The notes under the pieces were generated by a model. It worked only from the letters and a program-made list of their open reading frames with translations, was not told where the DNA came from and ran no database searches. This document shows positions 1 to 64,000 of a stretch of DNA of 64,000 nt, one piece after another. The position numbers and the translations under genes are program-made. The stretch is from the NCBI RefSeq assembly GCF_001687625.2, contig NZ_CP016538.2, positions 654,001-718,000 of the forward strand, written 5' to 3'. The stretch is from Planococcus maritimus (lineage in GTDB: Bacteria > Bacillota > Bacilli > Bacillales_A > Planococcaceae). The stretch's first letter is position 1. Each line of letters starts with the position of its first letter.

Positions 1-1
1 T

Positions 2-247
2 ATTGATGTCCCGCACAATCTATTGGACATTGACCGGGTGGAAGACATCATCGATCCTGAAATCACGTTGACGTATTTTGAGCCGGGTACGCAGACTTCT
101 ACTGCGAAAAGCTGGTGGCGCTTCCGGTCGGACGACAAATTCGACAGCATCCATATGGTTCTGAGAAAAACCGAGCTGGAATTGTATGATTTCACGAGAG
201 ACGACTGGGTCGCATTGATGGAAGAGATTGCGGCTGTTCATAAATAA
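2..247 (+). CDS. Hypothetical protein, 3' part only
   Basis: The reading frame is open from the first bases of the window to the TAA at 245-247, so the gene starts upstream of the window. The visible 81 residues are acidic and soluble-looking (DIDRVEDIIDPEITLTYF, RDDWVALMEEIAAVHK) with no signal peptide or membrane segment. I do not recognise a family. A strong intrinsic terminator follows 48 bp after the stop, which supports a real gene end. Confidence 0.6.
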   Translation: MDVPHNLLDIDRVEDIIDPEITLTYFEPGTQTSTAKSWWRFRSDDKFDSIHMVLRKTELELYDFTRDDWVALMEEIAAVHK

Positions 248-294
248 CACGTAGCTTAGTCATCTGGCTGAGCTTTTAAACACATACTAGATTT

Positions 295-333
295 CCACAC
301 TTGCCGAACTAACTTGGCGGGTGTGGTTTTTTT
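295..333 (+). terminator. Intrinsic terminator
   Basis: An 11-bp GC-rich stem (CCACACTTGCC paired with GGCGGGTGTGG, one G-T type mismatch) is followed by seven T. It closes the truncated first gene and separates it from the glycosyltransferase pair. Confidence 0.85.
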
Positions 334-538
334 GTTGTCCCGTATTCTGTGATGGCTAGGAAGGAATGTTGTATAAGGAATAAAGTAGATTTGCCCCTAA
401 TTGCTTCAATAGTTTTGGCAATAGTTGGCATCTTTCGTGGTGTTAAAAAGAATAGAGAACTGCATGCGCATATAGTAGTACTCCTGGTGGTATAGAGTAG
501 GAAGAAGATAATCTACTGAAAGTATCGGGGGATGAAAA

Positions 539-2578
539 ATGAACGAATTCATAGAGTTCAGAAATCGAGTTTACGGCCATGAAAGCAATAACAGTTATCC
601 GCTTCAATTTTTAGAGGAGTACATAAATAACGGCACGGCTATCAGTTCCGACGAATTAAGAGTGATCGAGCACATTCGAACGATCAAGCAACTCGAGCTG
701 AACAAGAAGTTAGACGATAAGGACATTGATGGATTACTGGCTTTTTTAGGACAGCATCCGACCACGGATCGATTTATCATCGACGCGATTTTGACTCTAT
801 TCAACGACGAGGTTAAGCCAATTATAGAGAGAAAAATAAAAGACTTACTCGTCACCCGGCAAGTCGATAGTCAAAAGCTCTATCATATTGTGGATCTGTG
901 CATTGAATGTGAGTTGGATCTGTTAAGTGATGACGATATCGGTTCGATGTTTCAGCAATACGAACAGGATTTAGAAATCGTTTCGATCTTGTTGGACTAT
1001 GTAGAGCGTTTTAACAAACAGGGATCTACAGATGCCCTAACCAAATTATTGGCTCTTGATTACCCGGATAGCATCAAAATCCAAGGAATGAATGCCTTGA
1101 TGAGTCTGTCTCCAATGGAAACGATTGATCCCGCCGTTGTGGACGAGCACATCAGAAACGACCGAAACCAAGTGTTTGTGGATAGCTATTTGGATTTTCT
1201 CCAGAGCGATGTCACGTTCGATAAGCAAGGCACGTCGATTTTGCAGTCGATGTTTTACGGGGATTTTGAAGATAGCGGCAAAGGAAACAACGGGGGCTTA
1301 GCGGTGTTATTGAAATCCTTGGGTGAAGAAGTATCGAAAGATGATCAAATAGCTCATGTGTTTACGATTACGATCACGCAAGCATCCACCAAACCGTTTA
1401 TCAGTTTTCACGGCGATAAACACGTCTTTATCCGATTGCCGATCTATTTGGATCAGTCCAGATCAGACAAGTTTATTAAACGAGAGCTCTTTATCAAACG
1501 GCAAATCGCTCATTTTTTGAAACGGTCGAATATAGAACCCGATGTCTTTCATATCCGGTTTTTAGACAATGCGTCTAAAGCGGTGGCTCATCTAGCTAAA
1601 GAGTTAACGAGCCAATTGGTCTTTACGCTGACGCCAGACCCGCACCGGAACATGTTTGATGGAGCTGGGCGCATAAAAGCACTTGAATTTAACGATTTGA
1701 TTGAAAAACTGAACAAGATCAAAATAGGCGACGAATTGATTCACACAAGCGATGGAATCGTCGGGATCGGGAATGCAGATGTACAAACAGAACTGGCAGT
1801 CTATTTCCCTCAATTTCAGGACGGGGCTGTAAATAGAAAAATAAAAATGATCGGTGAAGGCATACACACGGCCCAAGCCATTGATGTAGAAGACATCGCG
1901 GGCTCTCCTAACCCATTTGCGGCATGGAGTGAAACAAATAAAGCTTTCTTTGAAAAGCCTGTCATCTTGAACGTCGGAAGATTGGCTGTGTTAAAAGGGC
2001 AGATGGAACTGCTCAAAGCGTGGGCAAACTCCAAGCTCTCAGACACTCATAATCTTCTCATTATCGGAGGAGACTTAGAAAATCCGAGTCCAGAAGAAAA
2101 AATGGTGATCGATTTCTTCGAAGATTTCGTGCAAAAGCATCCCGAGTTCAAAGACCGGTTCATCCATAAAGGAGCTATGTCGAATGTGGATATCCGATCG
2201 CTTGAACGGACGATCATCAAGAAAGACTTTGACTATCCGCATATCTATCTATGCTCAAGTGTCAAAGAAGAGTTTGGCATCGCCATATTAGAAGCAATGT
2301 CGATCGGCTTCCTGACGCTCGGCCCGATCAAAGGCGGAGTGAAAAGTTATATGAAGAACGGCGAAAATGGATTTTTGATCGACACCAGCAATTGGGAAAC
2401 GATCGCGAAAGAAACCGAAAGCCATTTGTATGATTCTTCAATTGATCCAGCAGCCATTCGAAAAATTCAAGCGGCAGGACAGCGAACAGTGGATGAACAC
2501 TTTTCGATTCAAAACATTTCAAAAGAATTCGTGTCGTTTTATTTGTCCCTAGAAGGAGAAACTGCCAATGAAGTATAG
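539..2578 (+). CDS. Glycosyltransferase family 4-like protein with long N-terminal extension
   Basis: This 679-residue protein has a GT-B fold C-terminal half. GRLAVLKGQMELLKAW begins the nucleotide-sugar domain, and the EX7E-type motif (EEFGIAILE) sits at residues 577-585, followed by GGVKSYMKNGENGFLI, typical of retaining GT4 enzymes. The first ~250 residues are helical and acidic without a family I recognise, so the protein is about 300 residues longer than a usual GT4 enzyme. There is no signal peptide or membrane span, so a cytosolic enzyme is expected. The start has GGGGGATG-like purines upstream. Its 3' end overlaps the next glycosyltransferase by 11 bp, implying translational coupling. 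The acceptor is unknown. Confidence 0.8.
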   Translation: MNEFIEFRNRVYGHESNNSYPLQFLEEYINNGTAISSDELRVIEHIRTIKQLELNKKLDDKDIDGLLAFLGQHPTTDRFIIDAILTLFNDEVKPIIERKIKDLLVTRQVDSQKLYHIVDLCIECELDLLSDDDIGSMFQQYEQDLEIVSILLDYVERFNKQGSTDALTKLLALDYPDSIKIQGMNALMSLSPMETIDPAVVDEHIRNDRNQVFVDSYLDFLQSDVTFDKQGTSILQSMFYGDFEDSGKGNNGGLAVLLKSLGEEVSKDDQIAHVFTITITQASTKPFISFHGDKHVFIRLPIYLDQSRSDKFIKRELFIKRQIAHFLKRSNIEPDVFHIRFLDNASKAVAHLAKELTSQLVFTLTPDPHRNMFDGAGRIKALEFNDLIEKLNKIKIGDELIHTSDGIVGIGNADVQTELAVYFPQFQDGAVNRKIKMIGEGIHTAQAIDVEDIAGSPNPFAAWSETNKAFFEKPVILNVGRLAVLKGQMELLKAWANSKLSDTHNLLIIGGDLENPSPEEKMVIDFFEDFVQKHPEFKDRFIHKGAMSNVDIRSLERTIIKKDFDYPHIYLCSSVKEEFGIAILEAMSIGFLTLGPIKGGVKSYMKNGENGFLIDTSNWETIAKETESHLYDSSIDPAAIRKIQAAGQRTVDEHFSIQNISKEFVSFYLSLEGETANEV

Positions 2579-3875
2579 AAAAATCTTTTTCATCAGTCCT
2601 CCTTTTTATTCGCATTTCAATCCTTTGCTCGTGTTGGCCAAGAGTTTTCAAGCACATGGCGCAGAAGTGACTTTTGGCTGCAGCATCGAATTTAAGGACA
2701 AGATCGTGGAAGAGAACTTGAATTTCTACGAGATCGACATCAGTGCCAATAAAAATACGGGGACAAGTGAAGACACCGTCCAACCGGACACAGAGCGCAT
2801 GCGGCTCGAGGAATTTTTCGAGTCGACCAAAAAAGGGGCGGTGGAAACATTGATCACGCAGTCCCGCCATAGAAAAGCGGATATGCTGTATAACCCGCAA
2901 AAGCTCATTGACACTATTAAAGTCATCGATGATTCCCTGGATGTGGATCTTTACGTTGTCGACATCCTGTCTTACTCGGTGACGTTGAGTTTATATTTCT
3001 TGGGATTGCCGTTTGTGACGTTCTGCCCGCCCCATCCGAATACCATTCCAAGAGACGGGCGGTATTTCAACGTGCCGAAAAACTGGCCCGATGCGATCAC
3101 GGTCAAAGAGAATGATTTGGCGAAGCTCAAGCAAGTGTCCACCCAAACACAACGGGAGTTTACGGAAGTATTCAATAGTATCATCACGAAAAATAAATCG
3201 ATTCAACCCATCAGCAATGCGTTTAGTTTAGTGTCGGAAATTGCGGTCATCTACAATTATTTTGATTTCAACGATAACGAAAAACACGAAGAAAACCCGA
3301 AAGAGCTGTTTATCGGAAATTCATTCCAAGCGGTAGCTTTAGATGAAGAGTGGATGAAACGAATAGAGACCAAGGAAAAGAAAATCATGATCAGCTTGGG
3401 GACGTTTTTGTCGAACCGAAAAGACGTGCTGGAAAAACTCATTTTGTCGGCGAGAGAAAGCCATCCGGATGCACTGTTGATCGTTTCGGCAGGAAGCCAT
3501 GCGGAGGCACTTCAAAAATACAGTTCGCCGAATACGATCATCGAAGGGTTTATCCCACAAGTTGCGCTGATGCAGTATGTGGACACCGTTGTGTTCCACG
3601 GGGGATGCAACACTTTAACGGAAGCGATGTACCATGGAAAAGAGATGGTCATCTTGCCGTTCTCCAGCGATCAGTTTAATATCGCCTACGACATCGAGAA
3701 GCAAAATTTAGGAAGAATATTGGACCCAAACAATTTCAGCCAACAACAATTGGCAACGGCATTGACTGAGCTAGAAGAGAGTTCCAAGAACAATCTGCGG
3801 TATTGGCAAAGCGTCTCCAGAGAACGAGGCGCGGATTATGCCGTGAAGAAAATATTGGAGATTGATTCTATATAG
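2568..3875 (+). CDS. GT1-type (UDP-glucuronosyl/glucosyltransferase-like) glycosyltransferase
   Basis: This 435-residue GT-B protein starts with the N-terminal acceptor domain signature (KIFFISPPFYSHFNPLLVLAKSFQAHGAEVTF). It carries the C-terminal donor-binding motif HGGCNTLTEAMYHGKEMVILPFSSDQFNIA beginning at His344, as in MGT/UGT/CrtX-like family 1 enzymes. An AAGGAG box lies 9 bp before the ATG, inside the end of the upstream GT4 gene. The two overlap and probably form an operon that builds one glycoside. Family 1 enzymes use UDP-sugars on small lipophilic acceptors; whether this one acts on a carotenoid, sterol-like lipid or antibiotic cannot be read from sequence. Confidence 0.8.
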   Translation: MKYRKIFFISPPFYSHFNPLLVLAKSFQAHGAEVTFGCSIEFKDKIVEENLNFYEIDISANKNTGTSEDTVQPDTERMRLEEFFESTKKGAVETLITQSRHRKADMLYNPQKLIDTIKVIDDSLDVDLYVVDILSYSVTLSLYFLGLPFVTFCPPHPNTIPRDGRYFNVPKNWPDAITVKENDLAKLKQVSTQTQREFTEVFNSIITKNKSIQPISNAFSLVSEIAVIYNYFDFNDNEKHEENPKELFIGNSFQAVALDEEWMKRIETKEKKIMISLGTFLSNRKDVLEKLILSARESHPDALLIVSAGSHAEALQKYSSPNTIIEGFIPQVALMQYVDTVVFHGGCNTLTEAMYHGKEMVILPFSSDQFNIAYDIEKQNLGRILDPNNFSQQQLATALTELEESSKNNLRYWQSVSRERGADYAVKKILEIDSI

Positions 3876-3890
3876 GCTGGCTAGTAAGGG

Positions 3891-4015
3891 GATATTCCGC
3901 AAAATCGCTGCGCTTTCCGCGGGCTCGCGCCCAAGCCTCCTCGGTCTCTGCGCTCCCTGCGGGGTCTCGGTCGTCTGGCTTTACCGCAGGAGTCGCAGCT
4001 ATTTTGCTCCATATC
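3891..4015. repeat. GC-rich imperfect palindromic element, copy 1
   Basis: The ends are inverted repeats: GATATTCCGCAAAATCGCTG on the left, and the reverse complement of the right end reads GATATGGAGCAAAATAGCTG. The interior carries a core with GGGCTCGCGCCC, AAGCCTCCTCGG and GCGGGGTCTCGGTCGTCT, also seen at 62.5 kb and, inverted, at 4.1 kb. There is no ORF of its own. It lies directly after the GT1 gene. I read it as a MITE-like or structured repeat; whether it is transcribed is unknown. Confidence 0.75.
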
Positions 4016-4090
4016 TGCTAGTAAGTTAGTGTGTGAATCAAATCAAGGAGAGTCACGAACTATTAGACTTTTCGCAAACAATATCTCAAG

Positions 4091-4210
4091 GACTCGGAGC
4101 GCAATGCGGCGACTCCTGCGGAAGAATGGAGTGATGAGACCCCTCGGGAGCTTGCGACGAGGAGGCTCAGCGCTCCGTCAGCGGAAAGCGTCCGCATGAA
4201 GCGAAGAGTC
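4091..4210. repeat. GC-rich imperfect palindromic element, copy 2 (inverted)
   Basis: This carries the same core as the element at 3891-4015 in opposite orientation (GAGACCCC, GAGGAGGCT, AGCGGAAAGCG). Its ends again pair with each other (GACTC...ATGCGG at the left, the same pattern when the right end is reverse-complemented) but differ in sequence from copy 1. Together the two copies fill the otherwise gene-free stretch 3876-4264. Confidence 0.7.
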
Positions 4211-4264
4211 CTGTTTAACCGAAGATAGTACGAATAGCCAAAGAAAATGGAAAAGAGGTGTTTT

Positions 4265-5602
4265 ATGAAGGAAACAGTTGAAGCAGACACAAAGGTGAAG
4301 AATACGAGTAAATACGATGTGGATGGGGTCCCTCCATTAAAAGAAGCAATTCCTTTAGGACTGCAGCATATCTTCGCGATGTTTTTAGGGAATGTAGCGG
4401 TCCCGATTATCATTGCGGGTGCGGTCGGCATTACCGGAGCGGATTTAACGATCTTAATTCAAAGCGCCATGGTGATGGCTGGGATTGCGACGATCATCCA
4501 ATGTTACCCAATATGGATGGTCGGGGCACGGCTGCCGGTCGTGATGGGGACGAGTTTCGGATTTCTGCCGACCAATCTCGTTATCGCCAGCTCCTACGGC
4601 ATCGGCGGATTACTGGGCGCCAGCTTGATCGGCGGTTTGTTTGGCGGCGCTTTAGGGTTTTTTGTAAAGAAAGTTAGGCGATTCTTTCCGAAAATTGTCA
4701 CCGGTACAGTCGTTCTGACGATCGGTTTGTCTTTGTTGCCGACAGGTATTGTCTCGATGGCTGGAGGCAGTGGGTCTGAAAGTTTTGGCTCAGCTAAAAA
4801 CTGGCTAGTGGCGTTACTGGTATTGGCCATTGTGCTGTTTCTCAATCGATATGCAACGGGAATGGCGAAAACTTCCTCTATTTTAATTGGCATTATTATT
4901 GGATATTTGGTGGCATTGCCACTGGGGATGGTCGAATTTACGGCCATGAGAGAAGCGAGCTGGTTTTCCGTTCCGCAACCGTTTTATTTTCCAATAGAAT
5001 TTTACTGGGGAGCGATCCTTCCGATGATGATCATGTTTATTGTGACATCTGTTGAGACCGTGGGGGATGTTACCGCGATGACGACCGGGGGAGCTGGCAG
5101 AGAACCGACCGAAAAGGAGCTTTCCGGTTCCGTCATCGCTAATGGTTTTACGTCTTCTCTCGGAGCGATTTTCAACTCGCTGCCCAACACGTCTTTTAGC
5201 CAAAATGTAGGGATGATCGCCTTTACCAAAGTCATGAGCCGCTATGTTGTCGCAGTTGGCGCCGGGTTCTTAATCTTGGCTGGGCTCATCCCTAAGGTTG
5301 GCGCATTGATCTCTACCATGCCGCCAGCTGTCATTGGCGGGGCCACGGTTATTATCTTTTCTCAAATCACCTTAACCGGTATCTCGATCTTGACGTCCGA
5401 GCCGTTAAATGAAAGAGCCAAGATCATCATTGGCTTGTCTTTAGTATTTGGAATCGGCTTAAGCCAAGTGCCCGATGCGATGAATGGGTTTCCGGAAGTT
5501 ATCAAGTTATTATTCGGTGGGTCCGGCATCACTATCGCCTGTTTTGTGGCGATTGCCTTGAACTTGATCATTCCTGAGGAGTCCGTGAAAGAAGAAGCAT
5601 AG
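4265..5602 (+). CDS. NCS2 family nucleobase (xanthine/uracil-type) permease
   Basis: This integral membrane protein of about 445 residues has 12-14 hydrophobic segments and the NCS2 marks: GLQHIFAMFLGNVAVPIII in the first span, ETVGDVTAMT before the signature region, and SLPNTSFSQNVG. It should import a purine or pyrimidine base by proton symport. I prefer the ATG at 4265 because AGAGGTG lies 4 bp before it; an ATG 18 bp upstream lacks a ribosome binding site. No purine riboswitch is visible in the leader, which is mostly the palindromic element. Substrate (xanthine, uric acid or uracil) is not resolved. Confidence 0.88.
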   Translation: MKETVEADTKVKNTSKYDVDGVPPLKEAIPLGLQHIFAMFLGNVAVPIIIAGAVGITGADLTILIQSAMVMAGIATIIQCYPIWMVGARLPVVMGTSFGFLPTNLVIASSYGIGGLLGASLIGGLFGGALGFFVKKVRRFFPKIVTGTVVLTIGLSLLPTGIVSMAGGSGSESFGSAKNWLVALLVLAIVLFLNRYATGMAKTSSILIGIIIGYLVALPLGMVEFTAMREASWFSVPQPFYFPIEFYWGAILPMMIMFIVTSVETVGDVTAMTTGGAGREPTEKELSGSVIANGFTSSLGAIFNSLPNTSFSQNVGMIAFTKVMSRYVVAVGAGFLILAGLIPKVGALISTMPPAVIGGATVIIFSQITLTGISILTSEPLNERAKIIIGLSLVFGIGLSQVPDAMNGFPEVIKLLFGGSGITIACFVAIALNLIIPEESVKEEA

Positions 5603-5726
5603 ATGAACCCGCTTCAATGTGTTGAGACCAGAATACGATAAATGAAGTGACTCGTGAAATCTATATGACATACAAAATCACACCCGTTCTATCAAACGAA
5701 AAATTGTATCGCTTTCTGGTGAGCGA

Positions 5727-5772
5727 AAAAAGCCGTATCCGACAAGTTCGCGCTTGTTGGATACGGCTTTCG
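5727..5772. terminator. Bidirectional intrinsic terminator between convergent genes
   Basis: A 16-bp stem (AGCCGTATCCGACAAG / CTTGTTGGATACGGCT) has a run of T on the minus strand and a weaker one on the plus strand. It lies between the NCS2 permease and the MFS-like gene, which point at each other. Confidence 0.8.
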
Positions 5773-5854
5773 CATGTTCGGTTAAAATAAAGGTCCCTTA
5801 CCCGGTAGACATTCAACCAATTTTCCAGCGACTGCGAAATTCGCTATATGGGTG

Positions 5855-6409
5855 TTAAGTTTGCAACTCGGGCAAGGCTTTGTCTTTTTTCATAATCGAA
5901 AACCCGCTCCAGGCGAATAGTGCAGAGGCGATATAGAAAATGCTCGATATCGTGAAAAAGTCCACTAAATAACCGGTGGCGATGACCGCTATGGCTGCGG
6001 CAATTGATGTCCAAATGTGGTAATTGCCGATTTCTTTTCCGGCGGTTTCTTTTAAGACGTGCCTCGCCAATATGGTTTTTTCGGAATTTTTTTGGACTGC
6101 CCCGAGCACTCCCATAAAGATTTGAAGAAGATAGACATGCCATATTTCATTTGCTAAAGGAAAGACGAGCAATAGTAGCGCCATCCCCCAGGAGTAGATG
6201 CTGAGCAGCACACGGTCGCCCGCTCGGTCAGCGATTTTGCCGATGAGCGGGTAGCAAATGGCAGCGGTCAACGCAAACAGTCCATAAGCCCAGCCAAACT
6301 GGGAGTAGGAATTTCCAACGTTTCTGAGCATCAAGATGTAAAACGGGAAGATCATGCTTGAGGCCATGACGATGGTTCCTTGATAGACGATGAATCGTTT
6401 ATAGTTCAT
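5855..6409 (-). CDS. Half-size MFS transporter-like membrane protein
   Basis: The 184-residue protein has about six hydrophobic segments and an MFS loop-2 signature (GKIADRAGDRVLL), but it is only half the length of a normal 12-span MFS carrier. There is no sign of the missing N-terminal half upstream: the gene starts with an ATGA overlap on the stop of the FAD oxidoreductase gene. It may work as a dimer or be a truncated carrier. The overlap suggests coexpression with the oxidoreductase, so the two may share a substrate. Confidence 0.65.
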   Translation of the reverse strand: MNYKRFIVYQGTIVMASSMIFPFYILMLRNVGNSYSQFGWAYGLFALTAAICYPLIGKIADRAGDRVLLSIYSWGMALLLLVFPLANEIWHVYLLQIFMGVLGAVQKNSEKTILARHVLKETAGKEIGNYHIWTSIAAAIAVIATGYLVDFFTISSIFYIASALFAWSGFSIMKKDKALPELQT

Positions 6410-7836
6410 TGCTTGTACTCCTCATAGAAAATATTCACAAACCGCTCGCTTGGATCGTATTCTTTTTTTAAGTCGAAAAACTCGCTCGTCCGTGGGTATG
6501 CTTCAGCCATTTGTTCTTTAGTGGGGTAGCCGAAATACGGCAAGTAATAGCTCCCGCCGTGGTCGAGCGTCACATCAATCATATTTCGGACGACCCTTCC
6601 AGTATCTTCTATGCTCTGTGCATCGGTTCCTTGATTGATTAGGAGAACCAGCGAGAACATATCGTCTTTCGCATAAGACAACACTGCTTTTTCATTTTTT
6701 TCAACATAGCGGATGGTGATATTCAATAAGTTGAACTGGTCTTCGTCAATTAAGGTTTCTCTCAAGTCGTCAATATACGCTTCAAAATTTTCCACAGGAA
6801 CAAAATATTCCTGAAGGACTTCGGTGTTTTCGGGATGGCTGTATTCCATGAATTCGGAATCCGACCGCATGACGTTGTTTCGCGAAATCAATTTCCCATC
6901 AATCGAAGCGGAATAGGTTTTCTGGGTATTCCAGAACACTTTTTTCCCTTGCTCATTCAGCCGGGCAAGCCCGAGGAAAAATTTCGGAACAGCGATCAAG
7001 GTCTCCTGTTTTAATTTCTGGGGCTCCATGGGAAGGCTTTCCTGCTCCGTTTCCTGATAATTAATGACGTACATGTCTTCCAAAAACGAGTCAGGGGATA
7101 AGGAAATTCGCGCCAAATGCATCTTCGTCTTTTCATCTGCTCTGACGCTCTCGTTAAAATAATCATTGTATTCATCGTACTGAAGCTGTTCAGAATGGAT
7201 TTCATACATTTCATCGTCCGTCAGTTTCAATGTCACGTCCAGAATGACGCCGAATAAACCATAGCCTCCTACAACCGCTTTGAACAGCTCGGGGTTCTGA
7301 TCCGAACTGAGTGTCAGGATCTCGCCGTTTGCATCCAGCAGGCGAAGTGATTCGACGGTGTCGATCAAGCTGCCTTGCCGGATATCAAGGCCGTGTGCAT
7401 TGACGCTTAAAGAGCCGCCGACAGTGAAAATGTTTTGGGACTGGCTGACTTTCAAAGCCAGCCCATATGGATTGATATAGTCTTGAATGTCACGCCAAGT
7501 TGCTCCGCTTTGGATCGTTATAGTTTTTTCGTGGGCATCGAATCTTAGAATTTTATTGTACGGTTTCATATCCAGCAAGATGCCGTCGGGATACACAGTA
7601 TGTCCGCCTTGGCTGTGCTGCATGCCGGCAATCGCGATGGAATCTCCTTGTGAATTGGCATCAAGGACCACTTGCTGGATTTCGGCTGTGCTGTCGGTCG
7701 CTTTTATCGCTTTCATTTTCACTGGTAGCAAGCGGCTCTGGTCTTCTGCTATCGGTTCGGCAGATTGTTCAGTGACATAAAAAATCGATAGGAATAAGAA
7801 AGTGATGTAAACAAAGAGCATCAAATAGCGTTTCAT
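6406..7836 (-). CDS. Membrane-anchored FAD-binding (PCMH-type) oxidoreductase
   Basis: Residues 4-22 form a hydrophobic N-terminal anchor or signal (YLMLFVYITFLFLSIFYV). Next comes a FAD-binding type 4/PCMH domain, with GMQHSQGGHTVY at about 70, the TITIQSGATWRDIQDYI strand, and SQSQNIFTVGGSLSVNAHG plus GGYGLFGVILDVTL typical of the vanillyl-alcohol/berberine-bridge fold. The protein (476 residues) probably faces outside the membrane and oxidises a small organic substrate; substrate unknown. Its ribosome binding site (AGAAGGAAG) is unusually far, about 16 bp, from the ATG. It is followed by the overlapping MFS-like gene. Confidence 0.8.
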   Translation of the reverse strand: MKRYLMLFVYITFLFLSIFYVTEQSAEPIAEDQSRLLPVKMKAIKATDSTAEIQQVVLDANSQGDSIAIAGMQHSQGGHTVYPDGILLDMKPYNKILRFDAHEKTITIQSGATWRDIQDYINPYGLALKVSQSQNIFTVGGSLSVNAHGLDIRQGSLIDTVESLRLLDANGEILTLSSDQNPELFKAVVGGYGLFGVILDVTLKLTDDEMYEIHSEQLQYDEYNDYFNESVRADEKTKMHLARISLSPDSFLEDMYVINYQETEQESLPMEPQKLKQETLIAVPKFFLGLARLNEQGKKVFWNTQKTYSASIDGKLISRNNVMRSDSEFMEYSHPENTEVLQEYFVPVENFEAYIDDLRETLIDEDQFNLLNITIRYVEKNEKAVLSYAKDDMFSLVLLINQGTDAQSIEDTGRVVRNMIDVTLDHGGSYYLPYFGYPTKEQMAEAYPRTSEFFDLKKEYDPSERFVNIFYEEYKQ

Positions 7837-8148
7837 AATGGGTTTTATGCACTTCCTTCTGGTCCGGTATACCGCTGCTTTTATTTTTACAATACCAAAG
7901 CTTTCTGGAAAATACTATGTTATTCGATATCTTATATATTCGGTAAACACCGCCTAAACGGCAGGTGAATAACTAATTGTTAAACTCGAGAAATGAAAGG
8001 TGCTTGATGAGTTTTTTTATCTTTTCGTAAATCGTTTTAGCTTCCTCGCGCGCAGGGAAGAGATTTAAAGTGACTGGTAAGCTTCTTTTATCCTTTATGA
8101 TCGGTTCTTTAGTAAAATATGAACTACCAAAGAAATGAGGCAACGAGT
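7837..8148. other. Intergenic stretch between divergent genes
   Basis: About 310 bp separate the divergent FAD oxidoreductase and coiled-coil genes. The short open frames here have no ribosome binding site and no recognisable product. I see AT-rich sequence near 7910-7980 where promoters would be expected, but no convincing -35/-10 pair. Confidence 0.4.
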
Positions 8149-9381
8149 ATGGAATATATGTATCTCTTGATTGCGGCAATCGTAGTGATAGCAGGGGGCG
8201 CCTTTATTTACTTCAAAAAGAATAAAGACGCATCCATTCAAATAGAAGAAACGCCTAGTGAAAGCGTGGAAGAAGAGCTTGAAATTGAGGAGCCTGAGCC
8301 GGAAGACGACGATAGCCATTTGAACCCGGTCGTGACCGAAGTGGAGGATGCGGAACTCGTTAAGAGCGGCTACAAGCGAATCGAGATTCCGGCGAATATG
8401 ATTCCTGTGATCGCTGAGACCTTAAAAGACGGAGCGGTGATTTTCCACCAAAGCCGGACCTTCCGCGTAGAGTTCAGCCCGGAAGTGGTCAAGGGCTTGA
8501 AGGATAAGAGCATGACGCTGATTGAGCGGGTCAACGGCAAGGGTTATGTGCCGGCAGTGAAAAAAGACGGCGTGAAAGGGATATACGAGCAGGCGGTGTT
8601 GGTGAAACGGGTGAATCCCGCGCTTGTTGCGCATGCGAGCATGAGCTTGTTGACGACCGTGGTCGGCCAGCAGCAACTCATGGAAATTCAAAGTTCTTTG
8701 AAGAGCATGGAGAAAAAACTCGAGACGCTCATCCAACACCGTGAACACGATTTCGCCGGGAAAATCGACGCGCGTTTTGGCTATTTCAAAGAAGTCATCG
8801 AACGCTTCCGGAGAAACGGAATCACGCTCGGCGGCGTGGAAGACGCGGAAATCGAAGGCTTTTACACAGCGACGCTACAAGATTTGAAAGTGCTGACAAA
8901 AGATTTGAAAGCCATCGTCGCAGACGTGGAAGGGTTAAAAGAGCACGAAACGCTGCGCAAATGGGGAGACGCCCCGGTGAAAAAGGAGTACGAACAACTT
9001 ATCGGACGCTTTAACGCCAAGCAGGAATTATTGCTGTTGAATGTGCAGTTTATCCAGGAATGCTACGAGCCGTATCTGCGGACCATCCGGAATTACGAAG
9101 AAGCCGACGTGAAATCGCAGACTTTGGCAGAAATCGTGGCGGAGAATCATGCGTTGATTCAAGGCATTGAAGAAAAAGTGAAAAGCATTGAAGAAAATTA
9201 TAAAGTGAAGATCAACTTCGGCCTCAAGGCGTTGAAGTACCGCAATTTGGAGAGTTTGAAAGAACTGGCACCTGTGAAGATTGACCAGCAGCAGAAAGAA
9301 GAACAGGAAATTCCGTCTGAAGTGTTGGTTGAAGTTACAGAGGATGATCAGGCTTATGCGTATGTGCCGCGGAGAAAGTGA
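8149..9381 (+). CDS. Membrane-anchored coiled-coil protein of unknown function
   Basis: The start at 8149 (MEYMYLLIAAIVVIAGG) is preferred because AATGAGG lies 8 bp upstream; an ATG 30 bp earlier has none. The 410-residue product has one N-terminal membrane span (about 4-22), an acidic linker (about 30-60, rich in Glu/Asp), a beta-rich segment (IPANMIPVIAETLKDGAVIFHQSRTFRVEF), and long helices with heptad-like spacing through about residue 370. I do not recognise a family. The topology (short outside or anchor, large cytosolic helical domain) resembles scaffold proteins, but no function can be assigned. A 22-bp repeat starts 7 bp after its stop codon. Confidence 0.7.
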   Translation: MEYMYLLIAAIVVIAGGAFIYFKKNKDASIQIEETPSESVEEELEIEEPEPEDDDSHLNPVVTEVEDAELVKSGYKRIEIPANMIPVIAETLKDGAVIFHQSRTFRVEFSPEVVKGLKDKSMTLIERVNGKGYVPAVKKDGVKGIYEQAVLVKRVNPALVAHASMSLLTTVVGQQQLMEIQSSLKSMEKKLETLIQHREHDFAGKIDARFGYFKEVIERFRRNGITLGGVEDAEIEGFYTATLQDLKVLTKDLKAIVADVEGLKEHETLRKWGDAPVKKEYEQLIGRFNAKQELLLLNVQFIQECYEPYLRTIRNYEEADVKSQTLAEIVAENHALIQGIEEKVKSIEENYKVKINFGLKALKYRNLESLKELAPVKIDQQQKEEQEIPSEVLVEVTEDDQAYAYVPRRK

Positions 9382-9388
9382 AAGTGAA

Positions 9389-9475
9389 TGTCCCTGTGCA
9401 CCACACAATTCTGCGGACAAGAACATTGATGTATAGGGGTTTGTGTTGTGTAGCGTCCCTGTGTAAGACACAATT
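9389..9475 (+). repeat. Paired 22-bp repeat, 65-bp spacing
   Basis: Two direct copies of the 22-bp repeat start at 9389 and 9454. The 43-bp spacer contains GGGTTT at spacer position 27, as in other pairs. The first copy begins 7 bp after the stop of the upstream gene and is oriented with it; the second ends a few bases before the terminator stem. Confidence 0.9.
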
Positions 9476-9481
9476 CATCGC

Positions 9482-9541
9482 AAAAAACACCCTCTATTGA
9501 GCGATTGGCATTTGTCGCCGCTCAATGGAGGGTGTTTTTTC
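9482..9541. terminator. Bidirectional intrinsic terminator
   Basis: A 17-bp stem (ACACCCTCTATTGAGCG with its complement, one mismatch) is flanked by A and T runs on both sides. It serves the convergent coiled-coil and amidase genes. Confidence 0.9.
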
Positions 9542-9554
9542 GTGTCTATAAAAT

Positions 9555-11012
9555 TCAGTACGACTCCAAATCCGGCACAATCCGTTTCTGCGTCGCTTGC
9601 TCGTAAGAATATGCCAGTTCAATCAATCGAGCTTCGCTGAATGCCTGTGCGCTGAACGTCACACCGACCGGATGGCCATCTGCTATGTAGCCGGCTGGCA
9701 CGGTAATCGACGGGTAGCCGGCTTTTGCCGGCATCGCTGCGCCGCGGTTGTTTTGGAACAATAATGCGTCGAGCTGATGCTGCTTCACGACAAGATCGAT
9801 GCCTTCTGAAGTAGAAGAACGAAAGTCGATTTCGCGGTGCTCCAAATACGTCGCGTCGTTCGGGTCGTCACTTAGCGATTGGGCTTTGTCCAAGACAGCT
9901 TGGCCGAATTTCATGCGGCGCTCGGGGTCTTGCTTGTTGAAGTCGATGACGTCTGCTAGTGATTTAACCGGCACGTCTTCAGGTGTAGTGGCGAGATAGT
10001 CGTTAACGCCGCGCTTGAATTCATACCATAACACGTCCGATTCAAAATCTTTTTGTGGAATCGTCAGTTCAACGATGGTAGCGCCGAGTGCTTTGATTTG
10101 CTCGATGGCTGCATCCATAATGGCACGTTCTTCCGGTGCTTCATTGTTTAAAAACGCGAGATCGACGCCGATGCGGGCGCCTTTCAAACCGTCTGCTTTG
10201 AGATGCGGCGTGTAGTCGGTGAGTGCTTGGCCTTCGCTCTTCAGTGTTGCCGGATCTTGTTCGTCGACGCCAGTCATCGCGCCGAGCAAGATGGCCGCAT
10301 CCGTCACAGTGCGTGCCATTGGTCCAGCAGTATCCTGGCTTTCAGAAATCGGGATGATGCGCGAGCGGCTGATGAGCCCGACGGTTGGCTTGATGCCGAC
10401 GATGGAATTAGCACTGGATGGGCTGAGGATCGAGCCTGAGGTTTCCGTGCCGACACCGACCACTGCGAAGTTCGACGCAATTGCAGCACCCGTCCCAGAA
10501 CTTGAGCCGCCGACATCTTCTGCTTCAAAAACATCGATGCCGTACGGATTTTTCACTTGGCCGGCGAGCGAGCTATAGCCGCTCGGGCCGTCTTGCGACA
10601 TGAAATACGCCCATTCGCTCAAATTTACTTTGCCGAGGATGATGGCGCCGGCATCGCGCAGTTGCTTTGCCACGAACGCATCTTCATTCGCGAAATTGTG
10701 TTCAAGCGCGATGGCACCGGCAGTCGTCGGCATCGGGTCTTTTGTTTCGATATTGTCTTTCAGCAATACAGGGATGCCGTAAAGCGGACCTTGCCCGTCT
10801 TGTCCTCGTTTTTCGTCCAGCTCGGCTGCGATTGCCAAGGCGTCTGGATTGATCGCCCGGACGGAATTGATTTTCGGGCCGTTTTGGTCGTAGGCTTCGA
10901 TTCGGTCGAGGTAGGCTTGGACCAATTCGACAGAGGTCAGTTTTTGTTCGCGGAATGCTTGTTGGATATCTTCGATTGTTGCTTCGATCAGTTTGAAAGT
11001 GCTTGTTTCCAT
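9555..11012 (-). CDS. Amidase signature family hydrolase
   Basis: This 485-residue protein of the GatA/amidase signature family hydrolyses a carboxamide. The catalytic Ser-cisSer-Lys set is visible: Lys85 in LLKDN, the GGSSSGTGAA loop at 168-177, and Ser194 in ETSGSILSPS. The start at 11012 has GAGGAG upstream; a GTG 15 bp earlier overlaps that site and is rejected. It is not beside gatC or gatB, so a role in tRNA-Gln formation is unlikely; a stand-alone amidase is the better reading. Substrate unknown. A five-copy repeat cluster lies upstream of its start. Confidence 0.9.
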   Translation of the reverse strand: METSTFKLIEATIEDIQQAFREQKLTSVELVQAYLDRIEAYDQNGPKINSVRAINPDALAIAAELDEKRGQDGQGPLYGIPVLLKDNIETKDPMPTTAGAIALEHNFANEDAFVAKQLRDAGAIILGKVNLSEWAYFMSQDGPSGYSSLAGQVKNPYGIDVFEAEDVGGSSSGTGAAIASNFAVVGVGTETSGSILSPSSANSIVGIKPTVGLISRSRIIPISESQDTAGPMARTVTDAAILLGAMTGVDEQDPATLKSEGQALTDYTPHLKADGLKGARIGVDLAFLNNEAPEERAIMDAAIEQIKALGATIVELTIPQKDFESDVLWYEFKRGVNDYLATTPEDVPVKSLADVIDFNKQDPERRMKFGQAVLDKAQSLSDDPNDATYLEHREIDFRSSTSEGIDLVVKQHQLDALLFQNNRGAAMPAKAGYPSITVPAGYIADGHPVGVTFSAQAFSEARLIELAYSYEQATQKRIVPDLESY

Positions 11013-11090
11013 ATGTAGGCTCCTCACTGGTTTGGTGTATCTTCTTTAATTGTACATGAATTCCTAATTTTGCATAAAGTTTTGCCTATG

Positions 11091-11347
11091 TGTCCCTGTG
11101 CGCGACACAATTCTAGAGTTGAGAAGCTTGGTGTAGCAGGGTTTTTAGGCTGTGGCGTCCCTGTGCGCGACACAATTCTAGAGTTGAGAAGCTTGGTGTA
11201 GCAGGGTTTTTAGGCTGTGGCGTCCCTGTGCGCCACACAATTCGGCGGATTTTTCGCGTATGTCCCTGTGCAAGACACAATTTCAGGGGTGTAAACCCTG
11301 TTGTATCAAGGTTCTCGTGTAGCGATGTCCCTGTGCGCCACACAATT
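11091..11347 (+). repeat. Cluster of five 22-bp repeats
   Basis: Copies start at 11091, 11156, 11221, 11261 and 11326, giving steps of 65, 65, 40 and 65 bp. The first two 65-bp units (11092-11156 and 11157-11221) are an exact tandem duplication, including the spacer, so it is recent. The cluster fills most of the 486-bp gap between the divergent amidase and M14 peptidase genes. Confidence 0.92.
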
Positions 11348-11498
11348 AATTCTTTTTTAGTCGCGAAAGGAATATTTCATTAACTGGAATAAAGTCCTAT
11401 TTTTAATAATTACTCCTTTTGGCTACTTCGGATTGCGAAATATTCTGTTATATTGGGATCTGGTAATAAAAATTACAAGGTGAAGGGATGTTGAGTAG

Positions 11499-14252
11499 AT
11501 GAAAAAAGTTTTTGCAGGATGGCTCTCGGTAGTGCTGGTATTGTCAGCGTTTGTGCCGCCAATGGCCGCAAATGAAACGGGGGCAAGCTCCACTGAACAA
11601 GCGACTGCGCTTGAAGTGAGCCGTTCGGTCTTTTCATTGACCGAAGCGCGCACTGTTGAAGTGTCGGCTGATTTGGGCGAAGGGGTCGATTTGGAAGATG
11701 TCGAATTCCAGTTTGGCGGAAAGCCGTTGTCTGAATGGCAGCAATGGACCCAAGGCCAAAGCTACAATGGCGACCCGTTCATCACCGTCGTGGAAGAACC
11801 TTCTTTTGTAGAAGGCACGAACAAAATCACCGCAGTGCTGGAATTCGGTTTGCTGTACGGGACGGATGATTTGTCCAACCGCACGATCCGCACGCAATAC
11901 CAGCAATTTATCGGCGATTATGAACTGGCGCTGGTTGATGCGGCAAGCGGTGACAAAGCGGCAGCGACCGTCGAATTGAATGTCTACGATGAGTTCAAGT
12001 TTTACGATGAATTAAAACCGGCGATCGATGATATTTTCGAAGCCGCTGAACAAGATGCGGACAACGATCGTTACCTGGAGTATCAGACCGTCGGCAAAAC
12101 GGTGGAAGGGCGCGATATTCATTTCGTCATTTTGGCTCGAGATGAAGCAGCAGTCGATCAGTATTTGAATGAAACTTTACCGACTGCACTCGAAGATCCG
12201 GAAAGTTTAATTGAAAAACTTGAGAACGATACGATGGGCGATTACCAAGTGCCGATCTGGTTCAATAATATCCACCCGGATGAAGTGGAAGGCGTGGATG
12301 TGCAAGTTGAATTGTTGGAGAAATTCGCTTTGGAAGACGAAGTGAAATTCATGAATACAGACGGCGACACGGAATTTGAAGAGAATTTGAACGTCGACGA
12401 AGTGCTCGACGATGCGATTTTCCTTTATATGTTCACGAGCAACCCGGACGGCAGAGCGGCCAACACGCGCGCGAATGCCGAGGGTTTTGACTTGAACCGC
12501 GACAATGCGTACCAGACGCAAGTGGAAACGCAGCAAGTGAATGAAGTGCTCTCAAAATGGACACCGTTATCGTTTGTGGATTTCCACGGTTATGTGGACG
12601 GCTTCTTAATCGAACCGGCAACACCGCCGCATAACCCGAACTTTGAATACGATTTATTGATCGACAATATGATGGAACAAGCGAATGCCATGGGCAATGC
12701 CGGTATCGCGAATTCAGAGCTGACGTCTTATTTCATTGCCAAAGACGGCTATGGTTCTGGTTGGGATGATATGACGCCAGCTTATACGGCGATTTATGCG
12801 ATGCTTCATGGTTCGCTCGGCCATACGATCGAAGTGCCGACGCTGAGCCAGGACGGCTATAATGCGTTAGTCGGCAGTGGCCTAGGTGCGGCGAATTATG
12901 TGCATGACAATAAAGACCAATTGTATAAAGAGCAATTGGAGATTTTCAAGCGCGGCGTGGACGGGGAAGATAACCGTGCCGTCGATGAATATTACGTCAA
13001 TGCGGCAGGTGAAGTGATCGGCCGCGACCGCGGGGATAATGAAAACTTCTTCCCTGATTATTACGTGATTCCAACAGATGACAAGAATCAGAAGAATGCG
13101 TTGGAAGCGTATAATATGGCGGATTATTTGATTCGCAATGGCGTGGAAGTGGAGAAGACCGTGAAACCTGTCGAGGTGGACGGTGTGACCTATCCGAAAG
13201 GCACATTCATCGTGCCGATGGACCAGGCGAAACGCGGCTTGGCGAATGCCATGCTTTATGAAGGCGATGACGTATCTGATTGGGATGCGATGTATGACCC
13301 GATCGTCGTTAATTTCTCTGACTTGAGAGGTTTTGATCTGGAAGAAGTTCGTGTTGAAAATGCATTTGATGGAAAGACTCAGGAACTTGAAGAAGCGATT
13401 GTTCCGACAAGTACCGTAAAAGGCAACCCGCCGAAACAAATTTTGGAGAACTCCACGAACGATGCGATCCGTGTCGTTAACGCGTTGCTTGCTGATGGCA
13501 AGACGGTGGAAGTGCTGACAGAGAGTAAAGGAAAAGCGGAAGCCGGAGATTTCGTCGTCGCAACGAACGATCTTCGCGCGTATGCGGATGATTATTATTT
13601 TGAAACGCAAGTATTCGGCAACGGCAAAAATGCGGACACCGAATTATTGGAGCAGCCGAGTGTTGCAGCAACCGGTTCTGCGCAGTTGAACTTCTCGTTG
13701 CGTCAGCTTGGCTTTGAACTGACGGACGCTGCAGGAGCGGATGTCATCGTCAGCGATGGCGGTTCATTCGACGCAGCACAAGTGACCGGCAAAACTTTTG
13801 TCGGAATCGGTGCACCTGCGTTAAACGCAGTCAGTAAGAGTGGATTGCTTCCAGGCTTTGCGTATACGAGCACGGGAAGCAGACACGAAGGACTCGTGAA
13901 AGCAGACGTCGCGGAACATCCGTTGACGGCTGGGTACGAAGAACAAGAAAACCTTTATGTCACAACCGGTTCGTGGATCTCAGGCGTTCCTGAAGGCGCA
14001 GAAGTTCTTGCAAGCTTCCAGAACAGAGACGATTTCTATCTCGCCGGCTGGTGGCCTGGCTATGAACAAGCACAAGGCCAAACGATGGCGATTACGGCTG
14101 AGCAGGGAGAGACGACATTTAATTTGTTTGCCAACTCTCTCGCGTTCCGTGCCCATACCGAACACAGCTACCGCTTCATTGCGAATTCGATTTATGATGC
14201 AGTGAGTGTTGAAGCTGAGATTGTGGAGAAAGGGAAAGGGAAGAAGAAGTAG
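11499..14252 (+). CDS. Secreted M14 family zinc carboxypeptidase
   Basis: This 917-residue exoenzyme starts with a Sec signal peptide (MKKVFAGWLSVVLVLSAFVPPMAA, cleavage likely after residue 24). The peptidase M14 domain spans roughly 195-480: zinc ligands His259 and Glu262 in NIHPDE, His363 in DFHGY, and a candidate catalytic Glu445 in TIEVP. The next ~440 residues are beta-rich and end in a lysine-rich tail (EKGKGKKK), which may hold the protein at the wall by charge. No LPXTG motif is present. It is monocistronic, closed by a strong terminator, and a repeat pair begins 7 bp after the stop. Confidence 0.88.
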   Translation: MKKVFAGWLSVVLVLSAFVPPMAANETGASSTEQATALEVSRSVFSLTEARTVEVSADLGEGVDLEDVEFQFGGKPLSEWQQWTQGQSYNGDPFITVVEEPSFVEGTNKITAVLEFGLLYGTDDLSNRTIRTQYQQFIGDYELALVDAASGDKAAATVELNVYDEFKFYDELKPAIDDIFEAAEQDADNDRYLEYQTVGKTVEGRDIHFVILARDEAAVDQYLNETLPTALEDPESLIEKLENDTMGDYQVPIWFNNIHPDEVEGVDVQVELLEKFALEDEVKFMNTDGDTEFEENLNVDEVLDDAIFLYMFTSNPDGRAANTRANAEGFDLNRDNAYQTQVETQQVNEVLSKWTPLSFVDFHGYVDGFLIEPATPPHNPNFEYDLLIDNMMEQANAMGNAGIANSELTSYFIAKDGYGSGWDDMTPAYTAIYAMLHGSLGHTIEVPTLSQDGYNALVGSGLGAANYVHDNKDQLYKEQLEIFKRGVDGEDNRAVDEYYVNAAGEVIGRDRGDNENFFPDYYVIPTDDKNQKNALEAYNMADYLIRNGVEVEKTVKPVEVDGVTYPKGTFIVPMDQAKRGLANAMLYEGDDVSDWDAMYDPIVVNFSDLRGFDLEEVRVENAFDGKTQELEEAIVPTSTVKGNPPKQILENSTNDAIRVVNALLADGKTVEVLTESKGKAEAGDFVVATNDLRAYADDYYFETQVFGNGKNADTELLEQPSVAATGSAQLNFSLRQLGFELTDAAGADVIVSDGGSFDAAQVTGKTFVGIGAPALNAVSKSGLLPGFAYTSTGSRHEGLVKADVAEHPLTAGYEEQENLYVTTGSWISGVPEGAEVLASFQNRDDFYLAGWWPGYEQAQGQTMAITAEQGETTFNLFANSLAFRAHTEHSYRFIANSIYDAVSVEAEIVEKGKGKKK

Positions 14253-14259
14253 TAGTGCG

Positions 14260-14346
14260 TGTCCCTGTGCACCACACAATTCTCCGGGCAAGAACCTTGA
14301 GGTAGCAGCGTTTGTGTGACGCGACGTCCCTGTGCAAGAAACAATT
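14260..14346 (+). repeat. Paired 22-bp repeat, 65-bp spacing
   Basis: Copies start at 14260 and 14325, 7 bp after the M14 peptidase stop codon and in the same orientation. The second copy ends 3 bp before the terminator stem, so the pair would lie in the 3' untranslated part of that mRNA. Confidence 0.9.
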
Positions 14347-14349
14347 CGG

Positions 14350-14386
14350 GATCCGCTCCATTCGACAATGGAGCGGATCTCTTTTT
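14350..14386 (+). terminator. Intrinsic terminator of the M14 peptidase gene
   Basis: A 13-bp perfect stem (GATCCGCTCCATT / AATGGAGCGGATC) with a 4-base loop is followed by CTTTTT. Confidence 0.9.
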
Positions 14387-14476
14387 ATTCCCCCAAAAAA
14401 TTTCGGAAGCCGAATGATTTGAATTCGCATATATGTAAGAGTAATCTGAAAATAAACTTGAGAGGAGTGGAATCGA

Positions 14477-15319
14477 ATGGCAAAAGCAATTCCAGAAATG
14501 ACATTAAATGACGGCACGACCTTGCCGGTGACAGGGCTCGGTACATACGGACTGTGGGGCAATGCTGGGGCTAACGCCGTCAGCAGCGGTATCAATGCTG
14601 GATACCGCTTAATCGATACGGCGTATAATTACGAAAACGAAGGCGCGGTCGGAGAAGGCATTCGGCGCAGCGGTATTCCGCGCGACGAGCTATGGGTGAC
14701 CTCCAAGCTGCCGGGGCGCTACCACACATACGAAAAAGCCTTGGTCGCGATTCAGGAATCCCTTTACCGCGCGCAACTGGATTATTTCGACTTGTATTTG
14801 ATTCATTGGCCACTGCCCAATCAAGACACCTACGTGGAAGCGTGGCAAGCTTTGATTGACGCGCAGAAGTGGGGACTCGTCCGCTCGATCGGCGTCAGCA
14901 ATTTCCTGCCTGAGCACTTAGAGCGCATCATCAAAGAAACGGGTGTAACACCGAGCGTGAACCAAGTGGAGTTGCATCCGTTTTTCAATCAGGCGCATCA
15001 GCGCAAAGCGCATACCGAGCACCACATCCAAACGCAGTCATGGAGCCCAATCGCGAGGGCGGAGGATATCTTGACGAATGATACCGTTCGCCAGATTGCG
15101 GCAGCCCATCACAAAACGGTCCCGCAAGTGGTGCTGCGCTGGCAATATCAAATCGGCTCGGTGTCGATTCCGCGTTCCACATCGCCCGAGCGCCAGCGCG
15201 AAAACCTGGCCATTTTCGATTTCGAATTAAGCGACAGCGAAATGGCGGCGATTTCGGAATTGTCCCGCCCAAATGGCCGGTTGTTTGATATGGATCCGGC
15301 TACTCATGAGGAGTTTTGA
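14477..15319 (+). CDS. Aldo/keto reductase
   Basis: This 280-residue TIM-barrel AKR has the catalytic tetrad Asp47, Tyr52, Lys77 and His110. The family signatures are GYRLIDTAYNYENEGAVGEGI, LIHWP and GVSNF. It should reduce aldehydes or ketones with NADPH in the cytosol; the best-known Bacillales relatives act on glyoxal-type or diketo substrates, but the exact substrate is not readable. GAGAGGAG precedes the ATG. The stop codon TGA is followed immediately by a 22-bp repeat. Confidence 0.92.
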   Translation: MAKAIPEMTLNDGTTLPVTGLGTYGLWGNAGANAVSSGINAGYRLIDTAYNYENEGAVGEGIRRSGIPRDELWVTSKLPGRYHTYEKALVAIQESLYRAQLDYFDLYLIHWPLPNQDTYVEAWQALIDAQKWGLVRSIGVSNFLPEHLERIIKETGVTPSVNQVELHPFFNQAHQRKAHTEHHIQTQSWSPIARAEDILTNDTVRQIAAAHHKTVPQVVLRWQYQIGSVSIPRSTSPERQRENLAIFDFELSDSEMAAISELSRPNGRLFDMDPATHEEF

Positions 15320-15406
15320 TGTCCCTGTGCAAGATACAATTCGAGTGTCCAGTTAACTGTGTTGAAAGGGATCTGGTGAAAAAATGCCCCTGTGCGAGAC
15401 ACAATT
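15320..15406 (+). repeat. Paired 22-bp repeat, 65-bp spacing
   Basis: Copies start at 15320 (the very next base after the aldo/keto reductase stop) and 15385. The second copy ends at 15406 and the terminator stem starts at 15407. The spacer core is poorly conserved here. Confidence 0.88.
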
Positions 15407-15452
15407 AAAGACACATCCGCTGCAAAAGCTAGCGGATGTGTCTTTGTTTTTT
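15407..15452. terminator. Bidirectional terminator between convergent genes
   Basis: A perfect 15-bp stem (AAAGACACATCCGCT / AGCGGATGTGTCTTT) is followed by T-rich sequence. It reaches into the stop codon of the convergent MFS gene. Confidence 0.88.
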
Positions 15453-16638
15453 ATTCATCAGAACGAATTGTGTGGGAATTGTGTGCTGCACAGGGACGGG
15501 GTCTACTCGTCTGCGTAGAGACAGGCTGAGCATTCATTTTAATGAAGATAAACAACAAGCCAATCACCGCGAATGACAGGAAGGCGATCGGATAAGACAT
15601 GCCATCGATCAAGGCGCCTGCCGCGATGGAGCCGAGCGATTGCCCGACGCCGAGCGAGAAGAACGACAAGCTGACGCCGACAGAAGGTGTATCCGGGAAA
15701 TGGCGCGTGCCCCAGACGATGAATAAGCCGGTCATGAATATGAATGAGATGCCGAACAAGATGGCCGACAAGTAGATGGCGGCTGCGTGCGGAATGACCA
15801 ATGTGATGAGAGAGGCGGTCGCGACCAACACGCCTAGGCGATAAGACCAGCCGAGCCCGATGCGTTGAATGATGGTCCCCGCGATGCCGCCGATGATGCC
15901 AGAGGCGCCCATGATGATCCAGAAGATGGTGCTTCCCGTTACAGAGAAATCGTGCACTTCGGTCAAGTAGCTGCGTGAAAAGGTCCAGTAGATGGAGGAA
16001 CTGAAGCCGATGCCGATTGCAGCGATAATCATGAAACGCACTTGGCCGAGCATGCTGAGTGTAAACTGTTTGCCAGTAGATTCTTCCGGCTGTTCTTTGG
16101 CGCGTTCAATCGTCCGAGCGTTCCACCAGAAGGTCAAGAAAGCGAGTAGCGCGAACAGTACATAGCCCCAGCGCCACTGTTCGGCAAATGCCAATGCGAC
16201 AGGCCCGCTCGCGACGACTCCGACGCTCGTGCCGGTGTTGATCCACGTATTGCCTTTGTCGCGCTCACGGCTCTCAAGCGATTGTGCGACGACTTGGCTG
16301 AATGCGGGTGACACCCAGCCGCTGCCGAGCCCCGCAACAAATGCGCTGATGGCGAGCGTGTAGAATCCTTGAGAGGCCGCCATTCCGAGCATGCCGATAA
16401 CAGCGGTAGCCCCTGAATACAATACGACGTGACGGGCGCTCATTTTATGAATGAACATAGCCGCTGTCACCAAGGCCAGTGTGTAGGCAGCATACGCCAC
16501 CGAACCGATCAATCCCGACTGGCTTTCAGATAAGTTTAAGGTGCTGCTGATTTCCGGCAAGAACAAGCCGAAGCTGTATCTGGCGAACGCATAGGTGACG
16601 CCGATCATGGCGATGCCAGGCAAAACGATTTTCCACAT
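15451..16638 (-). CDS. YbfB/YjiJ-type MFS transporter
   Basis: This 395-residue carrier has 12 hydrophobic segments and the YbfB-like start (GIAMIGVTYAFARYSFGLFLPEIS). The last ~15 residues (RPCAAHNSHTIRSDE) are encoded by a 22-bp repeat and its partial duplication, so the natural C-terminus seems to have been replaced or extended. It is transcribed with or next to the TetR gene upstream, and two copies of the TetR palindrome lie before its start, so it is probably a repressed efflux pump. Substrate unknown. Confidence 0.85.
   Translation of the reverse strand: MWKIVLPGIAMIGVTYAFARYSFGLFLPEISSTLNLSESQSGLIGSVAYAAYTLALVTAAMFIHKMSARHVVLYSGATAVIGMLGMAASQGFYTLAISAFVAGLGSGWVSPAFSQVVAQSLESRERDKGNTWINTGTSVGVVASGPVALAFAEQWRWGYVLFALLAFLTFWWNARTIERAKEQPEESTGKQFTLSMLGQVRFMIIAAIGIGFSSSIYWTFSRSYLTEVHDFSVTGSTIFWIIMGASGIIGGIAGTIIQRIGLGWSYRLGVLVATASLITLVIPHAAAIYLSAILFGISFIFMTGLFIVWGTRHFPDTPSVGVSLSFFSLGVGQSLGSIAAGALIDGMSYPIAFLSFAVIGLLFIFIKMNAQPVSTQTSRPRPCAAHNSHTIRSDE
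15477..15498 (-). repeat. 22-bp repeat inside the 3' end of the MFS gene
   Basis: A single copy is read on the minus strand and co-oriented with the gene it sits in. It is preceded at 15465-15476 by a 12-bp partial duplicate (AATTGTGTGGG), a pattern repeated exactly next to the copy at 25981. Confidence 0.85.
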
Positions 16639-16660
16639 GATTATTCACTCCTTTTATTAT

Positions 16661-16678
16661 ATAGAACGGTCATTCTAT
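16661..16678. promoter_or_regulatory. TetR-type operator upstream of the MFS gene
   Basis: The palindrome ATAGAACGGTCATTCTAT, with arms ATAGAA/TTCTAT, lies 23 bp before the MFS start. The same ACGGTCA centre recurs at 16714 and 17305. Confidence 0.75.
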
Positions 16679-16713
16679 TTTGATGGTAAAAATTTTTAGC
16701 TTTAGTTTTATAG

Positions 16714-16729
16714 ATAGAACGGTCACTAT
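16714..16729. promoter_or_regulatory. Second TetR-type operator half-conserved copy
   Basis: ATAGAACGGTCACTAT shares the left arm and centre with the operator at 16661 but has a weaker right arm. It sits between the TetR and MFS genes. Confidence 0.6.
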
Positions 16730-16764
16730 ACTTTCGCGGTAAAAAAAGTAAGCGATCCGCTTAC

Positions 16765-17283
16765 TTATAAATGTTGCACCAGGGCCATCAAGCCATCTTC
16801 GACTTCATCCAATGGAGAAAATTCGGCTAAGGAAACGGCTCCTTCAAAGAGCAACGATAAGCGAATCGCTTCAGTAGGTGTCAGCCCGTTCGATAGGAAC
16901 AATTGCTGAGTGTCTTCTTTATGGTTTGTCACGAGTTGGACAATCGGATGAGTGGGCTCGCTCATGAATTCTTCTTTGGCGCGCAAAAACATACAGCCAT
17001 TAGAAGCGGTATCCTTTAGCCAATTCAAATGGCCAGTAGCGAAACGTTCAGCGATTGTGCCGCTTGTCTGTTGTTTGCCTTGTTCTAAATAATCCATATA
17101 GACTTGCGATCTGCGGGTCAAGATTTCCAAGATCAATTCGTCTTTTGATTTAAAGTGATTGTACAAAGTCATCAGCGCTACGTCCGCTTCTTGAACAATC
17201 GCCTTCAAGCCAATGGCGTGAAAGCCGTGCTGGTAAAACAGCTGTTCTGCCGCCGCCAATAAATCTTCTTTTTTCGTGCTCAT
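16765..17283 (-). CDS. TetR family transcriptional repressor
   Basis: The ~172-residue protein has an N-terminal helix-turn-helix (GFHAIGLKAIVQEADVALMTLYNHFKSKDELI, residues ~20-52) and a helical ligand domain with a TetR_C-like region. GGAGG touches an ATG at 17292, so the ATG 9 bp later (17283) is the better start. The operator-like palindrome at 17305-17326 lies just upstream, and two more precede the MFS gene downstream. This fits autorepression and drug- or metabolite-inducible control of the pump. Confidence 0.88.
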   Translation of the reverse strand: MSTKKEDLLAAAEQLFYQHGFHAIGLKAIVQEADVALMTLYNHFKSKDELILEILTRRSQVYMDYLEQGKQQTSGTIAERFATGHLNWLKDTASNGCMFLRAKEEFMSEPTHPIVQLVTNHKEDTQQLFLSNGLTPTEAIRLSLLFEGAVSLAEFSPLDEVEDGLMALVQHL

Positions 17284-17304
17284 GGTCTCCATCCTCCAAT
17301 GGGT

Positions 17305-17326
17305 TTAGATATAACGGTCACTCTAA
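17305..17326. promoter_or_regulatory. TetR-type operator upstream of its own gene
   Basis: TTAGA and TCTAA arms flank ATAACGGTCAC, matching the centre of the two sites before the MFS gene. It lies about 20 bp from the TetR start codon. Confidence 0.7.
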
Positions 17327-17600
17327 AATTAACAGCTATGGAGGATGGATGCAACCGAAAACTACGTATGTTTGAAAAGGAATGATAGGATGGCGCATTA
17401 TAGGAGAGCAGCGGAAAAGGGGTAAAGACAATTAGGAGACTGTTTTGGCAGGAGTTTATGAGCAAACGGGGAACTACAATTAAAGACGGGAATCCGCTGA
17501 CTTAATTGGTTTACTGTAGGATGATGTGCACCACGATCCAGATGTGAGAAACGTGCCGGCAGTGGATTCGGATGCAGTGAAAACAAAGGAGGACACGCAG

Positions 17601-18455
17601 ATGAAAATAGCAGTGACAGCGGCGAGCGGCAAATTAGGGGAAGCAATCATCGAGGAACTCCTCGCCTTGCGCGCGAAAGACGAAGTGATTGGACTGGCGA
17701 GAACACCTGAAAAAGCGGCGCATTTAGGCGTGGAAGTGCGGCCGGGCGATTACAATCATCTCGAGGAACTGGAGCAATCGCTCGAAGGCGTCGATGTTTT
17801 ATTATTGGTATCGGGTATGGATGCGCCGGACAAGCGCATTCCGCAGCACCGCAATGTCATTCAAGCGGCGCAAAAGTGTGGCGTGAAAAAAATCGTCTAC
17901 ACAAGTATCCAAGGGCCGGAAGAGCAGACGGCCTTTTCGCCGATCGTGAAAAGCAACCGGCAAACGGAGCAAGACGTGATGGCTAGCGGGCTCGAATGGG
18001 TGATCGGGCGCAACGGGATTTACATCGAGCCGGATGTGGAATACATCGACAGCTATATCCAAGAAGGCGGCATCCGAAATTGCGCCGGCGACAGCAAATG
18101 CGGCTACACGACACGAACGGAACTCGCCTATGCTTATGCGAAAATGCTGACAGAAGACGGGCATCATTCGAATATTTACAATTTGCACGGACACGCCATC
18201 AGCCAGGACGAACTGGCAGCTTATTTGAACACGGCATTTGACGCCCAGTTAACATACACGGCCATCAGTGCAGAACAATTCAAGCAAGAACGAATCGCGG
18301 AACTTGGCGAATTCATCGGCACGGTCGTCACAGGGATTTACCAAGGCATCAACGGCGGCGCCTTCGATAACGAGAGCCATTACCGAGAAGCAACAGGAAG
18401 AGAACATCAATCTTGGGAAGCCTATTTTAACAGCGTCCGGCCAGAAACCAACTGA
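17601..18455 (+). CDS. NAD(P)-binding NmrA/QorB-like oxidoreductase
   Basis: The start at 17601 is chosen because AAAGGAGG lies 9 bp upstream; an earlier in-frame GTG adds 25 residues without a site. The 284-residue product begins with a Rossmann strand and TAASGKLGEAI dinucleotide loop, then DVLLLVSGM and VYTSIQG, as in NAD(P)H:quinone oxidoreductase 2 (QorB) and NmrA-like proteins. It probably reduces quinones or senses NADP(H) in the cytosol. It stands alone. The region downstream holds a C10 tract and a dead acetyltransferase fragment. Confidence 0.85.
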   Translation: MKIAVTAASGKLGEAIIEELLALRAKDEVIGLARTPEKAAHLGVEVRPGDYNHLEELEQSLEGVDVLLLVSGMDAPDKRIPQHRNVIQAAQKCGVKKIVYTSIQGPEEQTAFSPIVKSNRQTEQDVMASGLEWVIGRNGIYIEPDVEYIDSYIQEGGIRNCAGDSKCGYTTRTELAYAYAKMLTEDGHHSNIYNLHGHAISQDELAAYLNTAFDAQLTYTAISAEQFKQERIAELGEFIGTVVTGIYQGINGGAFDNESHYREATGREHQSWEAYFNSVRPETN

Positions 18456-18475
18456 TTCTTTGCTCGTGAATAGAT

Positions 18476-18485
18476 CCCCCCCCCC
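18476..18485 (+). repeat. Homopolymeric C10 tract
   Basis: Ten consecutive C lie 20 bp after the stop of the QorB-like gene. The tract is not inside a gene, so slippage would not shift a reading frame. Confidence 0.8.
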
Positions 18486-18531
18486 AACCAAGCAGCCTGC
18501 TCATAGAGAGGCGCTGCCTGGACAGGGGGCA

Positions 18532-18627
18532 TTAAAAGGACAGCTTCATGGCAAGGCCGTCTTCATTTTGTTCGAGCTTTTCAAATCCGGCTTTTTCATA
18601 CACGCGGATTGCGGCTTTATTGTTTAG
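18532..18627 (-). pseudogene. GNAT acetyltransferase C-terminal remnant
   Basis: On the minus strand an open stretch of 31 codons reads LNNKAAIRVYEKAGFEKLEQ...DGLAMKLSF and then stops. N..AIRVYEKAGF is the classic end of the GNAT acetyl-CoA-binding fold. An in-frame stop lies directly upstream (18628-18630) and no start or earlier GNAT motifs are present, so this is the tail of a gene otherwise deleted, probably when the neighbouring metallophosphatase or C-tract region was rearranged. Confidence 0.7.
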
Positions 18628-18742
18628 TTAGTAAGCCCCCGCTGGAATTGTTATGCTGCAGTGTAAGGGGAATAGTTTTCCTTCCTTTTCAAACGGGAAA
18701 ATCCAGAACAGCGAGAAGACTCGAAAGCGAGGAGGGTGTCGG

Positions 18743-19417
18743 GTGAAAAGAATCTTAGCCATCAGCGATATTCATGGAGAATTGGGCTTGTTTAATAAAG
18801 TACTCGACAAAGCGGGCTACGACCCGGCAAACGATCAGCTGGTTTTGCTTGGCGATTACGTGGACCGTGGGCCGGATTCAAAAGGCGTGTTGGAGCGGGT
18901 CGTCGAATTGAAAGAACAAGGCGCCATTGTGCTGCGCGGCAATCACGATCAAATGATGCTCGAAGCAGCGAAAGGCGAAACCGCCGGAGCGGGAATCTGG
19001 CTGCGCAACGGCGCACTTGCGACATTGCAGAGCTATGACGCTTCTATCGAAGGCATGACCCTGCCATCGAGGGAATTGTTTTGGAAACATGTTGAGTTTT
19101 TAAAAGAAACGGCGTTTTACTTTGAAACGGATGATTATCTCTTCGTCCATGCCGGTGTCCAGCCAGGAGTGCCGGTCGAAGAGACAGATCCTTACGTATT
19201 GATGTGGATTCGCGATGAATTTCATCGCGGCTATGCGGGGGAGAAAACGGTCGTCTTCGGCCATACGCCGAGCTATACAATGAGAGGGACAGCGGATTAC
19301 GGTCCCTACTTCGGAGAAAACCGCATCATCGGGATTGATGGGGGCGCGGTGTACGGCGGGCAGTTGAACTGTTTGGAACTGCCAGGGGGACAGGTTTACT
19401 TTGTGAAGAAAGAATGA
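18743..19417 (+). CDS. Metallophosphoesterase, PPP/serine-threonine phosphatase-like
   Basis: The GTG at 18743 follows GGAGGGTG and starts the conserved fold directly (KRILAISDIHGE); an upstream ATG frame adds 30 unlikely residues. The five metal-site blocks are present in order: SDIHGE, GDYVDRGPDS, RGNHDQ, FVHAGV and VFGHTPS. At ~224 residues it matches the small PPP-type phosphatases of Bacillales, such as PrpE-like protein or diadenosine tetraphosphate phosphatases. It hydrolyses phosphoesters with a dinuclear metal centre; whether the target is a protein or a nucleotide is not clear. Confidence 0.88.
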   Translation: MKRILAISDIHGELGLFNKVLDKAGYDPANDQLVLLGDYVDRGPDSKGVLERVVELKEQGAIVLRGNHDQMMLEAAKGETAGAGIWLRNGALATLQSYDASIEGMTLPSRELFWKHVEFLKETAFYFETDDYLFVHAGVQPGVPVEETDPYVLMWIRDEFHRGYAGEKTVVFGHTPSYTMRGTADYGPYFGENRIIGIDGGAVYGGQLNCLELPGGQVYFVKKE

Positions 19418-19542
19418 GAAGGTATATGTCCATCATAATCTGTGTCCTGCGCTTTCGGTAGCGTGGGCATTTTTTATTCCATCAACAAAATACTTCGGGC
19501 TTGTTCAGGAAGAATTGAGGTGACTAGTCATCGAAAGGCGAT

Positions 19543-19749
19543 CTATTGTTTTTCCAAGCCCTCGAACATCCAACCGATAATAAACAGCAACAGCATAGTG
19601 CTGATAGTGAGTGCAAGGAGATTGGGTGTGGCTTTTTCATTAAGGTTCGTCACCGTCAGCCATTTCATAAACGAAGTACCTTCGAAGGCCAGGAAAACGG
19701 CGAGTATGTTGTGGGCACTATGCAGCAGAAAGAAATGAAACTTCTGGAA
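19543..19749 (-). pseudogene. Membrane-protein fragment or very small membrane protein
   Basis: The minus strand has 68 open codons with two hydrophobic segments, ending LLALTISTMLLLFIIGWMFEGLEKQ and a stop. An in-frame TGA lies directly upstream and the first part has no ATG. The only ATG (about codon 28, before KWLTVTNLNEKATPN) follows GAAGG and would give a 41-residue single-span peptide. I think it is the end of a decayed membrane-protein gene; a small live peptide is the alternative. The rest of the 19418-19850 gap shows nothing else. Confidence 0.4.
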
Positions 19750-19850
19750 TCATAGAACTTCTCTTGAATGGAATAGAGAATAGCGCTTAGGCGTTTGCTG
19801 CTTCGGAAGCGTGTTAAAATGGAATTACTACTTTTTGGAAAGGACATGCT

Positions 19851-20561
19851 ATGAAGGTTTTGAAAATCAGTTTAGTCGGCTTGTTGGCGCTCGTATTAAG
19901 TTACGGGGCTTTCAAAGTGAGCATGGTCACCATCGCCAGTATCGATTTAGAATACGTGGCAAAGAGCCCTGCGGTTGCCGAAGCACCGTCGCTTCCGGAA
20001 GTGACGGCGGATGTCGATAAAATCATATCGCACCCGGTGCCGGGAACAAAGGAAACGGTTTTGCCAGTCGACACGGAACAAGATTACGTGATTTATGAAA
20101 CAGAACTTTTCATCACGGTGAATGAAGGCGAGAGCTGGATTCCAGTGCCGGACGATCATGAATTGGGATACGCGCGCGTGAACGATTATCTCGATGATAT
20201 TTCACGAAGTAATATGTACATATCGCCCGATAACATTGCCATTGTTTACGGAGGGCGCGGGCCGGAAAACATCAGCATCTTGAAAACCGATAGCCGGGGG
20301 CAAGGTTGGAGCGTCGGCAGCATTTCGCAAACCGCTACTCAAGACCTTGAACGTGGCTACAAAGAACTGTACATCGATTTCATAGACGATGGGCAAACCG
20401 GTCATTTGGCAGCGGTTCGGGACGGCGCGAACGGTGAAGCAGAAACACTGATTTTCCGGAGCGTGAATGCCGGTGTGACATGGGATCCGATTGCTTCGGG
20501 GGATGCACTTTACGGAGAAATTATGGCACATTTTAATTTGCGAGGGATCCGAAATGAATAG
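19851..20561 (+). CDS. Exported or membrane-anchored Asp-box (BNR) protein
   Basis: The 236-residue protein has an N-terminal hydrophobic segment (ISLVGLLALVLSYGAFKV). It carries three Asp-box-like turns, TVNEGESW (89-96), TDSRGQGW (146-153) and SVNAGVTW (204-211), the hallmark of sialidase-type beta-propellers. Three blades are too few for a full propeller, and no catalytic residues of sialidases are evident, so it is probably a binding or structural protein on the cell surface. It overlaps the next gene by 8 bp, so the two are cotranslated. Confidence 0.65.
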   Translation: MKVLKISLVGLLALVLSYGAFKVSMVTIASIDLEYVAKSPAVAEAPSLPEVTADVDKIISHPVPGTKETVLPVDTEQDYVIYETELFITVNEGESWIPVPDDHELGYARVNDYLDDISRSNMYISPDNIAIVYGGRGPENISILKTDSRGQGWSVGSISQTATQDLERGYKELYIDFIDDGQTGHLAAVRDGANGEAETLIFRSVNAGVTWDPIASGDALYGEIMAHFNLRGIRNE

Positions 20562-21420
20562 AAAGAAGGTACTCGGAATTATATTGCTTGCCGCGGGGTT
20601 GATACTGGCGATTTTTCAAGCCTTGCTTATCGGGATTGCCGAACCGAGAGGGTACGGGCTTATTCATGAATGGCAGTTTTATTTGATTAACTACGGAATC
20701 ATCGGTTTCCTATTGAGCGGGGCGGCTTGGCTATGTTCGAACGTTTATGTGAAATGGGGATTCGCGCTGATCGCGATCGGTTTATTTACGGCGAATACGA
20801 CGTTCTTCTATTACATGGGCGATGCGAATGTGCTGATCGCGGAATCGGAAAATGGCGAGCATGAAGTGATTTTGAAAGAATATCCGAAAATGAAGAAAGA
20901 GACGGCCCGGCTAAAGCGAAAAGGCCTCTTGTTCGGTCGGGAAGTCGATGTGCTAGAAGGCAGTTCGACATATAAAGTGCTGGAAGATGAGGGCTATAAA
21001 CTCCAATGGACCGCCGAAGATATTGCGGCTTTGACGTACAAAACGAGCGATTATGGCACAATCGACCATCAAATTTATAATTTCAGAAGCAGCGATTACG
21101 TCAGCTATCAAAATGTCGCGGTCAGCCTGATCGGCAAATGGTTAGAGCCGGGAAATCCAGAGAACTACTTCATGTCGGACAATAATGAATTGGTGTATGC
21201 AAATGATGGTGAACTATATTATTACAACATCCGAAACACCGAACAATTTGGCATCTATACGCTTGTGGTGAGAGGGGATCCAAGCAAACCGACCTTCACA
21301 ATCACCCTGGAGCCGGGGACAGAATTTGGCGAGGATGGGTTGATTAAAGAAGGCGGCAGCATCACGATTACACCGGTGGAATTAGGAGCGACGGAAAGTG
21401 TGGAATATTATAAGGAATGA
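20554..21420 (+). CDS. Membrane protein of unknown function, partner of the Asp-box protein
   Basis: The start at 20554 (MNRKKVLGIILLAAGLIL) overlaps the upstream stop codon and begins a membrane segment; an earlier frame extension has no support. The 288-residue protein has three or four N-terminal membrane spans (about 5-90) followed by a ~190-residue hydrophilic, probably extracellular domain rich in Tyr and beta strands. I do not recognise the family. The overlap with the Asp-box gene suggests a two-protein surface unit. Confidence 0.65.
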   Translation: MNRKKVLGIILLAAGLILAIFQALLIGIAEPRGYGLIHEWQFYLINYGIIGFLLSGAAWLCSNVYVKWGFALIAIGLFTANTTFFYYMGDANVLIAESENGEHEVILKEYPKMKKETARLKRKGLLFGREVDVLEGSSTYKVLEDEGYKLQWTAEDIAALTYKTSDYGTIDHQIYNFRSSDYVSYQNVAVSLIGKWLEPGNPENYFMSDNNELVYANDGELYYYNIRNTEQFGIYTLVVRGDPSKPTFTITLEPGTEFGEDGLIKEGGSITITPVELGATESVEYYKE

Positions 21421-21549
21421 TAGAGGACAGATGATGATTTTGCCGCAAGTTCGAGTACAACTAAGGCATGTTTACAAATGGAATCTCCATTGATATATTG
21501 AGCGTGAAGAGAGCGTTTTCTAAATGAGCTTGGAAAAGGGGTCAGATAA

Positions 21550-22059
21550 ATGGATGTGAAATTTCCAATCGGACAAATGCAAGTGCCAGACGAGGTGACG
21601 GCTGAAGAGGTCAATCATTGGCTCCGAGAAATCGATAGCTACACGACGCGGCTTCGTGAATTGGTGGATTCCTTGGGTGATGAAGACTTGAACAAAACAT
21701 ATAGAGATGGCAGTTGGACGATTCGTCAGCTTGTGCATCATGTGGCGGATTCGCAATTAGCGTTGTATGAGCGATTGAAGCTGGCGCTGACAGAATATCA
21801 GCCGACTGTGTCTGAATTTGACCAGGATAAATGGGCCTATCTGCCGGATAATCGCCTGCCGGTAGAAAGTTCGATCCGCATGCTAGAAGGATTGAACGAA
21901 CGGATCGTGGCGCTTGGCAACTATGTGACGGGAGCGCAATTGGATCGTGTTTTCATTCATGAAACCGATGGTGAAATCCGCGTCGCTGAAACCCTCGCGA
22001 AACTGTCGTGGCACGAGGAGCATCATCTGGCGCATATTCGGATCGCACTGGAGTTGTAG
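21550..22059 (+). CDS. bstA: DinB/YfiT-like putative metal-dependent hydrolase (bacillithiol transferase BstA family)
   Basis: The 169-residue four-helix protein matches the YfiT/BstA family from end to end. The metal-site histidines are visible in LVHHVADS (63-64) and WHEEHHLAHI (158, 159, 162). In Bacillales this family transfers bacillithiol to electrophiles; here that is by family resemblance only. AAAAGGGG precedes the ATG. A single 22-bp repeat starts 1 bp after the stop, then a strong terminator. Confidence 0.82.
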   Translation: MDVKFPIGQMQVPDEVTAEEVNHWLREIDSYTTRLRELVDSLGDEDLNKTYRDGSWTIRQLVHHVADSQLALYERLKLALTEYQPTVSEFDQDKWAYLPDNRLPVESSIRMLEGLNERIVALGNYVTGAQLDRVFIHETDGEIRVAETLAKLSWHEEHHLAHIRIALEL

Positions 22060-22060
22060 T

Positions 22061-22082
22061 TGTCCCTGTGCGCCACACAATT
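22061..22082 (+). repeat. Single 22-bp repeat
   Basis: A lone copy starts 1 bp after the BstA-like stop codon, co-oriented with it and 5 bp before the terminator stem. Confidence 0.88.
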
Positions 22083-22087
22083 CAACC

Positions 22088-22135
22088 GAAAAAGGCCCCA
22101 CCGGAAACTCCTCAGTTTCCGGTGGGGCCTTTTTC
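22088..22135. terminator. Bidirectional terminator
   Basis: A perfect stem of about 20 bp (AAAAGGCCCCACCGGAAACT and its complement) has a tiny loop, with A and T runs on both sides. It is shared by the convergent BstA-like and exporter genes and ends at the exporter stop codon. Confidence 0.93.
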
Positions 22136-23183
22136 ATTTTTCCGCTTCCTGCGCGGCTTTGACGCTATTTGGGTCGAAAAACTTATCGACCAAGTCGTAG
22201 ATCGTGAGAAGTTCGTAGAGAATCGTGAATTCCGGGGGGAACATGGCGGGCTGGACTTGGTCGCTTCGGACGGCCTGCTTGCTGTTTTCCCAGAACAAAT
22301 TATGAATGCTGCGCAATTGCTTTTCGTGTTTTTCGCGGTCGAAGTGGATGGACTGTCCGAGGTCATTGGCCAGGGCTGTGACGGCTGCCATAATGATTTC
22401 CCGTTCTGCTTGTGTCCATTTGATTTCCTGGAACGGGACACGGAGCAGTGCATTCAGGTGATATTCAAAATTATCGAGAAACAGCAATTGCCGTTCGGCC
22501 ATCTGCAGCTCGGCTTCCCGGTTGCGGACCCACGGATAGAGGCTTGCTTCGTCGCGCTGGTAATGAATCAAGGTTTCCGTCTTACGAATTTCACTCGTCA
22601 GTTGTTTGGCGATTTTCTTGTCTTCTTGCAGGTTCGCCTCTGGATGAAACAGGATGGTTTGGAAAGTGTGTTCGAGCATGCTGCCGGCACGCCCGCTAAT
22701 GCTATGGATGCTTTTTAAAATATCAGTGCTGTAGTTCGGCGGGAAGACGAGCATGTTGACGGCAGTCGAAACGACGAGACCGATCGTCGTCGTTCCTAAA
22801 CGGATAAAGAACGAAAACAGGAAATGGTCGTGAATGACTTCTACCATCGCAACAGACGTCAAAGTCGCGACCAATAGCCCGGCATGTAGCTTAAGACGGA
22901 AGCAGACCAAGATCGTAGCGACTGCGGCGAGCGTATAGGTAATCGGGGAGTTCCCAAACAAGGTGATAAATAGCACGGCAAAGGCTGAACCGATCGCGGA
23001 AGCTGGAAACCGGACCAAGCCTTTTTTGATTGAATCGCTGACGGTCGGCTCGATTGTGACGATAGCTGTGATGACTGCAAAAACCGGTGGCCAGTTAAAC
23101 CAGACACAAATTGTTGCTGTTAAAAAGATGGCGAGACCGGTTTTGACTATTCGGCTGCCGTTGAATCGTAGGGATCGCATCAT
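22134..23183 (-). CDS. Aromatic acid exporter family (FUSC-like) membrane protein
   Basis: The 349-residue protein has six N-terminal membrane spans (about 12-150: TGLAIFLTATICVWFNWPPVFAVITAIVTIEPTVSDSI...) and a ~200-residue helical cytosolic domain. This is the layout of the ArAE/DUF939 proteins of Firmicutes. The signature EPTVSDSIKKGLVRFPASAIGSAFAV is clear. By family it may export aromatic carboxylates. AAGGAG lies upstream of two adjacent ATG codons, and either could be used. Confidence 0.82.
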   Translation of the reverse strand: MMRSLRFNGSRIVKTGLAIFLTATICVWFNWPPVFAVITAIVTIEPTVSDSIKKGLVRFPASAIGSAFAVLFITLFGNSPITYTLAAVATILVCFRLKLHAGLLVATLTSVAMVEVIHDHFLFSFFIRLGTTTIGLVVSTAVNMLVFPPNYSTDILKSIHSISGRAGSMLEHTFQTILFHPEANLQEDKKIAKQLTSEIRKTETLIHYQRDEASLYPWVRNREAELQMAERQLLFLDNFEYHLNALLRVPFQEIKWTQAEREIIMAAVTALANDLGQSIHFDREKHEKQLRSIHNLFWENSKQAVRSDQVQPAMFPPEFTILYELLTIYDLVDKFFDPNSVKAAQEAEK

Positions 23184-23241
23184 AAAATAAGCACGGACTC
23201 CTTTTCGTAGAATTCTGTAGTTTTAGTATAGCATTCGTGTG

Positions 23242-23328
23242 TGTCCCTGTGCGCCACACAATTTGAGAGAGGAAAACCTTGCAACAGCTGGGTTTCAGCG
23301 CCTTGCTGTCCCTGTGCATCACACAATT
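23242..23328 (+). repeat. Paired 22-bp repeat, 65-bp spacing
   Basis: Copies start at 23242 and 23307 between the divergent exporter and ABC genes, not at a gene 3' end. The spacer shows the palindromic core AAAACC...GGGTTT most clearly. Confidence 0.9.
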
Positions 23329-23418
23329 TTAGTTGATTCCCACGAAATCGGTAAAAAATCCCAAATCTACCCAGTTAAATGTTAGAATATACACATAATG
23401 AGTGTGAGGGGTTTTTAG

Positions 23419-24219
23419 ATGACTAGAGAAAATGAAAAAGTGCTATCGATTCAGAATTTGACGATGAATTACGGTGGCAAGCAAGTATTGAATGGCATCA
23501 ATCTCGAAGTGGCGAGTGGCGAAATTATCGGCTATATCGGGCCGAACGGAGCTGGCAAGAGTACGACGGTGAAAATCATGCTTGGCTTGATCGATGATTA
23601 CCAAGGAAAAGTGGTGATTTTCGGACAGGATATCGCATCAGGCGACCCCTCTTACAAAAAGAAGATCGGTTATGTGCCGGAAAATGCGGAAGCCTATGAT
23701 AATTTGACGGCGATGGAGTATTTGGTGTTTACTGGCGAGTTGTACGGCATGGACCGGGATGCAGCGCAGACAAAGGCGGAGCGGCTGCTGCAGCAATTCG
23801 ACTTGCAAGACGTGGCACATTCCCGGCTTTCTTCGTTCTCAAAAGGCATGAAGCAAAAAGTGTTGATTACCGCGAGTTTGCTGCACGACCCGGACTTATT
23901 GTTTTGGGACGAGCCGCTCAGTGGGCTCGATGCCAATAGCATGATGGTGATCCAGGAGATTCTGTCGCAATTGGCGGCGCAAGGAAAAACGATTTTTTAT
24001 TCGTCGCATATCATGGACTTGGTGGAGAAAATCAGCAACCGCATCGTGCTGCTGGTGAGAGGGGAAGTGGTGGCGGATTCGACGTTTGAAGAACTGAAAG
24101 AGATGAGTGAGGAAGGTTCGCTTTCCGGCATTTTCAATCAATTGACCGGCTTTACAGAACACCGCAACAAGGCCAAGGACTTCGTGTCGATTGTGCAAGG
24201 GGTCGAGGACTATGCGTGA
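23419..24219 (+). CDS. ABC transporter ATP-binding protein
   Basis: The 266-residue nucleotide-binding subunit has Walker A GPNGAGKST (41-49), signature SFSKGMKQK (139-147), Walker B LLFWDEP with Glu165, and the SSH switch. It resembles EcsA/CcmA-type exporter ATPases. It is coupled to the permease gene, whose start overlaps its stop by 8 bp. It drives export by the membrane partner; substrate unknown. Confidence 0.93.
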   Translation: MTRENEKVLSIQNLTMNYGGKQVLNGINLEVASGEIIGYIGPNGAGKSTTVKIMLGLIDDYQGKVVIFGQDIASGDPSYKKKIGYVPENAEAYDNLTAMEYLVFTGELYGMDRDAAQTKAERLLQQFDLQDVAHSRLSSFSKGMKQKVLITASLLHDPDLLFWDEPLSGLDANSMMVIQEILSQLAAQGKTIFYSSHIMDLVEKISNRIVLLVRGEVVADSTFEELKEMSEEGSLSGIFNQLTGFTEHRNKAKDFVSIVQGVEDYA

Positions 24220-25861
24220 GTTTCAATCGTTGAAGTTTCTCGCTTTTTTCAAAGGCATCTTTCTCCGGTTGGGCGTCGATTATGAAGTCATGGAAAAAAT
24301 ATTGCGCATCAAATTGACGATGGATGAGCGGCGCGTGCCGACGATTTTCGCCGAGAATGGCAAAAAGAAAAAAGAAGGCAATCAGTTCCTGAAATCGCTG
24401 TGGATCTACGGCTTATACAGTTTGATCTTAATCCCGTTTTTATTGCTCGGGGAAAATTATATATATCAAGTGAGCATCGTGTTCGGCATGATCCTGTTCA
24501 TCTTGATGACGTCGATGATTTCCGATTTTTCCGTGGTGCTATTGGATGTCCGGGATAAGAACATTATCCAGACCAAGCCGGTCGATAAAAAGACCATCGC
24601 GGCGGCAAAAATTGTCCATATCATGATTTACATGACTTTTGTCGCTGGGGCTTTTACGGCGATCCCTTTCCTCGTCGGGCTGTTTCGGCACGGCATCGTC
24701 TTTTCAATCATTTTCTTTATTGAACTCGTCTTGACGATTTTATTGGTCGTCGTCTTGACTTCGCTGCTGTATTTATTCATCCTGCGTTTTTTCGATGGGG
24801 AAAAATTAAAAGATATCATCAATTACGTCCAGATCTTGCTGTCGGTCGGAGTGGTCGTGGGCTATCAAGTATTGATCCGGTCGTTTGAAGTTGTCGATTT
24901 GGATATGGCCTACACGTTCAGCTGGTGGCATTTCCTGATTCCGCCGCTTTGGTACGGAGCGCCGTTTGAAGTCTTGTTAAACGGCAATTCCTCGAACTAT
25001 TTCATCGCCTTTACAGTGCTTGCAGTGCTGATTCCGCTGGTCGCGATCTATGCTTACGCCAAGCTGATGCCATCCTTTGAACGCAATCTTGAAAAGCTGT
25101 TGAGCGACACGAAAACACGCAAGAAATCCATTAATTGGCTGGATGAGGCGGGCGCTAAGTGGCTATGCCGCTCGAAGGAAGAACGCGTATTTTACCGTTT
25201 TGCTGCTTCGATGATGAAAAAAGAACGGGAATTCAAACTGAAAGTATTTCCCGTGCTCGGAATGGCGCTGTTTTTCCCATTTCTCTTTATTTTCACCTAT
25301 TCAGTGGACGGCGGTTTAGAGGAGATTGCAGATGGCAATATGTTCATGTTTATCTATTTCTGCAATGTCATCATTCCGAGTGTTGTGTTCATGCTGAAGT
25401 TTTCAGCAGGCTATAAAGGCAGCTGGCTTTTCCGCGCGGCACCGATTGAGCGGATTTCAGCTATTCACAGCGGAACCTTGAAAGCCTTTTTTGTGAAATT
25501 GTATATTCCGATTTTCGTGTTTTTATCCTTGGTCTTTATCTGGATATTCTCAGCAAGAATTTTGCCGGACCTCGCCGCCGTTTTACTCGGCGGCTTGCTG
25601 CAAACCTTGATCACCTATAAAATCGCGAACGGCAGCGATTTGCCATTTTCCATGTCCTTCGAATTTGCCCAGGAATCAGGCGGCGCGAAGATGCTGCTGC
25701 TGACTTTGATCACAGGGGCCTTTATCGGTGCGCATTTCCTGGCGAACGCCTTTCATTACGGGATTTATGTGTACGCCGGGGTGTTAGTGGTGGCGATAGG
25801 AATCGGCTGGCGAATGGTGTTTGCGGAAACGGGCGCTGTCCCTGTGCAAGACACAATTTGA
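24212..25861 (+). CDS. ABC transporter permease whose C-terminus is encoded by a repeat
   Basis: The start at 24212 overlaps the ATPase stop; an in-frame ATG 21 bp earlier is less likely. The 549-residue protein has about ten membrane spans in two blocks (about 65-270 and 350-535) separated by a soluble loop (EERVFYRFAASMMKKEREFK), broadly like EcsB-type permeases but larger. The last seven codons before TGA (VPVQDTI) are the 22-bp repeat at 25837-25858, so the repeat supplies both the C-terminus and the context of the stop. Confidence 0.85.
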   Translation: MREFQSLKFLAFFKGIFLRLGVDYEVMEKILRIKLTMDERRVPTIFAENGKKKKEGNQFLKSLWIYGLYSLILIPFLLLGENYIYQVSIVFGMILFILMTSMISDFSVVLLDVRDKNIIQTKPVDKKTIAAAKIVHIMIYMTFVAGAFTAIPFLVGLFRHGIVFSIIFFIELVLTILLVVVLTSLLYLFILRFFDGEKLKDIINYVQILLSVGVVVGYQVLIRSFEVVDLDMAYTFSWWHFLIPPLWYGAPFEVLLNGNSSNYFIAFTVLAVLIPLVAIYAYAKLMPSFERNLEKLLSDTKTRKKSINWLDEAGAKWLCRSKEERVFYRFAASMMKKEREFKLKVFPVLGMALFFPFLFIFTYSVDGGLEEIADGNMFMFIYFCNVIIPSVVFMLKFSAGYKGSWLFRAAPIERISAIHSGTLKAFFVKLYIPIFVFLSLVFIWIFSARILPDLAAVLLGGLLQTLITYKIANGSDLPFSMSFEFAQESGGAKMLLLTLITGAFIGAHFLANAFHYGIYVYAGVLVVAIGIGWRMVFAETGAVPVQDTI

Positions 25862-25923
25862 AGAGGAAAATACTTGGTACAGCTGCATTTCGGTGTAGGT
25901 CTGTCCCTGTGCATCACACAATT
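25837..25923 (+). repeat. Paired 22-bp repeat, 65-bp spacing, overlapping a stop codon
   Basis: Copies start at 25837 and 25902. The first is translated as the end of the ABC permease and the stop codon follows it directly; the second ends 1 bp before the terminator stem. Confidence 0.9.
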
Positions 25924-25924
25924 T

Positions 25925-25955
25925 GACGCATCCGCCGAAGCGGATGCGTCTTTTT
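25925..25955 (+). terminator. Intrinsic terminator of the ABC operon
   Basis: An 11-bp perfect stem (GACGCATCCGC / GCGGATGCGTC) with a CGAA tetraloop is followed by TTTTT. Confidence 0.9.
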
Positions 25956-25980
25956 GCTGTGCCCTGACAAATTGTGTGGG

Positions 25981-26002
25981 AATTGTGTGGTGCACAGGGA
26001 CA
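25981..26002 (-). repeat. Single inverted 22-bp repeat after the terminator
   Basis: A minus-strand copy has its AATT end facing the terminator. A 12-bp partial duplicate (AATTGTGTGGG) precedes it at 25970-25980, as at 15465. Confidence 0.87.
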
Positions 26003-26085
26003 AGGGGTGTGAACCAGCCCGAAAAAGGGAACGCTCTTATATAGAAGCGTAATCCTACGATCGGATTGGAAAAGGAGAATGTGAC

Positions 26086-28356
26086 ATGCCAGAAAAACGA
26101 GATGAAATCATATTAAAAGGACTGCGGGAAAATAACTTAAAGAATATCGATTTGAATATCCCGAAAGAAAAAATCAACGTCTTTACCGGCCTGTCGGGTT
26201 CTGGGAAGAGTTCGGTAGTTTTTGATACCTTGGCGACAGAAAGCAGACGGCAGATGACTTTGAATTATCCGCTGTATATCCGGCACCAGATGCCGAGGTA
26301 CGAACGGCCGCATGCGGACTTGATGCAGCATTTGAGCCCGGTGGTTGTCGTGGAACAAAAGCCGGTGCGCGGCAATTCGCGTTCGACGGTGGGCACGTAT
26401 ATGGATATCGATCCGTTGATCCGGTTGTTGTTCTCGCGCGTCGGCAGCCCGTCGATTGGTTCGGCGACGGAGTTTTCGGTGGAGAGTTCGTTCGGCAATT
26501 GCCCAGAATGCAATGGCTTCGGGGAAGTAGTGAAGCCGGATATTCAAAAAATGATCGATGAAACGAAATCGCTGCGGAATTTGGCGGTGCAATTCAAGCC
26601 TTTAGCGCCACCTGGTTGGCAAGGCAGATGGATGGTGGACAGCGGTTTATTTGACCCGGACCTGCCCATCCAGGACTACTCGGAAGATCAATACAATCTG
26701 TTGCTGTACGGGCCACCGGAAGGCGAGCGAGTATTTGGCACGTATTATTACAAAGAAGGCACAACACAAATCGAATGGGATGGCATCATCCCGCGGTTTA
26801 TCCGCCTGTACATCAATCGCGATCTGACGAAACTGAAGAGAACGTCCCAGGAAGATGTCTTGGCGATGTCGACGCATGGCGTGTGCCCGACGTGCGAAGG
26901 TTCTGGACTGAATCCGAGGGTGCTAGAATGTAAAATCAACGGCTTGAACATCGCCCATTATGACCGCTTGGAATTAACGGAGCTGCTCGGGGAACTGGAG
27001 AAAATTGATGACCCGATCGGCAAATCGATTGCCCAACAAGCCCATCCGAACGTCAAGCAGTTGGTGGATTTGGGGCTTGGTTATTTGAGCTTGTCGCGCA
27101 AGATGGGCACTTTGTCAGGCGGCGAAGCCCAGCGTGTGAAAATTGCACGCCATTTGGGAAGCAGCTTGAACAATATCACGTATATTTTCGACGAGCCAAG
27201 TGCCGGACTGCATCCTGAGGAGATCGACATGCTGACGCATATGCTGGAAAGTATACGCGACAATTACAACACAGTCGTCGTCATCGAACACAATCTGGCA
27301 GTTATAAAAACGGCAGATGAAATTATCGAAATGGGGCCAGGCGCAGGCCGAGGCGGCGGTGAAGTGGTGTATCAAGGCGGGCAGGAAGGCTTGCAAAAAG
27401 CTTCCGCCATCACCGATTTGGATCATAAAGTGACGGTGAATGAACAGCCGCGAAAAGCGGCAGAAGCATTTTCGATCAAACACGCTTCTGATAATAATTT
27501 AAAAGATGTCAGTGTGGAAATTCCGAAGAACGCCTTGGTGTCCGTATGCGGCGTTTCCGGGTCTGGAAAAAGTTCGTTGATGTTCAGCGCCTTTACGGAA
27601 AACTATCCCGATACGATCGCCGTCGGCCAAGGCAGCATCGGCACGTCCAGCCGTTCGACGCTTGCGACCTATATGGGCATCATGAGTGACATCCGTTCCA
27701 TCATGGCCAAACAAACCGGGCAGCCGGCGGGATTGTTCAGCTTTAATTCATTGGGCGCTTGCCCAGTGTGTGAAGGGAAAGGCGTCACGACACCTAACGT
27801 CGCGTTTGCGGATCCTGTGACGGTCACGTGCGAAGCCTGCAGCGGCACGCGGTATTCCGATGAAGCTTTGTCTCATCATTACAAAGGAAAAAACATCGTG
27901 GAGATTTTGGAGCTGACGATCGACGAAACGAACGAGTATTTGGAAATGCCGAAAATCGTCAAAAAAGTAGATACCTTAAAAGATGTTGGCCTGGGCTACC
28001 TGACGCTCGGACAAACGACAGGCTCTTTGAGCGGTGGAGAAGTGCAGCGTTTGAAACTGGCAAGCCACTTGAAAAAAGAAGGGCAAATCTATTTGCTCGA
28101 TGAACCTTCTCTCGGCTTGCATACGCGAGACAATGACCATCTGTTAGACGTCTTCCAAGGACTTGTCGACAAAGGCAATTCGGTTATCATCATCGAGCAC
28201 AACCTGAACTTGATCGCGGCAAGCGACTGGGTCATCGAAATGGGCCCAAGTGGCGGCAAAAAAGGCGGCGAAGTGCTGTTTGAAGGCACACCAAAAGACA
28301 TGCTCGAAGCGGATACGCTGACGGCGAAATGGCTGAGAGCGGGCGTGGAAGGATAG
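26086..28356 (+). CDS. UvrA-like ABC ATPase (UvrA2/DrrC type)
   Basis: The 756-residue protein has two ABC halves: Walker A GLSGSGKSS (35-43) and GVSGSGKSS, and signatures LSGGEAQRVK and LSGGEVQRLK. Zinc-finger cysteine pairs appear as CPECNGFGE, CPTCEGSG, CPVCEGKG and CEACSG. It is about 200 residues shorter than housekeeping UvrA, with the first half compact, as in UvrA2/DrrC-like proteins lacking the UvrB-binding insertion. Such proteins are linked to DNA-lesion or DNA-drug tolerance. It is a lone gene, not beside uvrB. Confidence 0.88.
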   Translation: MPEKRDEIILKGLRENNLKNIDLNIPKEKINVFTGLSGSGKSSVVFDTLATESRRQMTLNYPLYIRHQMPRYERPHADLMQHLSPVVVVEQKPVRGNSRSTVGTYMDIDPLIRLLFSRVGSPSIGSATEFSVESSFGNCPECNGFGEVVKPDIQKMIDETKSLRNLAVQFKPLAPPGWQGRWMVDSGLFDPDLPIQDYSEDQYNLLLYGPPEGERVFGTYYYKEGTTQIEWDGIIPRFIRLYINRDLTKLKRTSQEDVLAMSTHGVCPTCEGSGLNPRVLECKINGLNIAHYDRLELTELLGELEKIDDPIGKSIAQQAHPNVKQLVDLGLGYLSLSRKMGTLSGGEAQRVKIARHLGSSLNNITYIFDEPSAGLHPEEIDMLTHMLESIRDNYNTVVVIEHNLAVIKTADEIIEMGPGAGRGGGEVVYQGGQEGLQKASAITDLDHKVTVNEQPRKAAEAFSIKHASDNNLKDVSVEIPKNALVSVCGVSGSGKSSLMFSAFTENYPDTIAVGQGSIGTSSRSTLATYMGIMSDIRSIMAKQTGQPAGLFSFNSLGACPVCEGKGVTTPNVAFADPVTVTCEACSGTRYSDEALSHHYKGKNIVEILELTIDETNEYLEMPKIVKKVDTLKDVGLGYLTLGQTTGSLSGGEVQRLKLASHLKKEGQIYLLDEPSLGLHTRDNDHLLDVFQGLVDKGNSVIIIEHNLNLIAASDWVIEMGPSGGKKGGEVLFEGTPKDMLEADTLTAKWLRAGVEG

Positions 28357-28372
28357 GGCGGCAGCAGCACTC

Positions 28373-28459
28373 TGTCCCTGTGCGCCACACAATTCGGCAG
28401 AACGAAACCTTTCTGTATCGGGGTTTTGGTGTGTGAATGTCCCTGTGCACCACACAATT
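28373..28459 (+). repeat. Paired 22-bp repeat, 65-bp spacing
   Basis: Copies start at 28373 (16 bp after the UvrA-like stop, co-oriented) and 28438. The second is followed by 40 bp of the TspO-like gene leader. No terminator hairpin is visible, so the pair may be the only element between the two genes. Confidence 0.9.
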
Positions 28460-28499
28460 TTCAGCAGCAGAAGAGTAAAATTTCGAGGAGGAAGCGACC

Positions 28500-29309
28500 A
28501 TGGATCAAAGCACATTAAAGAAAACGCGGCTGTTTGCCATTTTAAATATCATTGCTTATTTTGCGACGCTCGGTTTCAATTATCTCGGCTCATCTGGATT
28601 CTTTAACGGCAATACGCAAAAGGATATTTCAGATAAATACATGACGCTTATTTCGCCAGCGCCGTTTACGTTTTCGATATGGGGCGTCATTTATACGCTG
28701 CTGCTGATTACGCTAGGGTATTTACTGATTAAACACAAAAACGAGAGGGTCAGCCGGCTGGTGCTGTTGATTTCGCCTTTATTCATCGCGAGTTCGTTGT
28801 TCAATATGGGGTGGATCGTTGTGTTCTCCTATGAATGGATTGGCTTGTCGACTTTATTGATTGCTGGATTGCTGTTTTCCTTGCTCTTCATTGTCGAGAG
28901 AATATACAAGCATCGCTTTGAAGTTCCGTCGACACTCGCCGGGCTTGCCTTTACCTTGTACGCTGCCTGGGTATTCATTGCGACGATCGTCAACATTTCG
29001 CTGTCTCTCGTGCAGTTGGGCTGGGACGGCTTTGGCATTTCCGATTCGATTTGGACACTTGTCATTTTAGGAGTAGCGATTGGCTTTGTGCTGTTTTACT
29101 TGGCGCGCTTCAAAAATGCGGCGTTCCCGATTCCAATCGCTTGGGCGTTCTTTGGTATTTATAGCGCCTACGCGAGCGGGATGCTCGATCCAGAGATGGC
29201 CGGGGTTATTCAAGGCGTTTTACTAGCAGGCATCGCTATTTTCCTCATAGCCGTCGTCTGGAGATTCTTAAAAAATGGCAAAGCTCTTTTCCCGAAACAA
29301 TCTGTATGA
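28500..29309 (+). CDS. TspO/MBR-like tryptophan-rich membrane protein
   Basis: The 269-residue protein has seven or eight membrane spans and the Bacillales-type opening (NIIAYFATLGFNYLGSSGFFNG...SPAPFTFSIWGVIYTLL). It is longer than canonical TspO (about 155 residues). The family is thought to bind tetrapyrroles or stress ligands in the membrane; role here unproven. GAGGAGG lies 8 bp before the ATG. Confidence 0.72.
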   Translation: MDQSTLKKTRLFAILNIIAYFATLGFNYLGSSGFFNGNTQKDISDKYMTLISPAPFTFSIWGVIYTLLLITLGYLLIKHKNERVSRLVLLISPLFIASSLFNMGWIVVFSYEWIGLSTLLIAGLLFSLLFIVERIYKHRFEVPSTLAGLAFTLYAAWVFIATIVNISLSLVQLGWDGFGISDSIWTLVILGVAIGFVLFYLARFKNAAFPIPIAWAFFGIYSAYASGMLDPEMAGVIQGVLLAGIAIFLIAVVWRFLKNGKALFPKQSV

Positions 29310-29404
29310 GACAGAAAAAATTTATAGAATTGTAAGTTTGTTTGAATCTGAGATAATTCGGGAAGAATTAATAGCAGAATGAAATTTCAGAGGAGGAACT
29401 ATCA

Positions 29405-30082
29405 ATGGCAAAAGTACTAGCAGTATTATCAAGTGGACATAAAGATACAGAAAATAATTACGAAACCGGCTGGTGGGCAGAGGAATTGTTCGCGCCGATG
29501 GAGATCTTGCAAAATGCAGGACATCAAGTAGATTTAGCTTCACCAAAAGGCGGCAAGCCGACGCTTGACCAAGTCAGCCTCATGGAAGAGTATGACCCAG
29601 AAGGCAAATACAAAAAAATGTATGAATCCGGCTTAGCGGACAACACGACGGCTCTTTCAGACGTCGATGCTTCTGCATACGATGTCGTGTTCGTCGTGGG
29701 CGGCCACGGAGCAATGTACGACCTCGCGGAAAGCGAAACTTTGCATAAAATCATCAACGATGTCTATGACAACGGCAATATCGTTTCAGCGGTATGCCAC
29801 GGACCGGCGCCGTTGGTTTTCACAAAACGCCCAGATGGCCAAAGCATTATTGCAGGACTTGACGTCACTGGTTATCCGGAAGCTGTCGAACCAGAAGGCC
29901 TTCCAGAAATCTTGCCATTCAGCCTCGAAGGCAAAATGAGCGAAGTGGCGAATTATACGGCAGACGAGAAAGTGGTATGGGGCAACGAGCAATTGTTGAC
30001 TGGCCGCGATCCGTTTTCTGCTGAAGCTTTGGGCGACGAATTGGTAAAAGCATTAGCTAACAGAAGCCAACAGGAGAACTAA
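29405..30082 (+). CDS. DJ-1/PfpI family protein (glyoxalase III/chaperone-like)
   Basis: This 225-residue class I glutamine amidotransferase-like fold has the nucleophile elbow AVCHGPAP with Cys131 and His132 and an acidic residue in WWAEEL (26/27). The inserted region after SPKGGKPT matches the Hsp31-like glyoxalase III branch, which detoxifies methylglyoxal without glutathione. GAGGAGG precedes the ATG. The next gene starts 3 bp after the stop, so both probably form a stress-response operon. Confidence 0.88.
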   Translation: MAKVLAVLSSGHKDTENNYETGWWAEELFAPMEILQNAGHQVDLASPKGGKPTLDQVSLMEEYDPEGKYKKMYESGLADNTTALSDVDASAYDVVFVVGGHGAMYDLAESETLHKIINDVYDNGNIVSAVCHGPAPLVFTKRPDGQSIIAGLDVTGYPEAVEPEGLPEILPFSLEGKMSEVANYTADEKVVWGNEQLLTGRDPFSAEALGDELVKALANRSQQEN

Positions 30083-30085
30083 GTA

Positions 30086-30370
30086 ATGGAGACGATTTCC
30101 GTTACAGCGATTCTCAAGCCGAAAGAACAATTGGCCGATCGCTTATTAGCTGAGTTGCAAAAAGTTCAGGAAGCGTCGAAGCAAGAAGCCGGATGCTTGG
30201 CGTATGTTCTTCATCAATCCATCGAAGATGACACTTTCGTTCTTCATGAAAAATGGCAGGACATGGACGCGCTCGAGAGCCATATTGCTTCCGACCATTA
30301 CCAGGAATACCGCAACAATATCGCTGACTTGGTCTCCGCACGGGAAGTTTTTAAACTGACTGTGCTGTAA
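30086..30370 (+). CDS. Antibiotic biosynthesis monooxygenase (ABM/YgiN-like) domain protein
   Basis: The 94-residue ferredoxin-like ABM protein has the pattern ISVTAILKPKEQLADRLLAELQKV...EAGCLAYVLHQS...FVLHEKWQDMDALESH, typical of quinol or heme-type monooxygenases of the YgiN group. AGGAG sits in the end of the DJ-1 gene, 3 bp upstream in the same operon. It probably handles quinones or reactive carbonyls. Confidence 0.85.
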   Translation: METISVTAILKPKEQLADRLLAELQKVQEASKQEAGCLAYVLHQSIEDDTFVLHEKWQDMDALESHIASDHYQEYRNNIADLVSAREVFKLTVL

Positions 30371-30404
30371 GCTGGCGAAATCACATTTGTATATGAGAGA
30401 TAAA

Positions 30405-30447
30405 AGCAGGACTATGCGATAACTCATCGTAAAGTCCTGCTTTTTTT
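30405..30447 (+). terminator. Intrinsic terminator of the DJ-1/ABM operon
   Basis: The stem AGCAGGACT / AGTCCTGCT has a further short inner pairing (GCGAT / ATCG) and is followed by seven T. Confidence 0.9.
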
Positions 30448-30510
30448 ATGGGAAAATGATAAATGGCGAGCCGGTATTTGTAATATTTACACAAAAATTC
30501 AGAAAACATA

Positions 30511-30540
30511 TTGACAGCGCTTTCTTTTAAGTATACCTTA
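30511..30540 (+). promoter_or_regulatory. glpF promoter with overlapping cre box
   Basis: TTGACA at 30511-30516 is a consensus -35; the -10 is less clear (TATACC at 30532 or TACCTT at 30534). TGACAGCGCTTTCT at 30512-30525 matches the CcpA cre consensus with two mismatches, so glucose repression is likely. Confidence 0.6.
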
Positions 30541-30579
30541 TAGATAACAAGTTCAGAGCTGTGTTGGAGACCCGGAGAT

Positions 30580-30636
30580 TCGCACATTAATGAGTACTTC
30601 TATTAAGAAGAGCTTTCATTAATTGCGGCTTTTTTT
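30580..30636 (+). terminator. Leader terminator upstream of glpF (GlpP antitermination candidate)
   Basis: The stem CGCACATTAATGA pairs with TCATTAATTGCG across a 20-base loop and is followed by seven T, about 50 bp before glpF and after the promoter. In Bacillus subtilis the glp leaders carry such terminators that GlpP bypasses with glycerol-3-phosphate. glpP is not in this window, so the control is inferred. Confidence 0.75.
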
Positions 30637-30685
30637 ATGGACATTTATCCAGCTGTGGCTTTAAAAGGAAAAGGAGTGTTAAGCG

Positions 30686-33054
<2,369 letters not shown>

Positions 33055-33076
33055 TGTCCCTGTGCACGACGCAATT
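33055..33076 (+). repeat. Single 22-bp repeat abutting the glpK stop
   Basis: The copy begins directly after TAA and has one arm mutation (CGCA for CACA). The glpK terminator follows at 33114. Confidence 0.85.
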
Positions 33077-33113
33077 CTGACTATTCACAACAATTTATAT
33101 TAGATTCATCTTT

Positions 33114-33146
33114 ATCCTGCCAACATATTGTTGGTAGGATTTTTTT
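33114..33146 (+). terminator. Intrinsic terminator of glpFK
   Basis: ATCCTGCCAAC pairs with GTTGGTAGGAT (one mismatch), loop of 5, then six T. Confidence 0.88.
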
Positions 33147-33153
33147 GTGGGCA

Positions 33154-33262
33154 AATTGTGTGATGCACAGGGGCGAAGTTTTTCCGGGAGTGCCCGCAAT
33201 CCTTTTCATGGCGCAATTCGCCGCAAGAGGAGGGGTGTTGAATTGTTTGGTGCACAGGGACA
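33154..33262 (-). repeat. Paired inverted 22-bp repeats, 87-bp spacing
   Basis: Minus-strand copies start (AATT side) at 33154 and 33241, with the AATT end of the first facing the glpK terminator. The 65-bp spacer includes GCGCAATTCG, possibly a decayed third copy. No minus-strand gene is nearby, so this pair is not a 3' untranslated element of a visible gene. Confidence 0.85.
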
Positions 33263-33478
33263 GATCTGAAAACCATTATTTCGGCAAACTATTCTTTTTA
33301 TGAATACGTACTATTGATAATAAATATATAAGATAATACCTTGTTATAATGGAAATATCAAAATTTTTTATCATTTACAAATTTGAGTTATATCTATTTC
33401 AATATATCTTTATTCGTGTATAATGGGCATTGCTTCACTGCGGTGAAGGGCTAAAGATTAAGAAAGAAGTGAGAACAG
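33263..33478 (+). promoter_or_regulatory. AT-rich leader of the hydroxybutyrate operon
   Basis: The stretch is strongly AT-rich. TATAAT occurs at 33345-33350 and 33419-33424; neither has a good -35 at 16-18 bp, so the promoter probably needs an activator. A short stem (CACTGCGGTG) lies near 33437. Confidence 0.4.
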
Positions 33479-34762
33479 ATGTTAAGTATTTTGATTGGAT
33501 TAATCTTATTGATTGCGCTTGCCTATTTGGGCTGGTCGATCATTTGGGTGGCCCCATTAGCGGCCGGCGTTGTAGCCTTGCTCAGCGGGCTCGATGTTTA
33601 TAGCACTTATACAGAAACTTATATGAGCGGTTTGGTAAGTTTCGTTCAGAAATGGTTCCCGATATTCCTCTTAGGGGCCGTATTCGGGAAATTGATGGAA
33701 GAGACCGGAGCTGCGCGAGCGGTTGCGAAGAAAGTCACACAGCTGATCGGCGGAAAGCGCGCTATTCTAGGCGTCTTGATCGCAGCGGCATTATTGACTT
33801 ACGGGGGCGTCAGCTTGTTTGTGGTCGTCTTTGCGGTCTACCCGATTGCGCTTGAATTGTTCCGTGAGGCCAATGTAACGCGCAGATTGCTGGTGCCAAC
33901 TTTCGCACTCGGAGCATTCACGTTTACGATGACGTCAATGCCAGGTACTCCACAGATTCAAAACTTGATTCCGATGGATACCTATAACACCACACCAATG
34001 GCAGGACCGGTCATCGGTATCGTCACGACATTGATCATGGCGGTTGGCGGCTACGCTTGGTTGGCGTATCGCGAGAAGAAATTGTCAGCTAAAGGCGAGG
34101 GCTTTGAAATTCGCAAACAAGCTGGTTCATCGAAAGAGGAAGAGGTGGCGACGCCGAACTGGATGTTGTCGCTCGTTCCGCTTATCGTGGTCGTCGTATT
34201 CTTGAATATCGTCAACCTTCAGCCGATTTACGCGTTGATGTTAGGGATCGTCACGATCATGTTGATTAACGTGAAGCATTATAAGAAATTCGTCTTCTCG
34301 ATTAATGAAGGTGCTAAAGGATCTGTCATGGCCATCCTAAATACCAGTGCGGCTGTCGGATTCGGTGCCGTCATTGCGATCGTTCCGGCATTCGACAACA
34401 TCACTTCTTGGTTGCTCAATGTGTCGGATAACCCGTTGGTCGCCCAGTCATTGGCGATTCAAGTCATGGCGATGATCACGGGATCCGCTTCAGGTGGTAT
34501 GGGCATTGCGCTCAGCACTTTGGGGGATACGTTCTACAACCTGTCTCAAACGACGGGCATCAACCCGGAAGTTTTCCACCGGATGGCTTCTGTGGCATCG
34601 GGCGCTTCGATCCTGCCGAATAACGGCGCATTGCTGACTTTGTTAGCCGTAACAGGATTGACGCATCGCGAAACTTATAAAGATGTGTTCGTGGTGGCAT
34701 TGGTCATCCCGACTATCGCCGTCATCGTCGGCATCATCTTGGGCGGTATCGGTTTAGTTTAA
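33479..34762 (+). CDS. GntP family permease, probable 3-hydroxybutyrate importer
   Basis: The 427-residue protein has 12-14 membrane spans and GntP-family motifs: FVQKWFPIFLLGAVFGKLMEETGAARAVA, TSMPGTPQIQNLIP, and GSASGGMGIALSTLG near the end. The family transports gluconate and other hydroxyacids with protons. The next gene, 39 bp away, encodes 3-hydroxybutyrate dehydrogenase, so 3-hydroxybutyrate is the likely substrate. It would let the cell use monomers released from external polyhydroxybutyrate. Confidence 0.82.
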   Translation: MLSILIGLILLIALAYLGWSIIWVAPLAAGVVALLSGLDVYSTYTETYMSGLVSFVQKWFPIFLLGAVFGKLMEETGAARAVAKKVTQLIGGKRAILGVLIAAALLTYGGVSLFVVVFAVYPIALELFREANVTRRLLVPTFALGAFTFTMTSMPGTPQIQNLIPMDTYNTTPMAGPVIGIVTTLIMAVGGYAWLAYREKKLSAKGEGFEIRKQAGSSKEEEVATPNWMLSLVPLIVVVVFLNIVNLQPIYALMLGIVTIMLINVKHYKKFVFSINEGAKGSVMAILNTSAAVGFGAVIAIVPAFDNITSWLLNVSDNPLVAQSLAIQVMAMITGSASGGMGIALSTLGDTFYNLSQTTGINPEVFHRMASVASGASILPNNGALLTLLAVTGLTHRETYKDVFVVALVIPTIAVIVGIILGGIGLV

Positions 34763-34801
34763 AATTTTCCACACTAATAAACAATAATGGAGGAATTCAA
34801 T

Positions 34802-35578
34802 ATGGTAGAGCAAAAAGTAGTAGTAATCACAGGATCCGCGCGCGGCATCGGTTTTGAAATTGGCAAGCATTTCGCAGAAAGCGGAGCAAAAGTCGTTTTG
34901 TCGGATATCAACAATGAAGTGCTGCAGGAATCTGCACAATCTTTGAGAAACGAAGGCTTTGAAGCCATTGGCGTAAAAGCCGATGTCACAAGCGAAGAAG
35001 ACCTTCAAAACTTGGTAGCGGAAACGAAAAACACTTACGGCCGCGTCGACATCGTTATCAACAACGCTGGTTTGCAACACGTTTCGCCAATCGAGGAATT
35101 TCCGACAGCGAAATACGAATTGATGATCAAGATCATGCTAACAGCCCCATTCATGTTGACGAAAGCAGTCTTCCCGATCATGAAAGAACAAGGCTTTGGC
35201 CGCATCATCAACATCTCGTCGATCAACGGATTGATCGGCTTCTCCGGTAAAGCGGCTTACAACAGCGCGAAGCACGGCGTCATCGGTTTGACGAAAGTAG
35301 CAGCGCTAGAAGGTGCTGAGCACGGCATCACAGTGAACGCTGTCGCACCAGGCTATGTCGACACGCCGCTCGTCCGCGGACAAATGGCCGACTTGGCTAA
35401 GACGCGCAATGTGCCACTCGAAAAAGTACTAGAAGAAGTACTCTTGCCGCTCGTCCCGCAAAAACGCTTGCTTGACGTCGCTGAAATCGCTGATTGCGCC
35501 TTGTACTTGGCAAGTGACAAAGCGAAAAGCATCACGGGCCAAACAATCGTCATCGATGGCGGTTACACGGCTCAATAA
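34802..35578 (+). CDS. 3-hydroxybutyrate dehydrogenase
   Basis: The start at 34802 follows GGAGG by 8 bp. The 258-residue short-chain dehydrogenase has GSARGIG (11-17), NNAG (87-90), catalytic Ser140, Tyr153 and Lys157, and the BDH marks NAGLQHVSPIEEFP, GLIGFSGKAAYNSAKHG and LVPQKRLLDVAEIA. It oxidises (R)-3-hydroxybutyrate to acetoacetate with NAD+. It forms an operon with the GntP permease and ends at a terminator. Confidence 0.9.
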   Translation: MVEQKVVVITGSARGIGFEIGKHFAESGAKVVLSDINNEVLQESAQSLRNEGFEAIGVKADVTSEEDLQNLVAETKNTYGRVDIVINNAGLQHVSPIEEFPTAKYELMIKIMLTAPFMLTKAVFPIMKEQGFGRIINISSINGLIGFSGKAAYNSAKHGVIGLTKVAALEGAEHGITVNAVAPGYVDTPLVRGQMADLAKTRNVPLEKVLEEVLLPLVPQKRLLDVAEIADCALYLASDKAKSITGQTIVIDGGYTAQ

Positions 35579-35617
35579 AAAACCTTCTACCAGAAGCCAT
35601 TCTGGTAATGGCAGTTG

Positions 35618-35655
35618 AAACTCCCGCTCGGCTTAATGCCTGGCGGGAGTTTTTG
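35618..35655 (+). terminator. Intrinsic terminator of the hydroxybutyrate operon
   Basis: AAACTCCCGC pairs with GCGGGAGTTT, followed by TTT and G; loop of 15 bases. Confidence 0.85.
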
Positions 35656-35663
35656 TGTGGGCG

Positions 35664-35762
35664 AATTGTGTGGTGCACAGGGACAATAAACCGTTCGTCA
35701 AGCCAAAATCCCACGCTGTGTCTTGCTTCTGGGCGCATGGAATTGTGTGGCGCACAGGGACA
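35664..35762 (-). repeat. Paired inverted 22-bp repeats, 77-bp spacing
   Basis: Minus-strand copies start at 35664 and 35741. The AATT end of the first faces the terminator 8 bp away. The pair sits in the leader of the macro-domain gene. Confidence 0.88.
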
Positions 35763-35811
35763 GGTCGGGTGGTAGAATAAAAAGAGAGGAGAACTAGAAA
35801 GGGATGAGCCC

Positions 35812-36798
35812 ATGCCACTGCAAATCGTGCGCAACGATATTTCCAAAATGACAACTGACGCAATCGTTAATGCCGCAAACTCCAGCCTGAAAATGGGCGG
35901 TGGTGTGTGCGGGTCGATTTTCCGTGCGGCAGGGCCGAAGCAATTGCAGGAAGCGTGCGACCAGATCGGCCATTGTGCGGTCGGGGAGGCTGTGCACACC
36001 GACGGCTTTGAACTTGATGTAAAGTACATCATCCATACGGTCGGCCCGGTGTGGGAAGGCGGAGGGCGCAACGAGGAAATGTTGCTGCGCAATTGCTACC
36101 GTCATTCGTTGGAAGTCGCCGTGGAGCTTGGCTGTGCGTCGATCGCGTTTCCGCTTATCTCGACCGGCATATTTGGCTATCCGAAAGAACCGGCACTGCG
36201 CGTGGCGACTGAAGAGATCGATGCATTTCTGGACGAGTACGATATGGACGTTCATCTGGTTGTGTTAGACAAGCAATCGTTTGGCATCAGCCAAAAGCTT
36301 TACGAATCGATTGAAAGCTTTATCAATGAACAGGAAGCGGCGGTCTTGGAAGAAGCTGCTGACCGCTACCGCAAGCAGCGATCAGTAGAAAGCCCGATGC
36401 ATGAGCTGCGAGAGATGCTTGAGCCACAAGCAAGCCTAGAAGAGCTTTTGGAAAACTTGGATGAATCCTTTTCGCAGCGGTTGTTCAGGTTCATAGACGC
36501 GCGAGGCATGACCGATGCCGAGACTTACAAAAAGGCCAACCTCGACAAAAAGCTGTTTTCCAAAATCCGAAATTCACCAGGCTATACGCCGAAGAAAAAG
36601 ACCATCCTGGCGTTTGCCATCGCGCTTGAACTGGACCTCGACGAAACCGAGGAACTGCTGGGGACAGCCGGTTACCGCTTGTCGAACAGCCATAAATTTG
36701 ATCTGATTGTCCGCTATTTTATCGAGCGAGAACAATACAATATTTTTGAAATCAATGAAGCCTTGTTTGCATTTGATGAAGCGCTTCTTGGTTCGTAA
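35812..36798 (+). CDS. Macro-domain protein with C-terminal helical HTH-like domain
   Basis: The 328-residue protein has a macro domain (1 to about 175): NAAN at 20-23, GGGVCGSIF at 29-37, and STGIFGYP near 118. In MacroD-type hydrolases the loop reads GGGVDGAIH; here the Asp and His are Cys and Phe, so that chemistry may be lost while ADP-ribose binding remains. After a helical linker, residues ~215-328 form a separate domain (FSQRLFRFIDARGM...KLFSKIRNSPGYTPKKKTILAFAIALELDLDETEELLGTAGY) that looks XRE-like. A vWA gene follows 81 bp on, beyond a terminator. Confidence 0.85.
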   Translation: MPLQIVRNDISKMTTDAIVNAANSSLKMGGGVCGSIFRAAGPKQLQEACDQIGHCAVGEAVHTDGFELDVKYIIHTVGPVWEGGGRNEEMLLRNCYRHSLEVAVELGCASIAFPLISTGIFGYPKEPALRVATEEIDAFLDEYDMDVHLVVLDKQSFGISQKLYESIESFINEQEAAVLEEAADRYRKQRSVESPMHELREMLEPQASLEELLENLDESFSQRLFRFIDARGMTDAETYKKANLDKKLFSKIRNSPGYTPKKKTILAFAIALELDLDETEELLGTAGYRLSNSHKFDLIVRYFIEREQYNIFEINEALFAFDEALLGS

Positions 36799-36826
36799 AA
36801 GGTCGCTTTCAAAGCGACCTTTTTTC
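36799..36826 (+). terminator. Intrinsic terminator between macro and vWA genes
   Basis: AAGGTCGCTTT pairs with AAAGCGACCTT with a minimal loop, followed by a T run. The vWA gene may depend on readthrough or its own promoter. Confidence 0.85.
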
Positions 36827-36879
36827 TATGGAAAAATCGTATCCTTGGGGTAACAAATAACCTGAAGGAGGAAACAAAG

Positions 36880-37536
36880 ATGAAAAATGAAACGACGGAA
36901 TTGGTGTTTATTCTAGATAAGAGCGGTTCGATGGCGGGGCTTGAGAAAGATACGATCGGTGGTTTCAATGCCTTGCTCGACAAGCAGCGAAAGCTTCCGG
37001 GCGAGGTCCGTGTAACAACGGTGCTGTTCAATCAGGAATACGAATTGCTTCATGATCGCATTTCACTTGAAGGCATTTCGCCGATGACCGATGGCGATTA
37101 TGAAGTGGGCGGCATGACCGCTTTGCTCGATGCGATTGGCTCGACCATCCAAAAAATCAGCAACGCCCAAAAAGGCACGTTGAAAAAACATCAAGCCGAT
37201 CGAGTGATGTTCGTCATTACGACGGACGGCTTGGAGAATTCCAGCTGCGAATATACGTATAAGAAAATCCATGAAATGATCGCTTCCAAAAAGACGATGG
37301 GCTGGGAATTTATCTTTCTCGGTGCGAATATCGACGCGGTCGCAACGGCTAAAAAATTTGGCGTCGACGAAGAGTTTGCGGTGGATTACCATGCGGATGC
37401 GGAAGGGACGGAGTTGAATTACCAAGTGTTGAGCGAAGCGGTCAGTTCGTTCCGGAGCGGGAAAAAAGTGGAACGGGAGTGGAAGAAGGAGATCGAGAGA
37501 GATTATAAATCTCGAGTACAGAAGGATAATAAATAA
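36880..37536 (+). CDS. vWA domain protein
   Basis: The 218-residue protein is almost only a von Willebrand A domain. The metal-ion-dependent adhesion site is complete: Asp13, Ser15 and Ser17 in DKSGSM, Thr80 in GGMTALLDAI, Asp116 in TTDGLEN. No signal peptide, so it is cytosolic. Such small vWA proteins act in protein complexes (for example with macro or Ter-type stress proteins). Its neighbour is an ADP-ribose-type macro protein. The C-terminal tail is basic (EREWKKEIERDYKSRVQK). AAGGAGG precedes the ATG. Confidence 0.88.
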   Translation: MKNETTELVFILDKSGSMAGLEKDTIGGFNALLDKQRKLPGEVRVTTVLFNQEYELLHDRISLEGISPMTDGDYEVGGMTALLDAIGSTIQKISNAQKGTLKKHQADRVMFVITTDGLENSSCEYTYKKIHEMIASKKTMGWEFIFLGANIDAVATAKKFGVDEEFAVDYHADAEGTELNYQVLSEAVSSFRSGKKVEREWKKEIERDYKSRVQKDNK

Positions 37537-37646
37537 TGAGCAAATCTAATTTATAAAACTGAAGGGAACTGGTATCATATTTGGTCATTATTTCTATTAA
37601 TGGTATGGACAGGTATATTTAATTCTGATATTGTTGTGAAGTCGCT

Positions 37647-37675
37647 TTGACACAAAAGTAACAAAAAAGTAATAA
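37647..37675 (+). promoter_or_regulatory. Candidate promoter of the Ltp-domain gene
   Basis: A perfect TTGACA at 37647-37652 is followed after 17 bp by TAATAA at 37670-37675. The predicted start point would fall inside the ribosome binding site AAAGGAGG, so if real the mRNA is nearly leaderless. Confidence 0.4.
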
Positions 37676-37688
37676 AGGAGGAAGTAGC

Positions 37689-38243
37689 ATGAAAAAAGTA
37701 TTTAAGATTGGATGTCTCGGCATCATTGGCATAGTGGTATTGATAGCCATACTGGCTGCTTTGGCCGGTGGCGGGGAAGAATCCACTGACACCGAGGGCA
37801 CTACAGAAACTACTCCAGCAACAGAAGAAACAGCAGCAGAAGAAACAGCAGAAGAAGAAAATTCTGCGGAAGAAGCTGAAACTGAAGAAGCTGCTGAAAC
37901 GGAAGAGCCGGTTGAAGAAGAGCCAGCAGAGCCAGAAGTGTCGACTGAGTTTGAATCTGCGCTGAACCAAGCGCAAACCTACTCTGATAGCATGCATATG
38001 TCAAAAACCGGGGTGTTTGAACAATTGACTTCTGAATACGGCGGCCAATTCCCGGAAGATGCTGCACAATACGCAATCGATAATGTAGATGCTGATTGGA
38101 AGGCGAACGCTTTGGAATCGGCCAAGACTTATCAAGACAGCATGAGCATGTCCAAGGAAGCTATTCGCGATCAATTGAGCTCCGATTACGGCGGCCAATT
38201 TACACAAGAAGAAGCAGACTACGCAATCGAAAATCTGGAATAA
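37689..38243 (+). CDS. Ltp-domain surface protein with acidic linker
   Basis: The 184-residue protein has an N-terminal membrane segment (about 8-26; a Cys in KIGCLG is a poor lipobox), a low-complexity Glu/Ala/Thr linker (about 30-80), and two Ltp repeats, ALNQAQTYSDSMHMSKTGVFEQLTSEYGGQF and ALESAKTYQDSMSMSKEAIRDQLSSDYGGQF. The domain is named after phage TP-J34 lipoprotein Ltp, which blocks superinfection; most chromosomal relatives have unknown roles. It likely faces outside the membrane. Confidence 0.82.
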   Translation: MKKVFKIGCLGIIGIVVLIAILAALAGGGEESTDTEGTTETTPATEETAAEETAEEENSAEEAETEEAAETEEPVEEEPAEPEVSTEFESALNQAQTYSDSMHMSKTGVFEQLTSEYGGQFPEDAAQYAIDNVDADWKANALESAKTYQDSMSMSKEAIRDQLSSDYGGQFTQEEADYAIENLE

Positions 38244-38288
38244 GAAAAAAGATGAGCCCCGGCAAACTTGCCAGGGCTCATCTTTTTT
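38244..38288. terminator. Bidirectional terminator
   Basis: AAAAGATGAGCCCCGGCAA pairs with TTGCCAGGGCTCATCTTTT, with A and T runs at both sides. Shared by the Ltp-domain and cstA genes. Confidence 0.92.
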
Positions 38289-39727
38289 CAGTTAACCGCC
38301 TCGTATTCCGAATCCATCTGCTTCGCAGTACGGTATTTCAGAATCTGCCCCACATACCATAAGGCAACTGCCAACGTGATAACCGAGCCGATCATGGCGG
38401 CGATGTGGTATTCCATGTTCAAGCCTTCTGGTGCGTAGAAGATGTACATGGAGACAACGCCTGTCATGAACATGGCCGGTACGCCGCTGATCCAGTGCAT
38501 TTTGTAGTTCTTGAGCAAATACATCGTCGCGGTCCACAACATGAACGTGGCAACCACTTGGTTGGTCCAGCCGACGTATCTCCACAAGAACGTGTAGTCG
38601 ATTGTCGCCATGTAGAAAGTTGGGATGGCGAGCGGGATGGTAATCAATAGGATGCGCAAAGTGCCGTCAGTCTTAGTGAACTTCGATAGCAGGTCAGCCA
38701 AGATCATGCGCGATGAGCGAAGCGCGGTATCACCCGTTGTGATCGGCAAGATGATGACGCCGAAGATGGCAAGGATGCCGCCAAGAGTGCCAAGAAGCGA
38801 GATCGAGATGTCGTTGACGACGCCAGATGGACCGCCCGCTGCGAGTGCCGCACCGAGCCCTTCAGTGCCGTTGAAGAAAGTCATGCCAGCCGCCGCCCAG
38901 ACGAGGGCAATGACGCCTTCAATGACCATGGCACCGTAGAAAATTTTACGGCCGTCGGTTTCTTTTTTCATCGTCCGGGCAATGATCGGGCTTTGCGTGC
39001 TATGAAAGCCGGAAATCGCACCGCATGATACGGTAACCATCAATAGCGGCCAGATCGGCAATTCGCCAGGATGCAAATTGCTGAAGGTCAGGTTTGGCAT
39101 CGGTTTTCCGGAGAAGATCAGTGCTACGGCTACCGCAAGCGCCATAAACAATAGGATGCCGCCAAGCAGCGGATAAATGCGGCCGATGATGCGGTTGATC
39201 GGCAAGATCGTCGCAAGGACGAAATAAGCGAAAATCAAGGCAAGTGCCGCGATAAAGGAAATCGGCGTGATTTGTGCGATCAATTGGGCGGGGCCAGCGG
39301 TGAAGGCCGCTGCGACCAAAAGCATCAACACAAGCGACAAACCGTTGATGAAAACTTTGGCATTCTTTCCGAGGTAACGCCCGACTAGTGTAGGGAACTG
39401 CGCTCCGCCGTGGCGCATCGACATCATGCCCGAGAAGTAATCGTGAACGCCGCCTGCAAAGATGCAGCCGACGACAATCCAGATGAAAGCGACCGGCCCG
39501 TACAAAGCACCAGCGACAGCTCCGTAGATTGGGCCGAGTCCTGCGATGTTCAACAGCTGGATCAAGTTGCCTTTCCACCAGCTCATCGGCACATAGTCGA
39601 TATTGTCTGCTTGTGCGTAGGCCGGTGTTGGAGTAGTATCGTCGACGCCGAAGACCTTTTCGATAAACTTCGAATAAAACATGTATCCCAATATTAAGAG
39701 TGCAAGTGCTGCGAAAAATGTAATCAT
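38288..39727 (-). CDS. cstA: Carbon starvation protein CstA family transporter
   Basis: The start at 39727 (MITFFAALALLILGYMFYSKF) follows GGAGG; the longer frame adds 14 non-hydrophobic residues and is rejected. The 479-residue protein has about 14 spans and CstA motifs (PLLMVTVSCGAISGFHSTQSPIIARTMKKE, LPITTGDTALRSSRMI). It is the short CstA type of Firmicutes. Relatives import peptides or pyruvate when sugar is short. A cre-like box lies upstream, matching its known catabolite control in Bacillus. Confidence 0.9.
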   Translation of the reverse strand: MITFFAALALLILGYMFYSKFIEKVFGVDDTTPTPAYAQADNIDYVPMSWWKGNLIQLLNIAGLGPIYGAVAGALYGPVAFIWIVVGCIFAGGVHDYFSGMMSMRHGGAQFPTLVGRYLGKNAKVFINGLSLVLMLLVAAAFTAGPAQLIAQITPISFIAALALIFAYFVLATILPINRIIGRIYPLLGGILLFMALAVAVALIFSGKPMPNLTFSNLHPGELPIWPLLMVTVSCGAISGFHSTQSPIIARTMKKETDGRKIFYGAMVIEGVIALVWAAAGMTFFNGTEGLGAALAAGGPSGVVNDISISLLGTLGGILAIFGVIILPITTGDTALRSSRMILADLLSKFTKTDGTLRILLITIPLAIPTFYMATIDYTFLWRYVGWTNQVVATFMLWTATMYLLKNYKMHWISGVPAMFMTGVVSMYIFYAPEGLNMEYHIAAMIGSVITLAVALWYVGQILKYRTAKQMDSEYEAVN

Positions 39728-39870
39728 ATGCGTCGTCCTCCTGATGTCTGTGATATATCGTATACACATAATAGCATCTTTTCTGGTGAATTAACTATAA
39801 TATTTCGAAAAAACTAATATTTCTATTTATTTATAATAAAGAAATCGATAATTATTAAGAAGAAGGAAAG

Positions 39871-39884
39871 TGTAAGCGTCTCCA
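39871..39884. promoter_or_regulatory. cre-like site between cstA and the Gfo/Idh/MocA gene
   Basis: TGTAAGCGTCTCCA fits the CcpA consensus with one mismatch. It lies 144 bp before cstA and 160 bp before the divergent oxidoreductase gene. The rest of the 318-bp gap (39728-40045) shows only AT-rich sequence and the candidate promoter at 39998. Confidence 0.5.
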
Positions 39885-39997
39885 TTAGGTTTTGAGCACT
39901 AAGGGGCGTGTGACAATCGCCAACAAAGCTTAGGAAATCTCGACATTCATTATCTTGAAATACGGATAAAATGAGAGCATGTGACATCAGGGCGCGA

Positions 39998-40025
39998 TTG
40001 CCTTATGCTTGAAATGAAGTATATA
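39998..40025 (+). promoter_or_regulatory. Candidate promoter of the Gfo/Idh/MocA gene
   Basis: TTGCCT at 39998-40003 and TATATA at 40020-40025 are 16 bp apart, about 20 bp before the start codon. Confidence 0.4.
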
Positions 40026-40045
40026 AAGAGAAGAGGGAACGGATT

Positions 40046-40984
40046 ATGAAATTTGGCATCATTGGCACAAATTGGATCACGGACCGGTTCATCAAAGCAG
40101 CGAAGCAACATCCGGATTTTCAACTCGGTGCAATTTATTCAAGAACAGAAGAGACGGGTCGCGCGTTCGCGGACAACTACCAAGTCGAGGCCGTTTATAC
40201 GGATATGGAGGAAATGTTCCGAGACGGTGGGATTGATGCTGTCTATATCGCTTCGCCGAATGCGTTCCATGCCGAACAAAGTTTGCTCGCGATGCAACAC
40301 GGCGTTCACGTCTTATGCGAAAAGCCAGCTGTTACGACGCTCGATGAGATGGACCAGATTATTGCAGCCTCAAAGGAAACCGGCATGACTTATATGGAAG
40401 CAATGAAGTCGACCGTGACGCCGACTTTCCTAAAGCTGAAAGAAGAGCTGCATAAGATCGGGCCGATTCGCCGCTATGTGTTCCATTACAATCAGTATTC
40501 ATCCCGCTACGATAAATACAAAGAAGGCATCATCGAAAATGCCTTTAAGCCGGAGCTTGGCAATGGCGCGAAAACGGATCTCGGTGTTTATGGATTGGCG
40601 CCGCTCGTCCATTTGGCGGGGGAGCCGGATGCTGTATTGCGCAACCGCTACCTGTTGTCGACCGGTGCAGAAGGCCAAGGCAGTATGATTCTCGATTACG
40701 GGGAAAGTGAAGCGGTCGTCATGTATTCGAAGATTTCGGATTCGTATTTGCCGAGTGAAATTCAAGGCGAAAACGGCGTCATCGAAATCGACAAAATCAG
40801 CGACCCGAAACACGTGCTGATCAAATTCCGCGACGGCACGACGGAAGACATTTCCGTCCCGCACGAATTCGATACGATGTATTACGAACTCGATGAATTT
40901 ATCCGCTGCGTCCGTGACGGGCAAGTGGAATCCACGATCAATACGCACGAAATTTCCCGGCAAGTGACACAGTTATTGCTTTAA
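40046..40984 (+). CDS. Gfo/Idh/MocA family oxidoreductase
   Basis: The 312-residue protein has an N-terminal Rossmann fold (FGIIGTNWITDRFIKAAKQHP), the family's catalytic-lysine motif EKP (VLCEKPAVTT), and a C-terminal beta-sheet domain. It resembles YulF-type dehydrogenases of Bacillus. It should oxidise or reduce a sugar, inositol or bile-pigment-like ring with NAD(P). Substrate unknown. It is a single gene with its own terminator. Confidence 0.88.
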   Translation: MKFGIIGTNWITDRFIKAAKQHPDFQLGAIYSRTEETGRAFADNYQVEAVYTDMEEMFRDGGIDAVYIASPNAFHAEQSLLAMQHGVHVLCEKPAVTTLDEMDQIIAASKETGMTYMEAMKSTVTPTFLKLKEELHKIGPIRRYVFHYNQYSSRYDKYKEGIIENAFKPELGNGAKTDLGVYGLAPLVHLAGEPDAVLRNRYLLSTGAEGQGSMILDYGESEAVVMYSKISDSYLPSEIQGENGVIEIDKISDPKHVLIKFRDGTTEDISVPHEFDTMYYELDEFIRCVRDGQVESTINTHEISRQVTQLLL

Positions 40985-41001
40985 TGAACAATAGCCAAAC
41001 G

Positions 41002-41049
41002 AAAAACCGCTTTTTCCACCCAGATATCTGGAGGGAGAAAGCGGTTTTT
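41002..41049. terminator. Bidirectional terminator
   Basis: AAAAACCGCTTTTTCC pairs with GGAGAAAGCGGTTTTT with one mismatch, with A and T runs at the ends. Confidence 0.88.
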
Positions 41050-41119
41050 ATTTGGTTAGCTATTTGGTTCGATCCTCACGTAAAGGTGTCGGAAATGAAA
41101 TAGCTCAGCAGATTCTCCA

Positions 41120-41920
41120 CTAATTCATTTCCACCTGAACTTCCACGCCAAAATGATCGGACACCAATGGCTTATTGTCGCCGTTGAAGATGACTTGGGA
41201 CGATTTGACGGTGACGGGTTCGGTGGACAAGATCAAGTCGATGCGCAAGTCTTGCTTGTTGTCGCTCCAGCCGGCGATTTTGCCTTTGACGGTGATGCCA
41301 GCGTCTTTTTCTTCGGCCAAAGTATAGGTGTCGTGCAGGCCGTTTTCCAGTAAATACGCATAGCCTTGCTGGTCGAGTGAAGCGTCGTTATTGAAGTCGC
41401 CCAGCAAGAACGTGTGGCTCTCTTTCTTCATATGTTCCAATAGCTGATCGGCTTGGTATTGGAACGGTTCGATTGGATCGAGCCACCAGCCCATATGGCA
41501 GGAATAAAATGTTATCGGCTGACCCGCGTATTGGATCGTCGTGCCAACAATCTTGCGCGTTTTCGGAGAATGCTTGTCGGTGCTTTGGCTGACGAAGAAG
41601 CTATGCTCCTCGATCACCGGATGGCGCGTCAAGATGACGGAGCCTTCTTCATAACGGCCATACACGAGATGGGAAAAGTCCCATACTATCGAGTAGCCTG
41701 TGACGCCGAGTTGCTCCAACTCCTGAACCAGGACCTGTGCGTAATTATCCGGTTTGATGAGATGTGCAGGATGCTCATCGATGGACTGGTTGACTTCCTG
41801 CAGGGCGATAAGGTCGTATTGTTTTTCGGCAATGGCTTGTGCTAGGTAACGGATTTTCTCCATCTGGCGTTCTTCATGCCAAGCATGGCAATTCAAGGTC
41901 AGTAGTTTTATCGTGTTCAT
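41120..41920 (-). CDS. Endonuclease/exonuclease/phosphatase (EEP) family hydrolase
   Basis: The 266-residue EEP protein shows the active-site set: Asn10 and Glu42 (ALQEV), His142 in SCHMG, Asp175 and Asn177 in GDFNND, and the C-terminal SDHFGV. No signal peptide is present, so it is intracellular, unlike secreted sphingomyelinases of the fold. It lies directly downstream of ptsG on the same strand, though a terminator intervenes. The substrate could be a phosphorylated sugar, nucleotide or lipid; not resolved. Confidence 0.8.
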   Translation of the reverse strand: MNTIKLLTLNCHAWHEERQMEKIRYLAQAIAEKQYDLIALQEVNQSIDEHPAHLIKPDNYAQVLVQELEQLGVTGYSIVWDFSHLVYGRYEEGSVILTRHPVIEEHSFFVSQSTDKHSPKTRKIVGTTIQYAGQPITFYSCHMGWWLDPIEPFQYQADQLLEHMKKESHTFLLGDFNNDASLDQQGYAYLLENGLHDTYTLAEEKDAGITVKGKIAGWSDNKQDLRIDLILSTEPVTVKSSQVIFNGDNKPLVSDHFGVEVQVEMN

Positions 41921-41942
41921 CCTCCTAAACTAATGATGAATA

Positions 41943-41989
41943 AAAGAAAACCCGGCCCGATGCGAAGTGACTCGCACGGATCCGGGTGT
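41943..41989 (-). terminator. Terminator of ptsG
   Basis: On the minus strand, CCGGATCCGTGCGA pairs imperfectly with TCGCATCGGGCCGG and is followed by TTTTCTTTT. Confidence 0.75.
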
Positions 41990-42011
41990 GTGACTAGCCG
42001 GGAAGAGGTGT

Positions 42012-44063
42012 TTAGACTTCTTCGTCGCCAGTGATTTCAATCAGGTCTTTCGTATTCGCGGCTACATGGCCGGACGTTTTGATGTTCACTTTTTGTCCTT
42101 CTTGAAGGCTGGTGAAGACGACCGGCGTGATGATGGACGGTGCATGTTTGCCGATATAATCAAGGTCCATTTCCATCAACAATTGGCCTTGTTCAACAAG
42201 GTCGCCTTGTTCGACGTGAGCCGTGAAGCCTTCGCCTTTCAAGTGGACAGTGTCGATACCGATATGGATCAATAATTCAGTCCCATCGTCTGCTTTCAAA
42301 CCGATTGCGTGTTTCGTCGGGAACAAAGTGACGACTTCACCATTGACAGGCGAGTAGACTTTGCCTTCAGCTGGTTTAATCGCAAAGCCGTCGCCGACCA
42401 TTCTGCCAGAGAAGACTTGATCCGGTACATCAGTGATCGGCAGGATGTCACCTGTGATCGGGATGCCAAAATCCACCGTGCCAAGGCGTACAGGTGCATC
42501 GCCTGCGTCTTTGGTTTGGTCCATGATCTTCGATACATCTTCTTTCGTGCGCGGCGTTTTGCCATTCATGATGTCTTGCATTTGCCCACGCAAGTTGTCG
42601 GATACAGGTCCAAAAATCGCTTGGATGTTATTGCCGACTTCCATGACGCCGGAAGCGCCAAGTTTTTTCAATTTCTTCTTATCGACTGCGCCTTTGTCTT
42701 CTACACTGACGCGCAGGCGAGTGATACAAGCATCCAAATGGGTGATGTTTTGCTGACCGCCCATTGCTTGAAGGATTTCGTATGGCAATTCGCCAACTTC
42801 TGCGTCGCTGTCTTCGTCTTCTTCTTCATCTTCACGTCCCGGTGTCATCAAATTGAATTTCGTGATGGCGAATCGGAAGCCGAAATAGTAAATGACGGCG
42901 AAGAACAGCCCGACAACGATGACCCAGAACCATTCTGTTCTACCTGGCATAACGCCGAATAGCAAGAAGTCGATCAAGCCACCGGAGAAAGTCATGCCGA
43001 TTTTAACATCGAGTAAATGCATGATCATAAACGACAGTCCTGCAAATACTGCGTGAATTCCGAACAATACAGGTGCTACAAACAGGAATGCGAATTCAAG
43101 TGGTTCAGTGATCCCCGTCAAAAATGAAGTCAAAGCAGCTGATGCCATGATGCCGCCAACGACTTTTTTGCGTTCAGGGCGTGCTGTGTGATAAATCGCA
43201 AGTGCCGCTGCTGGAAGGCCAAACATCATGAATGGGAATTTCCCTGTCATGAACGTACCGGCTGTGAAATCAACGCCGTCACGCAATTGTTCAAAGAAAA
43301 TGCGTTGGTCGCCGCGGACGATTTCACCTGCGGCATTTGTGTACGAGCCAAACTCGAACCAGAACGGCGAATAGAAAATGTGGTGCAGTCCGAATGGAAT
43401 CAACGAACGTTCCACTACGCCGAAGACGAATGCTGCAAGTGTGCGGTTCGTTTCAAGCATGAAATAAGAAAGAGAGTTCAAGCCGCTTTGTGCAAAAGGC
43501 CAAAGCAGGTACATAACAATACCGAGAAATAATGCGGTAAACGCGGTAATGATTGGAACAAAGCGCTTGCCGGCAAAAAAGCCGAGAAATTGTGGCAAGT
43601 TGATATTGAAGAATTTATTGTACATCGCCGCGGCTAGTATCCCGACGATAATCCCGCCGAATACGCCGGTCTGCAAAGTCGGAATGCCGAGAACCATGGC
43701 ATAGGCCGGGTCGGAAGTGGCCATTTCGGGGGTGATGCCACCGACCGCTTTCATTGTAACGTTCATAATCAAATAGCCGATGATCGCGGCGAGTCCCGCG
43801 ACGCCGTCACCGCCAGCGAGGCCGATTGCAACACCGACTGCAAAGAGCAATGGCAAGTTGGCGAAAATTACGCCGCCGGCTTCTGCCATGACGAAGAGCA
43901 AGGATTGGACCCAGGGTGTGCCGAAAAATGGTACCGCTTCCACAAATGTGTCTTGTGAAAAACTTGTGCCGAATGCCAGCAAAATTCCGGCTGCGGGCAA
44001 GAGTGCGACTGGGAGCATGAGGGCTTTCCCGACTTTTTGCAGTGTACCGAATACATTAGACAT
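42012..44063 (-). CDS. ptsG: PTS glucose permease, EIICBA
   Basis: The start at 44063 ([18 protein letters not shown]) follows AGGAGG. The 683-residue protein has the EIIC membrane domain (1 to ~400, with [12 protein letters not shown]), EIIB with phospho-Cys446 ([11 protein letters not shown]) and EIIA with phospho-His600 ([17 protein letters not shown]). It imports glucose as glucose-6-phosphate with phosphate from HPr. The RNA leader holds a RAT/terminator pair, and the gene for its antiterminator GlcT is upstream on the same strand. Confidence 0.95.
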
Positions 44064-44138
44064 AAAATTTCCTCCTTTTTTGGTCAAACTTGTTGCGGAT
44101 TAAACAGGGTAAGCGTGTCTCGCGGAAGCTAAAGCATA

Positions 44139-44225
44139 CAAAAAAGGCATGAGCGGAAAAGGCATCGGTAAAAAAGGGGAGAAATCCCCAATGTTAACCG
44201 TTGTACCTTTTCATACTCATGCCTG
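44139..44225 (-). terminator. ptsG leader terminator controlled by antitermination
   Basis: On the minus strand, AGGCATGAG...GAAAAGG pairs with CCTTTTC...CTCATGCCT and ends in six T. A small inner hairpin (GGGGATTTCTCCCC) sits in the loop. The left arm overlaps the RAT, so antiterminator and terminator exclude each other. Confidence 0.88.
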
Positions 44226-44243
44226 ATCGAGTCAGTAACACGT
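44213..44243 (-). promoter_or_regulatory. RAT (ribonucleic antiterminator) for GlcT
   Basis: The minus-strand sequence from ACGTGTTACTGACTCG through ATCAGGCATGAGT is very close, from memory, to the GlcT target of Bacillus subtilis ptsG. It begins only 6 bp after the glcT stop and overlaps the terminator's first arm. Confidence 0.88.
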
Positions 44244-44248
44244 ATGAA

Positions 44249-45091
44249 TTAGTTTGTATGAGTCAAGCGCTGCAGATGAATGGTTAGATAAAGCACTTCC
44301 GCTTCGTCGACAGGCTTTTTTAATTGGTTTTGCATTACTTTAATGAGCTTCCAAGCCAGATTATAGCACACTGGGTATTCAGCTTTCAAGAGGGCTTCGA
44401 GTTTATTTTCATCCCCCAACGATTCGCCCTGGTGAATGCGGTCGATTGCCCGGTGTAAATGCTGGATCAAGCGATGGTAATTGACATTGTCTTTGCTCAA
44501 CTCGACTTTCAGCCCTTCTTCGATTAATTCTGTCAGGCGGGAAATGAGCGCATGGTCCTGATTGATGTCGCGCAAAGATTTATCGGTTACGGCGCTGTGG
44601 ATGTGGAGTGCGATAAAACCAATCTCACCTTCTGGGAAGACGATGCCCATATGATTCTGGAACGCTTTCACCACGCCTTTGGCCACTTGGTATTCTTTCG
44701 GATACAAGGATTCGATTTCAAACAGGAACGAATTCGAAAACTGCATGTTCTGCTGGATGCGTTTAATGGCAAAAGACAGATGGTCCGTCAATGCGACGTG
44801 TATGTGTTCATTCAACTCCGTGCCCATCTGTTCGGCAATATATAATAACTGGTCGTTGATAAACGCAATCAGGTTTTCATCGATATGCGGCAGCAAGTTG
44901 ACGTATTGTTCCTTTTCCGCCTCGTCTTTTAATAGGAAGGTCTTGTCAGCATGGTCGAACGAAATGACATCGCCTTTTTTTCGATTAAAGCCGAGCCCGT
45001 TGCCGATCAAGACAACTTCCTTATAGGCCTCGTGGCGGGCGATCACGACATTGTTGTTCAATACTTTTTCGATGGTCAATAGCTGTTCCAT
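44249..45091 (-). CDS. glcT: BglG-family antiterminator of ptsG
   Basis: The 280-residue protein has the RNA-binding CAT domain (1-57: MEQLLTIEKVLNNNVVIARH...VVLIGNGLGFNRKKGD), then PRD1 and PRD2 with phosphorylatable histidines (ELNEHIHVALTDHLSFA, GEIGFIALHIHSAV, IQHLHRAIDRIHQG, VLYLTIHLQRL). PtsG phosphorylates it when glucose is absent, which blocks RNA binding. GGAGG lies 6 bp upstream. ptsG follows with the RAT directly after the stop codon. Confidence 0.94.
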   Translation of the reverse strand: MEQLLTIEKVLNNNVVIARHEAYKEVVLIGNGLGFNRKKGDVISFDHADKTFLLKDEAEKEQYVNLLPHIDENLIAFINDQLLYIAEQMGTELNEHIHVALTDHLSFAIKRIQQNMQFSNSFLFEIESLYPKEYQVAKGVVKAFQNHMGIVFPEGEIGFIALHIHSAVTDKSLRDINQDHALISRLTELIEEGLKVELSKDNVNYHRLIQHLHRAIDRIHQGESLGDENKLEALLKAEYPVCYNLAWKLIKVMQNQLKKPVDEAEVLYLTIHLQRLTHTN

Positions 45092-45136
45092 GATATCCTC
45101 CGTTCAATCATCATTTCGATGATACTCGTAATTCAA

Positions 45137-45166
45137 GTTATACAGGAAATGGACCTGGGAAGACAA
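45137..45166 (-). promoter_or_regulatory. Candidate glcT promoter
   Basis: On the minus strand, TTGTCT and TATAAC are 18 bp apart, about 45 bp before the glcT start. Confidence 0.4.
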
Positions 45167-45170
45167 GCTT

Positions 45171-45279
45171 TGTCCCTGTGCACGGCACAATTCAGCTGGG
45201 GAGGAGTTGTCGGAAATGGCGGAGGGAGAGGGTTTTCGGGGCTTGGGAAGTTGTGTGCGTCCCTGTGCGCCACACAATT
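45171..45279 (+). repeat. Paired 22-bp repeats, 87-bp spacing
   Basis: Copies start at 45171 and 45258 between the divergent glcT and nagP genes. The second copy ends 3 bp before the cre box of nagP. Confidence 0.9.
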
Positions 45280-45282
45280 TTG

Positions 45283-45296
45283 TGAAAGCGAATACA
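45283..45296. promoter_or_regulatory. cre box upstream of nagP
   Basis: TGAAAGCGAATACA is a full match to the CcpA consensus, about 40 bp upstream of the nagP promoter. Confidence 0.75.
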
Positions 45297-45316
45297 TTTT
45301 TTTGATTAATCTTGAA

Positions 45317-45352
45317 ATTGGTATAGACAACTATACATATTCACTTTATAGT
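45317..45352 (+). promoter_or_regulatory. nagP promoter with NagR operator
   Basis: TAGACA (45324-45329) and TATAGT (45347-45352) are 17 bp apart. ATTGGTATAGACAACTATAC at 45317-45336 is a dyad like the NagR (YvoA) sites of Bacillus nag genes and covers the -35. The NagR-like gene lies downstream in the same locus. Confidence 0.72.
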
Positions 45353-45386
45353 GAGAAGCAAGAACACATAAAGGGGTGGAGTAAGA

Positions 45387-47294
45387 ATGTTTGGTTTTCT
45401 ACAGAAGATAGGTAAATCATTGATGTTTCCAATCGCGACACTTCCAGCTGCAGCGTTATTGTTGCGGTTTGGGCAGGATGATTTGCTGGGGATCCCGTTT
45501 CTATCAGCAGCGGGCGCCGGAATTATCGACAACTTGGCGCTTATTTTTGCTATCGGGATTGCCATGGGATTAGCTCACGATGGAAATGGCGGAGCGGCAC
45601 TTGCCGGCGCCATCGCTTATTTAGTGTTAACTTCAGCCATCGGCACCATTAATGAATCCATTAACATGGGCGTTTTTGCCGGGATTCTATCGGGGATTGT
45701 CGGCGGATTGCTGTATAACAAATTTTATGACGTGAAGCTGCCAACTTGGCTCGCGTTCTTTGGGGGCAGGCGGTTTGTGCCGATTGTCACAGCGGCGACG
45801 ATGACGATTCTTGCAGGCGCGCTCGGTTATTTATGGCCGCCGGTGCAAGACGGAATCGATGCAGCGGGGGCATGGATTTTAAATGCCGGGATGTTTGGGG
45901 TCGGTTCTTATGGCTTCTTAAACCGTCTATTGTTGCCGACTGGTTTGCATCACGTGATTAATACGGTCGTTTGGTTCGATTTCGGAACGTTCACCGATGC
46001 CAACGGCGAAGTAGTCCGCGGGGAAATCAACCGCTTCCTAAAAGGCGACCCGACAGCCGGGCCGTTCCTTTCCGGATTTTTCCCGGTGATGATGTTCGAG
46101 CTTCCGGCTGCTTGCCTCGCCATGTATATGGCTGCGAAAAAAGAGCGCAAGGCGGCAGTGGCCGGCATGTTTTTCAGTATCGGGTTCACTTCTTTCCTGA
46201 CAGGGATTACAGAGCCGATTGAGTTTTCATTCATGTTCTTGTCACCGGTATTATATGTTATCCATGCTTTACTGACGGGCGTTTCGATGATGGTTGCCTA
46301 TGCGCTGGATATCCATCACGGATTTGGCTTTTCAGCGGGCGCGATCGATTATGTGCTGAATTATGGATTGGCGCAGAATCCGCTCCTTCTGCTCGTCATG
46401 GGACTCGTGACCGGAATTGTTTACTTCGTGATCTTTTACTTTATGATCGTGAAATTCGATTTGAAAACTCCTGGCCGTGAAGATGAAGAGGAAGAGGGCG
46501 AGAGTGACTATTCTGGAGACGATCCAGTGGACGTAAGAGCGTACCACATGATTGAAGCACTTGGCGGAACCGGTAACCTGACGTCAGTGGGCTATTGCAC
46601 AACACGTCTTCGCGTGACGGTAAAAGACGCCGAGCAAACGAACGAAAAAGACTTGAAACGCCACGGGGCAATGGGTGTCATGAAAGTGAACAAAACCAAT
46701 GTACAAGTTGTCATCGGAACTGCCGTGGAATTTTTGGGCGATGCGATGAAGAAACGCTTGGCAGATGGCAACCCGGCTCCAGAAAATACAGAGCCAGTCA
46801 CAGAAGATGCACTGAGTGAACCGGTAATGGAGAAAGAGATCCTGGCTGAAGATTTTCTGATGCCGATCGAAGGGGAAATCGTGCCATTATCAGAAGTGCC
46901 GGACGAAGCCTTTGCAAAAGAAATGATGGGGCCAGGATTTGGGATCAAGCCTTCTGGGAATATAGTTTATTCACCGGTGGACGGCAGGCTGGTCACCTTG
47001 TTCCCGACCAAGCATGCGCTTGGCATCGAGACCGATACAGGGGTAGAAATATTGATCCATGTCGGATTGGATACCGTCAAATTGAACGGCGAAGGATTTG
47101 AGTCGTTAGTCGAACAAGGGCAGTTGATTCAACGGGGAGACGCCTTGCTGAAACTGGACCTGGACTATTTGAAAGCCAATGCGCCTTCAGTCATCACGCC
47201 GGTTGTTTTCACGAATTTATCGGGCCAACAACTGGATATGTTGAAAAACGGCTATCAGCAGCAAGGAACGGCATCTATCTTGAAAATTAATTAA
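45387..47294 (+). CDS. nagP: PTS N-acetylglucosamine permease, EIICBA
   Basis: The 635-residue PTS protein has EIIC (1 to ~370; GITEPIEFSFMF, LLPTGLHHVINTVVWFDFG typical of the GlcNAc branch), EIIB with Cys404 (VGYCTTRLRV) and EIIA with His558 (ILIHVGLDTVKLNGEGF). It imports GlcNAc as GlcNAc-6-phosphate, fed to NagA and NagB encoded next. AAGGGGTGGAG precedes the ATG. Confidence 0.92.
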   Translation: MFGFLQKIGKSLMFPIATLPAAALLLRFGQDDLLGIPFLSAAGAGIIDNLALIFAIGIAMGLAHDGNGGAALAGAIAYLVLTSAIGTINESINMGVFAGILSGIVGGLLYNKFYDVKLPTWLAFFGGRRFVPIVTAATMTILAGALGYLWPPVQDGIDAAGAWILNAGMFGVGSYGFLNRLLLPTGLHHVINTVVWFDFGTFTDANGEVVRGEINRFLKGDPTAGPFLSGFFPVMMFELPAACLAMYMAAKKERKAAVAGMFFSIGFTSFLTGITEPIEFSFMFLSPVLYVIHALLTGVSMMVAYALDIHHGFGFSAGAIDYVLNYGLAQNPLLLLVMGLVTGIVYFVIFYFMIVKFDLKTPGREDEEEEGESDYSGDDPVDVRAYHMIEALGGTGNLTSVGYCTTRLRVTVKDAEQTNEKDLKRHGAMGVMKVNKTNVQVVIGTAVEFLGDAMKKRLADGNPAPENTEPVTEDALSEPVMEKEILAEDFLMPIEGEIVPLSEVPDEAFAKEMMGPGFGIKPSGNIVYSPVDGRLVTLFPTKHALGIETDTGVEILIHVGLDTVKLNGEGFESLVEQGQLIQRGDALLKLDLDYLKANAPSVITPVVFTNLSGQQLDMLKNGYQQQGTASILKIN

Positions 47295-47305
47295 ATCGAA
47301 ACAAC

Positions 47306-47343
47306 AGCCGGGGAGGTCGCATATGATTTTCCCGGCTTTTCCT
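47306..47343 (+). terminator. Weak hairpin between nagP and nagA
   Basis: AGCCGGGGA pairs with TTTCCCGGCT followed by TTTT. It lies directly before the nagA ribosome binding site, so it may cut transcription partly rather than end it. Confidence 0.55.
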
Positions 47344-47357
47344 AAGGAGGGATTCAA

Positions 47358-48527
47358 GTGAGTCCAACAGTATTGATTTCCAATATCACCATCGCCAGTG
47401 CAGGAGCTGAAAACCGGACAGCCGATCTTTTTGTACAAGACGGCAAAATTAAAGACATCGGGCAGAATCTTTCCCAGAAAGCCGATATCGAGATTGACGG
47501 AAGCGACAAAAATTGGGTAGTGCTCCCGGGATTCATCGATGTTCATATTCACGGTGCTTCAGGGTTCGACACGATGGACGCGACACCGGAAGCATTAAAT
47601 GGCTTGGCGAGTTCGCTCCCGAAAGAAGGCACGACTAGTTTTCTGGCGACGACAATGACGCAATCGGATGAGGCGATTTCGAAAGCTTTGCAAAACGCCG
47701 GCGCTTTTCAGGCAAGTGAACAGCAAGCCGAGATGCTCGGTGTGCATGTAGAAGGCCCGTTCATTTCTCCGGAAATGGCCGGGGCGCAGCCATTAGAACA
47801 TATTACGCCGCCTTCTCTTGCTTTATTCGAAAAATGGCAAGAGTTAAGTGGCAAGCGTATCAAGCAAGTGACCGTTGCTCCTGAAGCAGATGGGGGCATT
47901 GAGTTTATCAAGGCGTTGTCGACAAGCGGTGTCGTGGCGTCGATCGGACATTCGAACGCCACTTTGGAGCAAGTCCAAGAAGCGATAGAAGCAGGAGCGA
48001 GTCAAGTTACGCATTTGTATAATCAAATGAGCCCGTTTCATCACCGGAGCCCGGGCGTGGTCGGGGCTGCTTTTCTGGAGAGAGCTTTGTCCGTGGAGCT
48101 GATTGCGGATTTTGTCCACAGCCATCAGCAATCGGTACGCTTAGCCTACGAACAAATCGGCGCAAGCCGCTTACTGCTCATCACAGACGCCATGCGGGCA
48201 AAAGGCCTCGCACCCGGAACTTATGATTTGGGCGGACAGGACGTACAAGTGAGTGAGCGGGATGCGCGCTTGCCAAACGGTGCGCTCGCCGGCAGCATCT
48301 TGACGATGGAAGGGGCCGTGAAGAATGTCAAAGCGGTCACGAATTGCACATGGGCAGAGCTTGCGGCGATGACTTCCGGCAATGCCGCGAGACAGCTCGG
48401 CCTTAACCATAAAGGCGTGATTGCAGACGGGAAAGATGCCGACTTGGTGATTCTGGATGAAGAGGCGAATGTCGTAATGACGATTTGCAGAGGAAATATT
48501 TCATACGCAAAGGAAGAGTTGCAATGA
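47358..48527 (+). CDS. nagA: N-acetylglucosamine-6-phosphate deacetylase
   Basis: The 389-residue amidohydrolase starts at GTG, 7 bp after AAGGAGG. Metal-site motifs: HIHG (His63, His65), HVEGPF, GHSNA, THLYNQMSPFHHRSPG. It removes acetate from GlcNAc-6-phosphate in the cytosol. Its stop overlaps the nagB start (ATGA), so both are cotranslated. Confidence 0.95.
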   Translation: MSPTVLISNITIASAGAENRTADLFVQDGKIKDIGQNLSQKADIEIDGSDKNWVVLPGFIDVHIHGASGFDTMDATPEALNGLASSLPKEGTTSFLATTMTQSDEAISKALQNAGAFQASEQQAEMLGVHVEGPFISPEMAGAQPLEHITPPSLALFEKWQELSGKRIKQVTVAPEADGGIEFIKALSTSGVVASIGHSNATLEQVQEAIEAGASQVTHLYNQMSPFHHRSPGVVGAAFLERALSVELIADFVHSHQQSVRLAYEQIGASRLLLITDAMRAKGLAPGTYDLGGQDVQVSERDARLPNGALAGSILTMEGAVKNVKAVTNCTWAELAAMTSGNAARQLGLNHKGVIADGKDADLVILDEEANVVMTICRGNISYAKEELQ

Positions 48528-49264
48528 ATATCATTACAGTCGATAATTACAGTGAAATGAGCAAGACAGCCGCACAATTGGTCGAGCAGCAAATTTCTGA
48601 AAACCATGAGGCGGTATTGGGACTGGCTACAGGGTCCACACCGCTTGGCCTTTATGAACAGATGATCAAAGGGCATAAAGAGCGGGGGATTTCGTATCAA
48701 AATGTCCAGACGCTCAATTTGGATGAATACAGGGGCCTAAGCAAAACCCATCCGAACAGTTATTATACGTTTATGTGTGAAAAATTATTTAACCAGCTCG
48801 ACATCCCGTTGGAAAATGTCCATCTTCCTGACGGCATCGCCCAACCGGTGGAAGCGGAATGCCGCCGCTATGAAGCCTTATTTGACAAGATCGGGCCGCC
48901 GCATTTGCAAATACTGGGCATGGGGACGAACGGGCATATCGGCTTTAATGAACCAGGAACTCCGGAATGTAGCTTGACCCATTGCGTGAAGCTCGAAGAA
49001 TCGACGCGGGCGAACAATGCACGTTTTTTCACATCAGCTGAAGAAGTGCCAACGCACGCCATTACTTTAGGCATTGCCTCGATTTTAAAAAGCGGCAAAA
49101 TCCTTTTGCTGGCTTCCGGCCAAAAAAAGGCGAAAGCGGTAAAGCGCCTGCTCGACCAAGAAATCAGTGAAGCGTTTCCGGCTTCGTTTTTATGGAAGCA
49201 TCCGAATGTGACATTGATTGTCGACCGGGAAGCTTATCAATTGGTTCAACAAGAAAGGCGGTGA
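48524..49264 (+). CDS. nagB: Glucosamine-6-phosphate deaminase
   Basis: The start at 48524 overlaps the nagA stop. The 246-residue enzyme shows LGLATGSTPLGLYEQM, LNLDEYRGL and GMGTNGHIGFNEPGT, the active-site loops of NagB. It converts glucosamine-6-phosphate to fructose-6-phosphate and ammonia. It lacks the C-terminal allosteric extension of the enterobacterial enzyme, as in Bacillus. Confidence 0.95.
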   Translation: MNIITVDNYSEMSKTAAQLVEQQISENHEAVLGLATGSTPLGLYEQMIKGHKERGISYQNVQTLNLDEYRGLSKTHPNSYYTFMCEKLFNQLDIPLENVHLPDGIAQPVEAECRRYEALFDKIGPPHLQILGMGTNGHIGFNEPGTPECSLTHCVKLEESTRANNARFFTSAEEVPTHAITLGIASILKSGKILLLASGQKKAKAVKRLLDQEISEAFPASFLWKHPNVTLIVDREAYQLVQQERR

Positions 49265-49269
49265 ATCTG

Positions 49270-49992
49270 TTGTTAGACAAGCAATCACGTGTACCGATGT
49301 ATATTCAAATTGAAGATGAACTAAAGCGCCGCATGGAGCAGGGCGAGTTTCCTGTAGGAGCCGCCATTCCGTCTGAGCGCGAATTGACGGAGCTTTTCAA
49401 TGTCAGCCGCATGACCGTCCGCCAGTCCATTACCAATTTGGTAAACGACGGATTGCTGTACCGGGAAAAAGGAAGAGGCACATTTGTTGCTTCGCCAAAA
49501 GTGGAGCAGCCGCTGATTGGCATGACCAGCTTTACCGAGGACATGCAGTCACGCGGTATGGTACCAGGCAATAAACTGATCCGTTTCGAGACAATTACGC
49601 CGGGCCCGGACATTGCCAAAGAGCTTCAATTAGAGGACGGGGAAAAGGTATTTTATGTAGAACGAATTCGTTATGCAGACGATAAGCCGATGGCGCTTGA
49701 AAAAACCTATCTCCCAGTTAAGTTGTTCCCACAACTCAGTCAAGAAACCTTCACCGGATCTTTGTATTCGTTGATTGAGCAAGAGCAGCAATTAAAGATC
49801 AGCCACGCAAGCCAGCGCATGGAAGCGGCACTCGTGAAACCGGAAGAAGCAGAACTGCTTCAGATCCAAGTCCCATCTGCGATTTTGCTGATAGAAAGAG
49901 CCAGTTATCTGACGAACGGGCAGCCGTTTGAAGTTGTCCGCAGCATCTACCGGGCAGACCGCTATAAATTCATTTCAGAAATTCAACGTTGA
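49270..49992 (+). CDS. nagR: GntR/HutC family regulator of amino sugar genes
   Basis: The most likely start is TTG at 49270, 6 bp after GGCGGTG; the frame could also begin at GTG 49261 overlapping the nagB stop. The ~240-residue protein has an N-terminal winged helix (VGAAIPSERELTELFNVSRMTVRQSITNLVNDGLLYREKGRGTFVA) and a UTRA effector domain. In Bacillus NagR binds glucosamine-6-phosphate or GlcNAc-6-phosphate and represses nag genes; the operator before nagP fits this. Confidence 0.9.
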   Translation: MLDKQSRVPMYIQIEDELKRRMEQGEFPVGAAIPSERELTELFNVSRMTVRQSITNLVNDGLLYREKGRGTFVASPKVEQPLIGMTSFTEDMQSRGMVPGNKLIRFETITPGPDIAKELQLEDGEKVFYVERIRYADDKPMALEKTYLPVKLFPQLSQETFTGSLYSLIEQEQQLKISHASQRMEAALVKPEEAELLQIQVPSAILLIERASYLTNGQPFEVVRSIYRADRYKFISEIQR

Positions 49993-50082
49993 CCACTGGA
50001 AACCCCTTCGATTAAAGGGGCTAATGCTAGTAGCCATGGCGAATTACATGATTCATTCGAATACACAAGGGAGCTGGAATGA

Positions 50083-50817
50083 ATGTTAACGGCATACTTT
50101 GAAAAAATACAAGAAAAGCTCCAAGTAATTGAAGCGAGTGAAAAAGACAATATGGTTGAAGCGGCGCAGAAAATAGCTGAAGCGATCGCGCACGGCCACA
50201 TCGTCCACTTATTCGGCTGCGGACATTCGCATATCTTAACGGAAGAAGTGTTTTTCCGCGCAGGCGGCCTGGTGCCCATCCGTCCGATCTTGATCGAACC
50301 GCTGATGCTCCACGAAGGCGCCGTCACGTCCTCCCAATTAGAGCGGCAGCCTGATTACGCCGCGAGCTTTCTAGCGGAAGAGGATTTCCGTCCCGGAGAC
50401 GTGCTGATCATCCTATCGACCTCAGGACGCAACCCGGTGCCGGTCGATGTAGCGATGTACGCCCGTGAAAAAGGTGTCTTTTCGATCGGGCTGACGTCCC
50501 TGGAATATTCCCGGAGCCAGCCTTCCCGCCACAGCAGCGGAAACCACTTATACAACGCTGTCGATCTGGTCATCGACAATCATTCTGTCGCCGGAGACGC
50601 CGTCCTTTCTTACGACAAAGTAAAAGTTCCGTTCGGCCCGACCTCGACGGTTGTGGGAGCGACGATTTTAAACGCCATCTTCGCTGAGGCGATTAAACAG
50701 ATGGCCGACCAAGGGTTCGACCCGCCCGTGTTTTTGAGCGGCAACATTGACGGCGCCGATGACCACAATCAGCGACTTGTGGAAAAGTACCGCGAGCGGA
50801 TTCCTTTGTTGTCATGA
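50083..50817 (+). CDS. SIS domain protein (UPF0309-like)
   Basis: The 244-residue sugar-isomerase-fold protein has HLFGCGHSHILTEEVFFRAGGL, ILSTSGRNPVPVDVA and VKVPFGPTSTVVGA. It lies 90 bp after nagR on the same strand, so it probably acts on a phosphosugar from the same pathway, such as MurNAc-6-phosphate or a GlcNAc derivative. GGGAGCTGG precedes the ATG. A 22-bp repeat follows the stop with no gap. Confidence 0.8.
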   Translation: MLTAYFEKIQEKLQVIEASEKDNMVEAAQKIAEAIAHGHIVHLFGCGHSHILTEEVFFRAGGLVPIRPILIEPLMLHEGAVTSSQLERQPDYAASFLAEEDFRPGDVLIILSTSGRNPVPVDVAMYAREKGVFSIGLTSLEYSRSQPSRHSSGNHLYNAVDLVIDNHSVAGDAVLSYDKVKVPFGPTSTVVGATILNAIFAEAIKQMADQGFDPPVFLSGNIDGADDHNQRLVEKYRERIPLLS

Positions 50818-50904
50818 TGTCCCTGTGCACCACACAATTCGCGCGAGGGAAAAGGCGGTGTTGCTGGGTTTATGCCCGGTTGCGTCCCTGTGCAAGACAC
50901 AATT
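50818..50904 (+). repeat. Paired 22-bp repeat, 65-bp spacing
   Basis: Copies start at 50818 (directly after the SIS gene TGA) and 50883. The spacer core GGGTTT is present at position 27. No terminator hairpin is visible after the pair. Confidence 0.9.
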
Positions 50905-51058
50905 CGCGTTAAAGCAGGAACAAGTATTGCAAAGCTAGAAGTAAGAAATGGAAGAGAACCGAATTGCCGGATTGATTATCGAATGGACAAGGGCTTGCCC
51001 ACTGCAAGAGAACCGTGCAATAAAGACATGGCATATTGTAGAAAAGGGGAGAAGGCAT

Positions 51059-52027
51059 ATGAAAGCGATGGTCTGCACGCGTTACGGAACCCCGGAAACT
51101 TTGGAACTGCAGGAACTTGAAAAACCGAGGCCAAAAGCCAAAGAAATCAGCATCAAAGTCCTGGCATCTACCGTCACGGCGGGGGATTGTGAGATGCGCA
51201 GCTTTACGTTTCCCCCTTATCTACGGTTGCCGATGCGTCTGCTATTCGGTGCTCGCAAGCCGCGAATGAAAGTCTTGGGACAGGAGTTCGCGGGCATGGT
51301 GGAAGCGGTCGGGGAGAGCCAAAAACATTTCAAAATAGGCGATCGTGTAGTCGGATCGACTGGGATGAAGCTCGGCGCGAATGCTGAGTATGTCTGTCTG
51401 CCAGAGCGCTATGCGATTGTCCGCATGCCAGACGAGCTTGATTATGAACAGGCCGCCACGATTCCCACAGGTGGAATGAACGCCTTATTCTTCCTCCGGA
51501 AAGCCAATATCCAAGAGGGGCAAAAAGTATTGATCATCGGAGCGGGCGGCAGCATCGGCACGATCGCCGTGCAGCTGGCGAAACACGAAGGCGCTGAAGT
51601 GACAGCGATCGACCGGCAGGAAAAGTTGGACATGCTTTTATCGGTCGGGACGGACAAGGTCATTGATTACGAGCGTGAAGATTTTACGGCGAATGGCGAA
51701 ACTTACGATGTCATTTTTGACATCGTCGGGAAAAATACATTCGCGCAAGCTAAGGGTTCATTGAAACCGACGGGCATTTACTTGATCGGCAATCCGAGTC
51801 TTAGCGAAGTCCTGCAGAAATTTAAGGGAAAAAGAAAAGGCTCGGGCAGAGTCTATGTGGGGGTAGCGGATTACAAAACCGATGATTTGCGTTATTTGGT
51901 GGAGTTGTTTGCGGCTGGACAGATGAAGGCAGTCATCGATCGCACGTATCCACTCACCGAGCTAGCTCAAGCGCATCGTTATGTGGAGAGCGGGATGAAA
52001 AAAGGGAATGTGGTTATGGTGCATTGA
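51059..52027 (+). CDS. Medium-chain dehydrogenase/quinone oxidoreductase-like protein
   Basis: The ATG at 51059 follows GGGGAGAAGG; the 37 upstream in-frame codons look non-coding. The 322-residue MDR protein has the GroES-like N-terminal domain without the structural-zinc cysteines and the Rossmann motif GAGGSIGTIAVQLAKHEGAEV. It resembles zeta-crystallin or QOR-type NADPH reductases and probably reduces quinones or enones. A repeat pair starts 1 bp after the stop. Confidence 0.85.
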   Translation: MKAMVCTRYGTPETLELQELEKPRPKAKEISIKVLASTVTAGDCEMRSFTFPPYLRLPMRLLFGARKPRMKVLGQEFAGMVEAVGESQKHFKIGDRVVGSTGMKLGANAEYVCLPERYAIVRMPDELDYEQAATIPTGGMNALFFLRKANIQEGQKVLIIGAGGSIGTIAVQLAKHEGAEVTAIDRQEKLDMLLSVGTDKVIDYEREDFTANGETYDVIFDIVGKNTFAQAKGSLKPTGIYLIGNPSLSEVLQKFKGKRKGSGRVYVGVADYKTDDLRYLVELFAAGQMKAVIDRTYPLTELAQAHRYVESGMKKGNVVMVH

Positions 52028-52028
52028 A

Positions 52029-52126
52029 TGTCCCTGTGCAAGACACAATTCATTGAGGGGTGAATGTTGTTGTGACAGCTTTTTTAGATGATGTGCACTG
52101 AAAATGTCCCTGTGTAAGACACAATT
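52029..52126 (+). repeat. Paired 22-bp repeats, 76-bp spacing
   Basis: Copies start at 52029 (1 bp after the MDR stop, co-oriented) and 52105. This pair and the inverted pair at 52294 flank a bidirectional terminator between convergent genes and fill much of the gap 52028-52417. Confidence 0.9.
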
Positions 52127-52235
52127 CAAGCTACTGCAATATAACGCTCGACTATGGAAATCTAACCGGTTTACAGCGAATCGTTGATCAGCTAAGGCCA
52201 TAATTGGATAGGTACTTTAAACGTGGTTGAAACGC

Positions 52236-52288
52236 AAAAAGCATGAAGCCTTCCCCTATTCTCTAAGGGAAGGCTTCATGCTTTTTTT
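52236..52288. terminator. Bidirectional terminator
   Basis: A perfect 20-bp stem (AAAAAGCATGAAGCCTTCCC and complement) with an 11-base loop and T runs on both strands, between the convergent MDR and M50-like genes. Confidence 0.93.
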
Positions 52289-52293
52289 AGTCA

Positions 52294-52402
52294 AATTGTG
52301 TGATGCACAGGGACGTGCGTCAATGAAAAGAAATCAAGAATGCAGTCATACCAGTATTCTCAGTCATTTTCTACGAGTAGAATTGTGCCGTGCACAGGGA
52401 CA
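52294..52402 (-). repeat. Paired inverted 22-bp repeats, 87-bp spacing
   Basis: Minus-strand copies start at 52294 and 52381. They lie between the stop of the M50-like gene (15 bp away) and the terminator, co-oriented with that gene. Confidence 0.9.
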
Positions 52403-52417
52403 GCCACACAATACGTC

Positions 52418-52924
52418 TCAGTCAATCGTTCTGTTATTGGTGCTTTCGCGGAGGTTTTGATAGATGCGCAAACCATCGGATGGATAGCCCGCCAATGCGC
52501 CGGCGAAACCAGGGTAGGTAACGGGGATCGCGCTCATCAGAAATAGACAGAAATTGACCGCGGCAAATGGATAGGCATAGTAAAAGCTGCCTGTACTGCT
52601 AATAGATGCACCATAAGCTATGATTCCAGCGACTAGCGAAAACACAGGGCCGCCCATATCAATGAAGAGTCGCTGTGCGGGGGATAAGGGAGGAATATCC
52701 TTATAGTTAGAAACCAGACAGAACCCTGAAAATCCCCAACCAAGGTAAAAATGAATCTTGCGGATGCTAAATGCTAATTTATTCTTCTTATGTGGCGTGC
52801 CCAGAAAAATATTCGCCTCGCCAGATGTTGTTGATAGGATGATTGGCAAAGCGTGCCCCAGTTCATGGAGCAGGATGGAAGTGGGCAATAAAATGAAAAA
52901 GATAACGAATAGCTCGATGATCAA
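52418..52924 (-). CDS. M50-like membrane metalloprotease
   Basis: The 168-residue membrane protein has HELGH (residues 20-24) in the first span (LLPTSILLHELGHALPI), about four hydrophobic segments, and a possible second metal motif near the end (GFAGALAGYPSDGLRIYQNL). The pattern fits site-2 protease relatives (peptidase M50B-like), small and without a PDZ domain. Target unknown. Its promoter is visible upstream. Confidence 0.7.
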   Translation of the reverse strand: MIIELFVIFFILLPTSILLHELGHALPIILSTTSGEANIFLGTPHKKNKLAFSIRKIHFYLGWGFSGFCLVSNYKDIPPLSPAQRLFIDMGGPVFSLVAGIIAYGASISSTGSFYYAYPFAAVNFCLFLMSAIPVTYPGFAGALAGYPSDGLRIYQNLRESTNNRTID

Positions 52925-52950
52925 ATAGCATTCTCCTCCGGAACGTCTTA

Positions 52951-52979
52951 ACTATAGTGATAGTCGATTCATTTGTCAT
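52951..52979 (-). promoter_or_regulatory. Promoter of the M50-like gene
   Basis: On the minus strand, ATGACA and TATAGT are exactly 17 bp apart, about 30 bp before the start codon. Confidence 0.6.
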
Positions 52980-53032
52980 AATAGTATAAATAAATGAAAT
53001 AAAAGTCAATTTTCTCTTTTATTTCCAATCAA

Positions 53033-53079
53033 AAAAAGCAACACAGCTCCCGAATATACAGGAGTTGCGTTGCTTTTTG
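53033..53079. terminator. Terminator downstream of adenine deaminase
   Basis: AAAAAGCAACACAGCTCC pairs with GGAGTTGCGTTGCTTTTT with two mismatches; T runs at both sides. Confidence 0.85.
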
Positions 53080-53084
53080 TCTTG

Positions 53085-53193
53085 AATTGTGTGGTGCACA
53101 GGGACAGAACCAACGTCGCCCATAACAGAAACGCCGTCAAATCAAGGTTCTGGAGAGGGCGCTAACGGTTGAATTGCGCGGTGCACAGGGACA
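53085..53193 (-). repeat. Paired inverted 22-bp repeats, 87-bp spacing
   Basis: Minus-strand copies start at 53085 and 53172. They lie between the adenine deaminase stop (7 bp gap) and the terminator, co-oriented with the gene. The spacer keeps the AGAACCTTG part of the shared core. Confidence 0.9.
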
Positions 53194-53200
53194 CAAAGTT

Positions 53201-54928
53201 CTATCCTTCCCCCACGACTACTTCAATATGGCGGAAACTCGCGACATCGAACAATCCGCGGTCGGTTAGTTTTAGGTGGGGGATGACCGGCAGCGATAGG
53301 AATGACAAGGTCAGGAATGCATTGAAATGGGTCGGTGCGCCAATCTGCAACAGGCTTTTATCAATTGCCTTAAGCTGGTCGTAGACGGCGGGGAACGGTT
53401 CGTCGGACATCAATCCGGCAATCGGCAGCGGCAGGCTTGCCAGGATTTGGCCGTTTTGGACGACAGCGAGCCCGCCTTGCAGCTCGTGAAGGGCATCAAT
53501 GGCTAGGAGCATGTCTTCGTCATTCGTTCCGACGACAATTACATTATGAGAATCGTGTGCAACGGTGGTGGCGATGGCGCCATTTTGAAGGCCCAGCCCT
53601 TTGACGATGCCAAGGCCGATATTGCCGGTGGCCCGGTGGCGTTCGATGACGGCGATTTTTAAATGGCCGCTCGCAGCGTCTGAAACAAAATTTCCGTCAA
53701 CGACAGGGACGTCTTCGATGATATGCTCAGTGATCAATTTGTTTGGGTTGATGCCAATGACATGTGCTTTCGTATGGGTACCCATCGGAATTTCCAAATC
53801 GCTTGTCGATAAGTCGGCCACGCGCACCGTATCGCGGACAGCTGAGGTATCGCTCGCTTCTTGGACGGGGTCGGTGTAGCGGCCATCTTTCGCCGCTAAT
53901 TGGCCGCCTTTATAGACTTCAGCAATCGCAAAGTCTTCCAATTGATCGAGCAGCACGAAATCTGCATCGTAGCCGGGGGCGATAGCACCTTTTCGAGACA
54001 AGCCGAAACATTGAGCGGCGTTAAGAGTTGCCATCGAAATGGCTGTGATCGGGTTGATGCCGTAGCGAATCGCTGTCCGAACATTGTAATCGACGCTGCC
54101 TTCGTCGATTAAATCGTCGAGATGCTTGTCATCTGTACAAAACAAACAACGGTGAGCGTTTTGTTCGGTGACGCCTTCAAGAAGGGCGTTCAAGTCTTTT
54201 GCGACCGAGCCTTCGCGCAGCATGACGTAAAGCCCGCGCTCAAGGCGCATCGCCATTTCTTCTTTTGTTACACATTCGTGATCTGTCAAAATGCCGGCCG
54301 TGCCGTAGACATTAATGTCGTTAGCGGTGAGGCCGGCCGCATGACCGTCAATTTGGCTGCTTAACAAAAGTTTGTCGAGCATCGCCTCGTCGCCATTGAG
54401 CACAGCCGGAAAATCCATCACTTCCGCTAGGCCGAGCACTTGGTCGCGTCCGACAAAAGGCCGCAAATCCTCAGCGGAAAGTTGGGCTCCCGCATTCTCA
54501 AAAGGCGTCGCAGGGACGCAGGACGGCAACATCATTTTAATGTCTAGCAAGGCTGACTCTGCATCTTTCAGCATAAATTCAAGTCCTGCCACTCCACTGA
54601 CATTGGCAATTTCGTGCGGATCGGTAATGACGGTTGTCACCCCGTGCGGCAAAACGATTTGTGAAAATTGCTGGGGCGTTACCATTGATGATTCGATATG
54701 GACGTGGGCGTCGATCAAGCCGGGTGCGAGGAATTGGCCTCTTGCATCGACTTCCTGAATGCCTTCGTAGTTGCCAATGCCGACGATCACACCGTCACAA
54801 ACCGCGACATCTCCGGTCGTTAAAGTTTTCGTGAAGACGTTGACAATCGAGGCATGGCGGATGACGAGATCTGCTTTTTTCTCTTTATTGGCTACGGCGA
54901 TCCTGTTTTTCAGTTGGGCTTTTGTCAT
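53201..54928 (-). CDS. adeC: Adenine deaminase
   Basis: The start at 54928 (MTKAQLKNRIAVANKEKKADLVIRHA) follows AAAGGAG; the longer frame adds 15 Cys-rich residues and is rejected. The 575-residue amidohydrolase matches Bacillus AdeC in length, with GLIDAHVHIESSM, TDPHEIANVSG and CTDDKHLDDLIDEGSVDYNVR. It turns adenine into hypoxanthine and ammonia in purine salvage. I see no purine riboswitch upstream. Confidence 0.94.
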   Translation of the reverse strand: MTKAQLKNRIAVANKEKKADLVIRHASIVNVFTKTLTTGDVAVCDGVIVGIGNYEGIQEVDARGQFLAPGLIDAHVHIESSMVTPQQFSQIVLPHGVTTVITDPHEIANVSGVAGLEFMLKDAESALLDIKMMLPSCVPATPFENAGAQLSAEDLRPFVGRDQVLGLAEVMDFPAVLNGDEAMLDKLLLSSQIDGHAAGLTANDINVYGTAGILTDHECVTKEEMAMRLERGLYVMLREGSVAKDLNALLEGVTEQNAHRCLFCTDDKHLDDLIDEGSVDYNVRTAIRYGINPITAISMATLNAAQCFGLSRKGAIAPGYDADFVLLDQLEDFAIAEVYKGGQLAAKDGRYTDPVQEASDTSAVRDTVRVADLSTSDLEIPMGTHTKAHVIGINPNKLITEHIIEDVPVVDGNFVSDAASGHLKIAVIERHRATGNIGLGIVKGLGLQNGAIATTVAHDSHNVIVVGTNDEDMLLAIDALHELQGGLAVVQNGQILASLPLPIAGLMSDEPFPAVYDQLKAIDKSLLQIGAPTHFNAFLTLSFLSLPVIPHLKLTDRGLFDVASFRHIEVVVGEG

Positions 54929-54998
54929 GGGGCAGCACGCTCCTTTGTCAGATTGGGTGGGGCATGGATACATAGTTTTGCTCTATTCTACAGTGTAA

Positions 54999-55085
54999 TG
55001 TCCCTGTGCACCACACAATTCGAACGGCGTAAACCGCAGCCATACTAGCAGGGCCCCAGAAAAAGTCCCTGTGCAGCACACAATT
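54999..55085 (+). repeat. Paired 22-bp repeat, 65-bp spacing (last in window)
   Basis: Copies start at 54999 and 55064 in the 342-bp gap between divergent adeC and the YesN-like gene. No further copy occurs to 64000. Confidence 0.9.
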
Positions 55086-55270
55086 CAACTCTTGCCTATT
55101 ATATAGACAAAACCTGGGAACTATCCCAATCTGCCTAAAAGGTGGTAACATATCAACAAGAAAAAGAATTCAGAGAATTGCCGCGGAAATAGATGAACGG
55201 GTGTGCCGATGACAGTGAACCGGGGAAAGGGTTTGATTGTGCCGCCGTTTTTGAAGAAGGGGGTAACATC

Positions 55271-56827
55271 GTGGGAGAAGTATGCAAAGTGTTGATTGTC
55301 GACGATGAGATGTTGATCAGGCAAGGAATCATCAATTATATTGCTTGGGAACAAGAGGGATTTCACATTGTCGGGGAAGCTTCCAATGGCAAAGAAGCGA
55401 TGAAAATGATTGGAGAATTTACACCGCATATCGTCATTACGGATATTGTGATGCCGATTATGGACGGTATTGATTTGGTTAAGGAAGGAAAGCTTGAATT
55501 TCCGGATACTGAATTTATTGTACTAAGCAGTTTCGAAGACTTCGATTACGTCCGCTCAATGTTCCAGAACGGGGTGGCGGATTATATCCTGAAGCCGAAG
55601 CTGAATGGCCCTGAACTATTAAAAATCTTAAACCGGGTAGTTAGCGGAATTCCAGAATTGAAGCATTGTGTAATGGCCGCACAAACGGAGCCTACAACAG
55701 AAGAGTTAATAGAGAATGTGATTCAAGGTTATCGCGTGCCTTCCGAATACCCTGAACTAACTGAGGTTTTGCCGAACAGCCAATTCGTGTTAGTGGCAGT
55801 CCGTGGGGACGGTGTCGACCTGGTCCAAGTGAAAAGGGCCCTGGATCACTCCATTCTCGAAGATCTGCCAACTTTTGCTTTGAATTCGAGCGACGCGGAG
55901 GCACTGATATTATTTAATTTTGAACCGCTTCAATTGGAATCCATTAAACAAGCCGTCAAGCAGGCAGCTGAGTCGTCAGATGCCAAATGGATCATGTGCG
56001 AACCAGTTGCTGATCTCGCCGACTTGAAAAAAGCGCACGATGAAGGCTGTGCGAAGATGAAGAAATATGAGTTTTATTTGCCGGAACATCAGCTGTTCAT
56101 CTTCAGTGAATGGCCGTTGGAAAACGAAAAGCAAGCTCATTTCGATTTGAACCATTTTATCGAGATGTTCAAGGACCGGCTATTCAATGCGGCGTTTATT
56201 TACCTGGAAAACCATGTCGACTATTTAGCAGGGCGCTACAATAATGACAGCTTTGAGTTTAAATCGTTTTTAGGCAATATTGTCTTCAACATCGTCGTCC
56301 TATTAGATGCCATGAAATACGATACCCAAGAGCTCGAGCAGAAAAAATACAATTATTTCTCGGCGATCAATGAAGCAGCCGATGTCAATGAAGTCCGTGG
56401 GTTGCTCGACACTTTTCTTAAAGAAGTAAAGGAAATCATTCATTTAGGGGACAAAGCGAATGAATTCAATAACCTCGATAAGATTCTTGAGTATATTGAA
56501 CTTCATTACACCGAGCCGTTGCGCTTATCGGAAATCGCCAACCATTTCCATTTCAATGCATCATATCTATCCTCGTATTTCAGTACACATCATAAAGAAG
56601 GCTTCAGTGAATACTTGAACCGCGTGCGCATCAAAAAATCGATGGAGCTATTGGCAAACAGCACGGTGTCCATCTCCAATATTAGCGGCATGGTCGGCTA
56701 TTCAGAGCACAGCTATTATTGCAAAGTGTTCAAGCGCATTACTGGCATGTCTCCAGGCACTTATCGAAAGGAGCTTCGAGCCGGCCATGAAACTGAAGAA
56801 AAAAACCTTTCGCATCTTAAGAAATAA
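55271..56827 (+). CDS. YesN-type response regulator (REC + AraC HTH)
   Basis: The GTG at 55271 follows GGGGG; the 26 codons before it look untranslated. The 518-residue protein has a receiver domain with Asp11, Asp12, phospho-Asp58 (TDIVMP) and the LKPK lysine near 109, a long helical middle, and a C-terminal AraC double HTH (about 420-515: LRLSEIANHFHFNASYLSSYFSTHHKEGFSEYLNRVR...GYSEHSYYCKVFKRITGMSPGTYRK). It overlaps the sensor gene by 41 bp. It probably activates the sugar ABC genes downstream. Confidence 0.92.
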   Translation: MGEVCKVLIVDDEMLIRQGIINYIAWEQEGFHIVGEASNGKEAMKMIGEFTPHIVITDIVMPIMDGIDLVKEGKLEFPDTEFIVLSSFEDFDYVRSMFQNGVADYILKPKLNGPELLKILNRVVSGIPELKHCVMAAQTEPTTEELIENVIQGYRVPSEYPELTEVLPNSQFVLVAVRGDGVDLVQVKRALDHSILEDLPTFALNSSDAEALILFNFEPLQLESIKQAVKQAAESSDAKWIMCEPVADLADLKKAHDEGCAKMKKYEFYLPEHQLFIFSEWPLENEKQAHFDLNHFIEMFKDRLFNAAFIYLENHVDYLAGRYNNDSFEFKSFLGNIVFNIVVLLDAMKYDTQELEQKKYNYFSAINEAADVNEVRGLLDTFLKEVKEIIHLGDKANEFNNLDKILEYIELHYTEPLRLSEIANHFHFNASYLSSYFSTHHKEGFSEYLNRVRIKKSMELLANSTVSISNISGMVGYSEHSYYCKVFKRITGMSPGTYRKELRAGHETEEKNLSHLKK

Positions 56828-58565
56828 CAGCTTATTCATCAAAATGTTCTTGATCATGGTCATCAGCATCGTGGCCGTTTCTGTATTGATCACGTTCAGT
56901 TCGATCCGCATGTCATCCGATTTGTTTATGGACACTTTCAGTATTTCGAACACGAGAGCTTTGGAACAAATTGAGACGGAATTCGAAGACTATAGCTTCG
57001 CGATTGTAGCGGCGGCAAATGAAGTGCAAAACAACGGCACCATCAAACGGGTGCTGACGCAAACAAACGCCACGACCTTGGAAACGTACAGCTCTTACCA
57101 CGACATCAGTGAACAGATTGAGCGCATTTACCGGACCGTTGAGTCGTACGATGCCAATATGATTGTGCTTGGCAATAATGAGCTTTTGTATAATGTGAAT
57201 TATTCGAACTGGCCGGTATCGTGGGAAGCATTGCGCAATCACCCAATCTCTCAATATACGATCAATCGGCCGAACCGGCTATTGTACCAATACTTGCCCT
57301 CTACTTCGTTTACGGAAGAACCAATGATTGTTGCGACAAAAACATTGATGGAGAGATCGACTGGTGAAATTTACGGGGTCTTGTATTTTCCGATTCGTGA
57401 AGCACAGCTAAAGCAATTTTACGAAGGTTACACGAGCGAAGAAAACGAAGTCATGCTAGTCGATGCAGCAGGGAAAATTGTCTCCGGCAATCAAGAAGAA
57501 ATGATTGGGCAGGATGCGCCGGAATTGATGGCTTTGGCAAAAGAAGTGGATGAGGAGGGGCTGGAGTACAAAGATGTCGAAGTGTTTGGCACAGATTACA
57601 TGCTGATGGCGCAATACTTGCCAACTTATAATATGTATTTAGTCAACCTCGTTGACAAAGATGCGGTATTGGCCAATCTTATCAATACGAGGGAAATCAT
57701 GCTCATCAGTCTCGGTATTGTGTTGTTGGCGGTCATTGTCGTATTCATCATTTCTCGGCGCATGACCAACTCGATCAGTCGCTTAGTCAAGCAAATTTCG
57801 ACCATGGCAAAGCACGATTTCAACGTGCCGGTCGCTGAAACTGGCGGCTACGAAGCGAAGAAAATCGCGAATGCGTTTAACTCCATGTTGAATGAATTAC
57901 AAGAATACGTCGATTTGGCGATACAGGCGCAGCAAAAACAGCGTAGTGCCGAATTGATGGCGCTGCAGCATCAGATCAACCCACATTTTATCTACAATAC
58001 TTTGGCGTCAATTAAGTTTATGATCCAACAAGGTAAAAAAGAGCAAGCGACCGACATGATCCATGCCCTGATCGCGCTGTTGCAAAATGCCCTCAGCAAT
58101 GTTGAGCAGACGATCACCGTTGAGCAGGAAATAGCGGATTTGAAAAACTATGTACTAATCAATCAGTCGCGTTATGGCGATGGCATCAAAGTTAATTTCT
58201 TTATTTCGCCGGACTGCCTGGATGGCCAATTGCCGAAACTGATTTTGCAGCCGTTTATCGAAAATGCATTTTTCCATGCATTCAATGAGAAAAAACAAGG
58301 CTTCGTGCAAATCTTGGTGTCCCAAAAAGGTGATCATTTATTGTGCGAAATCGTCGATAACGGCGATGGCATGGAAATTAAAGGTGACCATACGAAAGAA
58401 GATATCAAAGAAAAACGCCATCTGTTCAGCGGAATTGGCATCCGCAATGTCCACGAACGCATCCAGATGCTTTACGGTGAACAATACGGCGTAGACATCT
58501 CAAGCGTGAAAGGCGAAGGCACCAAAGTCAAAGTGGAATTGCCGCTTCAGAAAGTCATGGTGTAA
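56787..58565 (+). CDS. YesM-type sensor histidine kinase
   Basis: The 592-residue kinase has spans at ~20-42 and ~305-327 enclosing a ~260-residue extracellular dCache-like sensor, then HAMP, and a His_kinase domain with phospho-His395 (LQHQINPHFIYNTLASIKF), N-box Asn493 (QPFIENAFFHAF) and G-boxes VDNGDGM and GIGIRNVHERI. The start codon lies inside the regulator gene. It should sense an extracellular sugar, directly or through the binding protein encoded next. Confidence 0.93.
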   Translation: MKLKKKTFRILRNNSLFIKMFLIMVISIVAVSVLITFSSIRMSSDLFMDTFSISNTRALEQIETEFEDYSFAIVAAANEVQNNGTIKRVLTQTNATTLETYSSYHDISEQIERIYRTVESYDANMIVLGNNELLYNVNYSNWPVSWEALRNHPISQYTINRPNRLLYQYLPSTSFTEEPMIVATKTLMERSTGEIYGVLYFPIREAQLKQFYEGYTSEENEVMLVDAAGKIVSGNQEEMIGQDAPELMALAKEVDEEGLEYKDVEVFGTDYMLMAQYLPTYNMYLVNLVDKDAVLANLINTREIMLISLGIVLLAVIVVFIISRRMTNSISRLVKQISTMAKHDFNVPVAETGGYEAKKIANAFNSMLNELQEYVDLAIQAQQKQRSAELMALQHQINPHFIYNTLASIKFMIQQGKKEQATDMIHALIALLQNALSNVEQTITVEQEIADLKNYVLINQSRYGDGIKVNFFISPDCLDGQLPKLILQPFIENAFFHAFNEKKQGFVQILVSQKGDHLLCEIVDNGDGMEIKGDHTKEDIKEKRHLFSGIGIRNVHERIQMLYGEQYGVDISSVKGEGTKVKVELPLQKVMV

Positions 58566-58597
58566 GTTGAATGGATTTTTTAGATTTCTTTATAAGC

Positions 58598-58820
58598 GAT
58601 ATTCCACAAAACAGCTGAAAAGCTTTGCTCAACTCTCTCTGCGATCGAGCATCGCAAACGAATTGGCTCAGCTCCGCTTCACTAATTCGCTTCCTGGGGG
58701 CTTGCGCTGAACTAATTCGGGCTAAACGCCCGAATGGATTTCAGCACTTCGTCGAAACGGAGTTGGAAAGCCACCTCCGTTTCTGCTCCCCAAGGAGTCT
58801 GCGCTATTTTGCTACATATC
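58598..58820. repeat. Palindromic element, expanded copy
   Basis: The ends match copy 1 at 3.9 kb: GATATTCCACAAAAC on the left, and GATATGTAGCAAAATAGC as the reverse complement of the right end. The interior is about 100 bp longer and largely different. No gene lies in 58566-59242. Confidence 0.6.
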
Positions 58821-58833
58821 TATTCAATAGTTC

Positions 58834-59026
58834 ATCCGAAAGAGCGGAAGGTGGCGAAGAGCAAAGAGGTGCTCCTACATCGCTGCGCTGCTGCGTCGCA
58901 AACGAATCCTGCCAAGCACGATTCGCTTCCTGCGGAAATAGCACGAGCTGAAGACCCTGGACTGAGCGTAAGCGAGGGAAGCGGCTGAAGCCGTGTCCGC
59001 GGAAAGCGCCCACCTGAAGCGATTTT
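58834..59026. repeat. Adjacent GC-rich repeat remnant
   Basis: This has the inverted-type core features of the same family at its end (TCCGCGGAAAGCG, then CTGAAGCG) and repeats CAAACGAAT and ATTCGCTTCCTG from the neighbouring element. It seems to be a degenerate or composite copy. Confidence 0.5.
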
Positions 59027-59119
59027 AAAATTCTATTTTTCTATCTCTGATTTATTTGTTCACCAAATGCCAACGAAATTCCAAGAACCTAATCATATTA
59101 CAAGGAATCAGAGAGAAAA

Positions 59120-59182
59120 TTGAAATATCTAAAAATTTTCGGATAGAATACCTAAAGATTGTGCTAACAATCTTTTTTTTTT
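59120..59182 (+). promoter_or_regulatory. Candidate promoter and 5' stem-loop of the sugar ABC operon
   Basis: TTGAAA (59120-59125) and TAGAAT (59144-59149) are 18 bp apart. The predicted start falls at the base of a perfect 9-bp stem (AAAGATTGT / ACAATCTTT, 59154-59175) followed by a T run to 59182. The hairpin could be a terminator for upstream transcripts or a 5' stabiliser of this mRNA. Confidence 0.5.
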
Positions 59183-59211
59183 GGCCGTTATACTGGCTAC
59201 AAGGCGAAAAA

Positions 59212-59225
59212 GTTAAGCGCTTACA
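59212..59225. promoter_or_regulatory. cre box before the sugar-binding protein gene
   Basis: GTTAAGCGCTTACA is a near-perfect CcpA site, 18 bp before the start codon and downstream of the proposed promoter, so CcpA would act as a roadblock. Confidence 0.75.
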
Positions 59226-59242
59226 AAAAGGGGGATTTCATA

Positions 59243-60541
59243 ATGAAGAAGTTTAATCTGATGTTTGTAGCGGCAGCCAGCATGGTCGCTTTGGCAGCTT
59301 GTTCTTCCGGAGATGAAGAGGCAAGTGGGGGAAGCGGTTCAGAGGGATCAACAGAAGTAGATGAAATTACAGCTTGGGCATGGGACCCAGCCTTCAATAT
59401 TGCGGCTCTTGAAAACGCCAAAGAAGCATACAATGGCGACGGCGATTACGAAGTCAACGTCATTGAAAACGCACAAGATGATATTATTCAAAAACTCAAC
59501 ACGGGGCTTAGTTCAGGGACAACAAATGGCATGCCAAATATTGTCTTGATCGAAGATTACCGTGCGCAAAGTTTCTTGCAAGCATACCCGGATGCCTTCC
59601 ATCCATTGACGGATGTTATTAATGCGGACGACTTTGCAGATTATAAAACGGCGACGACGAGCTATGACGGGGAGCAATACGGATTGCCGTTTGACTCAGG
59701 CGTAGCAGCACTATATGTACGAACGGATTATTTGGAAGAAGCCGGCTACTCGGTTGAAGACGTAACGGATATCACTTGGCAGGAATACATCGAAATCGGC
59801 AAAGATGTTAAAGAAGCAACAGGCAAAAATATGCTGACTTTGGATCCAAACGATTTGGCACAAGTGCGCATGATGATCCAGACGAATGGCTCTTGGTACG
59901 TGGAAGAAGATGGTTCGACACCGAACATTGCCGGAAACGAAACGCTTGAAGCTGGTTTTGAAACATATAAAGAAATGATGGATGCGGACATCGCAAAAAT
60001 CGTCTCAGACTGGAGCCAATTTGTAGGCGCTTTCAACAGTGGCGATGTCGCTAGTGTGCCAACAGGCAACTGGATCACGCCAAGCGTTAAACAAGCCGCT
60101 GATCAATCCGGCAACTGGGCAGTCGTTCCAATGCCACGCCTGGATATGGATGGCGCAGTGAATGCCTCGAACCTAGGCGGCAGCTCGTGGTACGTACTGA
60201 ACGTAGACGGCAAGGAGCAAGCAGCCGATTTCCTCTTGAATACATTCGGGTCTAATCCTGATTTGTATCAAACACTTGTAAAAGACATTGGCGCACTTGG
60301 AACGTATTCACCAGCAGCTGAAGGAGATGCATACGCAGTAGAAGATGAATTCTTCGGCGGGCAGCAGCTCATCACCGATCTTTCTGCATGGACAGACGAA
60401 ATTCCAGCTGTTAATTACGGTCTTCACACCTATGCGATCGAAGACATCCTGGTCACTGGCATGCAAGATTATTTGAACGGCGCAGAACTGGATACGGTAC
60501 TTGAAAATGTCCAAGGACAAGCTGAAGCACAACTCAAATAA
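59243..60541 (+). CDS. ABC transporter sugar-binding lipoprotein (family 1)
   Basis: The 432-residue protein has a lipoprotein signal with lipobox LAAC (Cys20), then a Ser/Gly/Glu linker and a family 1 solute-binding fold (ITAWAWDPAFNIAALENAKEAY, GVAALYVRTDYLEEAGY, SVPTGNWITPSVKQAADQSGNWAVVPMPR). It binds an oligosaccharide outside the membrane for the two permeases encoded next. The GH36 gene downstream points to alpha-galactosides (raffinose, melibiose). AAGGGGG precedes the ATG. Confidence 0.93.
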   Translation: MKKFNLMFVAAASMVALAACSSGDEEASGGSGSEGSTEVDEITAWAWDPAFNIAALENAKEAYNGDGDYEVNVIENAQDDIIQKLNTGLSSGTTNGMPNIVLIEDYRAQSFLQAYPDAFHPLTDVINADDFADYKTATTSYDGEQYGLPFDSGVAALYVRTDYLEEAGYSVEDVTDITWQEYIEIGKDVKEATGKNMLTLDPNDLAQVRMMIQTNGSWYVEEDGSTPNIAGNETLEAGFETYKEMMDADIAKIVSDWSQFVGAFNSGDVASVPTGNWITPSVKQAADQSGNWAVVPMPRLDMDGAVNASNLGGSSWYVLNVDGKEQAADFLLNTFGSNPDLYQTLVKDIGALGTYSPAAEGDAYAVEDEFFGGQQLITDLSAWTDEIPAVNYGLHTYAIEDILVTGMQDYLNGAELDTVLENVQGQAEAQLK

Positions 60542-60561
60542 TTGATTGGAAATTCATGAAG

Positions 60562-60632
60562 CCTTGAGTTGACGCCGACGAACTGGTAGAAGTGCTTTAT
60601 CACTTACCAGTTGGGCACAACTCAAGGTTTTT
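60562..60632 (+). terminator. Hairpin between binding-protein and permease genes
   Basis: CCTTGAGTTG pairs with CAACTCAAGG around an inner stem (AACTGGTA / TTACCAGTT), then TTTTT. Such structures after binding-protein genes usually raise its mRNA over that of the permeases by partial termination or end protection. Confidence 0.8.
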
Positions 60633-60652
60633 CTATAGGAGGGATGAGGAAC

Positions 60653-61600
60653 ATGAGCCAGCTAGGAACAAAAAAAGCCGAGGTGGATCTCCCGGTTCGG
60701 ACTAAATACGAAGAAAGCAGGCGCCAGAAAACCGGTGTCTTTTTCAAGAAAAAAGTAGGTTGGCTGTTTATCATTGTCTCGATACTCGCCATCACCATCT
60801 TCAACTTTTACCCAATGGTTCAAGCGTTCCTGCTCTCTTTTCAGTCCGGGATGGGCGCGAACCTGGAATATGTCGGACTCGATAACTGGCGGCGATTGTT
60901 CGGCGACCCGACCTTTATCGCCGCGCTGACCAACACAACGATTTACTTGCTGATTCAAGTGCCGTTGATGATCGTCTTGGCGTTGTTCTTTTCCGTGTTA
61001 TTGAATGACCCGAAATTGAAATTCAAAAGCTTTTTCAGAATTGCGATCTTCTTGCCTTGTGTGACGTCGCTCGTTGCCTATTCGGTCGTTTTTAAATACT
61101 TATTCGGCATCGATGGCATCATCAACCAATTCCTGCTCAATGTTGGTTTGATTCCGCAAACGATTAATTTCTTGGCCGATCCGCTTTGGGCGAAAGTGGT
61201 TATCATTTTGGCCATTACGTGGAGATGGACGGGGTATAACATGATTTTCTATTTGGCGGCATTGCAAAATGTCGACAAATCGATTTACGAAGCTGCCCGA
61301 ATCGACGGAGCCAGCTCGTTCCAGCAGTTTTTCCAAATCACGGTCCCGATGCTCAAGCCAATCATTTTGTTCACCTCGATTACTTCAACGATTGGTACGT
61401 TGCAGATCTTTGATGAAATCGTCAATATCACGAACGGCGGCCCGGGGAACGCGACCATTTCAATTTCGCAGTATATTTACAATTTGTCTTTTGAATACAC
61501 GCCTGACTTCGGTTACGCGTCAACCGTTTCCTACGTCATCGTAATTTTAGTAGTAATTCTTTCAATTATTCAATTCAGAGTGGCGGGTGAGAAAAAATGA
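60653..61600 (+). CDS. ABC transporter permease, MalF/UgpA type
   Basis: The ATG at 60653 follows AGGAGGGATGAGG; an upstream frame is rejected. The 315-residue protein has six spans and the EAA loop EAARIDGASSFQQFFQITVPMLKP. It pairs with the MalG-type permease, whose start overlaps its stop (ATGA). The ATPase is not in this window and may be a shared MsmX-type protein. Confidence 0.93.
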   Translation: MSQLGTKKAEVDLPVRTKYEESRRQKTGVFFKKKVGWLFIIVSILAITIFNFYPMVQAFLLSFQSGMGANLEYVGLDNWRRLFGDPTFIAALTNTTIYLLIQVPLMIVLALFFSVLLNDPKLKFKSFFRIAIFLPCVTSLVAYSVVFKYLFGIDGIINQFLLNVGLIPQTINFLADPLWAKVVIILAITWRWTGYNMIFYLAALQNVDKSIYEAARIDGASSFQQFFQITVPMLKPIILFTSITSTIGTLQIFDEIVNITNGGPGNATISISQYIYNLSFEYTPDFGYASTVSYVIVILVVILSIIQFRVAGEKK

Positions 61601-62424
61601 ACAGTTTCAAACGAATTTTCATCTATACATTTCTCAGTGTCGCAGCGATTGTTTCGATTTTTCCGTTCCTGTGGATGCTCGTCAGCATCACCAATAAATC
61701 GGTTGATGTCACCCAAGGGCGCTTGCTTCCCGGAACGCATTTGATTGAAAACTTTAAAACCCTTTTCGCAACAGTGGATATTGTGCCAGCTTTGATCAAT
61801 TCATCCATCATCGCAATCATCACGACGTTCTTGACGCTGTTATTGGCGTCACTTGCCGGTTACGGCTTTGAAATTCACCGCAGCAAAGGAAAAGACATTG
61901 TCTTCACTATTTTGTTGTTATCGATGATGATTCCGTTTGCAGCGATCATGATTCCGCTGTACCGCATGTTTGGCAGCATCAGTGAAACGGCACCGCTCAT
62001 CGGGATTGACTCACTTGGAGCGGTCATTTTGCCAACAGCGACGACGGCGTTCTTCATTTTCTTCTTCCGCCAGAACACGAAGATGTTTCCGAAAGATTTG
62101 GTGGAAGCGGGACGCATCGACGGCTTAAGTGAAATCGGCGTGTTTTTCCGCATCTATATGCCGACAATGAAAACGACATACGCAGCTGCAGCAATTATTG
62201 CCTTCATGAATAGCTGGAATAACTATCTCTGGCCATTGGTCATTTTGCAGTCACCGGAAAAACGGACGATTCCGCTGTTGATTTCGAATCTCGGCTCGAG
62301 CTATTCGCCGGATTACGGAGTCATCATGTCAGCGATCGTCATCGCCACATTGCCGACAGCGCTTGTGTTCTTCCTCATGCAGAAGCACTTTGTTGCGGGA
62401 ATGATGGGCTCGGTTAAGGGTTGA
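61597..62424 (+). CDS. ABC transporter permease, MalG type
   Basis: The 275-residue protein has six spans and the EAA loop EAGRIDGLSEIGVFFRIYMPTMK. It overlaps the upstream permease by 4 bp. Together they form the membrane channel for the sugar bound by the lipoprotein. Confidence 0.93.
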   Translation: MNSFKRIFIYTFLSVAAIVSIFPFLWMLVSITNKSVDVTQGRLLPGTHLIENFKTLFATVDIVPALINSSIIAIITTFLTLLLASLAGYGFEIHRSKGKDIVFTILLLSMMIPFAAIMIPLYRMFGSISETAPLIGIDSLGAVILPTATTAFFIFFFRQNTKMFPKDLVEAGRIDGLSEIGVFFRIYMPTMKTTYAAAAIIAFMNSWNNYLWPLVILQSPEKRTIPLLISNLGSSYSPDYGVIMSAIVIATLPTALVFFLMQKHFVAGMMGSVKG

Positions 62425-62467
62425 ATGAAATTCAGCTTTACGTGTTGTCAATAAGTTCCAGAAAATC

Positions 62468-62595
62468 GTATTCTCCGAAGCTTATCGCTCGCTTTCCGTG
62501 GGCTCGCGCCCAAGCCTCCTCAGCCGCTGTGCGCCTTGCGGGGTCTCGGTCGTCTCGCTGATCCACTGGAGTCGAGCGAACGCTTCTCCAAATAC
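62468..62595. repeat. GC-rich imperfect palindromic element, copy 3
   Basis: The core matches copy 1 (GCTTTCCGTGGGCTCGCGCCC, AAGCCTCCTC, GGGGTCTCGGTCGTCT). The ends GTATTCTCCGAAGC and (reverse-complemented) GTATTTGGAGAAGC pair with each other but differ from those of copy 1. Confidence 0.75.
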
Positions 62596-62718
62596 TCAGC
62601 TAGCACATTGATCTTTGAATGCTCAAATAGGAATTATATTTTTCATTCATAGAGGATTGTGGACTTTTTCAATACTCTAAAAAGTCAATGTCACTAGTTA
62701 ATGACGTGTTTCCTTAAA

Positions 62719-62808
62719 CGCCGCTTCGGCCGCTTGGGGCATGGCTCCCGCAAGAAGCCAGGAAAACCACCTGTCTTCTTGCTTCGCCTAGCCCGTGGAC
62801 GCGTCGGC
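62719..62808. repeat. Second type of long hairpin element
   Basis: GCAAGAAGCCAGG (62750-62762) pairs with CCTGTCTTCTTGC (62769-62781) with one mismatch, and outer GC-rich arms (CGCCG / CGGCG) extend the stem to about 90 bp. It lies in the 534-bp gene-free stretch 62425-62958 together with copy 3. Confidence 0.65.
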
Positions 62809-62958
62809 GCTAATGAATGCATAAAAAAAACTCTACTTTTCAACTACTGCTAATTCGAATATGGAGTAAAACAACGTAGACGCCCGCGGCATGCGAAGCT
62901 AGGTTGCGGAATATCGTCACTGCAAAACTATTAACTTAGCTGATACGGGAGGTAAATT

Positions 62959-64000
62959 GTGCCGATTTTATATAACGACGCCACACGTGAGTTTCATCTG
63001 CAAACAGACAAGACTAGCTATATTTTCAATATCTTGAAAAATGAACAGCTCGGCCAGTTGTATTACGGCAAAAAACTGCGCCACCGGGACTCGTTTGAGC
63101 GCTTATTCCATATCGAGGAAATGCCGAATACCGCTTGCGTTTACGAAGGAGATTTGGAGTTTTCGCTCGATATTCTCAAGCAGGAATACCCGGCGTATGG
63201 GACGACGGATTTCCGTGAGCCGGCATATCAGATTTTGCAACAAAGCGGCAGCCGCATCACGAACTTCGTCTATCAACATCACACCATCCATCAAGGGAAA
63301 AACAAGCTCGCCGGCTTGCCCGCGACGTATGTCGAGCATGACGAAGAAGCGACGACCTTGGAGATTTCGTTATACGACGAAGCGATCGATGTGGAAATCC
63401 AGCTGTCTTATAGCGTTTTTGAACAACTGAACGCCATCACACGCTCTGCCCGCTTTATCAATCACGGTCGAGAAGACATCGATTTGACGAGAGCGATGAG
63501 TGCCAGCATCGATTTGCCAGATTCGGATTTCGAAATGGTCCAGTTGTCCGGTGCATGGGTCAGAGAGCGTCATATCCACAACCGCAAATTGGTGCCAGGC
63601 CTTCAAAGCATCAGCAGCACAAGAGGCACGAGCAGTGCCCAGCAAAATCCGTTCCTTGCGCTGAAACGCCCGTCGACGACCGAACATCACGGCGACGTGT
63701 ACGGCGTGAGTTTGGTCTACAGCGGCAATTTCCTGGCGCAAGTGGAAGTCGACCATTACGACGTGACCCGTTTGATGGTCGGCATTAACCCATTTGATTT
63801 CAATTGGCTATTGGAAAGCGGCGAAAGTTTCCAGACGCCGGAAGCGGTGATGGTGTATTCGGCGGATGGCTTGAACGAGATGAGCCAGACCTATCACAAG
63901 CTGTACCGTAGCCGTTTGGCGCGCGGAACGTGGCGCGACCGGGAACGCCCGGTGTTGATCAACAACTGGGAAGCGACGTATTTTGATTTCGACGAAACGA
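62959..64000 (+). CDS. Alpha-galactosidase GH36, N-terminal part
   Basis: The GTG at 62959 follows GGGAGG by 6 bp and begins VPILYNDATREFHLQTDKTSYIF. The frame is open to the window end (347 codons). The N-terminal beta-sandwich with YYGKKLRHRDSF, TTDFREPAYQI and the entry to the catalytic barrel RPVLINNWEATYFDFDE is typical of GH36 alpha-galactosidases (~730 residues; catalytic Asp residues lie beyond the window). It would split raffinose or melibiose taken up by the ABC system; no signal peptide, so intracellular. Confidence 0.9.
   Translation, partial: MPILYNDATREFHLQTDKTSYIFNILKNEQLGQLYYGKKLRHRDSFERLFHIEEMPNTACVYEGDLEFSLDILKQEYPAYGTTDFREPAYQILQQSGSRITNFVYQHHTIHQGKNKLAGLPATYVEHDEEATTLEISLYDEAIDVEIQLSYSVFEQLNAITRSARFINHGREDIDLTRAMSASIDLPDSDFEMVQLSGAWVRERHIHNRKLVPGLQSISSTRGTSSAQQNPFLALKRPSTTEHHGDVYGVSLVYSGNFLAQVEVDHYDVTRLMVGINPFDFNWLLESGESFQTPEAVMVYSADGLNEMSQTYHKLYRSRLARGTWRDRERPVLINNWEATYFDFDET

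Follow-up and report, generated by a model that had tools for sequence, protein, structure and literature searches.

To our knowledge, it is unsettled how RAYT transposases spread REP sequences and why REPs hug the 3′ ends of genes. Transposons of the IS200/IS605 type, such as IS608 and ISDra2, have two ends in the same orientation. For known REP families, excerpts of PMC3733652 place extragenic copies often no more than about 20 bp from gene 3′ ends, and the portion of PMC2817692 drawn on here describes REPs accumulating near rayt, in regions of up to 200 kb, in three gammaproteobacteria and one betaproteobacterium. In the excerpts of this cited work, REP families are mostly genome-wide, with one blocky exception. 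Sections of PMC6006769 state that RAYT classes 2.6 and 3 depart from the GT[AG]G head and that elements of the IS200/IS605 type target the lagging strand.

The repeats described here, from Planococcus maritimus, form an atypical RAYT/REP family. Their core has the layout T-GTCCC-TGTG-N5-CACA-ATT, with a 4-bp stem, and most elements consist of two head-to-tail cores spaced by about 65, 76 or 87 bp. The window, the whole 64-kb stretch of DNA that was analysed, was searched with GTCCCTGTGCACCACACAATT at up to 5 mismatches and holds 37 copies in 19 elements; a list of the wider region has 22 (Table 1).

Repeat copies at stop codons

A preliminary description of the window listed 12 stop codons with adjoining copies, 0–16 bp after the stop or overlapping it. 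The coordinates are correct, all 12 copies are co-oriented with their genes, the gaps measure 1–17 bp, and the reading frame runs through the copy at 25861 and at 15451. That copies always take the gene's own orientation holds for these 12 of the 19 elements; of the other seven, three run antisense to both neighbouring genes and four occupy divergent gaps, 26–80 bp upstream of a start (11092+, 23243+, 45172+ and 55000+).

In seven genomes, 129 of 235 elements have a stop codon no more than 25 bp from the GTCCC end, and none of the 235 has one that near to the AATT end. After collapse of orthologs, the stop is at the GTCCC side of 38 of 73 sites and at the AATT side of 0 of 73 (38 versus 0, two-sided sign test ~7e-12). 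Of the 40 elements in the P. maritimus genome itself, 24 have a stop at the GTCCC side (13 belong to cluster A and 11 to cluster B), and 0 have one at the AATT side. This polarity is not chance. Tandem gaps in these genomes hold 85 elements that run with the genes and 35 antisense ones. Each region carrying the GTCCC...AATT family has at most 2 copies inside called genes; the family is thus extragenic.

These counts rest on gene calls from our own script (conserved or long open reading frames) rather than on annotation. Among 60 genomes, 11 have at least 40 copies, these per-genome totals being complete. The counts draw on seven of the 11, with partial coverage of G033 and G023; for G004 the analysis covered the RAYT locus and the copies, and G012, G024 and G026 stand outside the counts. 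Three methods of ortholog collapse gave 132, 55 or 73 sites; we use the 73-site set because the 55 sites are over-merged chains.

Doublet spacings at unique sites fall at 64–66 (41), 75–77 (9), 86–88 (12) and 69 bp (1), with none at 70–74 or 78–85. Uncollapsed data add single spacings of 89 and 97. Between species, cores are conserved and spacers are not. Two ideas about the spacer were set aside: a hairpin suspected from single sequences was unsupported by covariation and arm-swap controls, and, for replacement of spacers between elements, spacer identities of orthologous sites show a single broad distribution instead of two. Spacer identity falls below the 95th percentile of non-orthologous pairs in 56 of 122 orthologous pairs. 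Only switches of spacing class, at about 4 sites and by 11, 12 or 22 bp, suggest replacement.

Table 1. Repeat elements of the window and the terminator-like hairpins, read from the sequence, that some of them face
Feature	Position	Strand	Remarks
REP-like doublet	9390..9475	+	65 bp spacing; 8 bp after stop 9381; empty site in G013
Terminator-like hairpin	9488..9540 (limits approximate)	+	faced by AATT of 9390-9475
Five copies	11092..11347	+	spacing 65, 65, 40, 65 bp; divergent gap, not at stop
Doublet	14261..14346	+	8 bp after stop 14252
Terminator-like hairpin	14350..14379	+	faced by 14261-14346
Doublet	15321..15406	+	1 bp after stop 15319
Terminator-like hairpin	15410..15442	.	faced from both sides (15321+, 15477-)
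Single copy and remnant	15477..15497	-	read through by gene 15451-16638(-)
Single copy	22062..22082	+	2 bp after stop 22059
Doublet	23243..23328	+	divergent gap
Doublet	25838..25923	+	first copy read through by gene ending 25861
Single copy	25981..26001	-	antisense to both neighbours; faces, from far side, same terminator-like hairpin as 25838-25923
Doublet	28374..28459	+	17 bp after stop 28356 (16 counting preceding T)
Single copy	33056..33076	+	1 bp after stop 33054 (glpK)
Doublet, 87 bp spacing	33154..33261	-	antisense to both neighbours; faces terminator-like hairpin
Doublet, 77 bp spacing	35664..35761	-	antisense to both neighbours; faces terminator-like hairpin
Doublet, 87 bp spacing	45172..45279	+	divergent gap
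Doublet	50819..50904	+	1 bp after stop 50817
Doublet, 76 bp spacing	52030..52126	+	2 bp after stop 52027
Doublet, 87 bp spacing	52294..52401	-	16 bp after stop 52418 (-)
Doublet, 87 bp spacing	53085..53192	-	8 bp after stop 53201 (-), adenine deaminase
Doublet	55000..55085	+	divergent gap

Terminator hairpins, the transposase gene and two clusters

Hairpins were scored as stems of at least 7 bp in the 70 nt beyond an element end; the hairpin faced by 33154..33261, with a longest unbroken stem of 6 bp, is under this cut-off. Counts on 75, 18, 24 and 15 groups stem from the 132-group collapse. Stop-adjacent groups have such a stem on the AATT side in 53 of 75 cases and on the other side in 25 of 75. 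Part of this signal is expected from position alone, because stems are common behind stops in any case: 174 of 371 after-stop windows that lack an element contain one, as do 65 of 373 random gap windows. Where stop-adjacent sites have a hairpin, it starts 0–9 nt after AATT in 21 of 25; at element-free gene ends a hairpin is found in 277 of 472, with a median start 17 nt after the stop (middle half 7–32). Antisense groups show the hairpin on the AATT side in 12 of 18 and on the GTCCC side in 2 of 18 (5/8 and 0/8 sites under stricter collapse). In tandem gaps these antisense elements lie beyond the terminator, with AATT mostly toward the hairpin from its far side. No hairpin preference is seen in divergent gaps, which account for 16 of 73 sites (2/16 on each side), or in the 15 groups outside all other classes (6 and 5 on the two sides).

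The statement that AATT faces the terminator where one follows is borne out for most stop-adjacent copies (a hairpin at 25 of 38 sites; the other 13 have no 7-bp stem) and applies to most antisense copies as well. The terminator hairpin is a likelier anchor than the stop codon. An inserter, as the preliminary description had it, is likely, given a RAYT gene flanked by the repeats and one clean empty site; its recognition of stop-codon contexts, as a rule, is unsupported, and we reject it since most antisense copies retain the hairpin polarity.

The only Y1_Tnp gene of the genome (C1:2382979-2383314, E 7.2e-18) lies inside the repeats and scores 83.8 bits against the NCBIfam REP_Tyr_transpos cut-off of 80 bits. 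At this locus (L001) the copies are at 1175+, 1240+, 2049+, 2135+, 2225- and 2290-: 1175+ is upstream and 2290- downstream of the RAYT gene, and there are direct copies too, 2049+ and 2135+. At least 4 copies with the GTCCC-TGTG-loop-CACA layout are carried by 10 of 30 Planococcus Y1 loci; L011 has one. Several other Y1 loci of the genus, read by eye, have different repeats around the gene. Another RAYT family of the genus (GTGCCTGGCAC) has mostly symmetric palindromes, and extending the polarity to it failed: among 43 and 44 copies in two genomes, stops lie on the GTGCC side of 2 and 4 and on the AATT side of 4 and 4. Copies of family 3 are few, near their RAYT and partly inside duplications.

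At the sole clean empty site found, the relative G013 reads stop-TTAAAAT^CATACC-AAAAAACACCC, between the stop and its terminator, where the window has stop-AAGTGAAT-(86 bp)-CATCGC-AAAAAACACCC. There is no target duplication, and a hairpin similar to 9488..9540 is present at this site in G013. Elements are shared in 32 of 34 orthologous gaps from four genomes (first gene calls, some rows redundant). Most element positions are old and shared, so we make no claim of present-day mobility.

All 83 copies with up to 2 mismatches lie within 652–731 kb and 2383–2439 kb of the 3.28-Mb genome, on opposite chromosome arms. In four genomes, among the matches listed, the clusters lie about 650–770 kb from the origin on one arm and 840–1030 kb on the other, the origin being placed from parS. 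Genomic islands as the cause of two clusters are unsupported for region A, where gene order is collinear with a stretch of G013 (counting weak and displaced matches, 40 of 86 genes are matched in 800 kb of G013). Synteny is only partial for region B (20 of 91 genes), and its ptsI is an extra copy in G018 and G020. A search of 10 other genomes at E 1e-100, namely G061, G065 and eight that lack the strict motif, gave no match to a 917-aa gene of the window. For another RAYT family, one copy site in G034 is 804 kb away from the origin and the RAYT sits on the other arm, at 769 kb; in G027 the distances are 811 kb for the copy site and 870 kb for the RAYT.

A proposed mechanism and its alternatives

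With confidence a little better than even, we propose that a single RAYT mobilised the elements as single strands that landed just 5′ of a terminator hairpin, with AATT abutting it. The genome's one RAYT (TnpA_REP, of the Y1 HuH family) would mobilise doublets as single-stranded DNA and read the hairpin in that form, on whichever strand was single-stranded. On the coding strand, the slot would be the short stretch between stop codon and terminator, giving a stop-adjacent, gene-oriented copy; on the opposite strand, the same hairpin would give an antisense copy beyond the terminator. Polarity would then arise at insertion, not through later selection. A strict, countable polarity with local spread offers a natural test of where single-strand transposases insert, and suggests that closeness to a stop codon can arise as a side effect of targeting terminator hairpins.

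The preliminary description also considered a 3′ untranslated RNA element. In that case insertion would be random and only sense copies would survive at stops, by 3′-end protection or ribosome release, which we judge unlikely. Stop-adjacent copies are compatible with it, and in E. coli, REPs no more than 15 nt from a stop reportedly stall ribosomes (PMC12306157). Where orthologous sites could be aligned, identity is 95.9% over the 16 core positions, a figure partly biased because the motif itself was used to find the reference cores; the loop reaches 73.1%, the spacer 68.7% and element-free gaps 83.9%. Copies also stay intact in G004, where no RAYT was found: 46 of 56 match the core pattern exactly. 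The stem as such is little supported, since among 69 changed pairs 45 are broken, 23 kept through a one-sided change and 1 through a double change, and an Rfam 15 scan of the window at gathering score gave 0 matches. A purely 3′-UTR role leaves antisense and divergent copies unexplained, and antisense copies past the terminator show the same hairpin polarity. The doublets could instead be double-stranded binding sites, domesticated from REPs and bound, in two chromosomal regions, by a protein that requires the two cores on one face of the helix. The spacing classes lie about one helical turn apart, 109 of 134 orthologous pairs have identical spacing despite a median spacer identity of 0.66 (length is kept in 55 of 145 pairs of element-free 40–120 bp gaps), and the class switches noted above fit as well. 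We nonetheless consider this quite improbable: the three length classes may be three subfamilies, with phasing drawn from few independent events; in a period scan of the 23 non-65 units, 10.5 bp does not stand out (resultant 0.78, compared with 0.82 at 11 and 0.84 at 11.5–12); the uncollapsed spacings of 89 and 97 exist; and the idea comes without a candidate protein and does not explain why AATT faces terminators.

Replication could set orientation if insertion went into the lagging-strand template, as in IS608, genes being co-oriented only because most run with the fork. Co-directionality with the fork is seen at 55 of 73 sites (p 1.7e-5) and at 18 of 23 convergent-gap sites (p 0.011), where the gene rule predicts nothing, and in head-on tandem gaps 21 of 26 elements (3 of 5 after collapse) are antisense to genes. 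The fork rule and the gene rule fit tandem gaps equally well, however (27/34 and 26/34), divergent gaps are at 10 of 16 (p 0.45), and with only two arms the effects of cluster and fork direction cannot be told apart. The five family-3 copies of G027 and G034 are oriented against the fork (origins inferred). Replication alone cannot yield 38 versus 0 at stops, where head-on genes too carry sense copies (18 of 129). We rate this explanation as very unlikely. A long shot, joined to single-stranded insertion just 5′ of terminator hairpins, is that elements insert only near the RAYT gene, in its own neighbourhood and in the facing part of the other arm; the repeats would then preserve, like fossils, how the chromosome was folded. 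The inter-arm offset has the sign expected if condensin is loaded at parS to the left of the origin. The offset is not mirror symmetry, the four genomes have common ancestry, and loss of a second RAYT copy is an alternative cause of the second cluster.

Comparison with known systems

Like described REP/RAYT systems, this one has just one Y1 HuH transposase gene, with members of its own repeat family on both sides, extragenic copies near gene 3′ ends (129/235 elements at a stop) and copies that accumulate around the rayt gene. It differs in having no GT[AG]G head, with GTCCC, TGTG-N5-CACA and a 4-bp stem instead; in direct, not inverted, doublets with strict polarity toward a terminator; and in a second cluster on the opposite arm rather than genome-wide dispersal (83/83 copies in two regions). 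REPINs and BIMEs share short repeats paired at regular spacing and a RAYT acting in trans, but REPIN pairs are inverted and the Planococcus pairs run head-to-tail. IS200/IS605-type transposons (IS608, ISDra2) are a possible parallel: the two cores of a doublet have the same orientation, the one empty site has no target duplication, and there is a fork bias. Unlike those transposons, the Planococcus doublet has no transposase gene between its cores.

Orientation of elements at stop codons

The REP-like core, whose ends we name GTCCC (5') and AATT (3'), occurs mostly as doublets, and such a doublet is treated here as one element. Genes were called by conservation and length, the side with a stop within 25 bp was scored for each element, and read-through of up to 60 bp was accepted. 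Across 13 regions of seven genomes, a stop lies on the GTCCC side of 129 of 235 elements and on the AATT side of 0/235. In the genome carrying the window the counts are 24/40 and 0/40, and after collapsing orthologous sites they are 38/73 and 0/73. Elements at stop codons are thus polar. The 12 stop-adjacent elements of the preliminary description are all real and all co-oriented with their gene (12/12), and the orientation statistics it proposed as a check, 129 against 0, agree with it. Its wording that copies always take the gene's own orientation holds for stop-adjacent elements and fails away from stops: tandem gaps between genes hold 85 sense and 35 antisense elements (seven genomes). Divergent gaps hold 47 of the 235 elements.

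Terminator hairpins and the replication fork

Hairpins were scored as stems of at least 7 bp within 70 nt of an element end. Among stop-adjacent groups of orthologous elements, a stem is found on the AATT side in 53/75 and on the GTCCC side in 25/75; under a stricter collapse, the values are 25/38 and 14/38 sites. The hairpin starts 0-9 nt past AATT in 21 of these 25 sites. Antisense tandem-gap elements (18 groups) lie beyond the terminator, mostly with AATT toward it; they have a stem on the AATT side in 12/18 and on the GTCCC side in 2/18, or 5/8 (offsets 6, 7, 10, 11 and 30) and 0/8 when collapsed strictly. Divergent groups (4/24 on either side) and groups of no other class (AATT 6/15, GTCCC 5/15) complete the comparison. 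As background, element-free windows have a stem in 65/373 random gaps and 174/371 positions after a stop, and element-free gene ends have one in 277/472, with a median hairpin start 17 nt past the stop. The stem counts and offsets on both strands therefore indicate that, whichever strand they are on, elements tend to be located 5' of a hairpin; divergent-gap elements are exempt. On the AATT side, no opposing stop is closer than 41 bp (132 collapsed groups), which leaves space enough for a terminator.

Orientation could also follow replication. The origin was taken from parS and the terminus from dif, using what we take to be their sequence patterns. Elements are co-directional with the fork at 55 of 73 sites, including 18/23 in convergent and 10/16 in divergent gaps; in tandem gaps a fork rule (27/34) and a gene rule (26/34) fit equally. 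Copies of family 3, a different RAYT (REP-associated tyrosine transposase) repeat family of the genus, run against the fork in G027 and G034. Because just two chromosome arms are involved, the fork bias is suggestive. Terminator hairpins best explain the element polarity; as to how the elements insert, we infer the mechanism.

One site bears on insertion directly. In G013, a genome without the strict motif in a whole-genome count and with 7 and 2 looser copies in two 400-kb stretches, the stop in the ortholog of the gene that ends at 9381 is followed by TTAAAATCATACC and next by the terminator's AAAAAACACCCTC. The corresponding order in the window is AAGTGAAT, a stretch of 86 bp running from GTCCC to AATT, CATCGC and AAAAAACACCCTC. 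In this one case, the insertion falls between the stop and a terminator that was already there, with no target duplication. The remaining G013 gene ends examined were too diverged or otherwise built for such a reading.

Copies, spacing and conservation

The genome is a single contig of 3,280,721 bp, of which the window covers 654,001-718,000, and the named sequences closest to its RAYT point to the genus Planococcus. With up to 5 mismatches to GTCCCTGTGCACCACACAATT, the 21-base core has 37 copies in the window, forming 19 elements, mostly head-to-tail doublets with 65 bp spacing. Genome-wide, GTCCCTGTGCNNNACACAATT with up to 2 mismatches gives 83 copies, all within 652,069-731,078 and 2,382,653-2,439,444, and a reversed-pattern control gives 0 matches; the repeats are confined to these two regions.

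The regions lie on opposite arms, at comparable origin distances that are not mirrored, and are the sole repeat-bearing ones. Two-region confinement is likewise seen in G018, G020 and G021, among the matches listed. One single-copy type recurs and is possibly an older subfamily; in most cases CTAAACGATT and a ACAATACAC-like stretch follow it. A GC-rich 85-bp direct repeat (3911-3995 and 62490-62574, 85% identical) has no connection with the findings described here.

Positions of the recurring single-copy type
Sequence	Position
Own genome, contig G000:C1	652069
Window	33056
Genome G018	345557
Genome G021	683684, 710255
Genome G013	657947, 659547

Over aligned positions, identity at orthologous sites is 0.959 for the core, 0.731 for the loop, 0.687 for the spacer, 0.816 for near flanks and 0.839 for element-free gaps. 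Less than 80% of the core is matched in 14/69 comparisons, among them the G013 empty site. Doublets at unique sites are spaced by 64-66 (41), 75-77 (9), 86-88 (12) and 69 (1); distances of 25, 40, 41 and 100 separate elements and are not doublet spacings. Doublet spacing is identical in 109/134 orthologous pairs, with a class switch at about four sites. The core stem shows little covariation, and none was found in the spacer.

The classes of 65, 76 and 87 bp are about one helical turn apart and are kept as spacer sequence drifts (7 genomes). A period scan of spacings did not single out 10.5 bp.

The RAYT gene and other families of the genus

The genome has just one Y1_Tnp gene, at the edge of the second cluster amid six copies. 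It scores above the cut-off of the REP-associated tyrosine transposase model, and its reading frame passes through one repeat copy before its stop. The repeats are thus linked to a RAYT. In G004 the RAYT is absent, and 46 of 56 copies match the core pattern without mismatch; the gene was apparently lost when the stretch between two direct copies of the repeat was deleted (1471-2088 of the own RAYT locus, L001, versus G004:C13 at about 2,402,156). In G024, which has 66 copies, no RAYT was found either.

A ptsI gene lies near the RAYT (G000:C1 2406989-2408695). G018 and G020 have two ptsI each, one near the RAYT and the second near dif; six further genomes with dif located have a single ptsI, near dif, and G000 and G021 show solely the copy near the RAYT.

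Of 46 genomes in the genus, 29 carry a Y1_Tnp gene, and several other Y1 loci there have different repeats. In G011, G027 and G034, copies of GTGCCTGGCAC cluster around their RAYT; G027 and G034 also have single sites away from it. In the draft assemblies G019, G022, G062 and G066 the copies are spread over several contigs. In G002, G005, G027 and G034, CCCTGTGNNCGGTNCAATTAT copies are no more than about 10 kb from a RAYT. A single stray match occurs in G065, and there is no match in G000, G007, G013 or G032. The GTGCCTGGCAC family consists mostly of symmetric palindromes (G011:C1 730-870 kb, G062:C10 140-300 kb), partly arrayed at 810.7-811.7 kb of G011 with a period of about 200-220 bp.

Literature searches, among them ones with the string GTCCCTGTGC and with Planococcus plus REP, returned no publication on this repeat among the matches listed, by titles and abstract openings. 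REPs near gene 3' ends and their accumulation close to a RAYT are already known, according to published reports (PMC3733652, PMC2817692, PMC6006769, PMC12306157). The Planococcus repeats form an atypical RAYT/REP family, one whose doublets are direct and whose copies are regionally confined.
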